Shown here: in pieces, positions 1 through 47,585 of the stretch
Position numbering within the stretch: position 1 is the stretch's first letter
Layout: every line of letters begins with the position of its first letter
Source of the DNA: Burkholderiales bacterium
Lineage (GTDB): Bacteria; Pseudomonadota; Gammaproteobacteria; Burkholderiales; Burkholderiaceae_E
Reading direction: 5' to 3'
Assembly (NCBI GenBank): GCA_017307915.1
Contig: JAFKGG010000374.1
Span: forward strand, 1-47,585
Length of the DNA: 47,585 nucleotides
Program-made: the position numbers and the translations under genes
The notes under the pieces: generated by a model
What the model was told of the DNA's origin: nothing
Databases searched by the model: none
Seen by the model: only the letters and a program-made list of their open reading frames with translations

Positions 1-777
1 GCTGCGCAGCGCCTGCCCGAAAGCGCGTGCGCCATACGGCGAGAACGTGCGCGCCGGCTGGGTCACGACCGGCACCACCGGCGTCTGTGGGTCCGGCAGA
101 ACGAGGCTCAGAGGAACGACCAGTCCATGATCGAGCTGAACTTCAGCGGCAGCCTCGACCTCCAGGCCGCGCCCGCTCACTTCACGGATGATCTCGCCGG
201 CAAACTCGGGATCGCCGCGCAAGCTCAGGGCCAGATCAGGGCGCTTGAAGAACACCATGGAGCCGCTGTGGCTGGCCGCCTCACCCACCACGAAGGCACC
301 GGTCTCGAACGACTGAAAATGGCAGTCGGTCGTGGTGATGACGACGTCGGGCCTGGACGCGAGCAGATCCGCCGCCAGCCGCGCATAAGCGGCACGCAGG
401 CGTTCGATGGCCGCGGGATCATCGATTTCCGGCCGCGCAAGCAGATCAGGGACATGCGAGCAGGCACCCGCGAACACCAGGTTGTCCGGCCAGCGTCCTC
501 CACTGATCTCACCGGCGTCGTCGGCAGTGAAGGCGCCGCGACTGGAGGAATCGCCGAGATCGTTCCGAAACCAGCGGCTGGCGAGAATGGTGATCCCGTC
601 ATTCACGCCCGCCATGCGCAGACGATCCCGGTCGCCACGCTGGATCACGCCGGCCCATTCATCGTCCAGCCCCAGTTCGGCCCCGACCGATCCGGGGTCG
701 CGCTGAAAGCGGACCAGCAGCTCGGCGTCCCGGCCCAGCGCCAATATGGCTTTCTCCAAGATGTCGCGCGTCGGCAT
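1..777 (-). CDS. LigA-LigB fusion extradiol ring-cleavage dioxygenase (C-terminus cut by window edge)
   Basis: Open frame of 259 codons reading off the left edge; start ATG at 777, four bases after the stop of the NicX-like gene. Residues about 5-70 resemble the helical LigA (protocatechuate 4,5-dioxygenase alpha) domain, with a VxFxxDP segment and a GVND segment. From about residue 100 a LigB-type class III extradiol domain begins: GACSHVPDL with candidate Fe ligand His108, then a TTTDCHFQSF segment with His153 and a later LDHGLVVPL segment. Class III enzymes open catechol-type or aminophenol-type rings using Fe(II) and O2. The order LigA then LigB is the reverse of gallate dioxygenases as I recall them (LigB then LigA). 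It is the last visible gene of the minus-strand operon starting at 5967. The substrate cannot be told; a pyridine- or protocatechuate-derived diol is possible. The family assignment is firm, the role is inference. Confidence 0.8.
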   Translation of the reverse strand, partial: MPTRDILEKAILALGRDAELLVRFQRDPGSVGAELGLDDEWAGVIQRGDRDRLRMAGVNDGITILASRWFRNDLGDSSSRGAFTADDAGEISGGRWPDNLVFAGACSHVPDLLARPEIDDPAAIERLRAAYARLAADLLASRPDVVITTTDCHFQSFETGAFVVGEAASHSGSMVFFKRPDLALSLRGDPEFAGEIIREVSGRGLEVEAAAEVQLDHGLVVPLSLVLPDPQTPVVPVVTQPARTFSPYGARAFGQALRS

Positions 778-781
778 GCCT

Positions 782-1801
782 TCAAGCCTCCCGGGTGAGC
801 AGCCTGCCGGCTTCCACGACCACGCGGCCATCGATGCGCACGGTGCAGCCTGCCATCGGAATGTCGAGGTGAGCAGGCGTTTCGCGCTTGGCGAAGCGAT
901 TCGACCCCGTAGACCACATGAAGTTGCCCTCAACGGAGCGCAGTTCCTGCCCATACAGGGTTCGTGGGTCGTAGGCCGCCAGCGCAGACCAGCTCGCGGC
1001 CGGGTGAACGCCCCAGCCCATGTGCGACAGCGCATAGACCTCCGGATCCTTCCAGCGCGCGAAGAAGTCGCTCAGCACGAATGCGTCCACGCCATTGCCG
1101 GCAATCTTGACGATGTAGCCGTCCTTGATGGTCAAGGACACGGGATCGTGCACGTAGCGTCCCCAGGGAAGCAGCACATCGCCTGCGTTGAGAACGATCC
1201 TGCCTTGGGCGGTCTTGTCGTTCGGGAAGCACGCGACGAATCCGCTTGGCCAGTGATCCCAGCGGCCGGGTTCATCCACGAAGCCCCACTGGCGCGTGAT
1301 TGGAATGTCGCGGCCGCTGATGTCCACCTGGAGGTCGGTGCCGGCTTCGCTCGTGACGTGCATCCGGCTGCCGGCTTGCAGGCTGTTGGCGGCGCTCTGG
1401 ACGCGCTCGCGCACGAGCTCATCGCTCATCAACCGTTGCAGCACATCCGCAGGCTCATGAACGAACAGCATGCGCTTGCCTGCGCCGGTGATTCTCGTCC
1501 GAACGTCTGAATGGATGAGCCCGCCCACCGTCACGTCGATGATGAGGTCGCATTCGCCAGCGCCGGCGAGCAGCGCGGGCACCTCGGGATTGCTCGACGC
1601 GTACGGCGGCAGAATCGGGTTCGACAGACTCGAAGCCGTAAGGGCCAAGGGCGCAGCGCCAACGTAGCGCGCCGCCTCGACAGCGGCCGCGACGTACGCT
1701 TCCTTCTGGCCGAATTCGCCGATCACGCCGACGATGTCGCCTGCACCGAGCTTGCAAAGGCTGTATTGACTGACGAACAGCTCGGTAAGTGTCTTGTTCA
1801 A
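782..1801 (-). CDS. nicX: NicX-like 2,5-dihydroxypyridine 5,6-dioxygenase
   Basis: A 339-residue protein closely resembling NicX, the Fe(II) ring-opening dioxygenase of nicotinate (and PicD of picolinate) breakdown, whose fold derives from M29 aminopeptidases. Signature segments are VDEPGRWDHWPSGF (175-188), GNFMWSTG (292-299) and TPAHLDIP (308-315). The expected metal ligands are present as His260 in SHMGWG and His311/Asp313 in HLD. The start is a TTG at 1801, supported by a GAGGAG box five bases upstream. It lies between an SDR gene and the LigAB fusion in an ABC-transporter operon. The known reaction turns 2,5-dihydroxypyridine into N-formylmaleamate. No maleamate amidase, deformylase or isomerase gene is visible nearby, so the real substrate may differ, or those genes may lie beyond the left edge. 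Confidence 0.82.
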   Translation of the reverse strand: MNKTLTELFVSQYSLCKLGAGDIVGVIGEFGQKEAYVAAAVEAARYVGAAPLALTASSLSNPILPPYASSNPEVPALLAGAGECDLIIDVTVGGLIHSDVRTRITGAGKRMLFVHEPADVLQRLMSDELVRERVQSAANSLQAGSRMHVTSEAGTDLQVDISGRDIPITRQWGFVDEPGRWDHWPSGFVACFPNDKTAQGRIVLNAGDVLLPWGRYVHDPVSLTIKDGYIVKIAGNGVDAFVLSDFFARWKDPEVYALSHMGWGVHPAASWSALAAYDPRTLYGQELRSVEGNFMWSTGSNRFAKRETPAHLDIPMAGCTVRIDGRVVVEAGRLLTREA

Positions 1802-1810
1802 GATTGCTCC

Positions 1811-2581
1811 TCAATAGGTGGACCGTACGGCTCCACCGTCGACTTGCAGCGCAGCGCCGGTGATGAAGCTGGCACGCCCCGAAACGATGAAAGCGATCGC
1901 GTCCGCGATCTCGTCAGCCCGGGCCCAGCGACCGAGTGGAATCTCCGCCACGACCTTGCCGATTTCGGTCTCCACCGAGGTCCCGAATTTATCGGCCTTG
2001 CTTTGCACGATCCCGGTCATCCGCTCGGTTCCGGTAGCGCCCGGCAGAATCTGATTCACGCGCACGCCGTGCGGCGCCAGTTCAAAGGCCATCTGCTTGC
2101 AGAACGCCGATAGCGCCGAGCGCATGGAAGCAGACAAGACGCCCCCCTCCGCGGGCTGCTTCACCCAGGTCGAGGTCAGGAAGACGATGCAGCCGCTTCC
2201 CCGCTCGACCATATGCCTTGCTCCGGCCAGAGCGAGCTGCACGGCCGGGCGAACCAGCAGGTCATAGGCTGCGTTCCAGTCGTCGAGACCCACTTCCAGT
2301 ACGGGGGCGATTTTCGGGCCGGGCGTATTCAAGACCAGGATATCGAGCTGCCCATGGTCTCGTAGAACCTGGGGAATGAGCTCGCCTGTCGCCTTTGCAT
2401 CGGCAAGGTCGATCCGATAAGGATGCAGGCGGCTGTCGGGCTGCCCGCCGGACGCAGGCTGAGTACGGGCTGCCGTTGCGACCGTCGCCCCCTCTTGGGC
2501 AAGTCGCTGCGCAGCGGCGGCCCCGATCCCACGGCTGGCGGCCGTCACCAGCGCCACCTTGCCGTCGAGCTCCAGGTTCAT
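1811..2581 (-). CDS. SDR-family oxidoreductase, atypical active site
   Basis: A 256-residue Rossmann protein starting MNLELDGKVALVTAASRGIG, with the nucleotide-binding TAASRGIG motif at 13-20 and a strong GGAAAGGAAG box before the ATG. The Ser of the SDR triad fits the LTSTWVKQP segment. The usual YxxxK is replaced by LSASM, so the catalytic Tyr and Lys are missing. The NAG motif reads NTPGPK. I recall a clade of FabG-like SDRs with NxGGP and LSNxLR motifs in these positions, so this is probably a natural variant rather than decay. It sits between the ABC transporter and the NicX-like gene, so it may act on an intermediate of the same pathway, such as dihydrodiol or alcohol oxidation. The exact reaction is unknown. 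Confidence 0.78.
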   Translation of the reverse strand: MNLELDGKVALVTAASRGIGAAAAQRLAQEGATVATAARTQPASGGQPDSRLHPYRIDLADAKATGELIPQVLRDHGQLDILVLNTPGPKIAPVLEVGLDDWNAAYDLLVRPAVQLALAGARHMVERGSGCIVFLTSTWVKQPAEGGVLSASMRSALSAFCKQMAFELAPHGVRVNQILPGATGTERMTGIVQSKADKFGTSVETEIGKVVAEIPLGRWARADEIADAIAFIVSGRASFITGAALQVDGGAVRSTY

Positions 2582-2594
2582 TTTCTTCCTTTCC

Positions 2595-3542
2595 TCATTT
2601 CACGAGAATTTCCGAGGCGTTGAATCGCTTGGCCAGGAATTTGTGATGCACCAGCATGTCGATCTGGTGCTGCACGGTTGCCGGCGGAAGGGTGTCGCCC
2701 CACGCCGGCAGCGCGATCGCCGCAGCCGCCTCGGGCGTGATGCGCGTGAAGGTCTGGATGATCCTGCGCACTTCCGCGGGATTCTTGGATGCGTAGATGT
2801 TCGATTTGACGATTGCTCTACGGAAGCGCTCCAGCAATTCGCGGTCTGAAGCGCGCTTCGCGGTTGCGAACCAGATGCCCATGGGGCCGTCCTTGATCGG
2901 ATCGAAGGCGTTGGCAATGATCTTGGCCCCGCCCGCCTTGACCATCGAGGTGATGAACGGTTCGACATTGGCCACCGCATCGACGCGCCCTTGCGCAAGA
3001 AGCGCCCCCATTTGCGGAAACGGAGCCTCCACGAAGACGATCTTGCTGGGGTCGCCGCCCGTCCGGAGCACGCCTTCCCGGACGGTCAACTCGAGAACGC
3101 CTTTGAGCGCGTTGACCGCCACGCGTTTTCCCACCAGGTCGCGCAGCCCCTTGATCGGCCCGTCGCTGCGCGCCAGCACGCCATCGACGATCGAATCATC
3201 GGCGAACTCGCTAGGCGCGATGATGCGCACCGGCGCCCCCTGCGCGAACGCAAGAATGGGCGAAACCGGATTCGCATAGCCGTAGTCGATGTCGCCGCCG
3301 ATGGCGGCGGCCGTGATCTCGGGGCCGCCCTGAAACATGCGAATCTCGAGCGTGAGGCCCTCTTCCTTGAAGAAGCCGCGCTCCTGCCCCAGGAACACCG
3401 GCGCCTGCGTGACGATCGGCAGCATGCCCAGCCTTAGCGTTGCGGGCGCAGGCGCCTGAGCCTGGGCAATCGAAGTCGCCAATGCCCCGATGGCCCCCAT
3501 GACTGCCAGACCTTTGAACCACTTGCTGAATGCGATTCGCAT
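2595..3542 (-). CDS. ABC transporter substrate-binding protein, NMT1/SsuA-like
   Basis: A 315-residue protein with an N-terminal signal peptide (hydrophobic stretch about 10-28 ending AQA) followed by an NMT1/SsuA-type periplasmic binding fold: GMLPIVTQAPVFLGQERGFF at about 39-58 and an EPFITSMV segment in the second lobe. An AAAGGA box precedes the ATG. This family captures small organic anions such as sulfonates, taurine, nitrate or aromatic acids (phthalate importers are of this type). It is the fourth gene of the minus-strand operon, directly upstream of three catabolic genes. Uptake of the aromatic or pyridine substrate used by those enzymes is the natural inference; the sequence alone does not fix the ligand. 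Confidence 0.85.
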   Translation of the reverse strand: MRIAFSKWFKGLAVMGAIGALATSIAQAQAPAPATLRLGMLPIVTQAPVFLGQERGFFKEEGLTLEIRMFQGGPEITAAAIGGDIDYGYANPVSPILAFAQGAPVRIIAPSEFADDSIVDGVLARSDGPIKGLRDLVGKRVAVNALKGVLELTVREGVLRTGGDPSKIVFVEAPFPQMGALLAQGRVDAVANVEPFITSMVKAGGAKIIANAFDPIKDGPMGIWFATAKRASDRELLERFRRAIVKSNIYASKNPAEVRRIIQTFTRITPEAAAAIALPAWGDTLPPATVQHQIDMLVHHKFLAKRFNASEILVK

Positions 3543-3575
3543 AGCTGTCCTTTCGTTGAGTGATCTAGCGCTTGG

Positions 3576-4352
3576 TCAGTGTGCGTGGCCCGCGACTGCC
3601 TTGCGGATCTCATCGGCGATTCGAGCCCGCAGACGCGCAAACTCCGGCAGTTGCTTGGTGATGATCTGGTCGCGCGGATGCGGCAGATCGACTTCGATGA
3701 GCTCGCGGATACGGCACGGCCTGTGAGTCAGCACGATGACGCGGTCACCGAGATACACGGACTCATCGATGTCGTGCGTGACGACCAGCACCGTGATGCC
3801 GAGATCGCGACGCAGCTCGTGGACCAGATCCTCCAGCTCGGCTCGCGTCTGCGCATCCACCGAGGCGAACGGCTCATCCATGACCAGCACCTGGGGCTCG
3901 CAGGCCAGAGCACGGGCGATGGCCACACGCTGCTGCATGCCCCCGGAAAGCTGCCAGGGATACATCCCGGTGGCCGCCACGAGGCCCACCGCCTGAAGCG
4001 ATCGGCGAACTGCAGCCTGCCGATCAGGCTTCGACTTGATTCTTTGCTTCAGCGGCAGCTCAACGTTGGCGGCCACCGTCAACCAGGGAAGCAAGGAGCG
4101 CGAATAGTCCTGGAAGACGACGGCCATCTGGGGCGGCGGAGCATCGACCACCTTGCCATCCAGAACGACGCTGCCGCCGCTTGCCGGGTGCAGGCCCGAC
4201 AGGCATCTCAGCAAGGTCGACTTGCCGGCACCGGAGGGGCCGACGATGCAGACGAACTCACCGCGAGCGACTTCGAAGTCGAGCTGTTCAATGACCTTTA
4301 CGGATCCGTTGTCCGAATCGTAGGACTTCGATAGCGCCTGGACTTTCAGCAT
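3576..4352 (-). CDS. ABC transporter ATPase, SsuB/TauB-like
   Basis: A 258-residue ATPase. Walker A GPSGAGKST is at 38-46, signature LSGGMQQ at 135-141, Walker B LVMDEP at 156-161 and the switch His193 in VVTHD. The start at 4352 (MLKVQALSKSY) matches the family and lies 14 bases past the stop of the permease gene. The frame is open further upstream, but only across the permease 3' end. It powers import through the two permeases encoded immediately before it. Such nitrate/sulfonate/taurine-type systems normally have a single or paired ATPase, and here one ATPase serves two permease genes. Confidence 0.9.
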   Translation of the reverse strand: MLKVQALSKSYDSDNGSVKVIEQLDFEVARGEFVCIVGPSGAGKSTLLRCLSGLHPASGGSVVLDGKVVDAPPPQMAVVFQDYSRSLLPWLTVAANVELPLKQRIKSKPDRQAAVRRSLQAVGLVAATGMYPWQLSGGMQQRVAIARALACEPQVLVMDEPFASVDAQTRAELEDLVHELRRDLGITVLVVTHDIDESVYLGDRVIVLTHRPCRIRELIEVDLPHPRDQIITKQLPEFARLRARIADEIRKAVAGHAH

Positions 4353-4366
4353 GGCATGGGGCTCGC

Positions 4367-5143
4367 TCAGGTTTTCGCTGCCATCCGGCGCAGGCCACGA
4401 TGCCAGCGCATCATCCGCGCCTCGATGAGGCCGAAGGCGAGATTGAGGAGATACCCCAGGGCCGCCAGCACGAAGAGGCCAGCCCACATCTCCTTGGTTG
4501 CAAACGATCGCTGCGCTTGCAGAATGGCGAAACCGATGCCGTCGCTCGAGGCGAGCATCTCGCTCACTACCATCATGATGATGCCGATGCTCAGGCTGGC
4601 ACGCATCCCCGTGAAGATCTGAGGCGATGCCGCAGGCAGGATCAGGCGCAGCAGCAGATCGCGCCTGGAAAGGCGAAAGGAGTCAGCCATCTCGAGCATC
4701 TGCTTGTCCACGCCCCTCACCCCATCGATGGTGTTCAGCAGAATCGGCCAGAGCGCGCCGAACGTGATGACGAACACCTTCATGCTGGTGTCGATGCCGA
4801 AGACCAGAATCGCAAACGGGATGAGGGCAACCGACGGCATCGATCGAAGGAAGTCCAGAACCGCCGACCAGAAGGCCGCGGCAGTCCTCGACAAACCCAG
4901 CGCAACGCCCAGGCCGACCCCGATGAAGATCGCCAGGAAGTAGCCTAGAAGCAGGCGCAGGACGCTCGGCAGCACATCCTGCAGCATCCGCTCGGCGAGC
5001 CAGCTGTCCCACAGCACTTGCAGGATTTCGGACAGCGCGGGGAAGTAGAAGGACGCGCGTTCGCCGGAAGCAAACCACCACAGCGTCAGCAGCGCCGCGG
5101 GGATCGCGAATTCCAGAATCGGCGCCAGGCTGAATCTGCTCAT
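4367..5143 (-). CDS. ABC transporter permease (second of pair)
   Basis: A 258-residue, six-helix-type binding-protein-dependent permease resembling SsuC/TauC. Hydrophobic segments near the N-terminus (ILEFAIPAALLTLWWF) and in the middle (LLLGYFLAIFIGVGLGVALG) are clear. The EAA-type cytoplasmic loop is in the segment around MADSFRLSRRDLLLRLILP. The ATG at 5143 overlaps the stop of the upstream permease gene as ATGA, which is why it is preferred over the ATG at 5218. With the other permease it would form a heterodimeric channel. The gene is translationally coupled within the importer operon. Confidence 0.88.
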   Translation of the reverse strand: MSRFSLAPILEFAIPAALLTLWWFASGERASFYFPALSEILQVLWDSWLAERMLQDVLPSVLRLLLGYFLAIFIGVGLGVALGLSRTAAAFWSAVLDFLRSMPSVALIPFAILVFGIDTSMKVFVITFGALWPILLNTIDGVRGVDKQMLEMADSFRLSRRDLLLRLILPAASPQIFTGMRASLSIGIIMMVVSEMLASSDGIGFAILQAQRSFATKEMWAGLFVLAALGYLLNLAFGLIEARMMRWHRGLRRMAAKT

Positions 5144-5967
5144 CCCTGGCCTCGCTTGGACGGGTGCCAGTGAAGCGCCGCGGCCTCCAGTCGGCGAAAG
5201 ATCGCGTTTATTCCCCATCCCAATGCGCCGGCGGTCACGATCAGCGCGTATTCCTCGGGACGCGCGCCGCTTGCCTGAGCTTCGTTGATCGCCGCACCCA
5301 CGCCGGGGGTACCAATGACCAGCTCTGCGGCGATCCCGACGATCAGTGCGATCGACGCGGAGATGCGCAGCCCCGTCATGAAGTAAGGCATGGCGCTTGG
5401 AATCAGCAGGTAGCGGACCCTGAGCCCCAGCGACAAGCGAAACGATCGCGCCGTATCGATGGCCACGGCGTCGACGTCACGCACTCCATAGATGGTCTGC
5501 ATCAACATCGGCCAGAAGACCGAGACCACGATCAGAAACAGCTTCGTGGTCTGGCCGATGCCGAACCACAAGACGGCAAGCGGTATCAGTGCCACGCCGG
5601 GGATGGGCCGGAGCGCTTCGATGAACAGGCGCATGCTTCGATACGCGGCCGCGCTGCGCCCCAGCACGATGCCTGCGACGACCGCGATCAACACGCCCGC
5701 CGCCAGGCCCATCGCCCAGGTGGTGAGGGTGTGAAAGATGCTCAGCCAGTATCCGGTTCCGGCGGCCTCTTGCAGCAGCGCCTGAGCCACCACGCTTGCG
5801 GGCGGAAACTCGGAAGCCGGCAACAGACCGAAGCGGGATACCGCCTCCCAGATCAGGATCGAGACGATCACGCCTCCAATGGGGAGCAGTTCACGCACGC
5901 GCAGCCCGTGGCGCTGTCCCTTGAGGGGAAGCGGCGCGGATTTGCTCTTGCTCAGGAAAAGCTCCAT
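5140..5967 (-). CDS. ABC transporter permease (first of pair)
   Basis: A 275-residue permease of the SsuC/TauC type and the first gene of the minus-strand operon. The start chosen is the ATG at 5967 (MELFLSKSKSAPL), because upstream residues of the longer frame run through an AT-rich promoter region and look non-coding. Membrane segments include ELLPIGGVIVSILIWEAVS and a central LAAGVLIAVVAGIVLG. A cytoplasmic EAA-like loop is around IDTARSFRLSLGLRVRYLL. It is about 30 percent or so alike by eye to the next permease, and the two presumably pair. The gene begins just downstream of a TTGtatgCAA palindrome that may be its operator. Confidence 0.87.
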   Translation of the reverse strand: MELFLSKSKSAPLPLKGQRHGLRVRELLPIGGVIVSILIWEAVSRFGLLPASEFPPASVVAQALLQEAAGTGYWLSIFHTLTTWAMGLAAGVLIAVVAGIVLGRSAAAYRSMRLFIEALRPIPGVALIPLAVLWFGIGQTTKLFLIVVSVFWPMLMQTIYGVRDVDAVAIDTARSFRLSLGLRVRYLLIPSAMPYFMTGLRISASIALIVGIAAELVIGTPGVGAAINEAQASGARPEEYALIVTAGALGWGINAIFRRLEAAALHWHPSKRGQG

Positions 5968-5982
5968 TGGGTAGCATCCATT

Positions 5983-5992
5983 TTGTATGCAA
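5983..5992. promoter_or_regulatory. TTGTATGCAA near-palindrome, candidate operator
   Basis: The 274-base divergent intergenic region 5968-6241 holds no gene. Just upstream of the permease start it contains TTGTATGCAA (arms TTG/CAA), followed by AATATAG. This form is typical of operators bound by GntR-family (FCD) or similar dimeric regulators. A related perfect palindrome lies at 6113. Position and shape are observed; function is inference. Confidence 0.4.
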
Positions 5993-6112
5993 TATAGCAT
6001 CCCATTTTGCACACTAATGCTAGGGTTTGTACCGATCGCCCTTTTCCACTGCAGGATGGCCCTTCCCTGGCGCCTAAACCATTGGAGTCGGCCCCAATTT
6101 ACAGAATGCATA

Positions 6113-6124
6113 ATTGCATGCAAT
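6113..6124. promoter_or_regulatory. ATTGCATGCAAT perfect palindrome, candidate operator
   Basis: A perfect 12-base palindrome about 118 bases upstream of the Bug receptor start and 146 bases from the permease start. It shares the TTG-N4-CAA plan with the site at 5983. Both sites are in the same divergent promoter region, consistent with one regulator controlling the ABC operon and the Bug gene. No regulator gene is adjacent. Confidence 0.42.
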
Positions 6125-6241
6125 ATTGCCTCCCGATTTGACATGCCGTCACCCGAGGGGCTCCACGACCGACCTCGGCCCTCGATGCATCCGTTCCACC
6201 GCAGACGCCGGTGGCCATCCGTCCCGAATCAAGGATTCATC

Positions 6242-7207
6242 ATGAAGCTCGCCAAGCTCCTTGCCTCAACGATTGCATCCGCGCTTCTGTTTGCGGCCGG
6301 CGCAACGCACGCGCAGACCGTACGAATCCTGGTGGGCTATCCGCCCGGCGGCGGGGTGGACGCACTCGCGCGGCTGTTCGCTGTTCCGTTATCGGAGGCG
6401 TTGGGAAAACCGGTGATCGTCGAGAACCGTGCCGGCGCATCGGGCCAGATCGCGGCAAGCGCCCTCAAGGCCGCCGCGCCCGACGGCAACACCCTGATGC
6501 TTGCGCCGGACTCGCTGATGGTCATCGCACCGCATACCTATTCGAAGCTTCCGTACAGCCCGCTTGAGGACTTCGTTCCGGTCGCCCACACGGGCTCGTT
6601 CGAATACGGGCTGGTCGTCGCGGCCAACAACCCGTCAAAAACGGTGAAGGACTGGGTCGCCGCGGTCAAGGCCAATGCCAAGGACGGCACCTATGCGACG
6701 CCGGGGCTGGGAACCGGGCCTCACTTTGCGGGGATGATGCTGGCGCAGGACACGGGCCTGGCGCTGGTCGCGGCGTCCTATCAGGGCGTTAACCCCGCGA
6801 CGACCGATCTGATCGGAGGGCAGATCCCTTCGGCGATTCTGCCATTTGGCCAACTCGGGCCATTGATCAAGTCCGGCAAGCTGCGAGTGCTCGCGCAATC
6901 CGGTGATCGCAGAGTGGCATTCGGCCCGGACGTCCCCACCTTCAAAGAGCTGGGCTATCCCTCGGTCGAGATCATCGGGTGGTACGGATTGTTCGCTCCT
7001 GCGGGAACGAATCCAGAGCTGCTGCAACGATACAACTCCGCGATCAATCAGGCCCTGCGCCTGCCTGTGGTGCGCGAGCGCATGGATGCGCTGGGCGTTG
7101 CCCCCAAAGAGGTGACTGTAGAGGGAATGGCCAACCTGGTTCGTACGGACTATGCGCGCTGGAAATCGATCGTGAAGGCGACGGGGTATAGCGCTGATTC
7201 GAAATAG
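6242..7207 (+). CDS. Bug/TctC-family periplasmic receptor
   Basis: A 321-residue tripartite-tricarboxylate-receptor protein. The start at 6242 gives a clean signal peptide (MKLAKLLASTIASALLFAAG, cleavage after THA). The longer upstream frame covers promoter DNA and is rejected. Family hallmarks are ILVGYPPGGGVDALARL after the signal, VIVENRAGASGQIAA, and a YPSVEIIGWYGLFAPAGT segment near the C-terminal third. Bug receptors bind carboxylates, including aromatic acids, in the periplasm. No TctA/TctB membrane genes are nearby, as is common for orphan Bug genes in Burkholderiales. It is divergent from the ABC operon and convergent with the acyl-CoA dehydrogenase operon, with a 43-base spacer showing no clear terminator. 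Confidence 0.9.
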   Translation: MKLAKLLASTIASALLFAAGATHAQTVRILVGYPPGGGVDALARLFAVPLSEALGKPVIVENRAGASGQIAASALKAAAPDGNTLMLAPDSLMVIAPHTYSKLPYSPLEDFVPVAHTGSFEYGLVVAANNPSKTVKDWVAAVKANAKDGTYATPGLGTGPHFAGMMLAQDTGLALVAASYQGVNPATTDLIGGQIPSAILPFGQLGPLIKSGKLRVLAQSGDRRVAFGPDVPTFKELGYPSVEIIGWYGLFAPAGTNPELLQRYNSAINQALRLPVVRERMDALGVAPKEVTVEGMANLVRTDYARWKSIVKATGYSADSK

Positions 7208-7250
7208 GCGTTGGGTACAGCGGCATCTTTGGAAGCGAGCCGTGCAAACC

Positions 7251-8381
7251 CTAACCGAGCTCCCTGGCTGAATAGCCGAGCACGGCACGCGCAACGATCA
7301 GCCGGTTGATCTCCCCCGTGCCCTCGAAGATGTCGAAGATCCGGGCATCGCGAAACCATTTCTCCGCCAGGAACTCTTCGGACACGGCGAGATGGCCGAG
7401 CATCGCCATGCACTCTTGAGAAATCTGGCGCGCGGCAGCTCCGCCAATCGCTTTGGACATCGCTGCCTCGACCATCGTCGATGCGCTGGCGGTGCCGTCA
7501 CGCTGCTCGGTCCACTTGCTGCGCAGGACCGTCAGGCGCGCGGCCTCATGCAGCGCTTCGAGCCGCGCAAGCCGGTATTCGATTTCGGCACTCAAGGGCG
7601 CGGCATCGCTCCCGGTGCCAGCGAGCTGCGCTCTGGTGAACTCGATAAGATCCCACGAAATGGCCAGCGCCATTGCAGCGATGCGAGGGCGATTGCCGTT
7701 GAAGGAGGCCATCGTCCGCTTGAAATCCACATCGATCCGGTTGGCCTCGGGAACTCTGCAGTCGCGAAGGAAGAAGTCCTTCGTGTCCCAGGCGCGGATG
7801 CCCATCTTCCTGACCTGCCTGGCGTCAACCAATCCCGGCGTGCCCTTCTCGATGACGAATGCCAGAAACTTCTCGCCCTCTTCGCTGCCGCGCGCGATGA
7901 CAAGCACGCCGTCCGCCCCCTCGAAGTAAGAGCAGTAGATCTTTTCGCCGTTCAGAACCCATTCGTTCGTCTTCGGGTCCAGCCGAGCCGACGTACGCAC
8001 GCTGCGCGGGTCCGACCCTGCCCCCGGTTCGGTGATCGCGATGGCCAGCGTCTTGTTGCGAAACCGCTGTTTCTGCTCTTCGCTGCCGTCTGCTTCGACA
8101 ATCTTGCTGCCAAGACCCAGGGCCTGATTGCGGCGCATTCGCGGATCGGCAAACTCGAGGACCAGCAGCACGTTGGCGATCTGCGCCCCGCTGGTCTGCG
8201 CAACGGTCTCGCCAAGCACCTGCAGAGGATCGGGTCGGTCTTTGGCTTCCGGCAGCTCCAGCGGTTCGATGAGTGTTTCGCTGAGGTCGTAGTGGCGCGC
8301 ATACCGGTGCGCGATCGCGGCCTCTTCCTTCGCCAGCGCAACGAGCCGCGCATCGGCTTCGGTCAAGCTGAAATCGATCAT
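7251..8381 (-). CDS. Acyl-CoA dehydrogenase (complete active site)
   Basis: A 376-residue flavoprotein of the acyl-CoA dehydrogenase family. The start at 8381 (MIDFSLTEADARL) follows the preceding gene closely and aligns with family N-termini. The FAD/substrate segment AIAITEPGAGSD and the terminal FDIFEGTGEINRLIVARAVLG are present. The Glu of FEGT matches the catalytic base of medium-chain dehydrogenases. It introduces an alpha,beta double bond into an acyl-CoA. It is the last gene of the operon that also encodes two class III CoA-transferases. The neighbouring dehydrogenase-like gene lacks the catalytic motif, so the two may form one heteromeric enzyme acting on a ring-derived acyl-CoA. Confidence 0.88.
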   Translation of the reverse strand: MIDFSLTEADARLVALAKEEAAIAHRYARHYDLSETLIEPLELPEAKDRPDPLQVLGETVAQTSGAQIANVLLVLEFADPRMRRNQALGLGSKIVEADGSEEQKQRFRNKTLAIAITEPGAGSDPRSVRTSARLDPKTNEWVLNGEKIYCSYFEGADGVLVIARGSEEGEKFLAFVIEKGTPGLVDARQVRKMGIRAWDTKDFFLRDCRVPEANRIDVDFKRTMASFNGNRPRIAAMALAISWDLIEFTRAQLAGTGSDAAPLSAEIEYRLARLEALHEAARLTVLRSKWTEQRDGTASASTMVEAAMSKAIGGAAARQISQECMAMLGHLAVSEEFLAEKWFRDARIFDIFEGTGEINRLIVARAVLGYSARELG

Positions 8382-8392
8382 TGCCTTTTCCC

Positions 8393-9475
8393 TCAGACAC
8401 CGGCCAGGCCGGATACTCGCGTGGCAGCGGCGGCGTTGCGGTACCACATCTCGATCGGCTCGGCCTTGACGAAACCGTGTCCTCCGAACGCTTGCACGCC
8501 CTCATCGGCAATCGAGATCACCTTTTCTGCGCAGAACAGATGCGCAAGCCGGCACAGCCGCGACCAGTCGCGCGACGTTTCGAGCGCCCAGGCGGCCTGC
8601 CATGCCATCCACCGCATGGCATTGACGTGGGTATGCATGTCGGCGATACGAAAGGCGATAACCTGCTTCCTGGCAAGTGCGGTGCCGTGCACGACGCGAT
8701 CCTTGACGTAGGGAATCGTATGCGCCAGAACCGCGCGGCCCAGCCCCACGTACATCGCCGACATCGCCGCGTCCGACGCGCAGCGCAGCCGGTGGAGATC
8801 GCAGCCTTCGTCGCCGCCGAGCTCCGACCCGGGCGGCACGCGAACCTGGTCGAGATGCAAATCCCCAAGTTCCAGCGCACGCAGACCCAGGGTGCCGTGC
8901 TTGCGTTCCAACCGGACGCCTTGCGCTCTCGCATCGACGATGAAAACTCGCGGCCCACGCTCTGTGAGGGCCGTCACCAGCATCTGCTCGCATCGCTCGC
9001 CGAACGGAACGAGCGTTTTGTGGCCCGCAATGATCCAGCCGTTCCCGTCCCACCAGGCGTGCGTACGCACCGGGTCAGTGGAAACGCCGAATACCGGCTC
9101 CATCATCGCCATCGCAGCGCGCTGGAATTTCGGTCCAGCGAACTTCGGGAGGAGTTCCTCCTTCTGCCGGGCCGTACCGTGATCGTAGACGGCTTGCGCG
9201 AACGCCATCGGCGCCGCCACGGCAAGAGCGATCGAGATGTCTGCCGCGGCAAGCTCCTCGAAGACGATTGCGTTCATCACCGGCGACCGGCTCCCCAGGT
9301 CGTCGAACACCTGCGTCTGCAGGATTCCGGTGGCCCAGAGCGCATCCAGCACTTCGTCGTCGAGACGCGAGTTCATGTCGGCGGCCCGTGCGCGGGGGAG
9401 GATTTCCGCCCTTGCAAAATCCTGGATCGCGGATTGCGCCAACCGCTGGTCTTCCGAAAGTTCGAAATCGATCAT
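8393..9475 (-). CDS. Acyl-CoA dehydrogenase-like protein lacking the EGT base
   Basis: A 360-residue acyl-CoA dehydrogenase homologue: N-terminus MIDFELSEDQRLAQSAIQDF, middle MAMMEPVFGVSTDPVRT (in place of the TEPxAGSD segment), and C-terminal FGGHGFVKAEPIEMWYRNA. The protein ends at SGLAGV where family members usually continue with YEGT, so the catalytic Glu motif is absent. It lies six bases after the CoA-transferase gene and 11 bases before the complete paralogue. Such full/partial pairs are known as alpha2-beta2 enzymes in steroid side-chain catabolism (ChsE1/ChsE2 type). A structural or substrate-binding subunit is the likely role. Confidence 0.82.
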   Translation of the reverse strand: MIDFELSEDQRLAQSAIQDFARAEILPRARAADMNSRLDDEVLDALWATGILQTQVFDDLGSRSPVMNAIVFEELAAADISIALAVAAPMAFAQAVYDHGTARQKEELLPKFAGPKFQRAAMAMMEPVFGVSTDPVRTHAWWDGNGWIIAGHKTLVPFGERCEQMLVTALTERGPRVFIVDARAQGVRLERKHGTLGLRALELGDLHLDQVRVPPGSELGGDEGCDLHRLRCASDAAMSAMYVGLGRAVLAHTIPYVKDRVVHGTALARKQVIAFRIADMHTHVNAMRWMAWQAAWALETSRDWSRLCRLAHLFCAEKVISIADEGVQAFGGHGFVKAEPIEMWYRNAAAATRVSGLAGV

Positions 9476-9481
9476 GATTGC

Positions 9482-10762
9482 CTAGATGGGTGGCTTGGCG
9501 CCGAACGCGCCCGCCGCAGCAAGCGCAGCCAGCTCATCCGCGCTCGCTTCGAAGACTTCGCGCATCACCGCTTTCGTATGCTGGCCGAGGGTAGGTGCCG
9601 CAACGGCATCGGCGACCGGCGTGCCGGACATCCGTGCTGCGGGACGGATGTCGGGAATCCAGTCCAGTTCCGGATGAGGGATGCGGCAGATGCTGCCTCG
9701 GCCCAATACCTCAGGGCCAGCCAGCGCTTCGGGCATGGTCTTGACCTTGCCGCACGGAACGCTGGCGCGCTCGAAGCGCGCATGCCAATACCGCCACGGA
9801 TGCTTCGCGAATTCGTGCTGAAGGAGGTCGGTGAGCGCCTCACGATTCGCTATCCGGCCGGGAAGATCGGAAAAGCGCGGATCTTCGAGCAGTGACGGGG
9901 ATTCAAGGACGTCGATCGCCAGCCGTCTGAAGATCGGATCGGTTCCGCCATTCAGGTAGAAAGAGGCATCGCTGCAGCTGAACACGGAGGAAGGCGAGGT
10001 GTCGGGACTGGCGTTTCCGTTACGCTTCGGTTCGATACCCGTCAGCAGATATTGCATCGGCGCGTAGCCGAGCATCGTGAGGGAAGCATCGAACAGAGCC
10101 ACCTCGCAGTATTGCCCCACACCGCTATCTCGGCGGGCATTGAGCGCCGCGAGAATCGTGGTGCACGCGACAAGACCGGTGCTGATGTCCATGATGGGAG
10201 AGAACGACCGGGTACCCGGCCGGTCGTCATACCCATTGCTTTCGATGTAGCCGCTCTCGGCCTGTGCGACGGCATCGAAGCCGGCTCTGGCGGCGTGGGA
10301 GCCGTCTCGGGCGTAAGCCGGGATCGAACAGTAGATGAGTCGCGGGTTGAGCTCTTTGCATGCATCGTAGTCCAGGCCGTAGTCGTTCATCACGCCGGTC
10401 GAGAAGTTTTCGACGAGCACGTCGGCACGACGCACGAGTTCCTTTGCCAGCCGCAGGCCCGTACTGTTCTTCATATCCAGCACGACGCTGCGCTTGTTGC
10501 GGTTGCAGAACAAGAACGGTGCACCTGAATCCGGTGCGCGCCGATCGACAGGCGGGTATTTCCTGAAACTGTCTCCCGAGCCCGGCTTCTCGATCTTGAT
10601 GACCTCGGCCCCGAAGTCGGCCAGCATCATGGTGGCGTACGGCCCCGCAACGAAATGCGTGAAATCCACGACGCGCACGCCGGCCAGCGCTGTCGGCATG
10701 GCCGGCTCGCGCCGCTTCAATTGCTCCGGCAACTCGGCCGTCTTCTGCGATGAAAAGGACAT
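9482..10762 (-). CDS. Class III CoA-transferase (CaiB/BaiF family)
   Basis: About 426 residues. Family hallmarks include VRVVDFTHFVAGPYATMMLA, FGAEVIKIEKPGSGD, and FCNRNKRSVVLDMK with the conserved segment before the catalytic Asp region (VLVENFSTGVM). It transfers CoA between carboxylic acids in an intramolecular complex, activating a substrate acid with, for example, succinyl-CoA. The start is uncertain: a GTG at 10789, ATGs at 10762 (chosen, with a GGGAAG upstream) and 10699, the last matching usual family N-termini. The gene is tightly linked to the two acyl-CoA dehydrogenase genes, so it may prepare their CoA substrate. Confidence 0.87.
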   Translation of the reverse strand: MSFSSQKTAELPEQLKRREPAMPTALAGVRVVDFTHFVAGPYATMMLADFGAEVIKIEKPGSGDSFRKYPPVDRRAPDSGAPFLFCNRNKRSVVLDMKNSTGLRLAKELVRRADVLVENFSTGVMNDYGLDYDACKELNPRLIYCSIPAYARDGSHAARAGFDAVAQAESGYIESNGYDDRPGTRSFSPIMDISTGLVACTTILAALNARRDSGVGQYCEVALFDASLTMLGYAPMQYLLTGIEPKRNGNASPDTSPSSVFSCSDASFYLNGGTDPIFRRLAIDVLESPSLLEDPRFSDLPGRIANREALTDLLQHEFAKHPWRYWHARFERASVPCGKVKTMPEALAGPEVLGRGSICRIPHPELDWIPDIRPAARMSGTPVADAVAAPTLGQHTKAVMREVFEASADELAALAAAGAFGAKPPI

Positions 10763-10790
10763 GGACTTCCCGGCAAGCGTGGCCTGCACC

Positions 10791-11771
10791 CTACTCGTCG
10801 ATGCTCAATCCCGAAGACGAGACGATAGCGCCCCAACGCTCGCGATCGCTCTTGATGCGTGCCGCAAAATCCTCGGGGGTCGATGCTGCGCTGGCGTATG
10901 AAAGCGCCCGCATGCGCGCCGCAATTTCAGGGTCGGTCATTGCTTCCTGGATGGCATTGCTCAGCTGCCTGATGATCGGCGCTGGCGTCTGCTGAGGGGC
11001 GAGATAGCCGAACCAGCCGGCACCCTGCATTTCCGGATAGCCGAGTTCAGCGAAGGTCGGTACGCCAGGCAGGGCCGGCGATCTCCGCTGGCCGGTAGTC
11101 GCCATCACCTTGATGCCTCTCGAACGAAGCTGCGCATCGATCGTATCCATTCCCGCCGGCACCTGCGCACCCATCAGATCATTCTGCAAAGGCGCAGAGC
11201 CCTTGTAGGCCAGATGCTCGATGTTCGCCTTCAGCGATCGCGCGAGCTGCAGCGTGAGAAGGTGGCCCAGGCCACCGCTGGAAGGCGATCCCACGATGGC
11301 ATTGCGAGGAGACATCGCGACCCACTTCTGGTACTCGGCCAGATCCTTGACCGGCACACCGGGCGCGACAGCCAGTGCGAGTTCAAATTCGAAACCATTC
11401 GAAATCGGTGCAAAGTCTGTCACCGGGTTATAGGGAACTTCCTTCCAGACCAGCGGGCCCGTGATCAGGGTGACAGTGCCACCCAGCAGAATGGTCCGGC
11501 CATCGGGGGCGGCGCGCTTGACGTACGCCGTACCGATGCGCCCGCCGGCGCCGGGACGGTTGTCGATGACGACGTTGACACCGAGGCTCTTGTTGAGCCT
11601 CTGGCCCACCAGTCGAGTAATGATGTCGGTAATGCCGCCGGCAGGAAACGGCACTACGATCGTGAGCCGGTCGTCGTGGCCAAGCTGGGCAGCTGCCCGA
11701 CCGCTAGCCGACAGCGCGGCTGCGAGGCCGATCGAGTTGCGGAGTATTTTGCGCCTGTCACGGCTGAACAT
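10791..11771 (-). CDS. Bug/TctC-family periplasmic receptor
   Basis: A 326-residue receptor with a basic N-terminus (FSRDRRKILRNSIG, Tat-like) and signal ending near AAAQ. Mature hallmarks are LTIVVPFPAGGITDIITRL, VVIDNRPGAGGRIG and MQGAGWFGYLAP near the end. It overlaps the NMO-like gene by 14 bases, and a GGAG box lies seven bases before its ATG. Being inside the CoA-transferase/acyl-CoA dehydrogenase operon, it probably captures the acid that this operon degrades. No TctAB partner is visible. Confidence 0.88.
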   Translation of the reverse strand: MFSRDRRKILRNSIGLAAALSASGRAAAQLGHDDRLTIVVPFPAGGITDIITRLVGQRLNKSLGVNVVIDNRPGAGGRIGTAYVKRAAPDGRTILLGGTVTLITGPLVWKEVPYNPVTDFAPISNGFEFELALAVAPGVPVKDLAEYQKWVAMSPRNAIVGSPSSGGLGHLLTLQLARSLKANIEHLAYKGSAPLQNDLMGAQVPAGMDTIDAQLRSRGIKVMATTGQRRSPALPGVPTFAELGYPEMQGAGWFGYLAPQQTPAPIIRQLSNAIQEAMTDPEIAARMRALSYASAASTPEDFAARIKSDRERWGAIVSSSGLSIDE

Positions 11772-12747
11772 GCTGTGTCTCCTCTCTACGAAATTGGGTC
11801 ATGCGTGCAGTTGCTTCGCGATATTCCAGATCCAGCCGCGCCACTACGTCGGCGACCGTCTCGATCGCCCGGACACGACCGATGCCCTGTCCCGCGCTCC
11901 AGATGTCCTTCCATCGGCGTTTGGACAATGGTTGGTTGGTGTCGTAGTTGCGCGCCGGCGGCGGCGGAAGATTGTCGGGATCCAGGCCGGCGGCCAGCAG
12001 CGATGGTTTGAGCCAACTGGCGTGTGTACCGGTCACCGATGCGCTGACGACCAGGTCATCGATCGTGCTGTCCACCACCATCTGCTTATAGGCTTGCGCG
12101 GCCAGGCTCTCTCTCGTCGCGATGAAGCTGGTTCCGACATATGCAAGGTCGGCACCACAAGCGATGGCACCGGCGACGCCCCAGCCCGTGCCGATCCCTC
12201 CGCCGACGCTGATGTAGCCGTCGAAGAATTTCCGCAACTCACTGACGAACGCGAACGGTGAAAGGAAGCCGGTATGGCCGCCGGCACCCGCACATAGACA
12301 CGCCAGGCCATCGACGCCGGCGTCGACGGCCTTCCTGGCCAAGCGGATATCGGGCACGTCGGCGAAGACGATGCCGCCGTATCCGTGGACGATTTCGATG
12401 GTGGATCGCGGACTTCCCAAGGCAGTGACCACCATCGGCGGCCGATACTTCGCAATCAGGTCGAGCTCTTCATCGAGACGCGTGTTCGACCGGTGGGTCA
12501 TGACGTTTGCGCACCACGGCCCCACCGTGCCCGGCACTTGCCTGGCCTTCAGCTGCGCGACACCGTCGGCAATCGTTGCCATCCACGCTTCCAGCACTTC
12601 GATCGGCCTCGCATTGGCAGTGGGCAGCGCACCGATGATCCCTGCTCCACAGGCTGCCAATACCAGCTCGGGACCGGAGATCAGAAAGAGCGGCGCTGCG
12701 CAGACGGGCAGACGCAAATCAAAAGGGCACGCACCGCTTGAAGTCAT
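11758..12747 (-). CDS. Nitronate monooxygenase-like FMN protein
   Basis: A 329-residue TIM-barrel flavoprotein of the nitronate monooxygenase/2-nitropropane dioxygenase family. The N-terminal LPVCAAPLFLISGPEL and central CAGAGGHTGFLSPFAF segments fit; the GGHTG His is the conserved class I position. SVGGGIGTGWGVAGAIACGAD is the FMN phosphate-binding region. Its ATG overlaps the stop of the upstream CoA-transferase gene (ATGA). Many such proteins are annotated by homology only and some act as enoyl reductases, so oxidation of a nitronate is only one option. Co-expression with CoA-transferases and acyl-CoA dehydrogenases suggests a redox step on a CoA or acid intermediate. Confidence 0.82.
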   Translation of the reverse strand: MTSSGACPFDLRLPVCAAPLFLISGPELVLAACGAGIIGALPTANARPIEVLEAWMATIADGVAQLKARQVPGTVGPWCANVMTHRSNTRLDEELDLIAKYRPPMVVTALGSPRSTIEIVHGYGGIVFADVPDIRLARKAVDAGVDGLACLCAGAGGHTGFLSPFAFVSELRKFFDGYISVGGGIGTGWGVAGAIACGADLAYVGTSFIATRESLAAQAYKQMVVDSTIDDLVVSASVTGTHASWLKPSLLAAGLDPDNLPPPPARNYDTNQPLSKRRWKDIWSAGQGIGRVRAIETVADVVARLDLEYREATARMTQFRREETQHVQP

Positions 12748-13955
12748 TGCTGATCCTGCGCAGATTGCGGATGGGTCACACGTTCTCTGACCAGGGTTTC
12801 CTGCTCCAAGCGCGAGTATCCGAGCTCGTCAAGAATCTCCCAGCTATGTTCGCCGAGCCGAGGCGCTCGCCGCGTTGGCGCCGCAGCGGACCGCGAAAAA
12901 TCGATCGGCGGATTGATCTGCCTCAGGAGCCCCAGTTCGGCATCGCGCTGTTCAGAGAAGATGCTGCAATGGATCGCCTGGCTGTCGCGCTGGAACTCAT
13001 CCACGGTGTTCACCGGCGCCAGAGGAACGCCCGCCGCACGAGCCGCGCTCACCCAATCGGCGGTGTTCATCGTCATCGCGCTTGCCGCGAGTTCTTGCCA
13101 GAACTCGGGCAAGTGCATCAGCCTTTGCCGCATCGAATTGAACCTGGGCTCGTTCAACATGTCTTCCCGGCCGAACAGGCGCACGCAGGCCCTGAACTGA
13201 TCATCGGTTTGAACGTGGCCGATCACATACCCGTCCTGCGTCCTGAGAGGGTGGTAAATCTTCCTCGGCGGGATGGCCGGAAGCTCTGCATCCAGGAAGG
13301 TGTCGTTGTTGAACAGGCCCGGCAGCGCGAAGGCCGCATAGGCACTCAGCAACGAGACCGACACTTTCTGGCCTTCGCCGGTATGCGCCCTGTGAAGCAG
13401 CGCCGCGAGAATTCCCTGGAAGGCCGTCATCGCCGTCACTCTGTCGACGACGGTGATTCGGATGGGTTCGGGGCTGCCATGCTCCCCCTGCTGCCACATC
13501 GCTCCGACCAGGCCTTGAATGAGATGGTCGTAAGCGGGCAGTCCCGCATAGGGCCCGCTCGGACCGAAGCCGGTGATGGACGCATAGACGAGTGACGGGT
13601 TCTCTGCGGCAACCGTTTCATAACTGAGCCCCAGACGCTCCATCACACCGGGCCGGAAGTTCTCGATGACGACGTCAGCTCCCTGTATGAGTCTTGCGGC
13701 GGCAAGCGCGCCGGCAGGCCGTTGCAGATCGAGGCAGATGCTTCGCTTGCCACGGTTGTTGTGGAGGAACATCGCCCCCAGGCCGCACCACTCTGGCAAG
13801 GTCGCGCGCAGCGGGTCTCCCGTCAATGACTCGACTTTGATGACGTCGGCTCCCATGTCGGCCAGCAACTGCCCACAGTAGGGCCCCGCGAGCACCGACG
13901 CGAACTCGACGACGCGTACGCCTGAGCATGCGCTTCGAGAGACAGTTACCGCCAC
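12744..13955 (-). CDS. Class III CoA-transferase (CaiB/BaiF family), operon leader
   Basis: A 403-residue CoA-transferase with GVRVVEFASVLAGPYCGQL at the N-terminus, GADVIKVESLTGDP, FLHNNRGKRSICLDLQ, and VVIENFRPGVMERLGL; the catalytic Asp region follows. The start is a GTG at 13955 with an AAGGAGGAG box. It heads a six-gene minus-strand operon running to 7251. A second CoA-transferase is encoded three genes later; the two are clearly different in sequence, so they may activate different acids or use different donors. The promoter region upstream carries a candidate TetR operator. Confidence 0.87.
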   Translation of the reverse strand: MAVTVSRSACSGVRVVEFASVLAGPYCGQLLADMGADVIKVESLTGDPLRATLPEWCGLGAMFLHNNRGKRSICLDLQRPAGALAAARLIQGADVVIENFRPGVMERLGLSYETVAAENPSLVYASITGFGPSGPYAGLPAYDHLIQGLVGAMWQQGEHGSPEPIRITVVDRVTAMTAFQGILAALLHRAHTGEGQKVSVSLLSAYAAFALPGLFNNDTFLDAELPAIPPRKIYHPLRTQDGYVIGHVQTDDQFRACVRLFGREDMLNEPRFNSMRQRLMHLPEFWQELAASAMTMNTADWVSAARAAGVPLAPVNTVDEFQRDSQAIHCSIFSEQRDAELGLLRQINPPIDFSRSAAAPTRRAPRLGEHSWEILDELGYSRLEQETLVRERVTHPQSAQDQQ

Positions 13956-13995
13956 GCGTTTCTCCTCCTTGCTTGTCGTGCCGTCGGCACATGTA

Positions 13996-14040
13996 TCATT
14001 TTTGACAGTATAGTCTAATAATCATCGATTAAGTCAATAT
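13996..14040 (-). promoter_or_regulatory. Candidate promoter and TetR-type operator for the CoA-transferase operon
   Basis: The 317-base divergent spacer 13956-14272 has no convincing gene. On the minus strand it holds TTGACT (14037-14032), a 19-base spacer and TATACT (14012-14007). The -10 overlaps a GAC-N6-GTC core at 14004-14015 flanked by the A-tract GTCAAAAAT. The same core plus A-tract occurs at 14109, 25078 and 25974. Repressor binding here would block the promoter. The sequence match is observed, the regulation is inferred. Confidence 0.5.
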
Positions 14041-14106
14041 GATTGCACGCCCCTTCCAGCGACGAGGCGATCGCTCTACTTCTGCAGGCGGCTGGCGAAT
14101 CGATTG

Positions 14107-14132
14107 CAGACTATTACGTCAAAAATATGTCA
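14107..14132 (+). promoter_or_regulatory. TetR-type operator upstream of SDR-Rieske operon 1
   Basis: GAC-TATTAC-GTC at 14109-14120 is followed by AAAAAT and a second GTC. The 18-base stretch from 14115 differs at one position only from the one at 25980 in front of the hydrolase gene. A weak -10 (TATGCT at 14151) lies downstream. It precedes the GTG start of the SDR gene by about 140 bases. Confidence 0.55.
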
Positions 14133-14272
14133 CACCAGACAAAAATGGCATATGCTACGTGCGGACTGGAACCGGTCGAATCCTCGCCAGCGTGTCGTAG
14201 ACATCAACCCTGCATCGATGAAGCACCCGCCTCCTGAACGCCCATCATCCGATCCCCGCGGAGGCAAACAGC

Positions 14273-15073
14273 GTGAACCAGGCCAACCATTCCCGGCGTG
14301 ACTTCGAGAAGAAATTCGCCTTCGTGACTGGCGCGGGCTCCGGCATCGGACGCTCGATTGCGATCGAATTCGCCGAACGCGGCGGCGTGCCCCTGGTCAC
14401 CGATCGAGACGCTTCACTGGTCGACGAAGTTGTCGACACGATCCGGTCGCGCGGCGGGCAGGCATCCGGGATGAGGCTCGACGTGCGCGATGCGCAGTGC
14501 TTGCGCGACGCGATCGAGGCGTGTGCGGAGCTAGGCGGGATTGACATCGTCTTCAACGTAGCGGGCACGAACATCCCGAGGAACGTCGAAACGATGGACG
14601 AAGAGGAGTGGCAAACCGTCATGGAGACCAACCTCACCTCGATCTTTCGCAGCTGTAAGCACGCCATCCCACATATGCGCCGGCGCGGTGGCGGCGCCAT
14701 CGTCAACGTGGCATCGATCGCAGGTGTGATGGCGGAAAACCGCTGCGGCGCCTATAGCGCATCCAAGGGAGCCGTCGTGCTGCTCACGAAGAACATGGCG
14801 ATGGACTTCGCGCGCGACAACATCCGGGTCAACGCAGTGGCACCCGGCTCAACGCGCACTCCCCGCACCGAGCAGTACTGGCAGCGCTCGCCAACCGGAA
14901 AGAGCGAGGCCGCAGAGCTGTGCCCGATGAAACGCTCGGCAGAGCCAACAGAAATTGCCCGCCCTGCCCTCTTCCTCGCATCCGAGGACGCCTCGTACAT
15001 CACGGGGGCAATCCTGGTCGTCGACGGCGGCCTGACCGCGGGCTTCCGCATTCCAACTTTCGACCGGATGTGA
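14273..15073 (+). CDS. SDR-family dehydrogenase
   Basis: A 266-residue classical SDR. FVTGAGSGIG (TGxxxGxG) is at 17-26, NVAG is the conserved structural motif, and the Ser, Tyr and Lys triad sits in NVASIAGV and YSASK. The start is a GTG at 14273 with a GGAGG box eight bases upstream. Oxidation of a hydroxyl to a ketone with NAD(P) is expected. Being the first gene of an operon with a Rieske oxygenase alpha and beta pair, it is a good candidate cis-dihydrodiol dehydrogenase, as BenD-like SDRs do after benzoate dioxygenase. This pair is the only one of the four Rieske pairs without a PdxA-like neighbour, which supports that role. The substrate is unknown. Confidence 0.85.
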   Translation: MNQANHSRRDFEKKFAFVTGAGSGIGRSIAIEFAERGGVPLVTDRDASLVDEVVDTIRSRGGQASGMRLDVRDAQCLRDAIEACAELGGIDIVFNVAGTNIPRNVETMDEEEWQTVMETNLTSIFRSCKHAIPHMRRRGGGAIVNVASIAGVMAENRCGAYSASKGAVVLLTKNMAMDFARDNIRVNAVAPGSTRTPRTEQYWQRSPTGKSEAAELCPMKRSAEPTEIARPALFLASEDASYITGAILVVDGGLTAGFRIPTFDRM

Positions 15074-15096
15074 CGCCTTTCGATGGAACCGATGCA

Positions 15097-16254
15097 ATGA
15101 GAGTCGCCTGGCCGCGCGAACTGAACCGGGTTCCGAAAGAGGTCTTCTTCCGCGAGGACGTCTTCGAGCGCGAGATGGAGCGGATCTACAAGGGGCCGCA
15201 ATGGCATCCCGTCGCGCATGAATGCGAGCTCCCCAATCGCGGCGACTACAAGACGATGCATGTCGGGCCCGTGCCGGTACTGATCGTGCGCGGCGACGAC
15301 GGCACTGTGCGCACGTTCGAGAACTCGTGTCCGCATCGCGGCACACAGCTTAGGACAGACAGCCGCGGAACGGGCCGCACCATCGAGTGCCCCTACCACC
15401 GCTGGGCATTCAACACGCGCGGACAGTTGATGGGAGCCCCCGGCGTGCAGGAGTTCCCCGCCGGGTTCCGCAAGGAGGACAACGGCCTGAAGGCCTGCCG
15501 CACCGAGACGATGCACGGCGTGGTCTTCACCACGCTGAGCCAGGATACGCTCGATCTCAAGACCTACCTGGGCGACACGCCGGACTACATTGCGCGCGCA
15601 CTCGGCGGCGACGGGCGCTTGAAGTTGATGGGCTACCAGAAGGTCAGCTTCGCAACGAACTGGAAGGAATACAGCGATAACGAGGGCTACCACGCCCCCC
15701 TGCTCCATGGCGCCTTCAGACTGCTGCAGTGGCAGGGCGGCAAGGGCGTCCAGTTCATCACGCAAGATGCACACAAGGTGACGGCGGCCGAACTCGGGCA
15801 CGCGCCCGACAACGGTTTTCTCAACGACCCGAGCCTGATTCAATTGTTCGACAGGTCAAGGACGCCGGAATCGATCGTGGTCGCACTCTTCCCCGTAAGC
15901 CTGATCCTGAAACACCTGGATGTGATGACGATCCGCTATGCGATCCCCCGCTCGGTAGACAGCACGGAAGTTCACTACGCGTACTACTCGCACGTCGATG
16001 ACAGCCCGGAACTCGCGCTACACCGGCTGCGCCAGGCCTCGAACCTGCTTGGCCCGAGCGGCTTGATCTCGCTCGAGGACGGCGCCGTCTTCAACCGCCT
16101 GCACGTAGGCGCAACCAGCGGCGGCACCGCCAATTTCCAGAAAGGCGTCGGTGATCTCAAGGCGCTGCGCACGACGCTGGCTCAGAACGACGAAGCCGGA
16201 AACCTGGTGCGCTGGGAGCACTACCGCAAGCTGATGGGGTTCGATCGTGAGTGA
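15097..16254 (+). CDS. Rieske ring-hydroxylating oxygenase, alpha subunit (pair 1)
   Basis: A 385-residue terminal oxygenase. Rieske [2Fe-2S] ligands are Cys78, His80, Cys98 and His101 (CPH and CPYH). The mononuclear iron site has His199 and His204 (YHAPLLH). The usual bridging Asp in the NWKxxxENxxDxYH motif is altered: here the segment reads NWKEYSDNEGYH, with Glu196 in its place and two residues fewer. Closest in feel to NagG/AndAc-type ortho-substituted benzoate oxygenases (LGPSGLISLEDGAV). The start at 15097 is chosen, but a GTG at 15070 overlapping the SDR stop as GTGA is an alternative. It needs an external ferredoxin/reductase, none of which is encoded here. Confidence 0.87.
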   Translation: MRVAWPRELNRVPKEVFFREDVFEREMERIYKGPQWHPVAHECELPNRGDYKTMHVGPVPVLIVRGDDGTVRTFENSCPHRGTQLRTDSRGTGRTIECPYHRWAFNTRGQLMGAPGVQEFPAGFRKEDNGLKACRTETMHGVVFTTLSQDTLDLKTYLGDTPDYIARALGGDGRLKLMGYQKVSFATNWKEYSDNEGYHAPLLHGAFRLLQWQGGKGVQFITQDAHKVTAAELGHAPDNGFLNDPSLIQLFDRSRTPESIVVALFPVSLILKHLDVMTIRYAIPRSVDSTEVHYAYYSHVDDSPELALHRLRQASNLLGPSGLISLEDGAVFNRLHVGATSGGTANFQKGVGDLKALRTTLAQNDEAGNLVRWEHYRKLMGFDRE

Positions 16255-16729
16255 ACAGGAACTGATCGTGCGGATCGATGCGCTGCAGCTACGCTACATC
16301 GACGCACTGGACAGCAAGAACATGGACGCGTGGGTGCAGTGCTTCGATGCGGCAGGGGCATCCTACGTCTGCATCGCGCTGGAAAACGTCCAGGCGGAGC
16401 TGCCTCTCGCGATCATGATGGACGACCGCATCGAGCGCATTCGCGACCGCGCCAAATTCGTGACCGAGGTCTGGGCCGGCACGTTCGAGGACTACAGCAC
16501 GAGGCACTTCGTGCAGCGTCTCACGGTCCAACCGAACGGTAACGGGCTCGTGAATGCCCGCAGCAACTTCATGGTCGCCTACACGACGGCCCAAGGCAGG
16601 TCGGAGCTACTCGCCACAGGACGGTATCTGGACGAGATCGCCGTCGGCAACGCCGGTACCGTCATCCGTTCACGCCGTGCGGTCCTGGACACGGTGACGA
16701 CGCCGCGCTACCTGGTCTATCCCATCTGA
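16247..16729 (+). CDS. Rieske ring-hydroxylating oxygenase, beta subunit (pair 1)
   Basis: A 160-residue protein of the cystatin-like beta-subunit fold (SnoaL/NTF2-type), with IDALQLRYIDALDSKNMDAW near the N-terminus and the typical long beta-hairpin C-terminal half. The start is a GTG at 16247 overlapping the end of the alpha gene by eight bases, so the two are translationally coupled. Beta subunits are structural, forming alpha3beta3 hexamers, and do not bind the metal. The following Bug gene is 27 bases away and probably in the same transcript. Confidence 0.82.
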   Translation: MSEQELIVRIDALQLRYIDALDSKNMDAWVQCFDAAGASYVCIALENVQAELPLAIMMDDRIERIRDRAKFVTEVWAGTFEDYSTRHFVQRLTVQPNGNGLVNARSNFMVAYTTAQGRSELLATGRYLDEIAVGNAGTVIRSRRAVLDTVTTPRYLVYPI

Positions 16730-16756
16730 CCGCAAACAATACGCAGGAGGCGATCC

Positions 16757-17722
16757 ATGATTTCACGCCGCACACTCATTTCCATAGTGCCTGCCGCTGC
16801 CGCAATGGCCGCCATGCCGGCGATCGCACAGCAGAACGTCATTCGTATCGTGGTGCCCTTCGCGCCGGGCGCGTCCACGGACATGCTCGCCCGCCTGGTC
16901 GGCCAGAAGGTCGCCGAGCGCATCGGGAAGATATCGCTGGTCGAGAACAAATCGGGTGCAGGCGGGCAGATCGGGCTGCAGTACGTCGCCAAGGCGCAAG
17001 CCGACGGCAACACGCTGCTGCTCACGCCGTCGGGGCCGATGGTGATCACTGCGCATCTGCTGAAGGTTCCCTACGATCCGCTGAAAGACCTCACGCCTGT
17101 GGCGATGGTGGCCTATGTGCCGACGGCGATCGCCGTCAACGCCGATACACCCTACAAGAGCCTGCAAGACCTGCTGGCCGCAGCCAAGAATAGCGACAAG
17201 CCGATCAACTACAGCGTGTCCGCACTGGGCACGCACATGCACCTTTCCGGCGAACTTCTGAGCCGAGTCACCAGCACCAACTTCGCTTCGGTAGCCTACC
17301 GCGGTGCCGCTCCCGCCACGACCGCCGTCGCCGCGGGCGAGGTGCCGATGACGATCTCTGACCTGAATACCTTGCTGCCGTTCGCCCGCAGCAATCGCAT
17401 CCGTATCCTCGCCCTGACCGGCGGCCAGCGTACGAAAGCGGCTCCGGACATCCCGACCGTTTCGGAACTGGGCGTGAAGGGATACAGCGCCGATGCATGG
17501 ATCGGCCTGTTCGCCCCCGCCGGAACGCCCGAGGCCGTCATCGAACGGCTCAACGAAGAAACATCGCGCGTCCTCGCGCAGCCGGATGTCGTCGGCGTCC
17601 TGCAGGGCGCGGGCCTCGAAGCCCTGCCGATGAGCTTGGCACGGATGCGGTCCTTCGTTGCCAAGGACAGCAGCAAGTGGGCGGAGTTGATTCGCGACGC
17701 CAGGATCAAGGTCGAGCAGTAG
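16757..17722 (+). CDS. Bug/TctC-family periplasmic receptor
   Basis: A 321-residue receptor with a twin-arginine-like N-terminus (MISRRTLISI) and an AGGAGG box six bases upstream of its ATG. Hallmarks are IRIVVPFAPGASTDMLARL, LVENKSGAGGQIG and AWIGLFAPAGT. It follows Rieske pair 1, suggesting that it captures the aromatic acid that pair 1 oxidises. It is the third Bug receptor of this window, and none has a TctA/TctB partner. It converges on the ligase gene with only 12 bases between stops. Confidence 0.88.
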   Translation: MISRRTLISIVPAAAAMAAMPAIAQQNVIRIVVPFAPGASTDMLARLVGQKVAERIGKISLVENKSGAGGQIGLQYVAKAQADGNTLLLTPSGPMVITAHLLKVPYDPLKDLTPVAMVAYVPTAIAVNADTPYKSLQDLLAAAKNSDKPINYSVSALGTHMHLSGELLSRVTSTNFASVAYRGAAPATTAVAAGEVPMTISDLNTLLPFARSNRIRILALTGGQRTKAAPDIPTVSELGVKGYSADAWIGLFAPAGTPEAVIERLNEETSRVLAQPDVVGVLQGAGLEALPMSLARMRSFVAKDSSKWAELIRDARIKVEQ

Positions 17723-17734
17723 CCAGCAGACTCC

Positions 17735-19408
17735 TCAGGACTGGGACTCGCGAAGCAACGCGTCCGCGATCCGGCGCTTCAATGCCGGCTTGTCGACCTT
17801 GCCCACCCGCGTCACGGGGAACTCTTCCAGGATCTCGACGCGCTCGGGGCACTTGAATTTGGCCAGCCCCTGGCCCACCAGGAATTCGGCCAGCGCCTGC
17901 ACCGATGGCGCAAGCGCACCAGGATTGAGGATCAGGTAGATGCACCCCTTTTCGCCATACACCGGGTCTGGCATGGCGACCAGCTTTGCGTCCGCAACGC
18001 AGGGATGCCTGCAGACGAACCCTTCCACTTCCTCGCAGCCGATCTTCTCCCCGCCGCGGTTGACGTTGTCGCGCAAGCGCCCTTCGAAGGCATAGTACCT
18101 GACGCCTTCGACCGTGACCGCCTTCATCAGGTCACCCGTGCGCACCAACCCGTCGCTGGTGAAGCTTGCCTCGGAATTGCGGAAGTAGCCGCGCAACGAG
18201 GATGGTCCGCGAAAGCACAGCTCTCCCGGCGCGCCGTCCTCGACCGGCTCTTCGCTCTCCGGCTGCAGCAACCTGATCTCGGTCGACTTGCAGCCGGTCG
18301 TCCCCTGGCTCCCGTGCCTGGCTTGAACCGGCGCCTCGCCTGGAGTGCCGAGGAGAAGGCCTTCGGTGATCCCGAAGAGATTCGCGCAGGGCACGCCGAG
18401 GTGACGCTCGAGCTTGTCGGACCGGCTCATCGTTGCGAATAGTTTCAATGAGCTCAAGTCATGGCGACTCACACCGTCGTACGCCAGCAGCTTGGGGGCA
18501 ACCGGCCCGATGGACAGCGCATGCGTCACACGCAAGCGCTCGATCAGTTCGAGCATCGAGGGAATATCCACTCTCGACATCAATACCGTGCCGATGCCGC
18601 CCCATATCACGGGCATCAGCGCATAGAGTTGCCCCGCGTTGTGGATCAACGGCAAGGCCCAGATCAGGCGACTGCCGGGCACGATTCCATGGATTCTGGT
18701 CAGCGTCTTGGAATGGCCGAGATATTCGCCATGGAATCGCGGGATGATCTTGGGAATTCCGGTCGTTCCCCCCGACAGCTGGAAGCTCAGGACGTCGCCG
18801 CAGCCGAGCCGCACTCGACCGAGCAAATGCGCAGCTTCCTTTGGCCCGATACCTTCCATCAAGCTTTCGAGCGAATAGTCGCCGCCGCTGCCCCGTGCCA
18901 CGATCAAATGCCGGTACGAGCGATGATCGTCCATCATCCGGCGCGCGAAAGCGCACAGGTCGAACGCGCTGAAGTCGGCCTGCACGAAGTACGCAACCGG
19001 TTGCGACTGCGCAGACAGCTGCCCGATTTCCACCTCGCGATGCTGGGGAACGGCGCAAACCGGGATGATCCCGGCCTTATAGCAAGCGATCAGCGCAACG
19101 GCGGTCTGGACCGTGGTACCCATCTGGAACATCGCACGGTCACCAGGCTGCAAGCCGATCTTCAGCAGCGCAGCCCCGAGCCGATCCGTCTGATCGTGGA
19201 GCTGTGCCACGGTGATCTGCTCGCCATCCGCCCAGAAAGCCATGGCATCGGGTTTCTCGCGCGCAGTCCTGGCCAGCATCTCGCCAACAGTTGCATCCAC
19301 CCATCCGCCGTTGCGGAGGTATTGCGCCGCCTGCGCAGGTTCGCAGTACGTCACCCCCTCGATCGGATGAAGGACACCCGGGTGGATCGTCATTTGCAGT
19401 GATTGCAT
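17735..19408 (-). CDS. Aryl-AMP/CoA ligase, EntE/DhbE-like
   Basis: A 557-residue adenylate-forming enzyme resembling (2,3-dihydroxybenzoyl)- or salicyl-adenylate synthases. The FQLSGGTTGIPKIIPR segment (209-224) is the P-loop-like A3 motif, GITEG is A5, and RVGKVDK near the end carries the A10 lysine. The N-terminal HPIEGVTYCEPAQAAQYL also fits EntE-type proteins. It is expected to adenylate a 2-hydroxybenzoate-like acid and, with CoA present, make the aryl-CoA. No aryl-carrier protein or siderophore gene is seen, so catabolic activation (as in the salicyl-CoA route to gentisate) is more likely than siderophore synthesis. It is the last gene of the operon starting at 25029. Confidence 0.85.
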   Translation of the reverse strand: MQSLQMTIHPGVLHPIEGVTYCEPAQAAQYLRNGGWVDATVGEMLARTAREKPDAMAFWADGEQITVAQLHDQTDRLGAALLKIGLQPGDRAMFQMGTTVQTAVALIACYKAGIIPVCAVPQHREVEIGQLSAQSQPVAYFVQADFSAFDLCAFARRMMDDHRSYRHLIVARGSGGDYSLESLMEGIGPKEAAHLLGRVRLGCGDVLSFQLSGGTTGIPKIIPRFHGEYLGHSKTLTRIHGIVPGSRLIWALPLIHNAGQLYALMPVIWGGIGTVLMSRVDIPSMLELIERLRVTHALSIGPVAPKLLAYDGVSRHDLSSLKLFATMSRSDKLERHLGVPCANLFGITEGLLLGTPGEAPVQARHGSQGTTGCKSTEIRLLQPESEEPVEDGAPGELCFRGPSSLRGYFRNSEASFTSDGLVRTGDLMKAVTVEGVRYYAFEGRLRDNVNRGGEKIGCEEVEGFVCRHPCVADAKLVAMPDPVYGEKGCIYLILNPGALAPSVQALAEFLVGQGLAKFKCPERVEILEEFPVTRVGKVDKPALKRRIADALLRESQS

Positions 19409-19429
19409 TGAACTCGGGCCGCTGCCGGC

Positions 19430-20431
19430 TCAGGGCAGTGCCACGCCTGCCGGAAAACCCCGGCCGGCAGCGAGGCTGGCGGCATGATGCAGTGCCGAGG
19501 CCATGCCGTCGGCATCGGCCACACCCTTGCCTGCGATGTCGAACGCCGTACCGTGCGCCACCGAGACGCGCAGGCTCGGCTCGCCCAGGACGATGGCGCA
19601 GCTGTCTTCGGAGCGCAGCGTCTTGACCGCGATGTGGCCCTGGTCGTGATACAGCGCCAGTGCGCAGTCGAACTCACCGGCAGCACAGCGCGCAAAGACG
19701 CTATCGGGCGGCAGCGGCCCGACGGCATTCATGCCCTGCTGCCGAGCCGCAAGCACCGCAGGCGCAAGTTCCGCGCCGTCTTCCGGCCCTTTGCAGTGCG
19801 GGTTCAAACCGGCTACGGCAATACTCGGCCGCGCCACGCCCCAGCGCCGCAGCGCCTCGTGCGTCTGCTGCATCAGCGTGAACACGGCATCCCGTTTGAC
19901 CCGATCAAGCGCATCGCGCAAGGGTATGTGATCACTCAGATGCACCACTCGCAGGCGCCCAGCCACCAGCAGCAGATGACTTTGCACGACGCCCGGCAAC
20001 GGTGGCACCTGGGCGACACCGGTTGCCGCCGCGATGGACTCCACGTGAATGGGCCCCTGCACGATCGCATCCACCTCGCCGCGCGACGCAAGCTCCGCGG
20101 CCAGATTGCGCCAGCCGACCACGGCACGCCCGCATTCGGCCGACACCCGTGCCGGCATCACCACGGCAGCAGGCAGCGCGTCCGGTTCGATGACTTCCAG
20201 CAGACCGGCACCGCCAACGGCGTGCGCGACGCCGGCAACCTTGCGCAGCGCGATGTGAAGACCCGACACCTCGGCCGCCATTTCGAGCGCACGCATCGAC
20301 CCGATCGCGACGACACGGGCCTGCGGTGGCCGCCGCACCAGCGCCTTCAGCAATACCTCAGGGCCGATGCCGCAGGGATCGCCCATCACCGCCAGCAGCG
20401 TGGGGCGCTGCCTGTGTTCCAGCGTCTTCAC
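19430..20431 (-). CDS. PdxA/TphB-family dehydrogenase, probable decarboxylating dihydrodiol dehydrogenase (1)
   Basis: A 334-residue PdxA-family protein: GDPCGIGPE at 17-25 and metal-ligand histidines in SDHIPL (His168), LNPHCKGPEDG (His212) and YHDQGHI (His262). PdxA makes a pyridoxal precursor, but the family also holds TphB, which oxidatively decarboxylates the cis-dihydrodiol of terephthalate. Its GTG start at 20431 overlaps the stop of the Rieske beta gene (GTGA), so the trio alpha-beta-PdxA is coupled. Conversion of a carboxylated dihydrodiol to a catechol plus CO2 is therefore the favoured role. A biosynthetic PdxA is unlikely, since the window has three paralogues, each tied to a Rieske pair. 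The family is clear; the reaction is inferred. Confidence 0.85.
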   Translation of the reverse strand: MKTLEHRQRPTLLAVMGDPCGIGPEVLLKALVRRPPQARVVAIGSMRALEMAAEVSGLHIALRKVAGVAHAVGGAGLLEVIEPDALPAAVVMPARVSAECGRAVVGWRNLAAELASRGEVDAIVQGPIHVESIAAATGVAQVPPLPGVVQSHLLLVAGRLRVVHLSDHIPLRDALDRVKRDAVFTLMQQTHEALRRWGVARPSIAVAGLNPHCKGPEDGAELAPAVLAARQQGMNAVGPLPPDSVFARCAAGEFDCALALYHDQGHIAVKTLRSEDSCAIVLGEPSLRVSVAHGTAFDIAGKGVADADGMASALHHAASLAAGRGFPAGVALP

Positions 20432-20922
20432 AGCAGGTAGACGTCCAGGACGACGGGGATCACATCGTTGAGGACCAGCACCTTCTTCTTCTCGATCCAC
20501 CAGCGGCCCGTCGGTGCGCGGCCCAGGACGTATTCGTAGCGGCCCCAGAACGTCGTCGTGGCCGCATCGCGCCAGCAGTTCACCTGCCAATTGGCCTTGA
20601 CCGTGCAACGGCGCCCATCCTCGTCGAACTGGTACTGGATGTTGGTGATGTAGTGGCAGGTGCGCGGCAGCAGTGCGGAGACGACCGAGCGGCCGGAACG
20701 GATGCGAAAGATCCGATCTTCCAGGCCTTGGCGCGAACTGTAGTAGATGAGGGACAGCTCGCTGTCGGGATCGGAGGTCGGCTCATCTTGCTCCCACGCG
20801 GGAACCCAGAATTCGATTTCCGGAGACATCAGGTCGAGCCATTCCTGCCATTGACGGCTGTCGATGAACTCCGCTTCCTTCAGCAGGAGCGCTTCGATTT
20901 CTTCTCGCCATGATGGGGTCAT
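20428..20922 (-). CDS. Rieske ring-hydroxylating oxygenase, beta subunit (pair 2)
   Basis: A 164-residue BenB-like beta subunit. The start ATG at 20922 overlaps the alpha stop (ATGA), in preference to the ATG at 20955. Features include EAEFIDSRQWQEWLDL, the FWVPAW strand, ELSLIYYSS and a GRYEYVLGR strand near the end. It completes an alpha3beta3-type oxygenase with the upstream alpha subunit and is coupled in turn to the PdxA-like gene. Confidence 0.85.
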   Translation of the reverse strand: MTPSWREEIEALLLKEAEFIDSRQWQEWLDLMSPEIEFWVPAWEQDEPTSDPDSELSLIYYSSRQGLEDRIFRIRSGRSVVSALLPRTCHYITNIQYQFDEDGRRCTVKANWQVNCWRDAATTTFWGRYEYVLGRAPTGRWWIEKKKVLVLNDVIPVVLDVYLL

Positions 20923-22250
20923 CGGCCGGCCTCTCGCTGCAATTGCTCGAGCCATGCCCGGTACATGCCCAGATACAGTCCCTCGTCCTGGATCCAGCCG
21001 CCGCAGCTGCGCGGCCGGATACCCAGCTCTTCGGCAAACCGGTCGGGTTCCGTCACCTGGTGCGTCGCACCACGGCTCAGATCACTGGCTCCACCAGCCA
21101 GAAAGCCCCGCTGCGATCGATTGAAAATCTCAAGGTCGTCGGGCGTTGCCATGCCGCTGGCATTGAAGAAGTCTTCGTAGTAACGCAGTCGCGTGCGCCG
21201 CTGCGATGCAGATTCGCCGACGGGGCCGAAGCCAAAACCCACCACTTCCGTGCAGTCGACGCTCACCGGCTGGATCACCCGGATCTGCGTGCTCATCTGA
21301 TCCATGATCATCAGGTTGGGAAAGATGAGGAGGTTGCGCAAGCGACCGACCGCCCAGTTGGCGCGCACCTTGCCCATGCGCTGCTCCAGTTCCGGCAGGT
21401 TCTCGTAATTGAAACGATCCTGCGGATTGTCCCAATCGCGCCAGATCATCAGATGGCCGTGGCCGAGGTCGAAGTAGCCACCGTTCATGTCACGCGGATC
21501 GTGGCGCATCGCCATCGAACCGACCTTCTCGCCGGGAGCGGCGGAACGGCTCCGGTGCTGGATGGTGGCGGAGAAGTTGGCGTGCACGACAGGGGCGTGG
21601 TAGCCGTCGACGGCGTTCTCCGCTTGCAGCTTCCAGTTGCCGCGGTAGGTGTAGGCAGACCGCCCCTTCAGAATTTCCCAGCCAGTGGCCGACTGATCGA
21701 CGAGAAGGTCGATGCACGTGGCCGCATCGCCGAGATGTTGGCGCAGCGGCACAGCGTCGGGATCGAGGCTGCCGAAGATGAAACCACGGTACGACTCGAG
21801 CTGCGGCACCTTGCGCAGGCCGAGGCCTGATTTCTCGAAGCTGGGCGGGTACGCCCCGGCCGATTCGGCGAAGACGCCGACGAGATCGCCGCGACCGTTG
21901 AACGTCCAAGCGTGATAGGGACAGACGATGGCCCGTGCGCTCCCCTTGTGAGCCGTCAGCAACTGCGCGCCACGGTGCGGGCAAGCGTTGAGAAAGCCGC
22001 CGAGGTGGCCTGCATCGTCCCGGTTGACGATGACCGGCTGCCGGCCGATACGGCGCGTGACGTAGCTATGCGGTGCCGGCAGCTCGCTTTCATGAGCGAG
22101 ATAGACCCACGTGCGATGCCATAGCCGTTCCATCTCGAGTTCATAGATCTCGGGGCTGGTATAGACATCACGCCGCAGGCGGGCCAGCCCATCCTGGGCG
22201 ACCGTGAGCACATCCGACAGAGAGGAAAGATCGCTAGCCATTCTATTCAT
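20919..22250 (-). CDS. Rieske ring-hydroxylating oxygenase, alpha subunit, BenA-like (pair 2)
   Basis: A 443-residue protein much like benzoate 1,2-dioxygenase alpha subunits. Rieske ligands are Cys90, His92, Cys110 and His113; the mononuclear Fe site is Asp215 (bridging), His218 and His223 (NWKLQAENAVDGYHAPVVH). The family segments GMATPDDLEIFNRSQRGF and IFGSLDPD also match BenA. It attacks an aromatic carboxylate at the 1,2-position, giving a carboxylated cis-dihydrodiol. Context (PdxA-like dehydrogenase, LigAB, NahD and NahE homologues) suggests a bicyclic aromatic acid rather than benzoate. Redox partners are not encoded here. An in-frame ATG at 22241 is an alternative start. The 70-base gap to the LigB gene shows nothing notable. 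Confidence 0.88.
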   Translation of the reverse strand: MNRMASDLSSLSDVLTVAQDGLARLRRDVYTSPEIYELEMERLWHRTWVYLAHESELPAPHSYVTRRIGRQPVIVNRDDAGHLGGFLNACPHRGAQLLTAHKGSARAIVCPYHAWTFNGRGDLVGVFAESAGAYPPSFEKSGLGLRKVPQLESYRGFIFGSLDPDAVPLRQHLGDAATCIDLLVDQSATGWEILKGRSAYTYRGNWKLQAENAVDGYHAPVVHANFSATIQHRSRSAAPGEKVGSMAMRHDPRDMNGGYFDLGHGHLMIWRDWDNPQDRFNYENLPELEQRMGKVRANWAVGRLRNLLIFPNLMIMDQMSTQIRVIQPVSVDCTEVVGFGFGPVGESASQRRTRLRYYEDFFNASGMATPDDLEIFNRSQRGFLAGGASDLSRGATHQVTEPDRFAEELGIRPRSCGGWIQDEGLYLGMYRAWLEQLQREAGR

Positions 22251-22320
22251 CGAGCACGAGGCCGGAAGCCTTGATCAAGGGTTGCCATTTAGCCCATGGC
22301 CACACTGCACCGCGTAAATC

Positions 22321-23151
22321 TCAGGCGGAAATGCCGACAGCAAGCTCAGTGAAACCGAGGCCGGTGACCCATTCCTCGACCGGCTCGTAGGCAATGACCC
22401 GACTATTCAGATGCGGGACCGCCGCCATCGCCACGATCCAGTTACGGATCTCGAGCGCACCATTACCGGCCTGGTCGACGATGTGCGCGTCGGACAGCAC
22501 AGCCAATGCCTCGACGTCGTTGCGCTCGACGAGCGCCAGCACCTGCCGGTCGAATTCCTCATTGACCCGCCCCATGTCGGCCATCCCGACCCAGTGACTG
22601 ATACCACCCGTGCCCAGCACCACCACGCGCGCATCACCGGGCCAGGCCGCGACCGCGCGTGCGATCATTTCGCCGAGCTGCTTGCACCGCTTGCCCTGGA
22701 TCAGCGGCGTCATCCCGCACGAGATATAGACCGGGATGCACTTCACGCCTGGCGGCACCGCCAGGTGGATGGGCACCATCGTCGAATGATCCAGCGCCAG
22801 CGACTTGGCAACTGCCCAGTCGAAGCCATGCTCGAAGCCGAAGTTCATGATGTGTTCGGCCAGCGGCGTGTCATTCGGGACGGCGGTGCGTCCAATGCGC
22901 AGCCACGGCTCGATCGGCCCTTCGAGATCACCGACGCCGATCAGAATCCGCGGATGGCAGTTCGGCGCGAACATGGCACAGTGGTCGTCGCCGATGACGA
23001 TGACGGTATCGGCCCGCAGGGCCTGAATGCCTTCGCGCACCCGTTCGAATGCCTGCATGACCCTCGCGGCCTCGTCGGGCGGAGCCGCATCGGGTGCGCT
23101 GGTGATGAGGGGATCGTGCGGTACGCAGAAGCCGCCAACGATGCTTGCCAT
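22321..23151 (-). CDS. LigB-type class III extradiol dioxygenase, beta (catalytic) subunit
   Basis: A 276-residue LigB homologue. Predicted Fe ligands are His12 (VPHDP), His57 (GDDHCAMF) and Glu233 (ALEIRNWI), and His185 in GTGGISHW matches the catalytic His of protocatechuate 4,5-dioxygenase. It opens an aromatic diol ring between an OH-bearing carbon and its neighbour. The LigA-like partner gene precedes it by three bases. Because NahD- and NahE-like genes follow in the same operon, the substrate is probably a 1,2-dihydroxynaphthalene-type diol. LigB-like enzymes have been reported in some phenanthrene pathways (PhnC type, from memory). Confidence 0.88.
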   Translation of the reverse strand: MASIVGGFCVPHDPLITSAPDAAPPDEAARVMQAFERVREGIQALRADTVIVIGDDHCAMFAPNCHPRILIGVGDLEGPIEPWLRIGRTAVPNDTPLAEHIMNFGFEHGFDWAVAKSLALDHSTMVPIHLAVPPGVKCIPVYISCGMTPLIQGKRCKQLGEMIARAVAAWPGDARVVVLGTGGISHWVGMADMGRVNEEFDRQVLALVERNDVEALAVLSDAHIVDQAGNGALEIRNWIVAMAAVPHLNSRVIAYEPVEEWVTGLGFTELAVGISA

Positions 23152-23154
23152 GCG

Positions 23155-23409
23155 CTACTCCTTCAGGGCACGAAGATACTCGGGCACGCGATCACGCCCA
23201 TGCAGAGCGGAAAACGCTCTCATCGCCAGCATGTGGTTCAGCCCGCGACGGGTCAGTTCCCGGAAATCAAGTGCACGGATGAGCCCGACCTCGTCGGGCT
23301 CCAGCGGGTAGCGCGCCAAGAATGCGGCCGGTTCCGAGGCATAGGCTTTTGCCACCTCGGGGTTGCCCGCGATTTCATACATGACGCGCTCGACGGTATA
23401 GATGCTCAT
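23155..23409 (-). CDS. LigA-type extradiol dioxygenase, alpha (small) subunit
   Basis: An 84-residue helical protein of the LigA family. The start at 23409 (MSIYTVERVMYEI) overlaps the stop of the isomerase gene as ATGA. It shows the typical PEVAKAYASEPAAFLARYPL and GLNHMLAMRAF segments; Gly-Leu-Asn-His-Met near the C-terminus corresponds to the part that covers the LigB active site. It forms the alpha2beta2 enzyme with the LigB-like protein. The longer frame to 23493 is rejected because it overlaps the isomerase gene by about 90 bases. Confidence 0.85.
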   Translation of the reverse strand: MSIYTVERVMYEIAGNPEVAKAYASEPAAFLARYPLEPDEVGLIRALDFRELTRRGLNHMLAMRAFSALHGRDRVPEYLRALKE

Positions 23410-24020
23410 TGGCCCCTGCCTTGCTCCCGCCCGGCCTGGTTCGCCTCGCGCAGATACGATGTCATCAGCTCGAGACGGTCGTTGCCCCACCACATCTCGC
23501 CTGCCGAAATCATCGTCGGCACGCCGAATACGCCTGCTGCATGCGCGCGCTCATTCGATTCCAGCAGCCTGCGCGCGGCGTCAGGCGAGACAACGAACTG
23601 CATGAACCTGGAAACATCCCAGCCAAGGCCGGCAGCGACACTCGCCAGCACGTCGTCGCTGCTCATGTCACGCCCTCGACCATAAGTTTCCGCCCACAAG
23701 GCCTCGATGTAGCGCTGTGCGTCGCTCTGGTGTTCAGCGAAGAATATGCCCTTGTTCGCGCGCGAAGAATCGTAAGACACCAGCGGTACGAGGGGCACGC
23801 CGTATTGGCGCGCCCAGCGCTGCAGGTCGGTACGCGCGTACTTCAGCTTCAACGGCATATCGCGGGTTGCGGGGCCGGTGTTATTGGCCCTCTGCTTGAG
23901 CCAGTTCAGATCCACAGCGTGGTAGCGGACCTCGTGGCCCAGCGAAGCCGCCAGGCGCGGCAACTGCTGGAATGCCAGATACGCGTAAGGGCTGAGGAAG
24001 TCGAGATAGAAGTCGATCAT
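23406..24020 (-). CDS. 2-Hydroxychromene-2-carboxylate isomerase, NahD-like (kappa-GST fold)
   Basis: A 204-residue DsbA/kappa-glutathione-transferase-fold protein. The N-terminal MIDFYLDFLSPYAYLAF carries Ser10 at the glutathione-binding position of NahD. The GVFGVPTM cis-Pro motif and WWGNDRLELM near the C-terminus are family hallmarks. It interconverts 2-hydroxychromene-2-carboxylate and trans-o-hydroxybenzylidenepyruvate in naphthalene breakdown, using glutathione. Its presence between LigA and the hydratase-aldolase gene is strong evidence that this operon processes a fused bicyclic aromatic. Confidence 0.86.
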   Translation of the reverse strand: MIDFYLDFLSPYAYLAFQQLPRLAASLGHEVRYHAVDLNWLKQRANNTGPATRDMPLKLKYARTDLQRWARQYGVPLVPLVSYDSSRANKGIFFAEHQSDAQRYIEALWAETYGRGRDMSSDDVLASVAAGLGWDVSRFMQFVVSPDAARRLLESNERAHAAGVFGVPTMISAGEMWWGNDRLELMTSYLREANQAGREQGRGQ

Positions 24021-24042
24021 GCATCACTCACGGCGACTTTCA

Positions 24043-25029
24043 CTAGGCCCGAAAGCGGGCAGCATGCTGCGCCCACAGCCGGCCGGCTTCCTCTGCCCCC
24101 TTGACGTAGTCAGCCGGCACGAGATGGTATGGCGGCCGGCATGGGCCGGCCTTCATCCACCCGGCCGCGTTCATCCGCGCCTTTTCCAGGCCAACGTTGT
24201 ACTTGGAGAATTCAGCAAAGTCACCGCGCGGAAAGAGCGGTGCATTCGAAGCGGCGATCGCCTCGGCGACCCTCTTGGTCTCGGACCAATCACCCGAGCG
24301 CTTGGAAGCCGCCACCTGATCTCGCAGCGCAAGCGCGAGTTCAGGTCCGCACACGGCGCCGCCCGTCCAGAAGCCGGTGCATTCTTCGGGTGCCATGCGT
24401 GCAGCAGCGTAGTAATTGTTGTCGGTAGGCAGCAGGCGTATGCGCCCCTTGGTCAGCCGCAAATCGGCCAGCAGTCGGTCGATACCGACATACTTTGCAC
24501 ACACGACCTGCCGGATTTCGGCGACCTGGGCCCAGAACGGACGCGGAAACTCGAACTTGAACGCCTCGGGGTTCGCGTAGATGCAGATGGCGGTATCGGG
24601 GCATGCCTCGGCCACGTCGCGGTAGAACTGCACTGCCGTGGGCAGATCTGCCTTGCACCACATGGGTACGCCCAGCATCGTGCCATCCACGCCGAGCGCA
24701 GCGGCGGCGCGCGTCTGCTCGATCGTGTCACGCGTGTTGAGCGATGTCGTTCCACCGAAGAACGGCACCCTGCCGGCCACGGTCTCGACCACGGTGGCCA
24801 TGAAATCCTGCTTTTCTTTCCAGGTGAGCGTCGCCCCCTCGCCGAAAGTGCCCAGGCTGAGAATGCCGTCGACACCGGATTCGATCAGCTTGTCGACGAC
24901 GCGAGCCGTTTCGTCGAGATCGACTGTATCGGCGGCACGCCAGTCAGAGGCGTTGTCCTTGGCTGGGGTCGGGATGATCGCCCAGGCGCCGCGGATGTCG
25001 GCGGCGCTGAGCAGCTCGCGTCTCCTCAT
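24043..25029 (-). CDS. trans-o-Hydroxybenzylidenepyruvate hydratase-aldolase, NahE/PhdJ-like
   Basis: A 328-residue DapA-family class I aldolase that follows NahE/PhdJ closely ([58 protein letters not shown]). The Schiff-base lysine is Lys179 in CAKYVG and the catalytic Tyr is Tyr151 in IYANPEAF. It hydrates and cleaves the benzylidenepyruvate to an aromatic aldehyde plus pyruvate. The start at 25029 is preferred for its GGGAG box; an ATG at 25053 would be almost at the predicted transcript start. It heads the eight-gene minus-strand operon down to 17735, from a promoter that overlaps a TetR-type operator. Confidence 0.87.
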
Positions 25030-25062
25030 GTCTGCACTCCCGTTCTTCAGCATGATTGACGC

Positions 25063-25093
25063 AGTAGACCATTTTTCGACGTTTACGTCAATT
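25063..25093 (-). promoter_or_regulatory. Promoter with TetR-type operator for the NahE-to-ligase operon
   Basis: On the minus strand: TTGACG (25091-25086), a 17-base spacer and TCTACT (25068-25063). The core GAC-GTTTAC-GTC at 25078-25089 contains the perfect arms GACGT/ACGTC and lies across the promoter, partly over the stop codon of the tetR gene. It is followed on the minus strand by GAAAAA and GTC, as in the three other copies of the motif. Binding would block RNA polymerase. Confidence 0.6.
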
Positions 25094-25903
25094 ATTCTTC
25101 TTCATGCCCGCCTCGAGGTGCCGTTCGAGGTACGCCAGGTCTTCACGCAAAAGGCGGATCGAATCCTGTACATCGCGGGCCCGGTCAGCGCGCGCCTCTG
25201 CACGCAACAAGGCATTCACGCCGATATCCGCGATCGCAGCCGACACCTCTTCCACTTTCATGCGTCCGTCGGGGCGGAACCACCATGCCGTCCAGTTGCA
25301 CATGCCAATGAGGCTGAATGCAGCCACGTCGGCATCTACGTCGCGAAACTTGCCGCCGGAGATACCGCGCTCGATGATGGCCCGGAAATTCTCGAAGATC
25401 ACCCGGCGCGCCGCCTCCGCCTCGGCCACGTGTTCGCGGGGCAGTTCCTTCTCGTTGCGCTCGATCACGCGAAACCCCTGAGGGTGCTCCATGATCAGCG
25501 TCGCATGCTGCCGCACGACCTCGCGCAACGCGGCGACGACATCGAAGTCGGGTCGGGCGATGACGCTGGAGGCGAGCCGCTTGGCTGACAAGGTGACCTC
25601 CTCCGATAGCGCCTGGAGGATGTTTTCCTTCTTCTTGAAGTAGTAGTAGACGGCTGTGCGCGTCAGACCCAGCGATTCTGCGATGTCCTGGATGCTCGTG
25701 CCACCGGTGCCGCGCTCGATGAACAGGGTGACCGCTGCATCCAGAATCGCCCGGCGCAGCACTTCGCCCTTGAATGAGGCCCTGGCACCGGACTCGTTGC
25801 CCTCGGCGGCGGGGTTCTGGGGTGCGCTGGCGCGGCGCGCCGGCGTACGTCGCTGGGTGCTCGTCTTCGTGGCGACGATGGCTCGTTTCGGTTTACGCGG
25901 CAT
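25088..25903 (-). CDS. TetR-family transcriptional regulator
   Basis: A 271-residue regulator. A basic, Pro/Ala-rich N-terminal extension of about 45 residues precedes the HTH ([44 protein letters not shown]), then a helical ligand-binding domain. The first-listed ATG has no good ribosome site, so a start further in is possible. It lies between two divergent catabolic operons and next to two copies of a GAC-N6-GTC plus A-tract site. Two more copies sit at 14004 and 14109. It is therefore the likely repressor of the modules starting at 13955, 14273, 25029 and 26031, released by a substrate or CoA thioester. Confidence 0.87.
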
Positions 25904-25971
25904 GGGTGCGGGATGGTAGTTGACGGACCGATCATACCCATGCGACCGGATCAGTGGCTATCTTCGATCGA

Positions 25972-26001
25972 TTGACTTATACGTCAAAAATACGTCAAAA
26001 T
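25972..26001 (+). promoter_or_regulatory. TetR-type operator upstream of the hydrolase-ALDH operon
   Basis: TTGAC-TTATAC-GTCAA (GAC-N6-GTC core 25974-25985) is followed by an A-tract and another CGTCA. TTGACT (25972) with CAAAAT (25996) could serve as weak -35 and -10 at 18 bases. The start codon of the hydrolase gene is 30 bases downstream. The 18 bases from 25980 differ from the 14115 site at one position. Confidence 0.6.
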
Positions 26002-26030
26002 AGACAAATCAACGCGGGGCCACACCGACC

Positions 26031-27308
26031 ATGCAGACGAGAATCCCTGGCAGCCAGTCACTGCCCGCCCGTACCGTCACGGCGGGCTTCCTGAACACGG
26101 ACTGGAGTCCACGCGACGTCCCGATAGGCACCACAACCCGCAACGTTGTTCTGCGCACCTCCGACGATGCAGCAACCGGGGGGGCACTTTATCTGCCCGC
26201 AGGCCCGCAGCCGAAGACCGTTGTGTGCATCATGCATCCGCGCGAATTCATGGCCTGCCACTATCTGATCCCGGACATCGTGGCCGCCGGCTTTGCCGTC
26301 TGGTCGCAATCGCCGCGCTCGGTCGGCAACGATCTGCGACTCGAACACGAAGTCGCATTGCTGGACGTCACCGCCGGCATGGCGTTTTTGAAGTCCGAGA
26401 GATTCACTCGCATTGTCCTGGTGGGTAACTCCGGGGGTGCGGGACTGTTCTGCCTGTATGCGCAGCAGGCGGCGCTGGCACCGCAGGCGCGAATCCATGT
26501 GACCCCGGCCGGCCGGCCGACGGGCCTGTCCGAGCTGGAAATGCCGACCATCGACGGCTTGGTGCTGCTGGCGCCGCACCCCGGCCAAGGTGCTCTGCTG
26601 CTGAACTGTATCGACCCCTCTGTGACCGACGAGACCGATGTGCTGTCGGTCGATCCTTCGCTGGATCCACTTTCGCCCGCCAATGGCTTCGGCGGCCCTG
26701 AGGGAACCCGCTATTCGGAAGACTTCGTGCAGCGCTATCGCCAGGCCCAGGTGCGTCGCGTGCAACGCATCGACGACGCAGCGCGTGCCATGCTCGCGCG
26801 GCGACGCGAGGCACGCACGCGAGTAAAGGCGGCCGCAGCCGTCGCAAACCCGATCGACCGGCGTATGGCCGCGCATACTCCGATCTTCACCGTGTGGCGT
26901 ACCGATGCCGACCTGCGCTGCTTCGACCGCAGTCTCGACCCTTCCGACCGGAAATACGGTTCACTGTGGGGCAAGGATCCTTTCGCGTCCAACTTCGGTT
27001 CGGTCGGCTTCGCCCGCTTGTGCACACCGGAAAGCTGGCTGTCCACCTGGTCAGGGCTATCGTCGAACGCCGTGCTGGCGAAGACTCTGCCGCCGCTGAC
27101 GATGCCGACCTTGCTGATCGAGTACACCGGCGACCAGGCCTGCTTTCCTTCCGACATCGGCACTCTCCATGCCACCTTGTCCATGCCGGACCGGCAACAC
27201 GTCAGAGTGCGCGGCGACCATCACGGCCGCGCGCTCGACAAGGCCGAAGAGCCCGGACGCTATGTCGCCGGCCGGCACATCCAGAACTGGCTGCAGGAGC
27301 GATTTTGA
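26031..27308 (+). CDS. Alpha/beta-hydrolase, function unassigned
   Basis: A 425-residue alpha/beta-hydrolase, longer than the usual 280. The nucleophile elbow is GNSGG with Ser134; likely acid Asp368 (EYTGDQACFP) and base His397 or His398 (RGDHHG). Early segments HPREFMACHYLIP and SQSPRSVGND are distinctive. The middle 180-300 region is an inserted, Arg/Ala-rich lid. No signal peptide is seen, so it is cytosolic. As first gene of the operon with a VOC protein, flavin monooxygenase and ALDH, it may hydrolyse an ester, lactone, thioester or C-C bond of a pathway intermediate. I cannot name the substrate. Confidence 0.8.
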   Translation: MQTRIPGSQSLPARTVTAGFLNTDWSPRDVPIGTTTRNVVLRTSDDAATGGALYLPAGPQPKTVVCIMHPREFMACHYLIPDIVAAGFAVWSQSPRSVGNDLRLEHEVALLDVTAGMAFLKSERFTRIVLVGNSGGAGLFCLYAQQAALAPQARIHVTPAGRPTGLSELEMPTIDGLVLLAPHPGQGALLLNCIDPSVTDETDVLSVDPSLDPLSPANGFGGPEGTRYSEDFVQRYRQAQVRRVQRIDDAARAMLARRREARTRVKAAAAVANPIDRRMAAHTPIFTVWRTDADLRCFDRSLDPSDRKYGSLWGKDPFASNFGSVGFARLCTPESWLSTWSGLSSNAVLAKTLPPLTMPTLLIEYTGDQACFPSDIGTLHATLSMPDRQHVRVRGDHHGRALDKAEEPGRYVAGRHIQNWLQERF

Positions 27309-27340
27309 GCAACATGAGAGAACACCCAGGAGCCTCCTCC

Positions 27341-28255
27341 ATGGCTGCGACCATACCATCGCAACGCCCGCCGCTGCTCTCTCTGATGGGCGTCGACCAC
27401 ACAGCACGGCCGACATGGCGGCTGCGCGAAACGATCGAGTTCTACCGCGACAAGCTCGGCCTGCCGCTTGTTCACGTCATTTCCGCGCGCGGCTGGGGTC
27501 CCAGCAATCATCCTGATTTCCTGCATTTTTTCTTCGACAGCGGTGCCGGCAGCACGATCGCCTTCTTCTACTATCTGGGCAGCGAAGAGCCGAAGGAGCT
27601 GGACGGCCGCTCCAGCCAACCGCCGCTCCCCGAAGACCACGTCTTCGATGCGACGCATACCGCATGGCTGGTGCCGGACGCTGCCGCGCTGCTGGCGTGG
27701 AAACAATATCTCGAAGACCAGGGCCTGGAAGTATCGTCGCCGACCACCCATGAGCTGATCCAGTCGGTTTACGTACGCGACCCCAATGGCTATTTCATCG
27801 AATTCACCCGCAAGCTTCGGCCCATTGCCGAAGCGGACCGCACGGATGGAGCGCTGACACTGCAGGCTGCACTGGCCGCCGAGGAGCGCGCCGCCGCCGC
27901 AAGGCAACCGGTTTGCATCGATGACGTATGGCGCGAGAAGGGGCGTATGCTCTCGCGCACGGCACCTCCCCTCGCCGACGGTGCAGTACGGGTGTTCGTG
28001 CCGCGCGTGCAGGAGTTCGCTCCGCTGCTCGATGCAGCCCGCGGCCTCGCGCATTGCAAGATCTTCAACCAAGCTGCGTACGACCTCATCGAGACCAAGG
28101 GGCCACTGGAATTCAGGCGCAGGGAATTGGGCATGACGCCCGCCCTGTGGTATGGCCTCTTCACAGGCGGTCTGCAGGGACGCATCGAGGTGTTCGACCG
28201 CGATCTCGTGCGCATCGTGCCCGCGGTCGAGACCGAGCAGGCCTATGTGCGATGA
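27341..28255 (+). CDS. VOC-superfamily protein with an extra C-terminal domain
   Basis: A 304-residue protein. The start at 27341 is chosen for its AGGAG box eight bases upstream; an ATG at 27314 is also in frame. Residues about 14-160 form a VOC/glyoxalase fold with potential metal ligands His20 (GVDH), His106 (DATHTAWL) and Glu154 (DPNGYFIEF). Residues about 175-304 form a second part with VFVPRVQEFAPLLDA and a terminal GRIEVFDRDLVRIVPA that I do not recognise. It could be an extradiol dioxygenase-like or isomerase/lyase enzyme acting with the neighbouring hydrolase and monooxygenase. The family is clear for the first half only. Confidence 0.75.
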   Translation: MAATIPSQRPPLLSLMGVDHTARPTWRLRETIEFYRDKLGLPLVHVISARGWGPSNHPDFLHFFFDSGAGSTIAFFYYLGSEEPKELDGRSSQPPLPEDHVFDATHTAWLVPDAAALLAWKQYLEDQGLEVSSPTTHELIQSVYVRDPNGYFIEFTRKLRPIAEADRTDGALTLQAALAAEERAAAARQPVCIDDVWREKGRMLSRTAPPLADGAVRVFVPRVQEFAPLLDAARGLAHCKIFNQAAYDLIETKGPLEFRRRELGMTPALWYGLFTGGLQGRIEVFDRDLVRIVPAVETEQAYVR

Positions 28256-28297
28256 ACTCCGCTGCACTCTCGTTCAAGATCGAACCAGGAGTGGCGC

Positions 28298-29530
28298 ATG
28301 AGGATTGCGATCATCGGTGGCGGGATCGGTGGGCTGACACTCGGACTCTACTTCGAGCGCGCCGGCATCGACTGCACCATTCATGAGTTGGTGCCGGTAG
28401 TCAAACCGCTCGGTGTTGGTATCAACCTGCAACCCCATGCTTTTCGGCTGCTGGCCGAACTCGGGCTGGCCGATGCGCTTGCGGCACGCGGCGTCGAGCC
28501 GCGCGAATTTTGCTTCTACAACCGGCACGGCCAATTCATCTACGCCGAACCCTGCGGCCGCCACGCCGGCTACGCCTGGCCCCATTTCTCGATTCATCGG
28601 GGCGACCTTCATGAGGTGCTGTATGAGGCGGCCAGCAAGCGGCTCGGCACCGCGCAGGTCATCACCGACCGCCGGCTGGTGGGCTTGGACCCAGGACCGG
28701 ATCACGTGCGATTGCGCCTGCAATCCGCCGACGGGCGGGAACACACGGCGCAGTTCGATGCGGTGATCGGCTGCGACGGCATCCACTCCGCGGTAAGGCG
28801 GCACCTGTATCCCGACGAGGGACCGCCAGCGTTCGAAGGCATCCATATGTGGCGCGGCGTCACCCGCGCGGCGCCGTTCCTTACCGGCGGCAGCATCGTG
28901 CGCTGCGGTTCGCTGAACTTCGGCAAGGTCACCATCTATCCGATCCGCAATCATCCCGACGGCTCGCAGCTCATCAACTGGGTCGCCGAGATCCGCAAGG
29001 GTGCGCTCACGCACGCCGACTGGAGCCGGCCGGGTCGGCTGGAGGATTTCATCGGCTATTACGCAGATCGACGCTTCGATTGGCTGGACGTTCCGGCCCT
29101 GATGAGAAGCGCGGATCTGATCCTTGAGTATCCGATGGTGGACCGTGACCCGCTGCCGCGCTGGAGCTTCGGACGCGTCACACTGCTCGGCGATGCCGCC
29201 CACCCGATGTACCCGCGCGGCGGCAACGGCGCGGCGCAGGCCATCCTCGATGCGCAATGCCTGGCCCAGCAGCTTGCAGCCGACACGGACGTCGTCGATG
29301 CCCTGCGCGAATACGATGCACGCCGACGCCCCGCCACGACCGAAGTGGTGCTGACGAATCGCAGGCAGCCGCCCGACGCGATCATCGAAGAGGTGGAAGC
29401 ACGAACCGCGGGCGCCCCCTTCGGCAAGCTTGACGACGTCCTGCCGATAACGAAGATCCGCGAGATTTCCGAGCGCTATCAGCGGGTCGCCGGCATGGAC
29501 ATCGCCACGGTGAACCGCGCATCGTCCTGA
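28298..29530 (+). CDS. FAD-dependent aromatic monooxygenase, PhzS/salicylate-hydroxylase-like
   Basis: A 410-residue class A flavoprotein monooxygenase. The dinucleotide motif is IIGGGIGGL at the N-terminus, the DG motif is GCDGIHSAVR, and the second FAD motif is LLGDAAHPMYP. The segments PLGVGINLQPHA, SIHRGDL and PMVDRDPLPRW are strikingly similar to PhzS, which hydroxylates and decarboxylates 5-methylphenazine-1-carboxylate. Salicylate 1-hydroxylases do the same chemistry (ortho-carboxyl lost on hydroxylation). Located between the VOC protein and an aldehyde dehydrogenase gene, it may convert a salicylate-like acid to a catechol. The exact substrate is not set by sequence. Confidence 0.84.
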   Translation: MRIAIIGGGIGGLTLGLYFERAGIDCTIHELVPVVKPLGVGINLQPHAFRLLAELGLADALAARGVEPREFCFYNRHGQFIYAEPCGRHAGYAWPHFSIHRGDLHEVLYEAASKRLGTAQVITDRRLVGLDPGPDHVRLRLQSADGREHTAQFDAVIGCDGIHSAVRRHLYPDEGPPAFEGIHMWRGVTRAAPFLTGGSIVRCGSLNFGKVTIYPIRNHPDGSQLINWVAEIRKGALTHADWSRPGRLEDFIGYYADRRFDWLDVPALMRSADLILEYPMVDRDPLPRWSFGRVTLLGDAAHPMYPRGGNGAAQAILDAQCLAQQLAADTDVVDALREYDARRRPATTEVVLTNRRQPPDAIIEEVEARTAGAPFGKLDDVLPITKIREISERYQRVAGMDIATVNRASS

Positions 29531-29587
29531 ACCACCGCCTGCGCAGCTTGCGGCAGGCCCGAACGACACGTCGAGAAGGAGACGCGT

Positions 29588-31060
29588 TTGTCCATCAGCA
29601 CTAGACTCGCACCGCCCGAGAAGTGGGGCGGCAGGCTGTACCGCGGCGATTGGCAGGCTGGCGCCGGCGGTACGCAATCCATCATCGAAAAGGCGACCGG
29701 GGAAACGCTGGGCGAGATCGGCATCGCTGCGCCGTCCGACGTGGCACAGGCGGCCGAGGCCGCAGCCCAGGCACAGGTGTCCTGGGCAAGCCTGCCGGCG
29801 CCCGCGCGCGGCGACATCTTGCGCAAGTTCGCAGCCGTGTTCCTCGACAATGTCGACGAGCTTGCCGAGTGGCTCATCCGCGAGACAGGATCGAGCCGGC
29901 TGAAGGGCCGCTGGGAAGCGCAGATGGCGTCACGCGTGGTGATGGAAGGCGCCATGCTGGCCAGCCAGCCGATCGGGCTGATGCTGCCAACCGCGGAGCC
30001 TGGGCGCCATAGTTATGCCAGGCGCGTGCCGGTCGGCGTGGTCGGCGTCATCACGCCCTGGAACTCGCCGCTGACGCTGGGCTGCCGCGCTATCGCACCG
30101 GCGCTGGCGATGGGCAACGCCGTGCTGCTCAAACCCGACCCCCAGACACCCGTGAGCGGTGGCGTGATGCTGGCGGCGCTGGCCGAGGCGGCAGGCCTGC
30201 CGAAGAACCTGCTGCACATCCTTCCGGGTGGCGTGGAGACCGGTGAGGCGATCGTCACGAATCCTCGCGTGGCCATGGTTTCCTTCACCGGCTCCACGCG
30301 TGCCGGCAGGCGCGTCGGCGCACTAGCCGGCGAGCAGGGAAAACGGGTATCGCTCGAGATGGGCGGCAACAACGCTTACGTGGTGCTCGAGGATGCGGAC
30401 GCATCGGCCGCCGCGGCTGCGGCGGCGTGGGGTGCGTTCTTTCACCAGGGCCAGATCTGCACCACGATCGGACGCCACATCGTTCACGAATCGATCGCCG
30501 AATCCTACGCGCGCGAGCTGACCGCGAAGGCTTTGAAGCTGCGCATGGGCGACCCGTTCCGCTCCGACGTGGAGCTGGGCCCACTGATCAATGAGCGGCA
30601 GGCGCGCAACGTGGAACGAATCGTACGGGAAACAGTTGCCGCCGGCGCGAAGTTAGCACTCGGCGGCACGCGCGACGGCTTGTATTTCACGCCCACGATC
30701 CTGACCGACGTGCGTCCGGGCATGCCGGCCTTCGACGAGGAAATCTTCGGTCCGGTGGCGCCGATCATCACCTTCGGCAACGACGAAGAAGCGGTGGCGC
30801 TTGCCAATGCGAGCCACTACGGGCTGGTCTCCTCGGTCGTGTCCCCCGACCTGACTCGTGCCAGCCGGATCGCCGAGCGCCTGCATGCAGGGATGGTCCA
30901 CGTGAACGACCAGACCGTCGTGCACGAGGTCTACGGGCCGGTCGGCGGCGTCGGCGCCTCGGGCAATGGCTGGAACTACGGTACGACCGTCAACGCCGAC
31001 CAGTTCAGCGAATGGCAATGGCACACGGTTCGCGCCGCGTTGCCGAAGTATCCGTTCTAG
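29588..31060 (+). CDS. Aromatic aldehyde dehydrogenase, salicylaldehyde dehydrogenase (NahF)-like
   Basis: A 490-residue NAD(P)-dependent ALDH. Catalytic Cys291 is in HQGQICTTIGR and Glu257 in SLEMGGNN; the FTGST NAD-binding motif is at 233-237 and ITPWNSPL at 155-162. A TTG start at 29588 is supported by an AAGGAG box six bases upstream. The pattern (FFHQGQICTT) is that of vanillin/benzaldehyde/salicylaldehyde dehydrogenases. It would oxidise the aldehyde released by the NahE-like aldolase to a salicylate-like acid. It ends the plus-strand operon and converges with iclR, with a hairpin between. Confidence 0.87.
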   Translation: MSISTRLAPPEKWGGRLYRGDWQAGAGGTQSIIEKATGETLGEIGIAAPSDVAQAAEAAAQAQVSWASLPAPARGDILRKFAAVFLDNVDELAEWLIRETGSSRLKGRWEAQMASRVVMEGAMLASQPIGLMLPTAEPGRHSYARRVPVGVVGVITPWNSPLTLGCRAIAPALAMGNAVLLKPDPQTPVSGGVMLAALAEAAGLPKNLLHILPGGVETGEAIVTNPRVAMVSFTGSTRAGRRVGALAGEQGKRVSLEMGGNNAYVVLEDADASAAAAAAAWGAFFHQGQICTTIGRHIVHESIAESYARELTAKALKLRMGDPFRSDVELGPLINERQARNVERIVRETVAAGAKLALGGTRDGLYFTPTILTDVRPGMPAFDEEIFGPVAPIITFGNDEEAVALANASHYGLVSSVVSPDLTRASRIAERLHAGMVHVNDQTVVHEVYGPVGGVGASGNGWNYGTTVNADQFSEWQWHTVRAALPKYPF

Positions 31061-31071
31061 CTGCGGGTTGG

Positions 31072-31105
31072 CCGGTATCTGCGGCACATAGGCGTAGATA
31101 CCCGG
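31072..31105. terminator. Candidate bidirectional hairpin between ALDH and iclR genes
   Basis: CCGGTATCT and AGATACCCGG form an inverted repeat with a 15-base loop region between two convergent genes. There is no clear T-run on either side, so intrinsic termination is only possible, not shown. Confidence 0.35.
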
Positions 31106-31108
31106 TGC

Positions 31109-31870
31109 TCACTCGACGAACAGCTTCTCGGCCAGCCGCGCCTGCGCGCGGCGCAAGGCCGGCAGGAAAGCGTCGACGAATTCCTTCGGCCCCATGCGAT
31201 CGGCACGCATCGCGATGCTCAGTCCCGCAACAGTCTGGCCGTTGCGGTTGAATACGGGCACCGCCATCGAACGCACGCCGAGTTCCAGTTCCTCGTCGCT
31301 GGTCGCGTAGCCGTCGGCGCGACAGGCGGCGACGCGGCTCAACACGGCGTTCAGGGTGGTGGGCGTTCGCGGCGCCAAGCGGCGCAGTTCCACGGACCCC
31401 ACCATGGCGCGCGCCTCGTGCGCCGGCAAGCTGGCCAGCAATACCCGGCCCAAGGCCGAACAGTAGACCGGCAGGCGCGAACCGATCGTCAGGCCCACGC
31501 TCAAGCTGCGCCGCGCCGTGGAGCGCGCAATCACGATGACCTGCTGATCCAGCAGCTTGGCCAGCGTCGCAGACTCGCGCGTGCGCTCGCTCAGGCCGTC
31601 GAGCAGAGGCTGGGCCAATGAGGGAAGCGGCCGCGAAGAGAAATAGGAACTCGCGACCAGCAAGGACCGGTGCCCTATCCAGAAGCGCTTGCCGTCGGTT
31701 TCCAGATACCCCAGCGTTTGCAGCGTAAACAGCGAACGCCGGGCCGAGGCCGGCGAATGCCCCGTGCGTCGGGCGACCTCCGAGATCGTCAGGCGGCTGT
31801 GAGTGCGATCGAAGCAGGTCAGTACGTCCAGCCCCTTTTGCAGTGCATCAACATAGATCTTGTTGCCCAT
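31109..31870 (-). CDS. IclR-family transcriptional regulator
   Basis: A 253-residue regulator. Residues about 10-60 are a winged HTH (ISEVARRTGHSPASARRSLFTL), and the C-terminal half is the IclR effector-binding domain (SLSVGLTIGSRLPVYCSALGRVLL). The ATG at 31870 has a GGAG box six bases upstream, making it better than the TTG at 31873. It resembles PobR/PcaR-type regulators of aromatic acid breakdown. It is divergent from Rieske pair 3, and a 7-3-7 inverted repeat lies between the two starts. It probably controls that operon and itself. Confidence 0.87.
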   Translation of the reverse strand: MGNKIYVDALQKGLDVLTCFDRTHSRLTISEVARRTGHSPASARRSLFTLQTLGYLETDGKRFWIGHRSLLVASSYFSSRPLPSLAQPLLDGLSERTRESATLAKLLDQQVIVIARSTARRSLSVGLTIGSRLPVYCSALGRVLLASLPAHEARAMVGSVELRRLAPRTPTTLNAVLSRVAACRADGYATSDEELELGVRSMAVPVFNRNGQTVAGLSIAMRADRMGPKEFVDAFLPALRRAQARLAEKLFVE

Positions 31871-31894
31871 CAAGAACTCCGTAATTCATCGAAG

Positions 31895-31911
31895 TTTGCG
31901 CCTAGCGCAAA
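31895..31911. promoter_or_regulatory. IclR-type operator candidate, 7-3-7 inverted repeat
   Basis: TTTGCGC-CTA-GCGCAAA is a perfect inverted repeat, 25 bases from the iclR start and 124 from the Rieske alpha start. Length and symmetry suit a dimeric regulator. The rest of the 164-base spacer has no gene. Confidence 0.55.
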
Positions 31912-32034
31912 TCTAGCTTGTTTCCGGCCGGACGCAACGACGATACTCGCCGCTGATCGCCCTACGTTCGGCAGAGCGACGCTGCACGCGCCGCTCATGC
32001 CTGCCATGGATACCTCTGAAGCGGAAACGAAGAG

Positions 32035-33270
32035 ATGACGGAGCAAACCGACATTCGATGGCGCAGCGAGAAGCTGACCCGCGTGCCCTATGGGCTGTAT
32101 GCGGATTCCGACGTGTTCGCGCTCGAACAGTCACGCATCTTTCGCGGCCCGACCTGGAACTACTTGTGCCTGGAAGCGGAATTGCCGGCTGCGGGGTGCT
32201 ACCGCACCACCTTCGTCGGGGAAACGCCGGTCGTCGTGACGCGCGACGATGACGGCGAGGTGTATGCGTTCGAGAACCGCTGCGCGCATCGTGGCGCGCT
32301 GATCGTGCTCGACAAGGCGGGCGTCAAGCGCAACTTCCAATGCGTCTATCACGCCTGGGGCTACAACCGCCGGGGCGACCTGACCGGCGTCGCCTTCGAG
32401 CGGGGGGTCAGGGGCAAGGGCGGCATGCCGGCGGATTTCTCCAAGCAGCAGCACGGTTCGCGCAAGCTGCGCATTGCCCGTTACTGCGGCCTGGTATTCG
32501 GCAGCTTCGACGAAAACCTTCCCTCGATCGAAGACTATCTGGGCCCGGAGATCTGTCAGCGCATCAAGCGCGTTCTCGGCAAGCCGGTCGAGGTGATCGG
32601 CCGTTTCACGCAGGCCCTGCCCAACAACTGGAAGCTCTACGTCGAGAACGTGAAGGACAGCTACCATGCCAGCTTGCTACATCTGTTCTTCACGACCTTC
32701 AACCTGAACCGCCTGTCGCAACAGGGCGGCGTCATCGTCGATGACAGCGGCGGCCATCACGTCAGTTATTCGATGATCGATCCGCAGGCGGCCAAGGATG
32801 CTTCCTACAAGGAGCAAGGCCTGCGCAGCGACACCGATCGCCTGCATCTTCAAGATCCGAGCTTGCTGCAGGGCTTCGACGAATTCGACGACGGCATTAC
32901 GCTGCAGATCCTGTCGGTATTCCCCGGCTTCGTGCTGCAACAGATCAGAAACTGCCTGGCCGTGCGCCAGGTGCTGCCGAAGGGCCTCGGCCGCACCGAA
33001 CTGAACTGGACCTACCTGGGCTACACGGACGACACCGAGCAGCAGCGCACGGCGCGGCTGAAACAGAGCAACCTGGTCGGCCCGGCCGGCTTCATCTCCA
33101 TGGAAGACGGCGCCGTCGGCGGCTTCGTGCAGCGCGGCATCCTCGGCGCGCATGACAGGCAGGCCGTGCTCGAAATGGGTGGGGATGCCGCGGCATCCAG
33201 CGACGGCCGCGCCACCGAAACGTCGGTGCGCGGCTTCTGGAAAGCCTATCGCAAGCTGATGGGCTCGTGA
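32035..33270 (+). CDS. Rieske ring-hydroxylating oxygenase, alpha subunit, NagG/AndAc-like (pair 3)
   Basis: A 411-residue terminal oxygenase. Rieske ligands are Cys83, His85, Cys103 and His106; the Fe site is Asp208, His211 and His216 ([19 protein letters not shown]). The [13 protein letters not shown] and [14 protein letters not shown] segments place it with salicylate 5-hydroxylase (NagG), anthranilate (AndAc) and 2-halobenzoate (OhbB) oxygenases, which act on ortho-substituted benzoates. A salicylate-to-gentisate step would feed the gentisate dioxygenase at 45436. However, the PdxA-like neighbour points rather to dioxygenation and decarboxylation. Ferredoxin and reductase are not encoded here. 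Confidence 0.88.
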
Positions 33271-33293
33271 TGGCCCGCCAAGGATCTTCGCCG

Positions 33294-33758
33294 ATGAGCA
33301 CGCTGATCGAACTTTGCGAATTCAATGCAAGCTATGCCGATGCGATCGACTCCGATCAACTGGAGCGCTGGCCCGCCTTCTTCACCAATGACTGTCACTA
33401 TCGGATCACCAACGTCGAGAACGAAAGCGAAGGCCTGATGGCCGGCCTCGTCTACGCCGACTCGCGTGCGATGCTGGTCGATCGCATCGCCGCCCTGCGC
33501 GAAGCCAATATCTACGAGCGCCAACGTTACCGGCACATCATCGGGCTGCCCATGATCGGCACCGCGCAAGACGATAGCGTCGAGGCCAAGACGCCGTTCA
33601 TGGTCACGCGCAGCGTGTCGGCGGGCCCGTCGGAGCTGTTCGCCACGGGCGTTTACCAGGATCGTTTCGTGCGCATCGAAAACCGCTGGGCGCTGGCGCG
33701 CCGGGTCGTGGTCTGCGACAGCAGCACCATCGATACCCTGCTCGCGCTGCCGCTCTGA
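33294..33758 (+). CDS. Rieske ring-hydroxylating oxygenase, beta subunit (pair 3)
   Basis: A 154-residue beta subunit of the NagH/AndAd type, with [20 protein letters not shown] at the N-terminus, [16 protein letters not shown] and RYRHIIGLP in the middle. The ATG at 33294 is chosen because an AAGGA box lies nine bases before it. A GTG at 33267 overlapping the alpha stop is an alternative. It forms the oxygenase hexamer with the alpha subunit. Confidence 0.84.
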
Positions 33759-33768
33759 GGAGCTTGCC

Positions 33769-34740
33769 GTGCCTGCATCCGCACCCGCGCCTCGGCTCGC
33801 CCTCGCCGTTGGTGACCCGAACGGCATCGGCCCTGAGATCGCCCTGAAGGCGGCGCAGGCCTTGCAGTCTGAGAACGTGAATCTCACGCTCTACGGGCCG
33901 TCGGCGGTGCTCACGCGCACCGCCGCCATGCTGGGCTTGAGTCAGCTCTGGGAACGGCTCGATCACGTCGCAACGCCCGAGCTGTCGGAGCAGGCCGCAC
34001 GACCCGGGCAGATCGAGGCCGAAGCCGGCGCCAGCGCAGTGGCCTCGGCCAGCGCCGCGCTGCGAGCCTGCCGGGCCGGGCGCCACGATGCGGTCGTGGC
34101 CTGCCCGCACCACGAGACGGCGATCGCCCGCGCCGGCATCCCCTTCAGCGGCTATCCCTCGCTGGTCGCCCGGGTGTGCGGCCTGCCCGAGGACAGCGTG
34201 TTTCTGATGCTGGTCGGCGGCGGCCTGCGCATCGTGCACGTGACCCTGCACGAAAGCGTCGGCAGCGCCTTGGCCCGTATCAGCCCGGCGCTGGTCGCCG
34301 ATGCCGCCCGTGCCGGCATTCGCGCCTGCCGGATGCTGGGCATCGCCTCACCCACGGTCGGCGTCTTCGGCATCAATCCGCATGCCTCCGAGGATGGGCT
34401 GTTCGGCCCCGAAGACCGCCGCCTGGTCGAACCGGCGGTGAAGCTGCTGCAGACGGAAGGCCATCGCGTCGACGGCCCGCGCGGCGCCGACGTACTGCTG
34501 GCCGAACGCGTACACGATCTGTATGTGGCGATGCTGCACGACCAGGGGCACATTCCGGTCAAACTGCTGGCGCCGCATGCAGCCAGTGCGCTGAGCATCG
34601 GTGCCGACGTCGTGCTGTCGAGCGTCGGGCACGGCAGCGCGATGGATATCGCCGGACGCGGTATTGCCGATCCCGAGGCGGTGATTCGCACGGTGCGCTT
34701 GCTGGCTGGCCTTGGCCCGGGCGGCGGCCCTCTGCCCTGA
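33769..34740 (+). CDS. PdxA/TphB-family dehydrogenase (2)
   Basis: A 323-residue PdxA-family protein: GDPNGIGPE at 15-23, metal His candidates His161 (LHESV), His205 (INPHASEDG) and His257 (LHDQGHI). It is the most diverged of the three, with LHESV where the others have SDHIPL or TDHMPL. The GTG start at 33769 has a TGAGGAG box. It follows Rieske pair 3 by ten bases, so it probably oxidises (and perhaps decarboxylates) the dihydrodiol made by that pair. Biosynthetic PdxA is less likely from this context. Confidence 0.84.
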
Positions 34741-34751
34741 TCCACTTGGCA

Positions 34752-34768
34752 CGCCGGCATCACCGGCG
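34752..34768 (+). terminator. Weak hairpin after the PdxA-like gene
   Basis: CGCCGG-catca-CCGGCG follows the stop codon by 11 bases. No T-run is present, so it may only be a GC-rich stem. The rest of 34741-34973 holds a GntR-type repeat region and no convincing gene. Confidence 0.22.
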
Positions 34769-34892
34769 AGAGCGGCAGATAGACAGGCGCCGGCCGGCAC
34801 GGCCCTCGCCTCCCACCCCACACCGAATCCCCCGCCGCCCAGCGACGAAGAGGCCGCCTCCGGCGCGGCGATCCTTTGTCGCGCCATGGAAA

Positions 34893-34926
34893 AGAATATC
34901 GATATCACATAGAATATCGACATATC
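34893..34926 (+). promoter_or_regulatory. Repeated ATATCGA sites, candidate GntR/FCD operator
   Basis: Two direct copies of AGAATATCGA start 18 bases apart (34893 and 34911). The first contains the perfect palindrome ATATCGATAT (34896-34905), the second ATATCGACAT. They lie 48-81 bases upstream of the gntR start. The ten bases TATCGATATC recur in the divergent promoter at 43165. Confidence 0.55.
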
Positions 34927-34973
34927 TAGCTAGCCGTGCTCAAGAAGAATCCATCGAGTCCGACCGCGCATCC

Positions 34974-35732
34974 ATGCTGCCGATTTCCCCCCGGACACCC
35001 GACTCCGAAGTTCTCTCCACCAGCGTAGCCGATCACCTGCGTGCCGCGATCACGCGCGGCGACGTCGTGCCCGGCGCCAAGCTGCGGCTCGAACATTTGC
35101 GCGAGTCCTTCGGCGTCAGCCACAGCCCCTTGCGGGAAGCGCTGTCACGCCTGGTTGCCGAAGGTTTCGTGGTCGCCGAAAGTCAACGCGGTTTTCGCGC
35201 TGCTCCGGTCTCGGCAGAAAATTTGCGCGAGGTGACCGCGCTGCGGCTCGTTCTGGAACCCATGGCGCTGCGCGAATCGATCCAGCGCGGCGATGAAGCC
35301 TGGGAAACGCGCGTTGCGGGCGCCCTGTATCAGCTGAAGAAACACTCGCTGCACCATACCAAGAGTGCGTCGGTCGAAGATATCGAACACTGGGAAGGGG
35401 TGCATCGCCACTTCCACCTGACCTTGCTCAGCGCCTGCGCCATGCCCTTGCTGGTGCAGTTCTGCACCACGCTGCACGACCTGAGCGACCGTTACCGGCG
35501 GCTGTTCCTGCAAAGCCGTCACCCAAGGGATCGCCTGGTGCCGGGCGAGCACGAGCTGATGGCCGAAACGGCGCTGGCCCGGCAAGGGGAAGAAGCATCC
35601 GCGCTGCTGGCCACCCACATCCAGCGCATCAGCGCTCAAGTGCTTCGCACCATCGAAGAAATCAATGCCGGCCAGGCCGAGCCGAAAGGCGCGCCGCCGG
35701 AACGCAGCGCGCCGGTGAAGCGCCGCACCTGA
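34974..35732 (+). CDS. GntR-family (FCD) transcriptional regulator
   Basis: A 252-residue regulator. The winged HTH is at about 15-80 (DHLRAAITRGDVVPGAKLRL, FGVSHSPLREALSRLVAEGF), followed by an FCD effector domain with metal-ligand-like residues (VHRHFHLTLLSAC, EHELMAETAL). The start at 34974 is used; the longer frame upstream runs antiparallel to sense through the PdxA gene. FCD regulators usually respond to carboxylic acids. The repeated ATATCGA sites upstream suggest self-regulation. The same motif at 43165 suggests control of the SBP-Rieske operon and of the third PdxA-like gene. Confidence 0.88.
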   Translation: MLPISPRTPDSEVLSTSVADHLRAAITRGDVVPGAKLRLEHLRESFGVSHSPLREALSRLVAEGFVVAESQRGFRAAPVSAENLREVTALRLVLEPMALRESIQRGDEAWETRVAGALYQLKKHSLHHTKSASVEDIEHWEGVHRHFHLTLLSACAMPLLVQFCTTLHDLSDRYRRLFLQSRHPRDRLVPGEHELMAETALARQGEEASALLATHIQRISAQVLRTIEEINAGQAEPKGAPPERSAPVKRRT

Positions 35733-35747
35733 AGCGCGGCAGGCAGC

Positions 35748-36623
35748 TCAGAGCAGGCGATGCCCCCAGCGGCTGACGCTGCGGTGGCGCTTGATCTGCC
35801 AGCTCGCTTCATCGATGCAGATACCGTCGCAGCCGACCTCGACGTCGATACCGTTGGGGCTGGCGGCGTAGAACGAATACATCAGATCGTTCGAATGCCG
35901 GCCCAGTTCGCGCCGCAAGGCATCGCCGCGCGCTCGGCTCTGATCGAGACAGCGCCCCACGGCGTCGACGTCGGCAAGTTCGATCATCAGGTGATTGATG
36001 CCCTTCCCCCCGCCGGCCAAAGCCAAGCTGTGATGGCGGCGGTCGGCGGCGCGCAGAAAGCTGAGCTCGATGTTGCGGCCGGCTTTCTGAAAGCTGATCC
36101 GATCGGTGACGCGCAAGCCTAGCGCGCCAACGTAGAAGGCCTCCGCGGCGCCCAGATCGGGCACCCCGAGCACGACGTGCCCCAGGTGAGCGGCGGGCAC
36201 TGCCAGCGAGGCGTGGTCCAGGTTCATCACCGGGTGGCAGCACAGTTCGATTCGGTTGCCGAACGGATCATCGACGATGGCTACGTGCTCGAAACCGAGG
36301 CCCTCGGCTGCGACAGACTCGATGGACTCGACGCGATGGCCCGCCTGCCCGATCTGCTCGATCAATCCGGCAAGTTCGAGCTCATCGCGCATCTGCCAGC
36401 CGATCGCGCCCAAGGCCCCGTCGGCGCCGGGCAGCACGCGAACGCGCGCGGCCTGCTCGTCGAAGCGTACCAGCGCCGCGCCATCCGGCATGCTTGCGCA
36501 ACGCGCACCAAACAGCTCCTCGGCGAAGCCGCCCCAGCGCGCCGGATCCTGCGCGTGCATCGATACGTGGCTGAGCGCTTGCGGCCTGAAAGCGCCTGGG
36601 GTGATCACCGTGCCGGGGTTCAC
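35748..36623 (-). CDS. Type I extradiol dioxygenase, BphC/NahC-like
   Basis: A 291-residue, two-VOC-domain extradiol dioxygenase, the usual size for BphC. Fe ligands are His149 (LGHVVLG), His211 (INHLMIEL) and Glu262 (IDVEVG). Acid-base residues His198 (HHSLAL) and His243 with Tyr251 (GRHSNDLMYSFYAASPNG) also fit. A GTG start at 36623 overlaps the hydrolase stop (GTGA). It meta-cleaves a 2,3-dihydroxybiphenyl- or dihydroxynaphthalene-like diol. Next to a BphD-like hydrolase and a Rieske/PdxA pair, it likely cleaves the catechol made from the substrate imported by the same operon. Confidence 0.87.
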   Translation of the reverse strand: MNPGTVITPGAFRPQALSHVSMHAQDPARWGGFAEELFGARCASMPDGAALVRFDEQAARVRVLPGADGALGAIGWQMRDELELAGLIEQIGQAGHRVESIESVAAEGLGFEHVAIVDDPFGNRIELCCHPVMNLDHASLAVPAAHLGHVVLGVPDLGAAEAFYVGALGLRVTDRISFQKAGRNIELSFLRAADRRHHSLALAGGGKGINHLMIELADVDAVGRCLDQSRARGDALRRELGRHSNDLMYSFYAASPNGIDVEVGCDGICIDEASWQIKRHRSVSRWGHRLL

Positions 36624-37450
36624 GACATGAACTCCAGGCACAGGCGATTGAACGCCTCGGGCTGTTCGAGCATCGCCCAATGGCCGCAGCGGCCGAAGAC
36701 GTGCAGACGCACGTCGCGCATCTGATGCAGCATGAACAGCGCCCGATCCAGCGGCACGACGCGATCGTCGCGCCCCCAGATCAACAGGGTTCGGCAGGCG
36801 ATCCGGTCGAGGTCTTTCCATAGCGGCTCGAAACGCTCGGGGCGCGGCGCCATCCGCTTCGACCACTCGACGATGTCGGGTTCGATCGAGCGCTCGTAGC
36901 GCTCGCGAAGCGTGTGATCATCGACGCCCTGCGGATCGAACACCAAGGCGCCGAGGAAGGCGCGCATCCGTTCCATGCTCGGCCCTTCGCCATGGTAGTA
37001 GCCCCTGAGCACCTTGGCGCCCTCGCTCGGGTTCGAAGCGATGGTGGCGACGGGGATCGCCGGCGCCATCAGCACCAGCGAATCGACCCTGTCGGGATAG
37101 TCGAGCGCGAATTGCAAGGCCACGTGGCCGCCCATCGAGTTGCCGATGAAGCGAACCCGCTTGATCTCAAGGGCATCGAGCCACTGCTTGAGCACTTGCG
37201 CATTGAATCGACCGATCCGCTCTTCGTAGAAAGGTTTGCTGGAACGGCCAAAACCCGGCAGATCGGGAATCAGCACCCTGAAGCGCTGCGCCAGGGCGTC
37301 GACGTTGCGATAGAAGTTGCTCCAACCCGACGCACCGGGGCCGCCACCGTGCAGCATCACGACCGCCTCGCCCTGCCCGGCATCGTGATAATGCAGACAC
37401 AGGCCGGCGGCTTCCCAGACCCGGCTGGTAGCGCTTTCGGTAAGACTCAT
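36620..37450 (-). CDS. Meta-cleavage-product C-C hydrolase, BphD/MhpC-like
   Basis: A 276-residue alpha/beta-hydrolase with LHGGGPGASGWSNFYRN (33-49, the oxyanion region of BphD), nucleophile Ser105 in GNSMGG, acid Asp229 in WGRDD and base His257 in GHW. The ATG at 37450 follows a GAAGGA box by eight bases. It hydrolyses the vinylogous beta-diketone formed by the BphC-like enzyme, releasing 2-hydroxypentadienoate and an acid. Both are at the end of the transporter-oxygenase operon. Confidence 0.87.
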   Translation of the reverse strand: MSLTESATSRVWEAAGLCLHYHDAGQGEAVVMLHGGGPGASGWSNFYRNVDALAQRFRVLIPDLPGFGRSSKPFYEERIGRFNAQVLKQWLDALEIKRVRFIGNSMGGHVALQFALDYPDRVDSLVLMAPAIPVATIASNPSEGAKVLRGYYHGEGPSMERMRAFLGALVFDPQGVDDHTLRERYERSIEPDIVEWSKRMAPRPERFEPLWKDLDRIACRTLLIWGRDDRVVPLDRALFMLHQMRDVRLHVFGRCGHWAMLEQPEAFNRLCLEFMS

Positions 37451-37452
37451 CT

Positions 37453-38589
37453 TCAATTTCCTTCAAGCAGCTCGTTGGGTAAGTTGCCTTCGGCCGGCCA
37501 TGCCCTGAGCGCCTGCTGCGACGCATACAGATGCACCGTCGCGTCCACGGGTACGCGCGCCGAGCGCGGCACCTGCGTCGACACGTCGCGGCCGCTGCGG
37601 GTGCGAACATCGATTTCGAGGTGGCTGCCGGCATAGACGCAGCCGGTGACCTTGCCCTGCGCCAACAGGACGGCGCCTGACATCGGCTCTTGGCTGACCA
37701 TCAGATCTTCCGGCCTGACCGACACGTAGCCGTCGGTTGCCGCGGTGATCGGCACGGATGCAGCGGTGGCGGGCAGCTCGACGGAGTCACCATCGACCAG
37801 TTGGACGCGCAGGCACTGCGCGGCAGGCTCGATGCGAGCCGGGAACAACACGGTGCTGCCGACGAAATCGCGCACGAACGGCGTGGCCGGCCGCTCGTAG
37901 ATCGATTCGGCATCGGCGCACTGCTCGATGCGCCCGTCGCGCATGACCGCGATGCGGTCGGAGAGTTCGAATGCATCGGCCTGGTCGTGCGTCACGAGGA
38001 TCACGGTCAGCCCGAGTCTGCGCTGTATTGCGCGCAGTTCGATGCGCAACTTCTGGCGCAGGCTGACGTCGAGGTTGCTGAACGGCTCGTCCAGCAGCAG
38101 CAGCGATGGCTCGCAGGCAAGCGCGCGCGCCAGCGCGACCCGTTGCTGTTGCCCGCCGCTGAGCCGCGCGGCACTACGGTCGGCCAGCGCGTCCAGGTGA
38201 ACCAGTTCGAGAATCTGCGCAACGCCGCCGGTCGGGCGGCCGCGAATGCGCATCGGATACGCCACGTTCTCGAAGACGGTCATGTGCGGCCATAGCGCGT
38301 AGCTCTGGAACACCATGCCGATCGATCGATCCTGCGGCGCGACGAAGCGGCGCTGCGCCGGCGACGCCCATACCGCCGTGCCGAAGCGCAGTACGCCGAC
38401 GTCGGGACGTTCAAGGCCCGCCACCATGCGCAGCGTGGTGGTCTTGCCGCAGCCGCTGGCGCCCAGCAGCGAGACGAATTCGCCCTCTGCGATCGTCAGA
38501 TTCAGGTCGTCGACGACCGGCTTGGCACCGAAGTGCTTGCCGATCGCCTCCAGGTACAGTGCGGACAACTCGCTCTCCGTAGACTTCAC
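37453..38589 (-). CDS. ABC transporter ATPase, FbpC/PotA-type with TOBE domain
   Basis: A 378-residue ATPase. Walker A GASGCGKTT is at 43-51, signature LSGGQQQ at 143-149, Walker B LLLDEP at 164-169 and the switch His201. The last 100 residues form a TOBE-type domain (VRPEDLMVS). The start is GTG at 38589, overlapping the permease stop. It belongs to the iron/spermidine/2-aminoethylphosphonate type, but the operon content argues for an aromatic acid as cargo. Confidence 0.88.
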   Translation of the reverse strand: MKSTESELSALYLEAIGKHFGAKPVVDDLNLTIAEGEFVSLLGASGCGKTTTLRMVAGLERPDVGVLRFGTAVWASPAQRRFVAPQDRSIGMVFQSYALWPHMTVFENVAYPMRIRGRPTGGVAQILELVHLDALADRSAARLSGGQQQRVALARALACEPSLLLLDEPFSNLDVSLRQKLRIELRAIQRRLGLTVILVTHDQADAFELSDRIAVMRDGRIEQCADAESIYERPATPFVRDFVGSTVLFPARIEPAAQCLRVQLVDGDSVELPATAASVPITAATDGYVSVRPEDLMVSQEPMSGAVLLAQGKVTGCVYAGSHLEIDVRTRSGRDVSTQVPRSARVPVDATVHLYASQQALRAWPAEGNLPNELLEGN

Positions 38590-40286
38590 GCGCGCGGCCC
38601 GGCGCGCAGGCCGAACGCTCGCGCAACGATCGCGACGATGGCAGTCAATGCCACCACGATGACCCCGACCACGGATGCCGCCTCATAGCGGCCCTCGCTC
38701 AGGAACTCCAACTGCATGATCGACAGCGGCCGGTTGTCGCTGGTGACCAGCAGCGCGATGTGGCCGATGTTGCGCCCGGCGGAAATGAAGCCGACGACGC
38801 CGGTGACGAGCACCGACTGCAGCACCAGCGGCAGCAGGATGCGTGCGACGGTGCTCAGCCGCGTCGCACCCGACAGCGTCGAGGCCTCGGCGAGCTCCAG
38901 GCTGAGCTGGCCGAGCGCGCCGCGAATGAGCTGGGCCGACATCGTCAGCGTGGCCAGACCGATGATGAGCACCAGCGCCATGGTCGTGCCGTATAGCGGC
39001 TGCAGCCAGGGCAAGGACAGCATCATGCCGAGCCAGGCCATCGAGAACAGCACGCCCGGCATGCTCACCGGTATCCACGAGACGGTATCCAGCGCACGCG
39101 CCCAGCGCCCTTGCACGTAGGTCAGCAGGTAAGCGACCAGGAAGCCGACGGTCATCGCGAACAGCGCCACCCCCAGGGCAAGACGCAGCGTGTTGAACAA
39201 GGAATCGACGAACACGGCGTCGCCGATCACCTCGCGCCAGTGCGCGAGCGTCCAGGGCTCGGCGATCTGGAAATATCCGTACATCGTCATGAACGTCGAA
39301 GCCACCAGCGACGCGATCGGCAGCGCAACCAGTATCACCAGCACCGTGCATACCAGCGCGAACAAGGGCCAGCGCGCGCCCCCCAGCGGCAGCAGCCGGC
39401 CTTGCGGCTTGCCGCCAAGCGTGGCGTAGACCCGTTTGGCGACCATGCGCCGCTGCACCGCGGCCAGCAGCAGCATCGCCGCGATCATTGTGACACCCAT
39501 CGCGGCGGCAGCCGAGAACTCGGGCGGATCAGAGCGGATCAACCGATAGATCTGCGTGCTGTAGACGTCGATGCGCTTGGGCGTACCGAGCACCAGCTCG
39601 ATCTCGAACGATTCGAGCGATTTGACGATGCTCAGTACCAGCGTGACCAGCAGCGTCGGCGCCATGACCGGCACCACGATACGACGCAGCATCGACAGCA
39701 CGCGATCGCCGGCGACCATCGCCGCCTCTTCGATGGCACCATCGAGGTTGCGAAACGCCGGCGTCATCAGCATCACCTTGGCCGAAACAGCGGTGGTGAC
39801 GAGATGGGCGAACACGATGCCCCACCAGCTGAAGATGTCGAACGGGCCGGGCCGGCCGAACAGCGCCTGCCATGCGCTGTTGATGACACCGAACGACGGA
39901 TCGAGCATCAGTATCCAGCCCTGCACCACCGCCAGCGGCGGCAGGAAGAAGCTGAGCCAGAAGCCGAATTCGAGCCACTTTCCGGCCGGCAGATCGGTAC
40001 GGGCGATCAACCACGAGATGCCGATCGCGATCGGCATCGATATGCCGACGTAGGCGAGCGTCAGCGCTAGCGTGTTGCCGAGCGCCGACAGCAGGCGCGG
40101 CTCATGAATCAGCTTGATCCAGCCCGAGCCGCTGGCCCCACTCAGCGCGTGGCCCAGGCTGCCGAGCACCAGCAATCCGGCCGGATACAGCACCAGAATG
40201 CCCAGCACCACGGTGACGGCGATGGCGAGTATCGCAAGCGGCTCCATCCAGGCGTGCCGCATGCGCAGTGACAGGGCCTGCATCAT
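38586..40286 (-). CDS. ABC transporter permease, double-domain FbpB-type
   Basis: A 566-residue permease with two tandem BPD-transport domains and about 12 hydrophobic segments. Each half has an EAA-type loop (VAGDRVLSMLRRIVVPVMAP in the first, LSGATRLSTVARILLPLVLQ in the second). Fusion of both halves is typical for Fe3+-type importers. It lies 33 bases after the Rieske alpha stop and is coupled to the ATPase gene. It probably transports the carboxylate bound by the SBP encoded at 42018. Confidence 0.88.
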   Translation of the reverse strand: MMQALSLRMRHAWMEPLAILAIAVTVVLGILVLYPAGLLVLGSLGHALSGASGSGWIKLIHEPRLLSALGNTLALTLAYVGISMPIAIGISWLIARTDLPAGKWLEFGFWLSFFLPPLAVVQGWILMLDPSFGVINSAWQALFGRPGPFDIFSWWGIVFAHLVTTAVSAKVMLMTPAFRNLDGAIEEAAMVAGDRVLSMLRRIVVPVMAPTLLVTLVLSIVKSLESFEIELVLGTPKRIDVYSTQIYRLIRSDPPEFSAAAAMGVTMIAAMLLLAAVQRRMVAKRVYATLGGKPQGRLLPLGGARWPLFALVCTVLVILVALPIASLVASTFMTMYGYFQIAEPWTLAHWREVIGDAVFVDSLFNTLRLALGVALFAMTVGFLVAYLLTYVQGRWARALDTVSWIPVSMPGVLFSMAWLGMMLSLPWLQPLYGTTMALVLIIGLATLTMSAQLIRGALGQLSLELAEASTLSGATRLSTVARILLPLVLQSVLVTGVVGFISAGRNIGHIALLVTSDNRPLSIMQLEFLSEGRYEAASVVGVIVVALTAIVAIVARAFGLRAGPRA

Positions 40287-40319
40287 CGATCGAACCCGGC
40301 GGCGTTCAGAGCCGGCACG

Positions 40320-41531
40320 TCAGGCGCGGACATCGCGCAACGCATTCATCCACCAGCGATACAGACCTCGGACGAAAGTCTCGTCGGTGATGTTGCCGCA
40401 AGCCATGACGGCGGCGGCGTCGCCGTTGGGCAGGTGATCGAGCTCACGGTGATAGCCGCGCGAAAAATCGTTCCATGGGGCCGCCTCGGCCATGAAACCA
40501 TTCATGCAGGCCCTGAAGATCTCGATGTCATCGGGGGTGCCGAACCCCATCGGGCCGTAGAAGCGTTCGTACAGGCCGAGCAGGCGGCTTCGTTCCGCCT
40601 CGCCGGCGTCGGCGGAAAAGAAGGCCAATCCTTCGATCTCGGTGCGGTCGACCCGCTGCGGAAAAATCACCCGCAGTTGCGGCGCGGGATTCTCCAGAAT
40701 GACCAGGTTGGGAAAGATGAACAGATGCTGATGCACGTGGCCGTTGGCGTCGGAGGCCAACACGGTGCCGTGGCCGCGCTCCAGCGCGACGCATTGGTCG
40801 GTGGCAAAATCGCGCACCGTCATCTTGCCGGACTCGCCGCGCGCACGCTTGATCTCGAAGAAGCTGCGATGCACCACCGGCAAATGATAGAAGTCGAGTG
40901 CGTTCTCGATCTGCAGCTTCCAGTTGGCGTCGAAACCGTAGCGGGTAGTGCCCGGCACTACGCTCAGGCCCTGGGGCCGTTGATCGCACAGCCGATCGAG
41001 GAAGACACGCGCCTGTCCGAGGTGGGTCTGCAGATCGACGTCGGGCCTGGCAAGACTCACGAAGATGAAGCCGCGGTACGACGCCAGCTCGGCGACCGGC
41101 ACCAAGCCCATCTCGGCGCGAGGAAAGTCGGCGCCATAGCCGTCAGGCCCCGGCAACCCGGCCAGGCTGCCATCGCCCTTGAACGACCAGCCGTGATACG
41201 GGCAGCGGAAATTGTCCGACTGCCCCTGCCGTTCCTTGCACACGACAGCGCCGCGGTGTCGGCAGCGGTTGAAGAAACCGCGCAGTTGCCCATCGCTGCC
41301 GCGCGTGATCAACACCGGTTGCCGGCCCAGGGTCGTCGAGACGAAACTGGCGGCTGCGGGCAACTGGCTTTCATGAGCCGCATAGACCCAGCCATGATGG
41401 AAGAAGCGATCGATCTCGAGCTCGAACACGCCCTGATCGACGTAGGCATCACGATGGACGCGAAAGGCATGCTTGCGCGGATCGTCGTCGACCAGCGCAG
41501 CGACATCGGTGCGTACGGATTGCATGTGCAT
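40320..41531 (-). CDS. Rieske ring-hydroxylating oxygenase, alpha subunit, BenA-like (pair 4)
   Basis: A 403-residue terminal oxygenase. Rieske ligands are Cys90, His92, Cys110 and His113; Fe site Asp213, His216 and His221 (NWKLQIENALDFYHLPVVH). It resembles pair 2 and benzoate dioxygenases (GFGTPDDIEIFRACMNGF). The ATG at 41531 starts one base after the beta stop; a TTG at 41540 overlapping it is possible. The gene is downstream of its beta subunit, the reverse of the common order, and both are between the SBP and permease genes of an ABC importer. That suggests co-expression of uptake and first oxidation. Redox partners are not present. Confidence 0.87.
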   Translation of the reverse strand: MHMQSVRTDVAALVDDDPRKHAFRVHRDAYVDQGVFELEIDRFFHHGWVYAAHESQLPAAASFVSTTLGRQPVLITRGSDGQLRGFFNRCRHRGAVVCKERQGQSDNFRCPYHGWSFKGDGSLAGLPGPDGYGADFPRAEMGLVPVAELASYRGFIFVSLARPDVDLQTHLGQARVFLDRLCDQRPQGLSVVPGTTRYGFDANWKLQIENALDFYHLPVVHRSFFEIKRARGESGKMTVRDFATDQCVALERGHGTVLASDANGHVHQHLFIFPNLVILENPAPQLRVIFPQRVDRTEIEGLAFFSADAGEAERSRLLGLYERFYGPMGFGTPDDIEIFRACMNGFMAEAAPWNDFSRGYHRELDHLPNGDAAAVMACGNITDETFVRGLYRWWMNALRDVRA

Positions 41532-41532
41532 C

Positions 41533-42021
41533 TCAGACAAGAGGTAGATAACCGTACGCGACGGTGTCCTGGATCAGCCGCACTTCCTTGCGCCGGATGC
41601 GCACGCCCGTGCCGGGCGCCTCGGTCAGCTCGAACCGGCTGCGGCCGCTGTGCAGATCGGATTTGCCGTGCGTATGGGTCTGCATCATCCATGCACAGTG
41701 AAAGACGTTGCGGAGCTGGTCGTCGGCCTCGACACCGGCGATCATGCGGGTGACGCGAACCGCCGGCAGCTCGACGTGCGCCGAGCCCGAGTTCATCCGG
41801 GCCACCCAATCGGCCAGCAAGGGCCGATCCATGCGCAGCAGACTGAGCGCCGACGAGGTATCGGGCGCAAAGCCGCCGTCATCGCGACACGCCGGAACCC
41901 AATAGCTGGCATCGTCGGCGTACAGCTCCAGCCATTCCGAAAAACGGCGTTCATCGAGCAGGCGCGCCTCGCGTACCAACAAGCGCGCGGCTGCGTCCAG
42001 CCCAATCGCAGCGGCGCTCAC
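41533..42021 (-). CDS. Rieske ring-hydroxylating oxygenase, beta subunit (pair 4)
   Basis: A 162-residue beta subunit (EARLLDERRFSEWLELYADD, SYWVPA, ALSLLRMDRPLLADWVARM). The GTG at 42021 overlaps the SBP stop (GTGA), showing coupling. The much longer frame upstream overlaps the SBP gene and is rejected. It is the only one of the four pairs where beta comes first. The FHCAWMMQTHTHGKS segment corresponds to the central strand of the beta fold. Confidence 0.82.
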   Translation of the reverse strand: MSAAAIGLDAAARLLVREARLLDERRFSEWLELYADDASYWVPACRDDGGFAPDTSSALSLLRMDRPLLADWVARMNSGSAHVELPAVRVTRMIAGVEADDQLRNVFHCAWMMQTHTHGKSDLHSGRSRFELTEAPGTGVRIRRKEVRLIQDTVAYGYLPLV

Positions 42022-43103
42022 TTCAGGCAATCCTTGGCGAGCTGTAGCGCACGCACACCCTCGGCCGCCGTCTTCTCGCTGCTGAGGTTGTAGGCGCTTG
42101 CCCAGACCTTGGCGGGCACGACCGCCGATTCGTTGCCGGGCTTGACGTCGGTGCGCCGGCTGTTCACCTTGCCGGTTTCGGCCCAGACGGCCTGGGCTTG
42201 CGTGGTGAGCATCCAGTTGACGAACAGCCGGGCGGCGTTCGGGTTGGGCGCCCGGTTCATCAACATGATGTTGCCCCACTTCGACAGAATCGTGCCGCGC
42301 GGATCCTGCACCAGCACCACGTTCTTGCCGATGCCTTGCGCCTGATAGCCGTTCAGCGTGGCCGAGTCGACGCCGATCGCGATCGGATAGGTGCCGCGAA
42401 CGATCCAGTCCACCACCTGCTTCGGCGACTCCGACAGCACAAGCTGCTGGTTCTTCAGCAGTTGGCAGGCCTTGTCTTCACCGAGCACGGCCACCAGTTG
42501 CCGGAAGGTGGTCGACCCCGGGCCGCGTGCGCGCGGGTCGAGAATGGCGATCCGGCCGCGCCATTTCTCGTCGAGCAATTGCTCATAGCCGAAGCCGGCG
42601 CCGACCGCATCGCGATTGACGAACATGCCGCCGGCCAGGTCGGCGGCGAACGCATAGACGTAGCGCTGCTCCTTGTCCATGAAGCCCGCCGCAAAGCCAC
42701 CGGCCCATTGCGCGTTGTCACGCGCACGCGGATCCACCACGACGGGTTCCAGCGGGTCGAACCAGCCGGCCGGGATCTGCCGGGCGAACGTGGTGGAGCT
42801 GACCCCGGTGATGAGAATGTCCCAGACGTATTTGCCGGCGGCGCGCTCGGTCGAGATGCGCGGCTCATAGGCCTGTGGCGGCATGCCGGAGAACTCCACC
42901 TTGATGCCCGGGTAGGCCGCCTCGAAACGCATGACGGCGTCGCGATGCGCCTGTACCGGCGGCCCGGCCACCACCACCCGCCCTTCGGCCTGCGCGGCCT
43001 TGACGAGCGAAGCGAGCTCGGGCGGTTCTGCGGCCGCCACCGCGCCCATACCGAACGCGGACACTGCCGCTCCCGCCAACCAGCGCTTCACGAAAGCCTT
43101 CAT
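42018..43103 (-). CDS. ABC transporter substrate-binding protein, Fe3+/PotD-type fold
   Basis: A 361-residue periplasmic binding protein. The start at 43103 (MKAFVKRWLAGAAVSAFGMG) has a GGAG box and gives a signal peptide ending around AVAAAE. It has the extracellular-binding type 1/6 fold (VVVAGPPVQAHRDAVMRFEAA, WDILITGVSSTTF, LDPRARGPGSTTF). The iron-binding tyrosine pair of FbpA cannot be confirmed. As the first gene of the operon with a Rieske pair, BphC and BphD, it likely binds the aromatic acid used there. The operator at 43165 lies upstream. Confidence 0.86.
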   Translation of the reverse strand: MKAFVKRWLAGAAVSAFGMGAVAAAEPPELASLVKAAQAEGRVVVAGPPVQAHRDAVMRFEAAYPGIKVEFSGMPPQAYEPRISTERAAGKYVWDILITGVSSTTFARQIPAGWFDPLEPVVVDPRARDNAQWAGGFAAGFMDKEQRYVYAFAADLAGGMFVNRDAVGAGFGYEQLLDEKWRGRIAILDPRARGPGSTTFRQLVAVLGEDKACQLLKNQQLVLSESPKQVVDWIVRGTYPIAIGVDSATLNGYQAQGIGKNVVLVQDPRGTILSKWGNIMLMNRAPNPNAARLFVNWMLTTQAQAVWAETGKVNSRRTDVKPGNESAVVPAKVWASAYNLSSEKTAAEGVRALQLAKDCLK

Positions 43104-43163
43104 CTTGTCTCCGCTCCTGTCGATGGCGCGGCCCTGGCGCCGCAAAAATTTCGTTATTTTTTA

Positions 43164-43175
43164 GGATATCGATAG
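43164..43175. promoter_or_regulatory. TATCGATA palindrome, candidate GntR operator
   Basis: GGATATCGATAG lies in the 113-base divergent spacer (43104-43216) between SBP and the PdxA-like gene. On the minus strand it reads CTATCGATATCC, sharing ten consecutive bases with the site upstream of gntR. It could control both directions. Confidence 0.5.
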
Positions 43176-43216
43176 AATAGCCAGGCGTCAATCAAACCGG
43201 ATCCAGGCAAAAGACC

Positions 43217-44191
43217 ATGACCCGACCGCTCATCTGCCTCACGCTGGGTGACATGAATGGCATCGGCCCCGAAGTCGGGCTGCGTGCCGTCGAAGCGCTC
43301 GGCGATGACGCTTCGATCGTCGTCGTCGGCGACAAGCTCGTGGTGGAGCAGGCGGCAAGCCTGGTGGGGTGCCGGCGTGATCTGCACGCGTTCGATCCCG
43401 CGTCGGGCAAGGCACCGCCACCGGGACGCTTGTCGTTCATCGACACCGGCACGGGGGCCGGTCGTTCCCACACCCCGGGGCGCTCGACCCGCGAAGCCGG
43501 CATCGATACGGTCGTGGCGCAAGACATTGCTTTTGCGCTGGCTCGCAAGGGCCAGGTTCAGGCCTCGGTGATGGGCCCGGTCAATGCCGATTCGATCGCG
43601 CTGTCGGGCATGCGCAAGACGGCGATGGACCCGTCCCTGGGGTCGTTCTACCTCTTTCTGGTATCGGGCACCTTGCGGATCGCGCACCTGACCGACCACA
43701 TGCCGCTGGTCGAGGTCTGCACGCGGGAAGTCAAGCAAGCGCGCGTGGCCTTGCTGCTGACCACTCTGCACCGATGCCTCAGCGCGTGGGGCATGCCGCA
43801 TCCCAGAATCGCGGTGGCGGGCCTGAACCCGCACTGCCGCGGCGCGGAAGATCGCGACGAAATCGCACCGGCCGTCTCGCAGGCTCGCGCCGCGGGTATC
43901 GATGCGGTCGGCCCGATCTCACCCGACAGCGTCTTCAGAGAATGCATCGACGGCCGCTTCGACGCCGTCGCGGCGATGTATCACGATCAAGGGCACATCG
44001 CGTTGAAGAGCTGGGGATTTTCCGCCGGCACCACGGTATTCATGGGATTGCCTTTTCTGCACCTGACCGTGGCACATGGCAGCGCCTACGACATCGCCGG
44101 GCAAGGCAAGGCGGATGCGGCGCCGATGATCGCCGCGCTGAAGCTGGCCGATGCGCTAGCTGCGGGAAGAGGATTCGGCGAAGTGTCGTAG
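43217..44191 (+). CDS. PdxA/TphB-family dehydrogenase (3)
   Basis: A 324-residue PdxA-family protein: GDMNGIGPE at 11-19 and metal His candidates His161 (TDHMPL), His206 (LNPHCRGAED) and His256 (YHDQGHI). Closest in motifs to the copy at 19430. It is divergent from the SBP-Rieske pair 4 operon, sharing its promoter region and likely its regulator. It presumably completes that oxygenase as a cis-dihydrodiol dehydrogenase, possibly decarboxylating. The spacer to the LysR gene (44192-44252) shows no obvious terminator. Confidence 0.85.
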   Translation: MTRPLICLTLGDMNGIGPEVGLRAVEALGDDASIVVVGDKLVVEQAASLVGCRRDLHAFDPASGKAPPPGRLSFIDTGTGAGRSHTPGRSTREAGIDTVVAQDIAFALARKGQVQASVMGPVNADSIALSGMRKTAMDPSLGSFYLFLVSGTLRIAHLTDHMPLVEVCTREVKQARVALLLTTLHRCLSAWGMPHPRIAVAGLNPHCRGAEDRDEIAPAVSQARAAGIDAVGPISPDSVFRECIDGRFDAVAAMYHDQGHIALKSWGFSAGTTVFMGLPFLHLTVAHGSAYDIAGQGKADAAPMIAALKLADALAAGRGFGEVS

Positions 44192-44252
44192 TGGGAGGGG
44201 CGCGCGGCCGCAGTTCTCGGCCATGGCACGCGATGACAGCCACAACGTGGGC

Positions 44253-45319
44253 TCACTTGCCCTTTTTGGCAAGCTGTCCTCGAGCAGCATCGAGCTTGTG
44301 CTGCAATCTCGCCACTACCTCGTCGGCGTCGACGTACTGCTCCCTTCGGCTAGCTTCATCGCGTGAGTGCAGCCCCCGTTCGGTCGATTCCGCCTGGATG
44401 CGGCGTCGCTTGACGGCCCCCTCCCCCCGATCCGCCATCAACTCGGTGATCACCCGCCGCAGCCAGCGGCTGCCCGGATCATGGTGATACCGCTCATGCC
44501 AATGCTGCTTGACCTGGTAATGCGGCAGCTCGAAAGGCACGGCAAAGGCGCGCAACGCGCCCCGGCCCTTGAGCACCTCGGCCAGCCGCTCGGGAATGGT
44601 GATCACCAGTGCGGTGTGCTCCACGACCAGCGCCGCGCCGATGAAGTTCGGGATCTTCAGCGCCACCTTGCGCCGGATGCCGCGGCGCTCGATGACCTGG
44701 TCGATCAGTAGCGGAGCCGAGCCCGACGAGCTGATGACCGCGTGATCTTCGCGTTCGAACTGGGCCAGCGTCAGCGACTTGCGGATGCGCGGATGCCGGG
44801 CGCTGACCAGGCAGACGAAAGCCTGGTCGAACAGCACGTTCTGGTAGAAGCCCGCCTCCAGTTGCGGCATGAAACCCAGCGCCAGGTCGGCTTCGCCGCT
44901 TTCGAGCTGGCGTCCGATGTCATGCGTCAGCGGCAGGATCTCGATGTGATCTGCGGCGCCGATTCGCGCAGCCGTTCCCACAGGCGCGGCAGCAGCACGA
45001 GCTGGCTGATGTCGGTCATGCACACGCGAAAGGTCCGGCGCGAGGCGGCGGGGTCGAAGCCATGGCTGTGGCCCAGCACCGTGCCCAGCGCGGCCAGCGC
45101 GTCACGCACCGGGCGCACCAGCCCTTCGCCGAACGGCGTCGGCTCCATGCCGGCCGAGGTGCGCACGAACAGGGGGTCGCCGAAATGCCGGCGCAGCTTG
45201 GCCAGCGCCACGCTGACGGCGGGTTGGCTCAGGTCCAGTACCTGGGCGGCACCCGAGACGCTGCGGGTCTTGTAGATCTCGTCGAAAACCGACAGCAGGC
45301 GCAGGTCGATATCGTCCAT
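44253..45319 (-). pseudogene. LysR-family regulator with a frameshift
   Basis: The N-terminal 120 residues (start 45319, MDDIDLRLLSVFDEIYKTRS) hold a NahR/PcaQ-like HTH with LSQPAVSVALAKLRRHFGDP, and the frame stops soon after RESAPQI. The effector-binding half resumes in another frame from about 44960 (HIEILPLTHDIGRQLESGEADLALGF) and runs to 44253. The shift is one base missing or two added near 44945-44965. It may be real inactivation or a base-call error. The C-terminal part also runs about 55 residues past the normal end, with a charged, coiled-coil-like tail. If intact, it would activate the divergent gentisate genes. Confidence 0.75.
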
Positions 45320-45332
45320 TCCGATCGCATTA

Positions 45333-45344
45333 TTCGAATTCGTA
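45333..45344. promoter_or_regulatory. CGAATTCG palindrome in the LysR-gentisate spacer
   Basis: TTCGAATTCGTA (core palindrome 45335-45342) lies just upstream of the LysR start in the 116-base divergent spacer to the gentisate dioxygenase gene. It is a possible LysR-type box (ATTAT and GTAAT flank it). No promoter elements were defined with confidence. Confidence 0.28.
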
Positions 45345-45435
45345 ATCGAGAGTATCAGAGTCGATGCATTGTCAGGATAAACCGGCTTACCTACGATCAG
45401 CGCCAAGCCCTATCCGCTTCGAAAGGATGCTCACC

Positions 45436-46485
45436 ATGCACGAACTCGGCCGCCTGGACGAACTGCCGCAGGAATACCGCGACGCCCTCAGCGCCCGCAA
45501 CCTAGTGCCGCTGTGGCCCAGCCTGCGGGCCGTGCTGCCTCCGGGCAAGCCGCAGGCGCGCACGCGCCCCACCTATTGGAACTATCAGGATCTGCGTCCG
45601 CTGCTGCTGCGCGCCGGCGAGCTCACGCCGATGGAGAAAGCCGAGCGCCGCGTGCTGGTGCTGGCCAATCCCGGCCACGGACTGGAAAAGATGCAGGCCA
45701 GCGCCGCCATCTACCTGGGCATGCAACTGCTGCTGCCGGGCGAATGGGCACCGGCGCACCGGCATACGCCCAACGCAGTGCGAATGATCGTGGAAGGCGA
45801 AGGCGCCTACACCACCGTCAACGGTGAGAAATGCGCGATGCAGCGCGGTGACCTGATCCTGACGCCGACCGGACATTGGCACGAGCATGGCCACGAAGGC
45901 GAGAAGCCGGTGGTGTGGCTCGACGTGCTCGATCTGCCGCTGGTCTACTACATGGAAGCCTCGTACGTGATCGAAGGCCGGCCGCAAACGGTGCAGGCCG
46001 ATTCGGCCGAACGCGCCTATCGGCGCGGCGGCGTGGTGCCCTCGCCGGTGTTCGAACGCAGCCGTCAGTCGCATCCATTGCTGCGTTATCCGTGGGCCGA
46101 GGTACGCGCGGCGCTACAGGCGCTGGCCCAATCGCAGCCGGACGTCGAGGCCGTGCAGGTCGCCTACGTGAACCCCGAAACGGGCGCCGACTGTATGGCC
46201 ATCCTGGGCTATTCGGCGCTGATGTTGCGCCCCGACGAAACGCTGACCTTGCCGGCGCGTTCGTGCGCGGCGGTGTTCCACCAGATCAAGGGCCGGGCCA
46301 CGGTTCGGATCGCGGACCAGGTCTTCGAATTGGACGATGCAGACACTTGCTGCGCACCCGGCTATACGCCGGTGACGCTGGCCAACCGCTCACGCACCGA
46401 GCCCGCGTTCCTGTTCATCGCTGACGAGGCTCCGCTGCACAAGAAGCTGGGCATCTATGAAGTCTGCACCGAGGAGAAGCGGTGA
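45436..46485 (+). CDS. Gentisate 1,2-dioxygenase
   Basis: A 349-residue bicupin dioxygenase, the normal size for gentisate 1,2-dioxygenases. The first cupin holds HRHTPNAVRMIVEGEGA with Fe ligand histidines and a following PTGHWHEHGHEG segment. WAPAHRH and the N-terminal LVPLWPSLRAVLP also fit the family. It opens gentisate to maleylpyruvate. The ATG at 45436 is supported by an AAAGGA box eight bases upstream. It overlaps the monooxygenase start by one base (TGATG), so a 3-hydroxybenzoate or salicylate to gentisate route is likely. Confidence 0.89.
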   Translation: MHELGRLDELPQEYRDALSARNLVPLWPSLRAVLPPGKPQARTRPTYWNYQDLRPLLLRAGELTPMEKAERRVLVLANPGHGLEKMQASAAIYLGMQLLLPGEWAPAHRHTPNAVRMIVEGEGAYTTVNGEKCAMQRGDLILTPTGHWHEHGHEGEKPVVWLDVLDLPLVYYMEASYVIEGRPQTVQADSAERAYRRGGVVPSPVFERSRQSHPLLRYPWAEVRAALQALAQSQPDVEAVQVAYVNPETGADCMAILGYSALMLRPDETLTLPARSCAAVFHQIKGRATVRIADQVFELDDADTCCAPGYTPVTLANRSRTEPAFLFIADEAPLHKKLGIYEVCTEEKR

Positions 46486-47585
46486 TGACGCAACGACTGC
46501 CCGTGATCGTTGCCGGCGGCGGCATCGGCGGACTGGCCGCCGCCCTGGCCCTGGTGCGGCAAGGTTTTCAGGTGAAGGTACTGGAACAGGCGCACGTCAT
46601 CGGCGAGATCGGCGCCGGCATCCAGCTCGGCCCCAATGCCTTTCATGCCTTCGACGCGCTGGGCGTGGGCGACAAGGCGCGCGGCCGCGCCGTGTACACC
46701 GATTACATGGTGATGCATGACGCCATCGATGAATCGCTGGTGGGCCGTATCGAAACCAACGACGCATTTCGCCGACGCTTCAACAATCCCTATGCGGTGA
46801 TCCATCGCGTGGACGTGCACACCTCGCTGCTGGAAGGCGCGCAGGAAACCGGGCAGGTCGAGTTCCATACCGATACGCGCCTGGTCGACGTCGAGCAGGA
46901 CGGCGACAGCGTCATCGCCATCGATCAGAATGGCCGGCGTTGGCAGGGCCAGGCGCTGATCGGCGCCGACGGCGCCAAGAGCGTGCTGCGCGCGCAATAC
47001 GTCAACGACCCGCCGCGCGTCACCGGCCACGTGGTCTACCGCGCGGTGGTCGACAAGGCCGATTTCCCCGAAGACCTGAAGTGGAACGCCGCCAGCCTGT
47101 GGGCCGGCCCGAAGTGCCATCTGGTGCACTATCCGCTGCGCGGCGGCGAGCAATACAACGTGGTCGTCACCTTCCACAGCCGCCAGCCGGAAGAATGGGG
47201 CGTGACCGACGGCAGCAAGGAAGAGGTGCAGAGCTACTTCCAGGGCATCGCGCCCCGGCCGCGGCGCCTGATCGACCTGCCCAAGAGCTGGCGGCGCTGG
47301 GCCACGGCCGATCGCGAGCCGATCGACACCTGGGTATTCGGGCGCGCCACCATTCTGGGTGATGCGGCGCACCCCACCACGCAGTACATGGCCCAGGGCG
47401 CGTGCATGGCGATGGAAGACGCGGTGACGCTAGGCGAGGCACTGCGCGTTCACAACAATGACTGGGACAAGGCGCTGGCGCTGTACCAGCGCTCGCGCGT
47501 GGCGCGCACCGCACGCATCGTGCTGTCGGGCCGCGAGATGGGGCGCCTGTATCACGCCACGGGCGTGGAACGCCTGGTGCGCAAT
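46485..47585 (+). CDS. 3-Hydroxybenzoate 6-hydroxylase-like FAD monooxygenase (partial, cut by window edge)
   Basis: The first 367 residues of a class A flavin monooxygenase. The FAD motif is IVAGGGIGGLAAALAL, the second motif GADGAKSVLR and the GD motif ILGDAAHP; EIGAGIQLGPNAFHAF and MAQGACMAMEDAV are typical of 3-hydroxybenzoate 6-hydroxylases and salicylate hydroxylases. A GAGGAG box lies eight bases before the ATG, which overlaps the gentisate dioxygenase stop. It hydroxylates 3-hydroxybenzoate to gentisate using NADH. The C-terminal 30-40 residues are outside the window. Confidence 0.87.
   Translation, partial: MTQRLPVIVAGGGIGGLAAALALVRQGFQVKVLEQAHVIGEIGAGIQLGPNAFHAFDALGVGDKARGRAVYTDYMVMHDAIDESLVGRIETNDAFRRRFNNPYAVIHRVDVHTSLLEGAQETGQVEFHTDTRLVDVEQDGDSVIAIDQNGRRWQGQALIGADGAKSVLRAQYVNDPPRVTGHVVYRAVVDKADFPEDLKWNAASLWAGPKCHLVHYPLRGGEQYNVVVTFHSRQPEEWGVTDGSKEEVQSYFQGIAPRPRRLIDLPKSWRRWATADREPIDTWVFGRATILGDAAHPTTQYMAQGACMAMEDAVTLGEALRVHNNDWDKALALYQRSRVARTARIVLSGREMGRLYHATGVERLVRN

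Follow-up and report, generated by a model that had tools for sequence, protein, structure and literature searches.

The window analysed here (the whole 47,585-nt stretch of DNA) contains four Rieske oxygenase α/β pairs and three PdxA-family genes, and pairs 2, 3 and 4 each adjoin one of the latter. This arrangement, proposed in an initial annotation, agrees with the gene positions and with the Pfam matches: PF04166 for the three PdxA-family genes (210–227 bits), PF00355 and PF00848 for all four α subunits and PF00866 for all four β subunits. On balance, we think that the three modules serve ring hydroxylation, each combining a Rieske pair with a dedicated PdxA-family enzyme that would oxidize a diol-carboxylate to a catechol. 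The TphB-like character initially suggested for all three PdxA-family proteins holds for PdxA-B, which falls in the clade of TphB, the terephthalate 1,2-cis-dihydrodiol dehydrogenase/decarboxylase. A common kind is ruled out for PdxA-A and PdxA-C by tree and residues; both belong to a different clade (clade 2) and are 31–37% identical to TphB. Sequence comparisons make clade 2 best explained as an NAD-dependent, metal-assisted decarboxylating cis-diol-carboxylate dehydrogenase in the position of BenD or XylL.

Organization of the three modules

Module 2 is encoded on the reverse strand. Its Rieske α subunit (α-2, 20919–22250; PF00355, PF00848) is of the benzoate/toluate-dioxygenase type: it scores 472 bits against the BenA model TIGR03229, under the cut-off of 781, and joins BenA and XylX proteins in an 11-row clade of the α tree (support 99/99). 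The β subunit (β-2, 20428–20955; PF00866, 125.7 bits) is followed by PdxA-A (19430–20431, 333 residues; PF04166, 225.6 bits), whose GTG start at 20431 overlaps the β-2 TGA stop in a GTGA motif; a longer ORF beginning at TTG was dropped in favour of this start. BenD and XylL are short-chain dehydrogenases (SDRs). No SDR of the BenD type lies beside the module-2 oxygenase genes, where PdxA-A occupies the position, and no BenC was found among the scanned ORFs. Upstream of α-2 lies a LigB-type (class III) extradiol dioxygenase (22321–23151; PF02900, 126.9 bits) that matches gallate dioxygenase 3wku (91 bits) and protocatechuate 4,5-dioxygenase 1b4u (79 bits). The head of the run contains a NahE-type trans-o-hydroxybenzylidenepyruvate hydratase-aldolase (24043–25053; 9frt 479 bits, 6dao 477 bits) and a gene (23406–24020; PF01323, 155.6 bits) that we take to be NahD-type from its family and its NahE-type neighbour. 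The run ends in an AMP-binding acyl/aryl-acid ligase (17735–19408; PF00501, 174 bits; TIGR02275, 314 bits, under cut-off).

Module 3 lies on the forward strand and has the features of a terephthalate system. It comprises a TphA2-type α subunit (α-3, 32035–33270; 7q04 707.5 bits, 7vju 707.8 bits), a TphA3-type β subunit (β-3, 33267–33758; PF00866, 48.8 bits) and PdxA-B (33769–34740; 8zj3 382 bits, 4aty 284 bits), which begins 10 bp past β-3. An IclR-family regulator (31109–31873, reverse strand; PF01614, 131 bits) is divergent from the module. PdxA-B is placed in a 7-row TphB clade with 4aty and 8zj3 (SH-aLRT 100), and α-3 in a clade with the VAI-C, RHA1 and WDL1 proteins (support 100/100), at 78% identity to Variovorax VAI-C and 67% to RHA1. 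Residues S244 and R392 (α-3 numbering), presumably the Ser/Arg pair that anchors the second carboxylate in the terephthalate dioxygenase structure, are common to four TphA2-type proteins and absent from three of the salicylate type. The α-β-PdxA order is that of Rhodococcus jostii RHA1 and Variovorax VAI-C, to whose TphB-type PdxA proteins PdxA-B is 50–70% identical, and the RHA1 module has an IclR gene at the same position; both of those systems differ in having a reductase gene after PdxA, where none was seen in module 3. Judged from these sequence features, module 3 is very probably an ordinary terephthalate module with terephthalate as substrate. The substrates, which had been described as undefined for all three modules, can thus be proposed for module 3, and for modules 2 and 4 benzoate-type acids are suggested.

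In module 4 the PdxA-family gene stands outside the oxygenase run. PdxA-C (43217–44191, forward strand, ATG start at 43217; PF04166, 226.8 bits; AlphaFold model pLDDT 92.5) is divergent from a reverse-strand run headed by a periplasmic solute-binding protein (42018–43103; PF01547, 59.4 bits) whose start was set at the signal-peptide Met, with 113 bp separating the two likely starts. The initial description, in which PdxA is coupled to or follows β in two modules and shares a divergent promoter region in the third, is borne out. Pair 4 is ordered β then α, with β-4 at 41533–42024 (start approximate; PF00866, 71.1 bits on ORF 41533–42279) and a divergent α subunit, α-4, at 40320–41540 (PF00355, PF00848; TIGR03229, 259 bits) that has no supported placement in the α tree. 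Further along the same strand are an ABC transporter permease (38586–40286; PF00528, 39.6 bits) and ATPase (37453–38589; PF00005, 115.7 bits), an α/β hydrolase of the HsaD/BphD meta-cleavage-product type (36620–37456; NF045632 HsaD 307 bits and TIGR03343 BphD 241 bits, both under cut-off) and a BphC-type VOC extradiol dioxygenase (35748–36599, start approximate; 1han 129.8 bits; TIGR03213, 190 bits on a longer ORF, under cut-off).

The motifs CxH-x(14-20)-CxxH and DxxHx4-5H are both present in α-2, α-3 and α-4; α-1 has the first, and Glu replaces Asp in its second. No reductase was identified among the scanned window ORFs, and TphA1-like proteins (33–41% identity) are encoded on four other contigs; electrons would be supplied to the modules in trans.

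The window accounts for three of the five PF04166 genes in the source assembly (6.11 Mb in 521 contigs, 94.4% complete, 4.75% contamination), which also contains 24 PF00866 (Rieske β) genes. A canonical PdxA is on contig C154 and a fourth non-canonical copy on contig C492, where an α/β pair lies 2.2–3.6 kb away and the LigB beside this PdxA is 63% identical to that of module 2. An α/β pair is found within 4 kb of each of the four non-canonical copies. Because the assembly is fragmented and partly contaminated, C492 and the other β genes may not all derive from one organism. By a rough estimate, the probability that a gene placed at random has a β gene within 1.7 kb is about 2%, so the adjacency seen for all three window genes is not a matter of chance.

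Residues and phylogeny of the PdxA-family proteins

Public records label genes of this kind '4-hydroxythreonine-4-phosphate dehydrogenase PdxA'. The three window proteins score below the cut-offs of the models for biosynthetic PdxA (TIGR00557, cut-off 290 bits; PdxA-A 230, PdxA-B 222, PdxA-C 219) and for PdxA2 (NF002891, cut-off 583; 191, 135 and 168 bits, respectively). H136, T137 and N283 (E. coli numbering) are missing from all three, and R292 is retained among them in PdxA-A only; we take these four residues to have substrate-binding roles in E. coli PdxA. H166, H211 and H266, presumably the metal ligands, are present in each protein. The metal, Asp and Lys positions are retained in clade 2 (20 of 20 rows) and in the TphB clade, and H136 is lost in both; among other PdxA rows, H136 is retained in 107 of 108 and N283 varies in 26 of 107. 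Alignment and tree therefore place the window proteins apart from biosynthetic PdxA, whose substrate residues they do not keep. Together with the recurrence of the neighbourhood described below, this leaves the proposal of a recurring module standing.

PdxA-A and PdxA-C group in clade 2 with an SH-aLRT of 100 and not with the solved TphB proteins. The clade also includes the C492 copy, proteins from sphingomonad xylXY-PdxA plasmids, Caballeronia and Parvibaculum, and members from genomes of three families. PdxA-A and PdxA-C resemble TphB in fold, in the metal/Asp/Lys positions, in the loss of H136 and in their Rieske α/β neighbours. Beyond their low identity, they differ from it in that the GHTE loop is shortened and residues after NPHA are deleted. 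From the TphB modules (4aty, 8zj3–8zj7, 7q04) they differ in being paired with other types of Rieske and ring-cleavage genes. By phmmer score and structure alignment clade 2 is closer to PdxA2/PdxA than to TphB, and the best PDB matches of both proteins, by sequence and by structure, are 6e85, 2hi1 and 4jqp; best matches by fold do not separate PdxA function from TphB function. A tree in which clade 2 and TphB were held together was not rejected (AU test, p 0.206) and some rows, including PdxA-C, have long branches, so we do not assert firmly that the two clades arose independently.

Clade 2 beside Rieske oxygenases in other genomes

The α-β-PdxA neighbourhood, anticipated to be a recurring one, was found again in other genomes and plasmids and is not confined to the window. 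Of 369 genomes of the class, seven have at least five Rieske β genes, and six of these carry clade 2; none of the 362 with fewer does. About half of the clade-2 genes examined do not adjoin a Rieske pair, an α and β pair within 6 kb is absent for 8 of 22, and the flanking DNA examined contains no Rieske match near 5 of 22. In one family (f199; genomes G298, G409 and G503), a β gene lies within 1.5 kb of none of nine clade-2 genes and within 6 kb of two. Joint inheritance of Rieske α and PdxA was not seen, the clade-2-linked α subunits requiring three changes on the α tree. A scan of named genomes yielded at least 80 PdxA loci; a Rieske pair is present at three (L019, L020 and L023) of the 80 matches listed. 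Because most of the others are other PdxA proteins, the listed loci served for the tree and controls and not as a survey.

A close parallel is the xylX-xylY-PdxA segment of sphingomonads (pNL1, pLA1, pF2, S. fuliginis p1 and Sphingobium PNB orf183_9), in which a PdxA of the same clade overlaps or adjoins the β gene of a benzoate-type Rieske pair, with nahD-type and extradiol genes nearby. The PdxA proteins there are 43–46% identical to PdxA-A and PdxA-C, the paired α lineages differ, and a second Rieske pair and a catechol 2,3-dioxygenase follow, in place of the LigB or BphC types found here. α-2 and the C492 α subunit share a lineage with those of BenABCD/XylXYZL (α-2 is 44–51% identical to its best 40 plasmid matches), and module 2 differs from these systems in having a PdxA-family gene in the BenD/XylL position. 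The Cycloclasticus phn/PAH cluster (CYCPU_RS0111430–RS0111495) likewise has a PdxA-annotated gene beside an α/β pair. Its described gene order fits locus L138 of genome G491, where PdxA is divergent from the pair, as in module 4, and the α subunits differ in being of the AndAc/salicylate type.

Clade 2 is a little-studied PdxA branch whose gene has already been noted in sphingomonads and annotated in Cycloclasticus. A literature search covering few subscription papers turned up neither an activity measurement on a clade-2 PdxA nor papers on isophthalate iphB. The Sphingobium PNB study states that the role of orf183_9 'could not be determined' (PMC4048848), the o-phthalate dihydrodiol dehydrogenase OpaB is described as BenD-like (PMC6362003), and passages of two further papers (PMC10989954, PMC4849787) leave the clade-2 reading as it stands.

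Proposed reaction and alternative readings

In the reaction that we propose, an aromatic acid would first receive from the Rieske oxygenase a cis-diol that includes the ring carbon bearing the carboxyl group. The PdxA-family enzyme, using NAD+ and carrying a divalent metal, would then oxidize the 1,2-diol-1-carboxylate; the β-keto acid so formed would lose CO2 to give the catechol. In module 3, TphA2A3 and TphB would convert terephthalate to protocatechuate. In modules 2 and 4, where fold, residues and gene order point to decarboxylation, other benzoate-type acids would be processed, with the second PdxA clade replacing BenD/XylL next to benzoate-type dioxygenases. The module-2 catechol would probably pass to the LigB-type dioxygenase of the same run, near the nahD/nahE-type genes, and that of module 4 to its BphC-type dioxygenase and HsaD/BphD-type hydrolase, two genes that suggest an ortho- or meta-substituted benzoate as substrate. 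What the analysis establishes is which genes are present and in what order, their clades and residue pattern, and the recurrence and co-occurrence; we infer the clade-2 reaction, the decarboxylation, the substrates and the electron supply in trans.

Clade-2 proteins might instead be non-decarboxylating dehydrogenases that form catechols from plain cis-dihydrodiols of polycyclic hydrocarbons or of ring-substituted acids, which we consider rather unlikely. The nahD/nahE-type genes that open the module-2 run would suit such a role, as would a Caballeronia run in which a class II aldolase/adducin gene follows the ring-cleavage gene. This gene resembles the decarboxylase CmtD of p-cumate degradation, in which the carboxylate is retained until after ring cleavage. 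Against this stand the invariant metal, Asp and Lys positions of PdxA/TphB in clade 2 and the benzoate 1,2-dioxygenase type of α-2 and the xylX oxygenases, an enzyme type whose product has the carboxylate attached to one of its diol carbons. The Cycloclasticus gene is called a dihydrodiol dehydrogenase by annotation, with no assay given in the available text.

It is improbable that the PdxA genes are accessories or relics, with a minor or lost role, in aromatic clusters that rely on an SDR from another locus as the active dehydrogenase. A BenD query does match 21 SDRs in the genome (best 44%, contig C134), plasmid pLA1 carries the SDR gene xylL besides PdxA (PMC3946609), and Sphingobium PNB XylXY gave catechols in E. 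coli, the available text naming only oxygenase and electron-transfer genes (PMC4048848). PdxA may therefore be dispensable in sphingomonads. The reading fits poorly with the intact frames and catalytic positions of the window copies, with the detection of the pLA1 PdxA protein in proteomes (PMC3946609), with the high transcription of the Cycloclasticus gene and with four non-canonical copies each so close to an α/β pair. Less probable still is that PdxA-A and PdxA-C are vitamin B6 or sugar-acid enzymes (PdxA, or the D-threonate/D-erythronate 4-phosphate dehydrogenase PdxA2) that neighbour Rieske genes fortuitously or in the service of a different pathway: 6e85, 2hi1 and 4jqp are indeed their best matches, but both fall below the TIGR00557 and NF002891 cut-offs and have lost H136, whereas 6e85 keeps HTE-N-R, a Pfam scan of 40 window ORFs found no DUF1537 kinase, C154 already supplies a canonical PdxA, and clade 2 is linked to and co-occurs with Rieske genes.

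We thus favour decarboxylating diol-carboxylate dehydrogenases for modules 2 and 4. A broader proposal, which we offer tentatively and hold to be somewhat doubtful, is that clade 2 forms a separate family of Rieske-coupled enzymes of this kind. It would have arisen from PdxA independently of TphB with loss of the same substrate residues, would have repeatedly displaced the BenD/XylL SDR beside Rieske oxygenases of the benzoate type and of other types, and would mark Rieske-rich aromatic degraders, with three copies and a TphB in the present genome. Module 3 adds one more probable degrader of terephthalate, a PET monomer. If the favoured reading of clade 2 is correct, absence of H136, retention of the metal and Lys positions and clade membership would separate aromatic PdxA proteins from those of vitamin B6 synthesis, benzoate- and PAH-type Rieske clusters without an SDR would gain their second step in clade 2, and the clade could be used to recognize Rieske-rich aromatic degraders from their genomes.

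Rieske oxygenase pairs and PdxA genes of the window

The source genome (6.11 Mb in 521 contigs) is 94.4% complete with 4.75% contamination. Gene finding on the window, with 40 of its ORFs scanned against Pfam, confirms the proposal of the initial annotation that the window carries four Rieske oxygenase alpha/beta pairs and three linked PdxA-family genes. In module 2, a GTGA overlap joins the beta gene of pair 2 (22250–20428, − strand) to PdxA-A (20431–19430, −); a 254-bp gap precedes LigB, so a single module-2 transcript is not certain. In module 3, pair 3 (32035–33758, +) is followed by PdxA-B (33769–34740, +), which starts 10 bp from the beta gene. The module-4 run contains genes for a binding protein, the beta and alpha subunits of pair 4 (beta ahead of alpha; about 42024–40320, −), an ABC permease, an ABC ATPase, an HsaD/BphD-type hydrolase and a BphC-type extradiol dioxygenase. 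PdxA-C (43217–44191, +) is divergent from this run, with 113 bp between its likely start codon and that of the binding-protein gene. Because the BphC/BphD pair suits a 3-substituted catechol, the module-4 substrate may be an ortho- or meta-substituted benzoate.

Pair 1 (14920–16729, +) adjoins an SDR gene (14273–15073) and has no PdxA gene; its run reads SDR, alpha, beta, TctC binding protein. In alpha-1 (14920–16254, +), Glu replaces the Asp of the DxxHx4H motif found in the other three alpha subunits of the window, and its nearest kin within the comparison set are at L138 and at L023 of N. marinum. The LysR-type regulator gene beside PdxA-C (44253–45406, −) is split across two overlapping frames, an HTH part (44927–45406, −) and a substrate domain (44253–45023, −), and is either a broken gene or an assembly error. 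Naphthalene-type genes, including nahE- and nahD-type genes, surround the modules (23406–31060 and 45364–46485); these stretches hold a VOC dioxygenase ORF (26894–28255), a flavin monooxygenase (28298–29530), an aldehyde dehydrogenase (29588–31060) and a gentisate-dioxygenase-like cupin (45364–46485).

Two kinds of PdxA protein

The source genome has five PF04166 genes. The PdxA on contig C154 scores 339 bits and retains all examined E. coli substrate positions. The three window proteins score 219–230 bits, below the 290 bits that the PdxA equivalog model requires, and have lost substrate residues; we do not take them for vitamin B6 genes.

A tree of 135 PdxA rows contains two clades, each with an SH-aLRT of 100. 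The TphB clade comprises PdxA-B, the RHA1, VAI-C, WDL1 and G048 proteins, 4aty and 8zj3. The second, clade 2, comprises PdxA-A, PdxA-C, a copy on contig C492, and rows from sphingomonad plasmids, Caballeronia, Parvibaculum, N. marinum and further genomes. Rows that keep H136 fall between the two, and clade 2 has mainly PdxA proteins of Chloroflexota as its closest neighbours (support 84). A 55-row tree recovers the same clades, but does not reject a constraint uniting them (AU p 0.206); two kinds of PdxA protein are therefore shown, and two origins are not.

Residues were counted in one alignment of the 135 rows (E. coli numbering), at positions that we take to be functional: H136, T137, H166, H211, D247, H266, K274, N283 and R292. 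H166, H211, D247, H266 and K274 occur in all 135 rows. H136 is retained in 107 rows; the 28 that lack it are 20 from clade 2, 7 from the TphB clade and a single long-branch row. Those 107 all keep R292, which is lost in 7/7 TphB and 17/20 clade-2 rows. All 27 clade-2 and TphB rows have lost N283, but it also varies in 26 of the 107; T137 varies in 13 of the H136-bearing rows. The clade-2 loop near position 136 is shortened, and its aligned letters are uncertain (two alignments disagree), although none gives HTE.

HTE is replaced by HME or HQE in thirteen PdxA proteins that the tree places near clade 2, twelve from Chloroflexota (L021, L022, L024–L026, L028, L029, L031, L033, L038, L046, L072) and one from OM182 (L065). 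No Rieske pair lies beside these genes in the flanking DNA examined, where one weak alpha-like match was seen (L038). The long-branch row is the second, very long-branched PdxA of a Deltaproteobacteria MAG (L063, 14811–15884), with no Rieske neighbours in the stretch examined.

Module 3 is very probably a terephthalate module, of an already known kind. Alpha-3 scores 707 bits against the solved terephthalate dioxygenase and is 78%, 67% and 60% identical to its VAI-C, RHA1 and WDL1 counterparts. All four share a Ser and an Arg that are absent from three salicylate-type relatives, and that are known from the terephthalate dioxygenase structure. PdxA-B scores 382 bits against 8zj3, whose entry title names a terephthalate cis-dihydrodiol dehydrogenase/decarboxylase. 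RHA1 and module 3 share the alpha-beta-PdxA order and a divergent IclR gene; a reductase gene follows PdxA in RHA1 and VAI-C, whereas none was seen in module 3. TphA1-like proteins (33–41% identity) are encoded on four other contigs of the source genome. That TphB works with TphA is established. Among five TphB-clade genes with surrounding DNA, four have a beta gene immediately upstream; for the fifth (G048, L150) none was found in the 1.5 kb examined, the nearest listed PF00866 gene being ~7 kb away. TphB-type matches occur in 2 of 369 genomes of the class. According to one report, TphB carries out a Zn-dependent oxidation to a transient ketone, from which CO2 is lost (PMC13040137).

Genomic setting of clade 2

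Neighbourhoods were compared for 22 clade-2 genes, a sample that includes three near copies of one another (L006, L009, L020) and one locus that entered through an alpha search (L155), its record being also in the PdxA match lists. A Rieske beta gene lies within 1.5 kb in 11/22, alpha and beta together within 4 kb in 12/22 and within 6 kb in 14/22, and alpha without beta within 6 kb in 3/22. No Rieske match was found in the DNA examined around the remaining five; for three of these the contig is short or ends close by. Among 107 other PdxA genes (52 with at least 3 kb on both sides), there was no beta match and one weak alpha-like match. Family f199 (G298, G409, G503), with three clade-2 copies per genome, counts against a Rieske-linked reading, since a beta gene lies within 1.5 kb of 0/9 and within 6 kb of 2/9 copies; some adjoin unrelated genes, such as chaperonin or carbamoyltransferase.

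A clade-2 profile built from eight sequences, with up to five candidates scored per genome, found 14 genes above 400 bits in six of the 369 genomes, spanning four families; other listed matches fell below 295. In a phylum-wide draw of 398 genomes, matches above 400 bits occurred in the source genome alone. At least five PF00866 genes (counts are lower bounds, from up to ten candidates per genome) were found in 7/369 genomes, six of which are the clade-2 carriers; the seventh, G240, has five and lacks clade 2, as do all 362 genomes with fewer (Fisher p 2e-12, at a threshold chosen after the counts were seen and with kinship uncorrected). The source genome has 24 PF00866 genes, versus 0–6 in 149 others of its order. 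Given the 4.75% contamination, these 24 need not share one organism; a genome of the same genus, G101, has none.

On Caballeronia plasmid p3 (L008, 1335–11277), an 11-gene run includes a clade-2 PdxA, a hydrolase, a VOC dioxygenase, a class II aldolase, lower-pathway genes, Rieske alpha and beta, a ferredoxin and a flavin oxidoreductase. Together these genes form a nearly complete candidate pathway.

Predicted role of clade 2

Alpha-2 falls in the BenA/XylX lineage. The C492 locus contains LigB, PdxA, LysR, TctC, alpha and beta genes; its LigB, alpha, beta and PdxA are 63%, 62%, 58% and 50% identical to those of module 2. Alpha-4 is divergent and has no well-supported position in the alpha tree; its best plasmid match (35.5%) is a sphingomonad xylX, also linked to a PdxA gene. 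Seven plasmid regions with alpha-2 or alpha-4 relatives were inspected: downstream of the oxygenase genes, four (one of them from the alpha-4 search) encode a dehydrogenase of the BenD or short-chain type; one, from a sphingomonad, has PdxA; in one from Sphingopyxis, an SDR gene lies on the opposite strand at a distance of about 3.4 kb; and one is a record without annotation. On the alpha tree, SDR-linked and clade-2-linked members of the BenA/XylX lineage interleave, a pattern that we interpret as one type of dehydrogenase having replaced the other.

The sphingomonad xylXY-PdxA link was known before. The Sphingobium PNB study gives xylX-xylY-orf183_9 as overlapping genes and includes a 4-hydroxythreonine-4-phosphate dehydrogenase in the set for which the role "could not be determined" (PMC4048848); from the pNL1 gene order, orf183_9 is probably that gene. 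In other papers, a protein of this type encoded by pLA1, which also has xylL, was detected (PMC3946609), such a gene is listed alongside benzoate dioxygenase genes (PMC5591006), and a very highly expressed Cycloclasticus gene is annotated as a dihydrodiol dehydrogenase (PMC11099662), in an order that the L138 locus (G491) fits, so that G491 is probably a Cycloclasticus genome. In the literature searched, we found no account of clade 2 as a separate family, of its residue pattern, or of a connection with Rieske-rich genomes.

The main doubts are that clade 2 may simply oxidise dihydrodiols without decarboxylation, and that some copies lie away from Rieske genes. Clade 2 would, on our reading, be a decarboxylating cis-diol-carboxylate dehydrogenase that partners a Rieske oxygenase at the place of BenD/XylL. 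Modules 2 and 4 represent a variation on the known arrangement, with a well-supported predicted role for their PdxA proteins.
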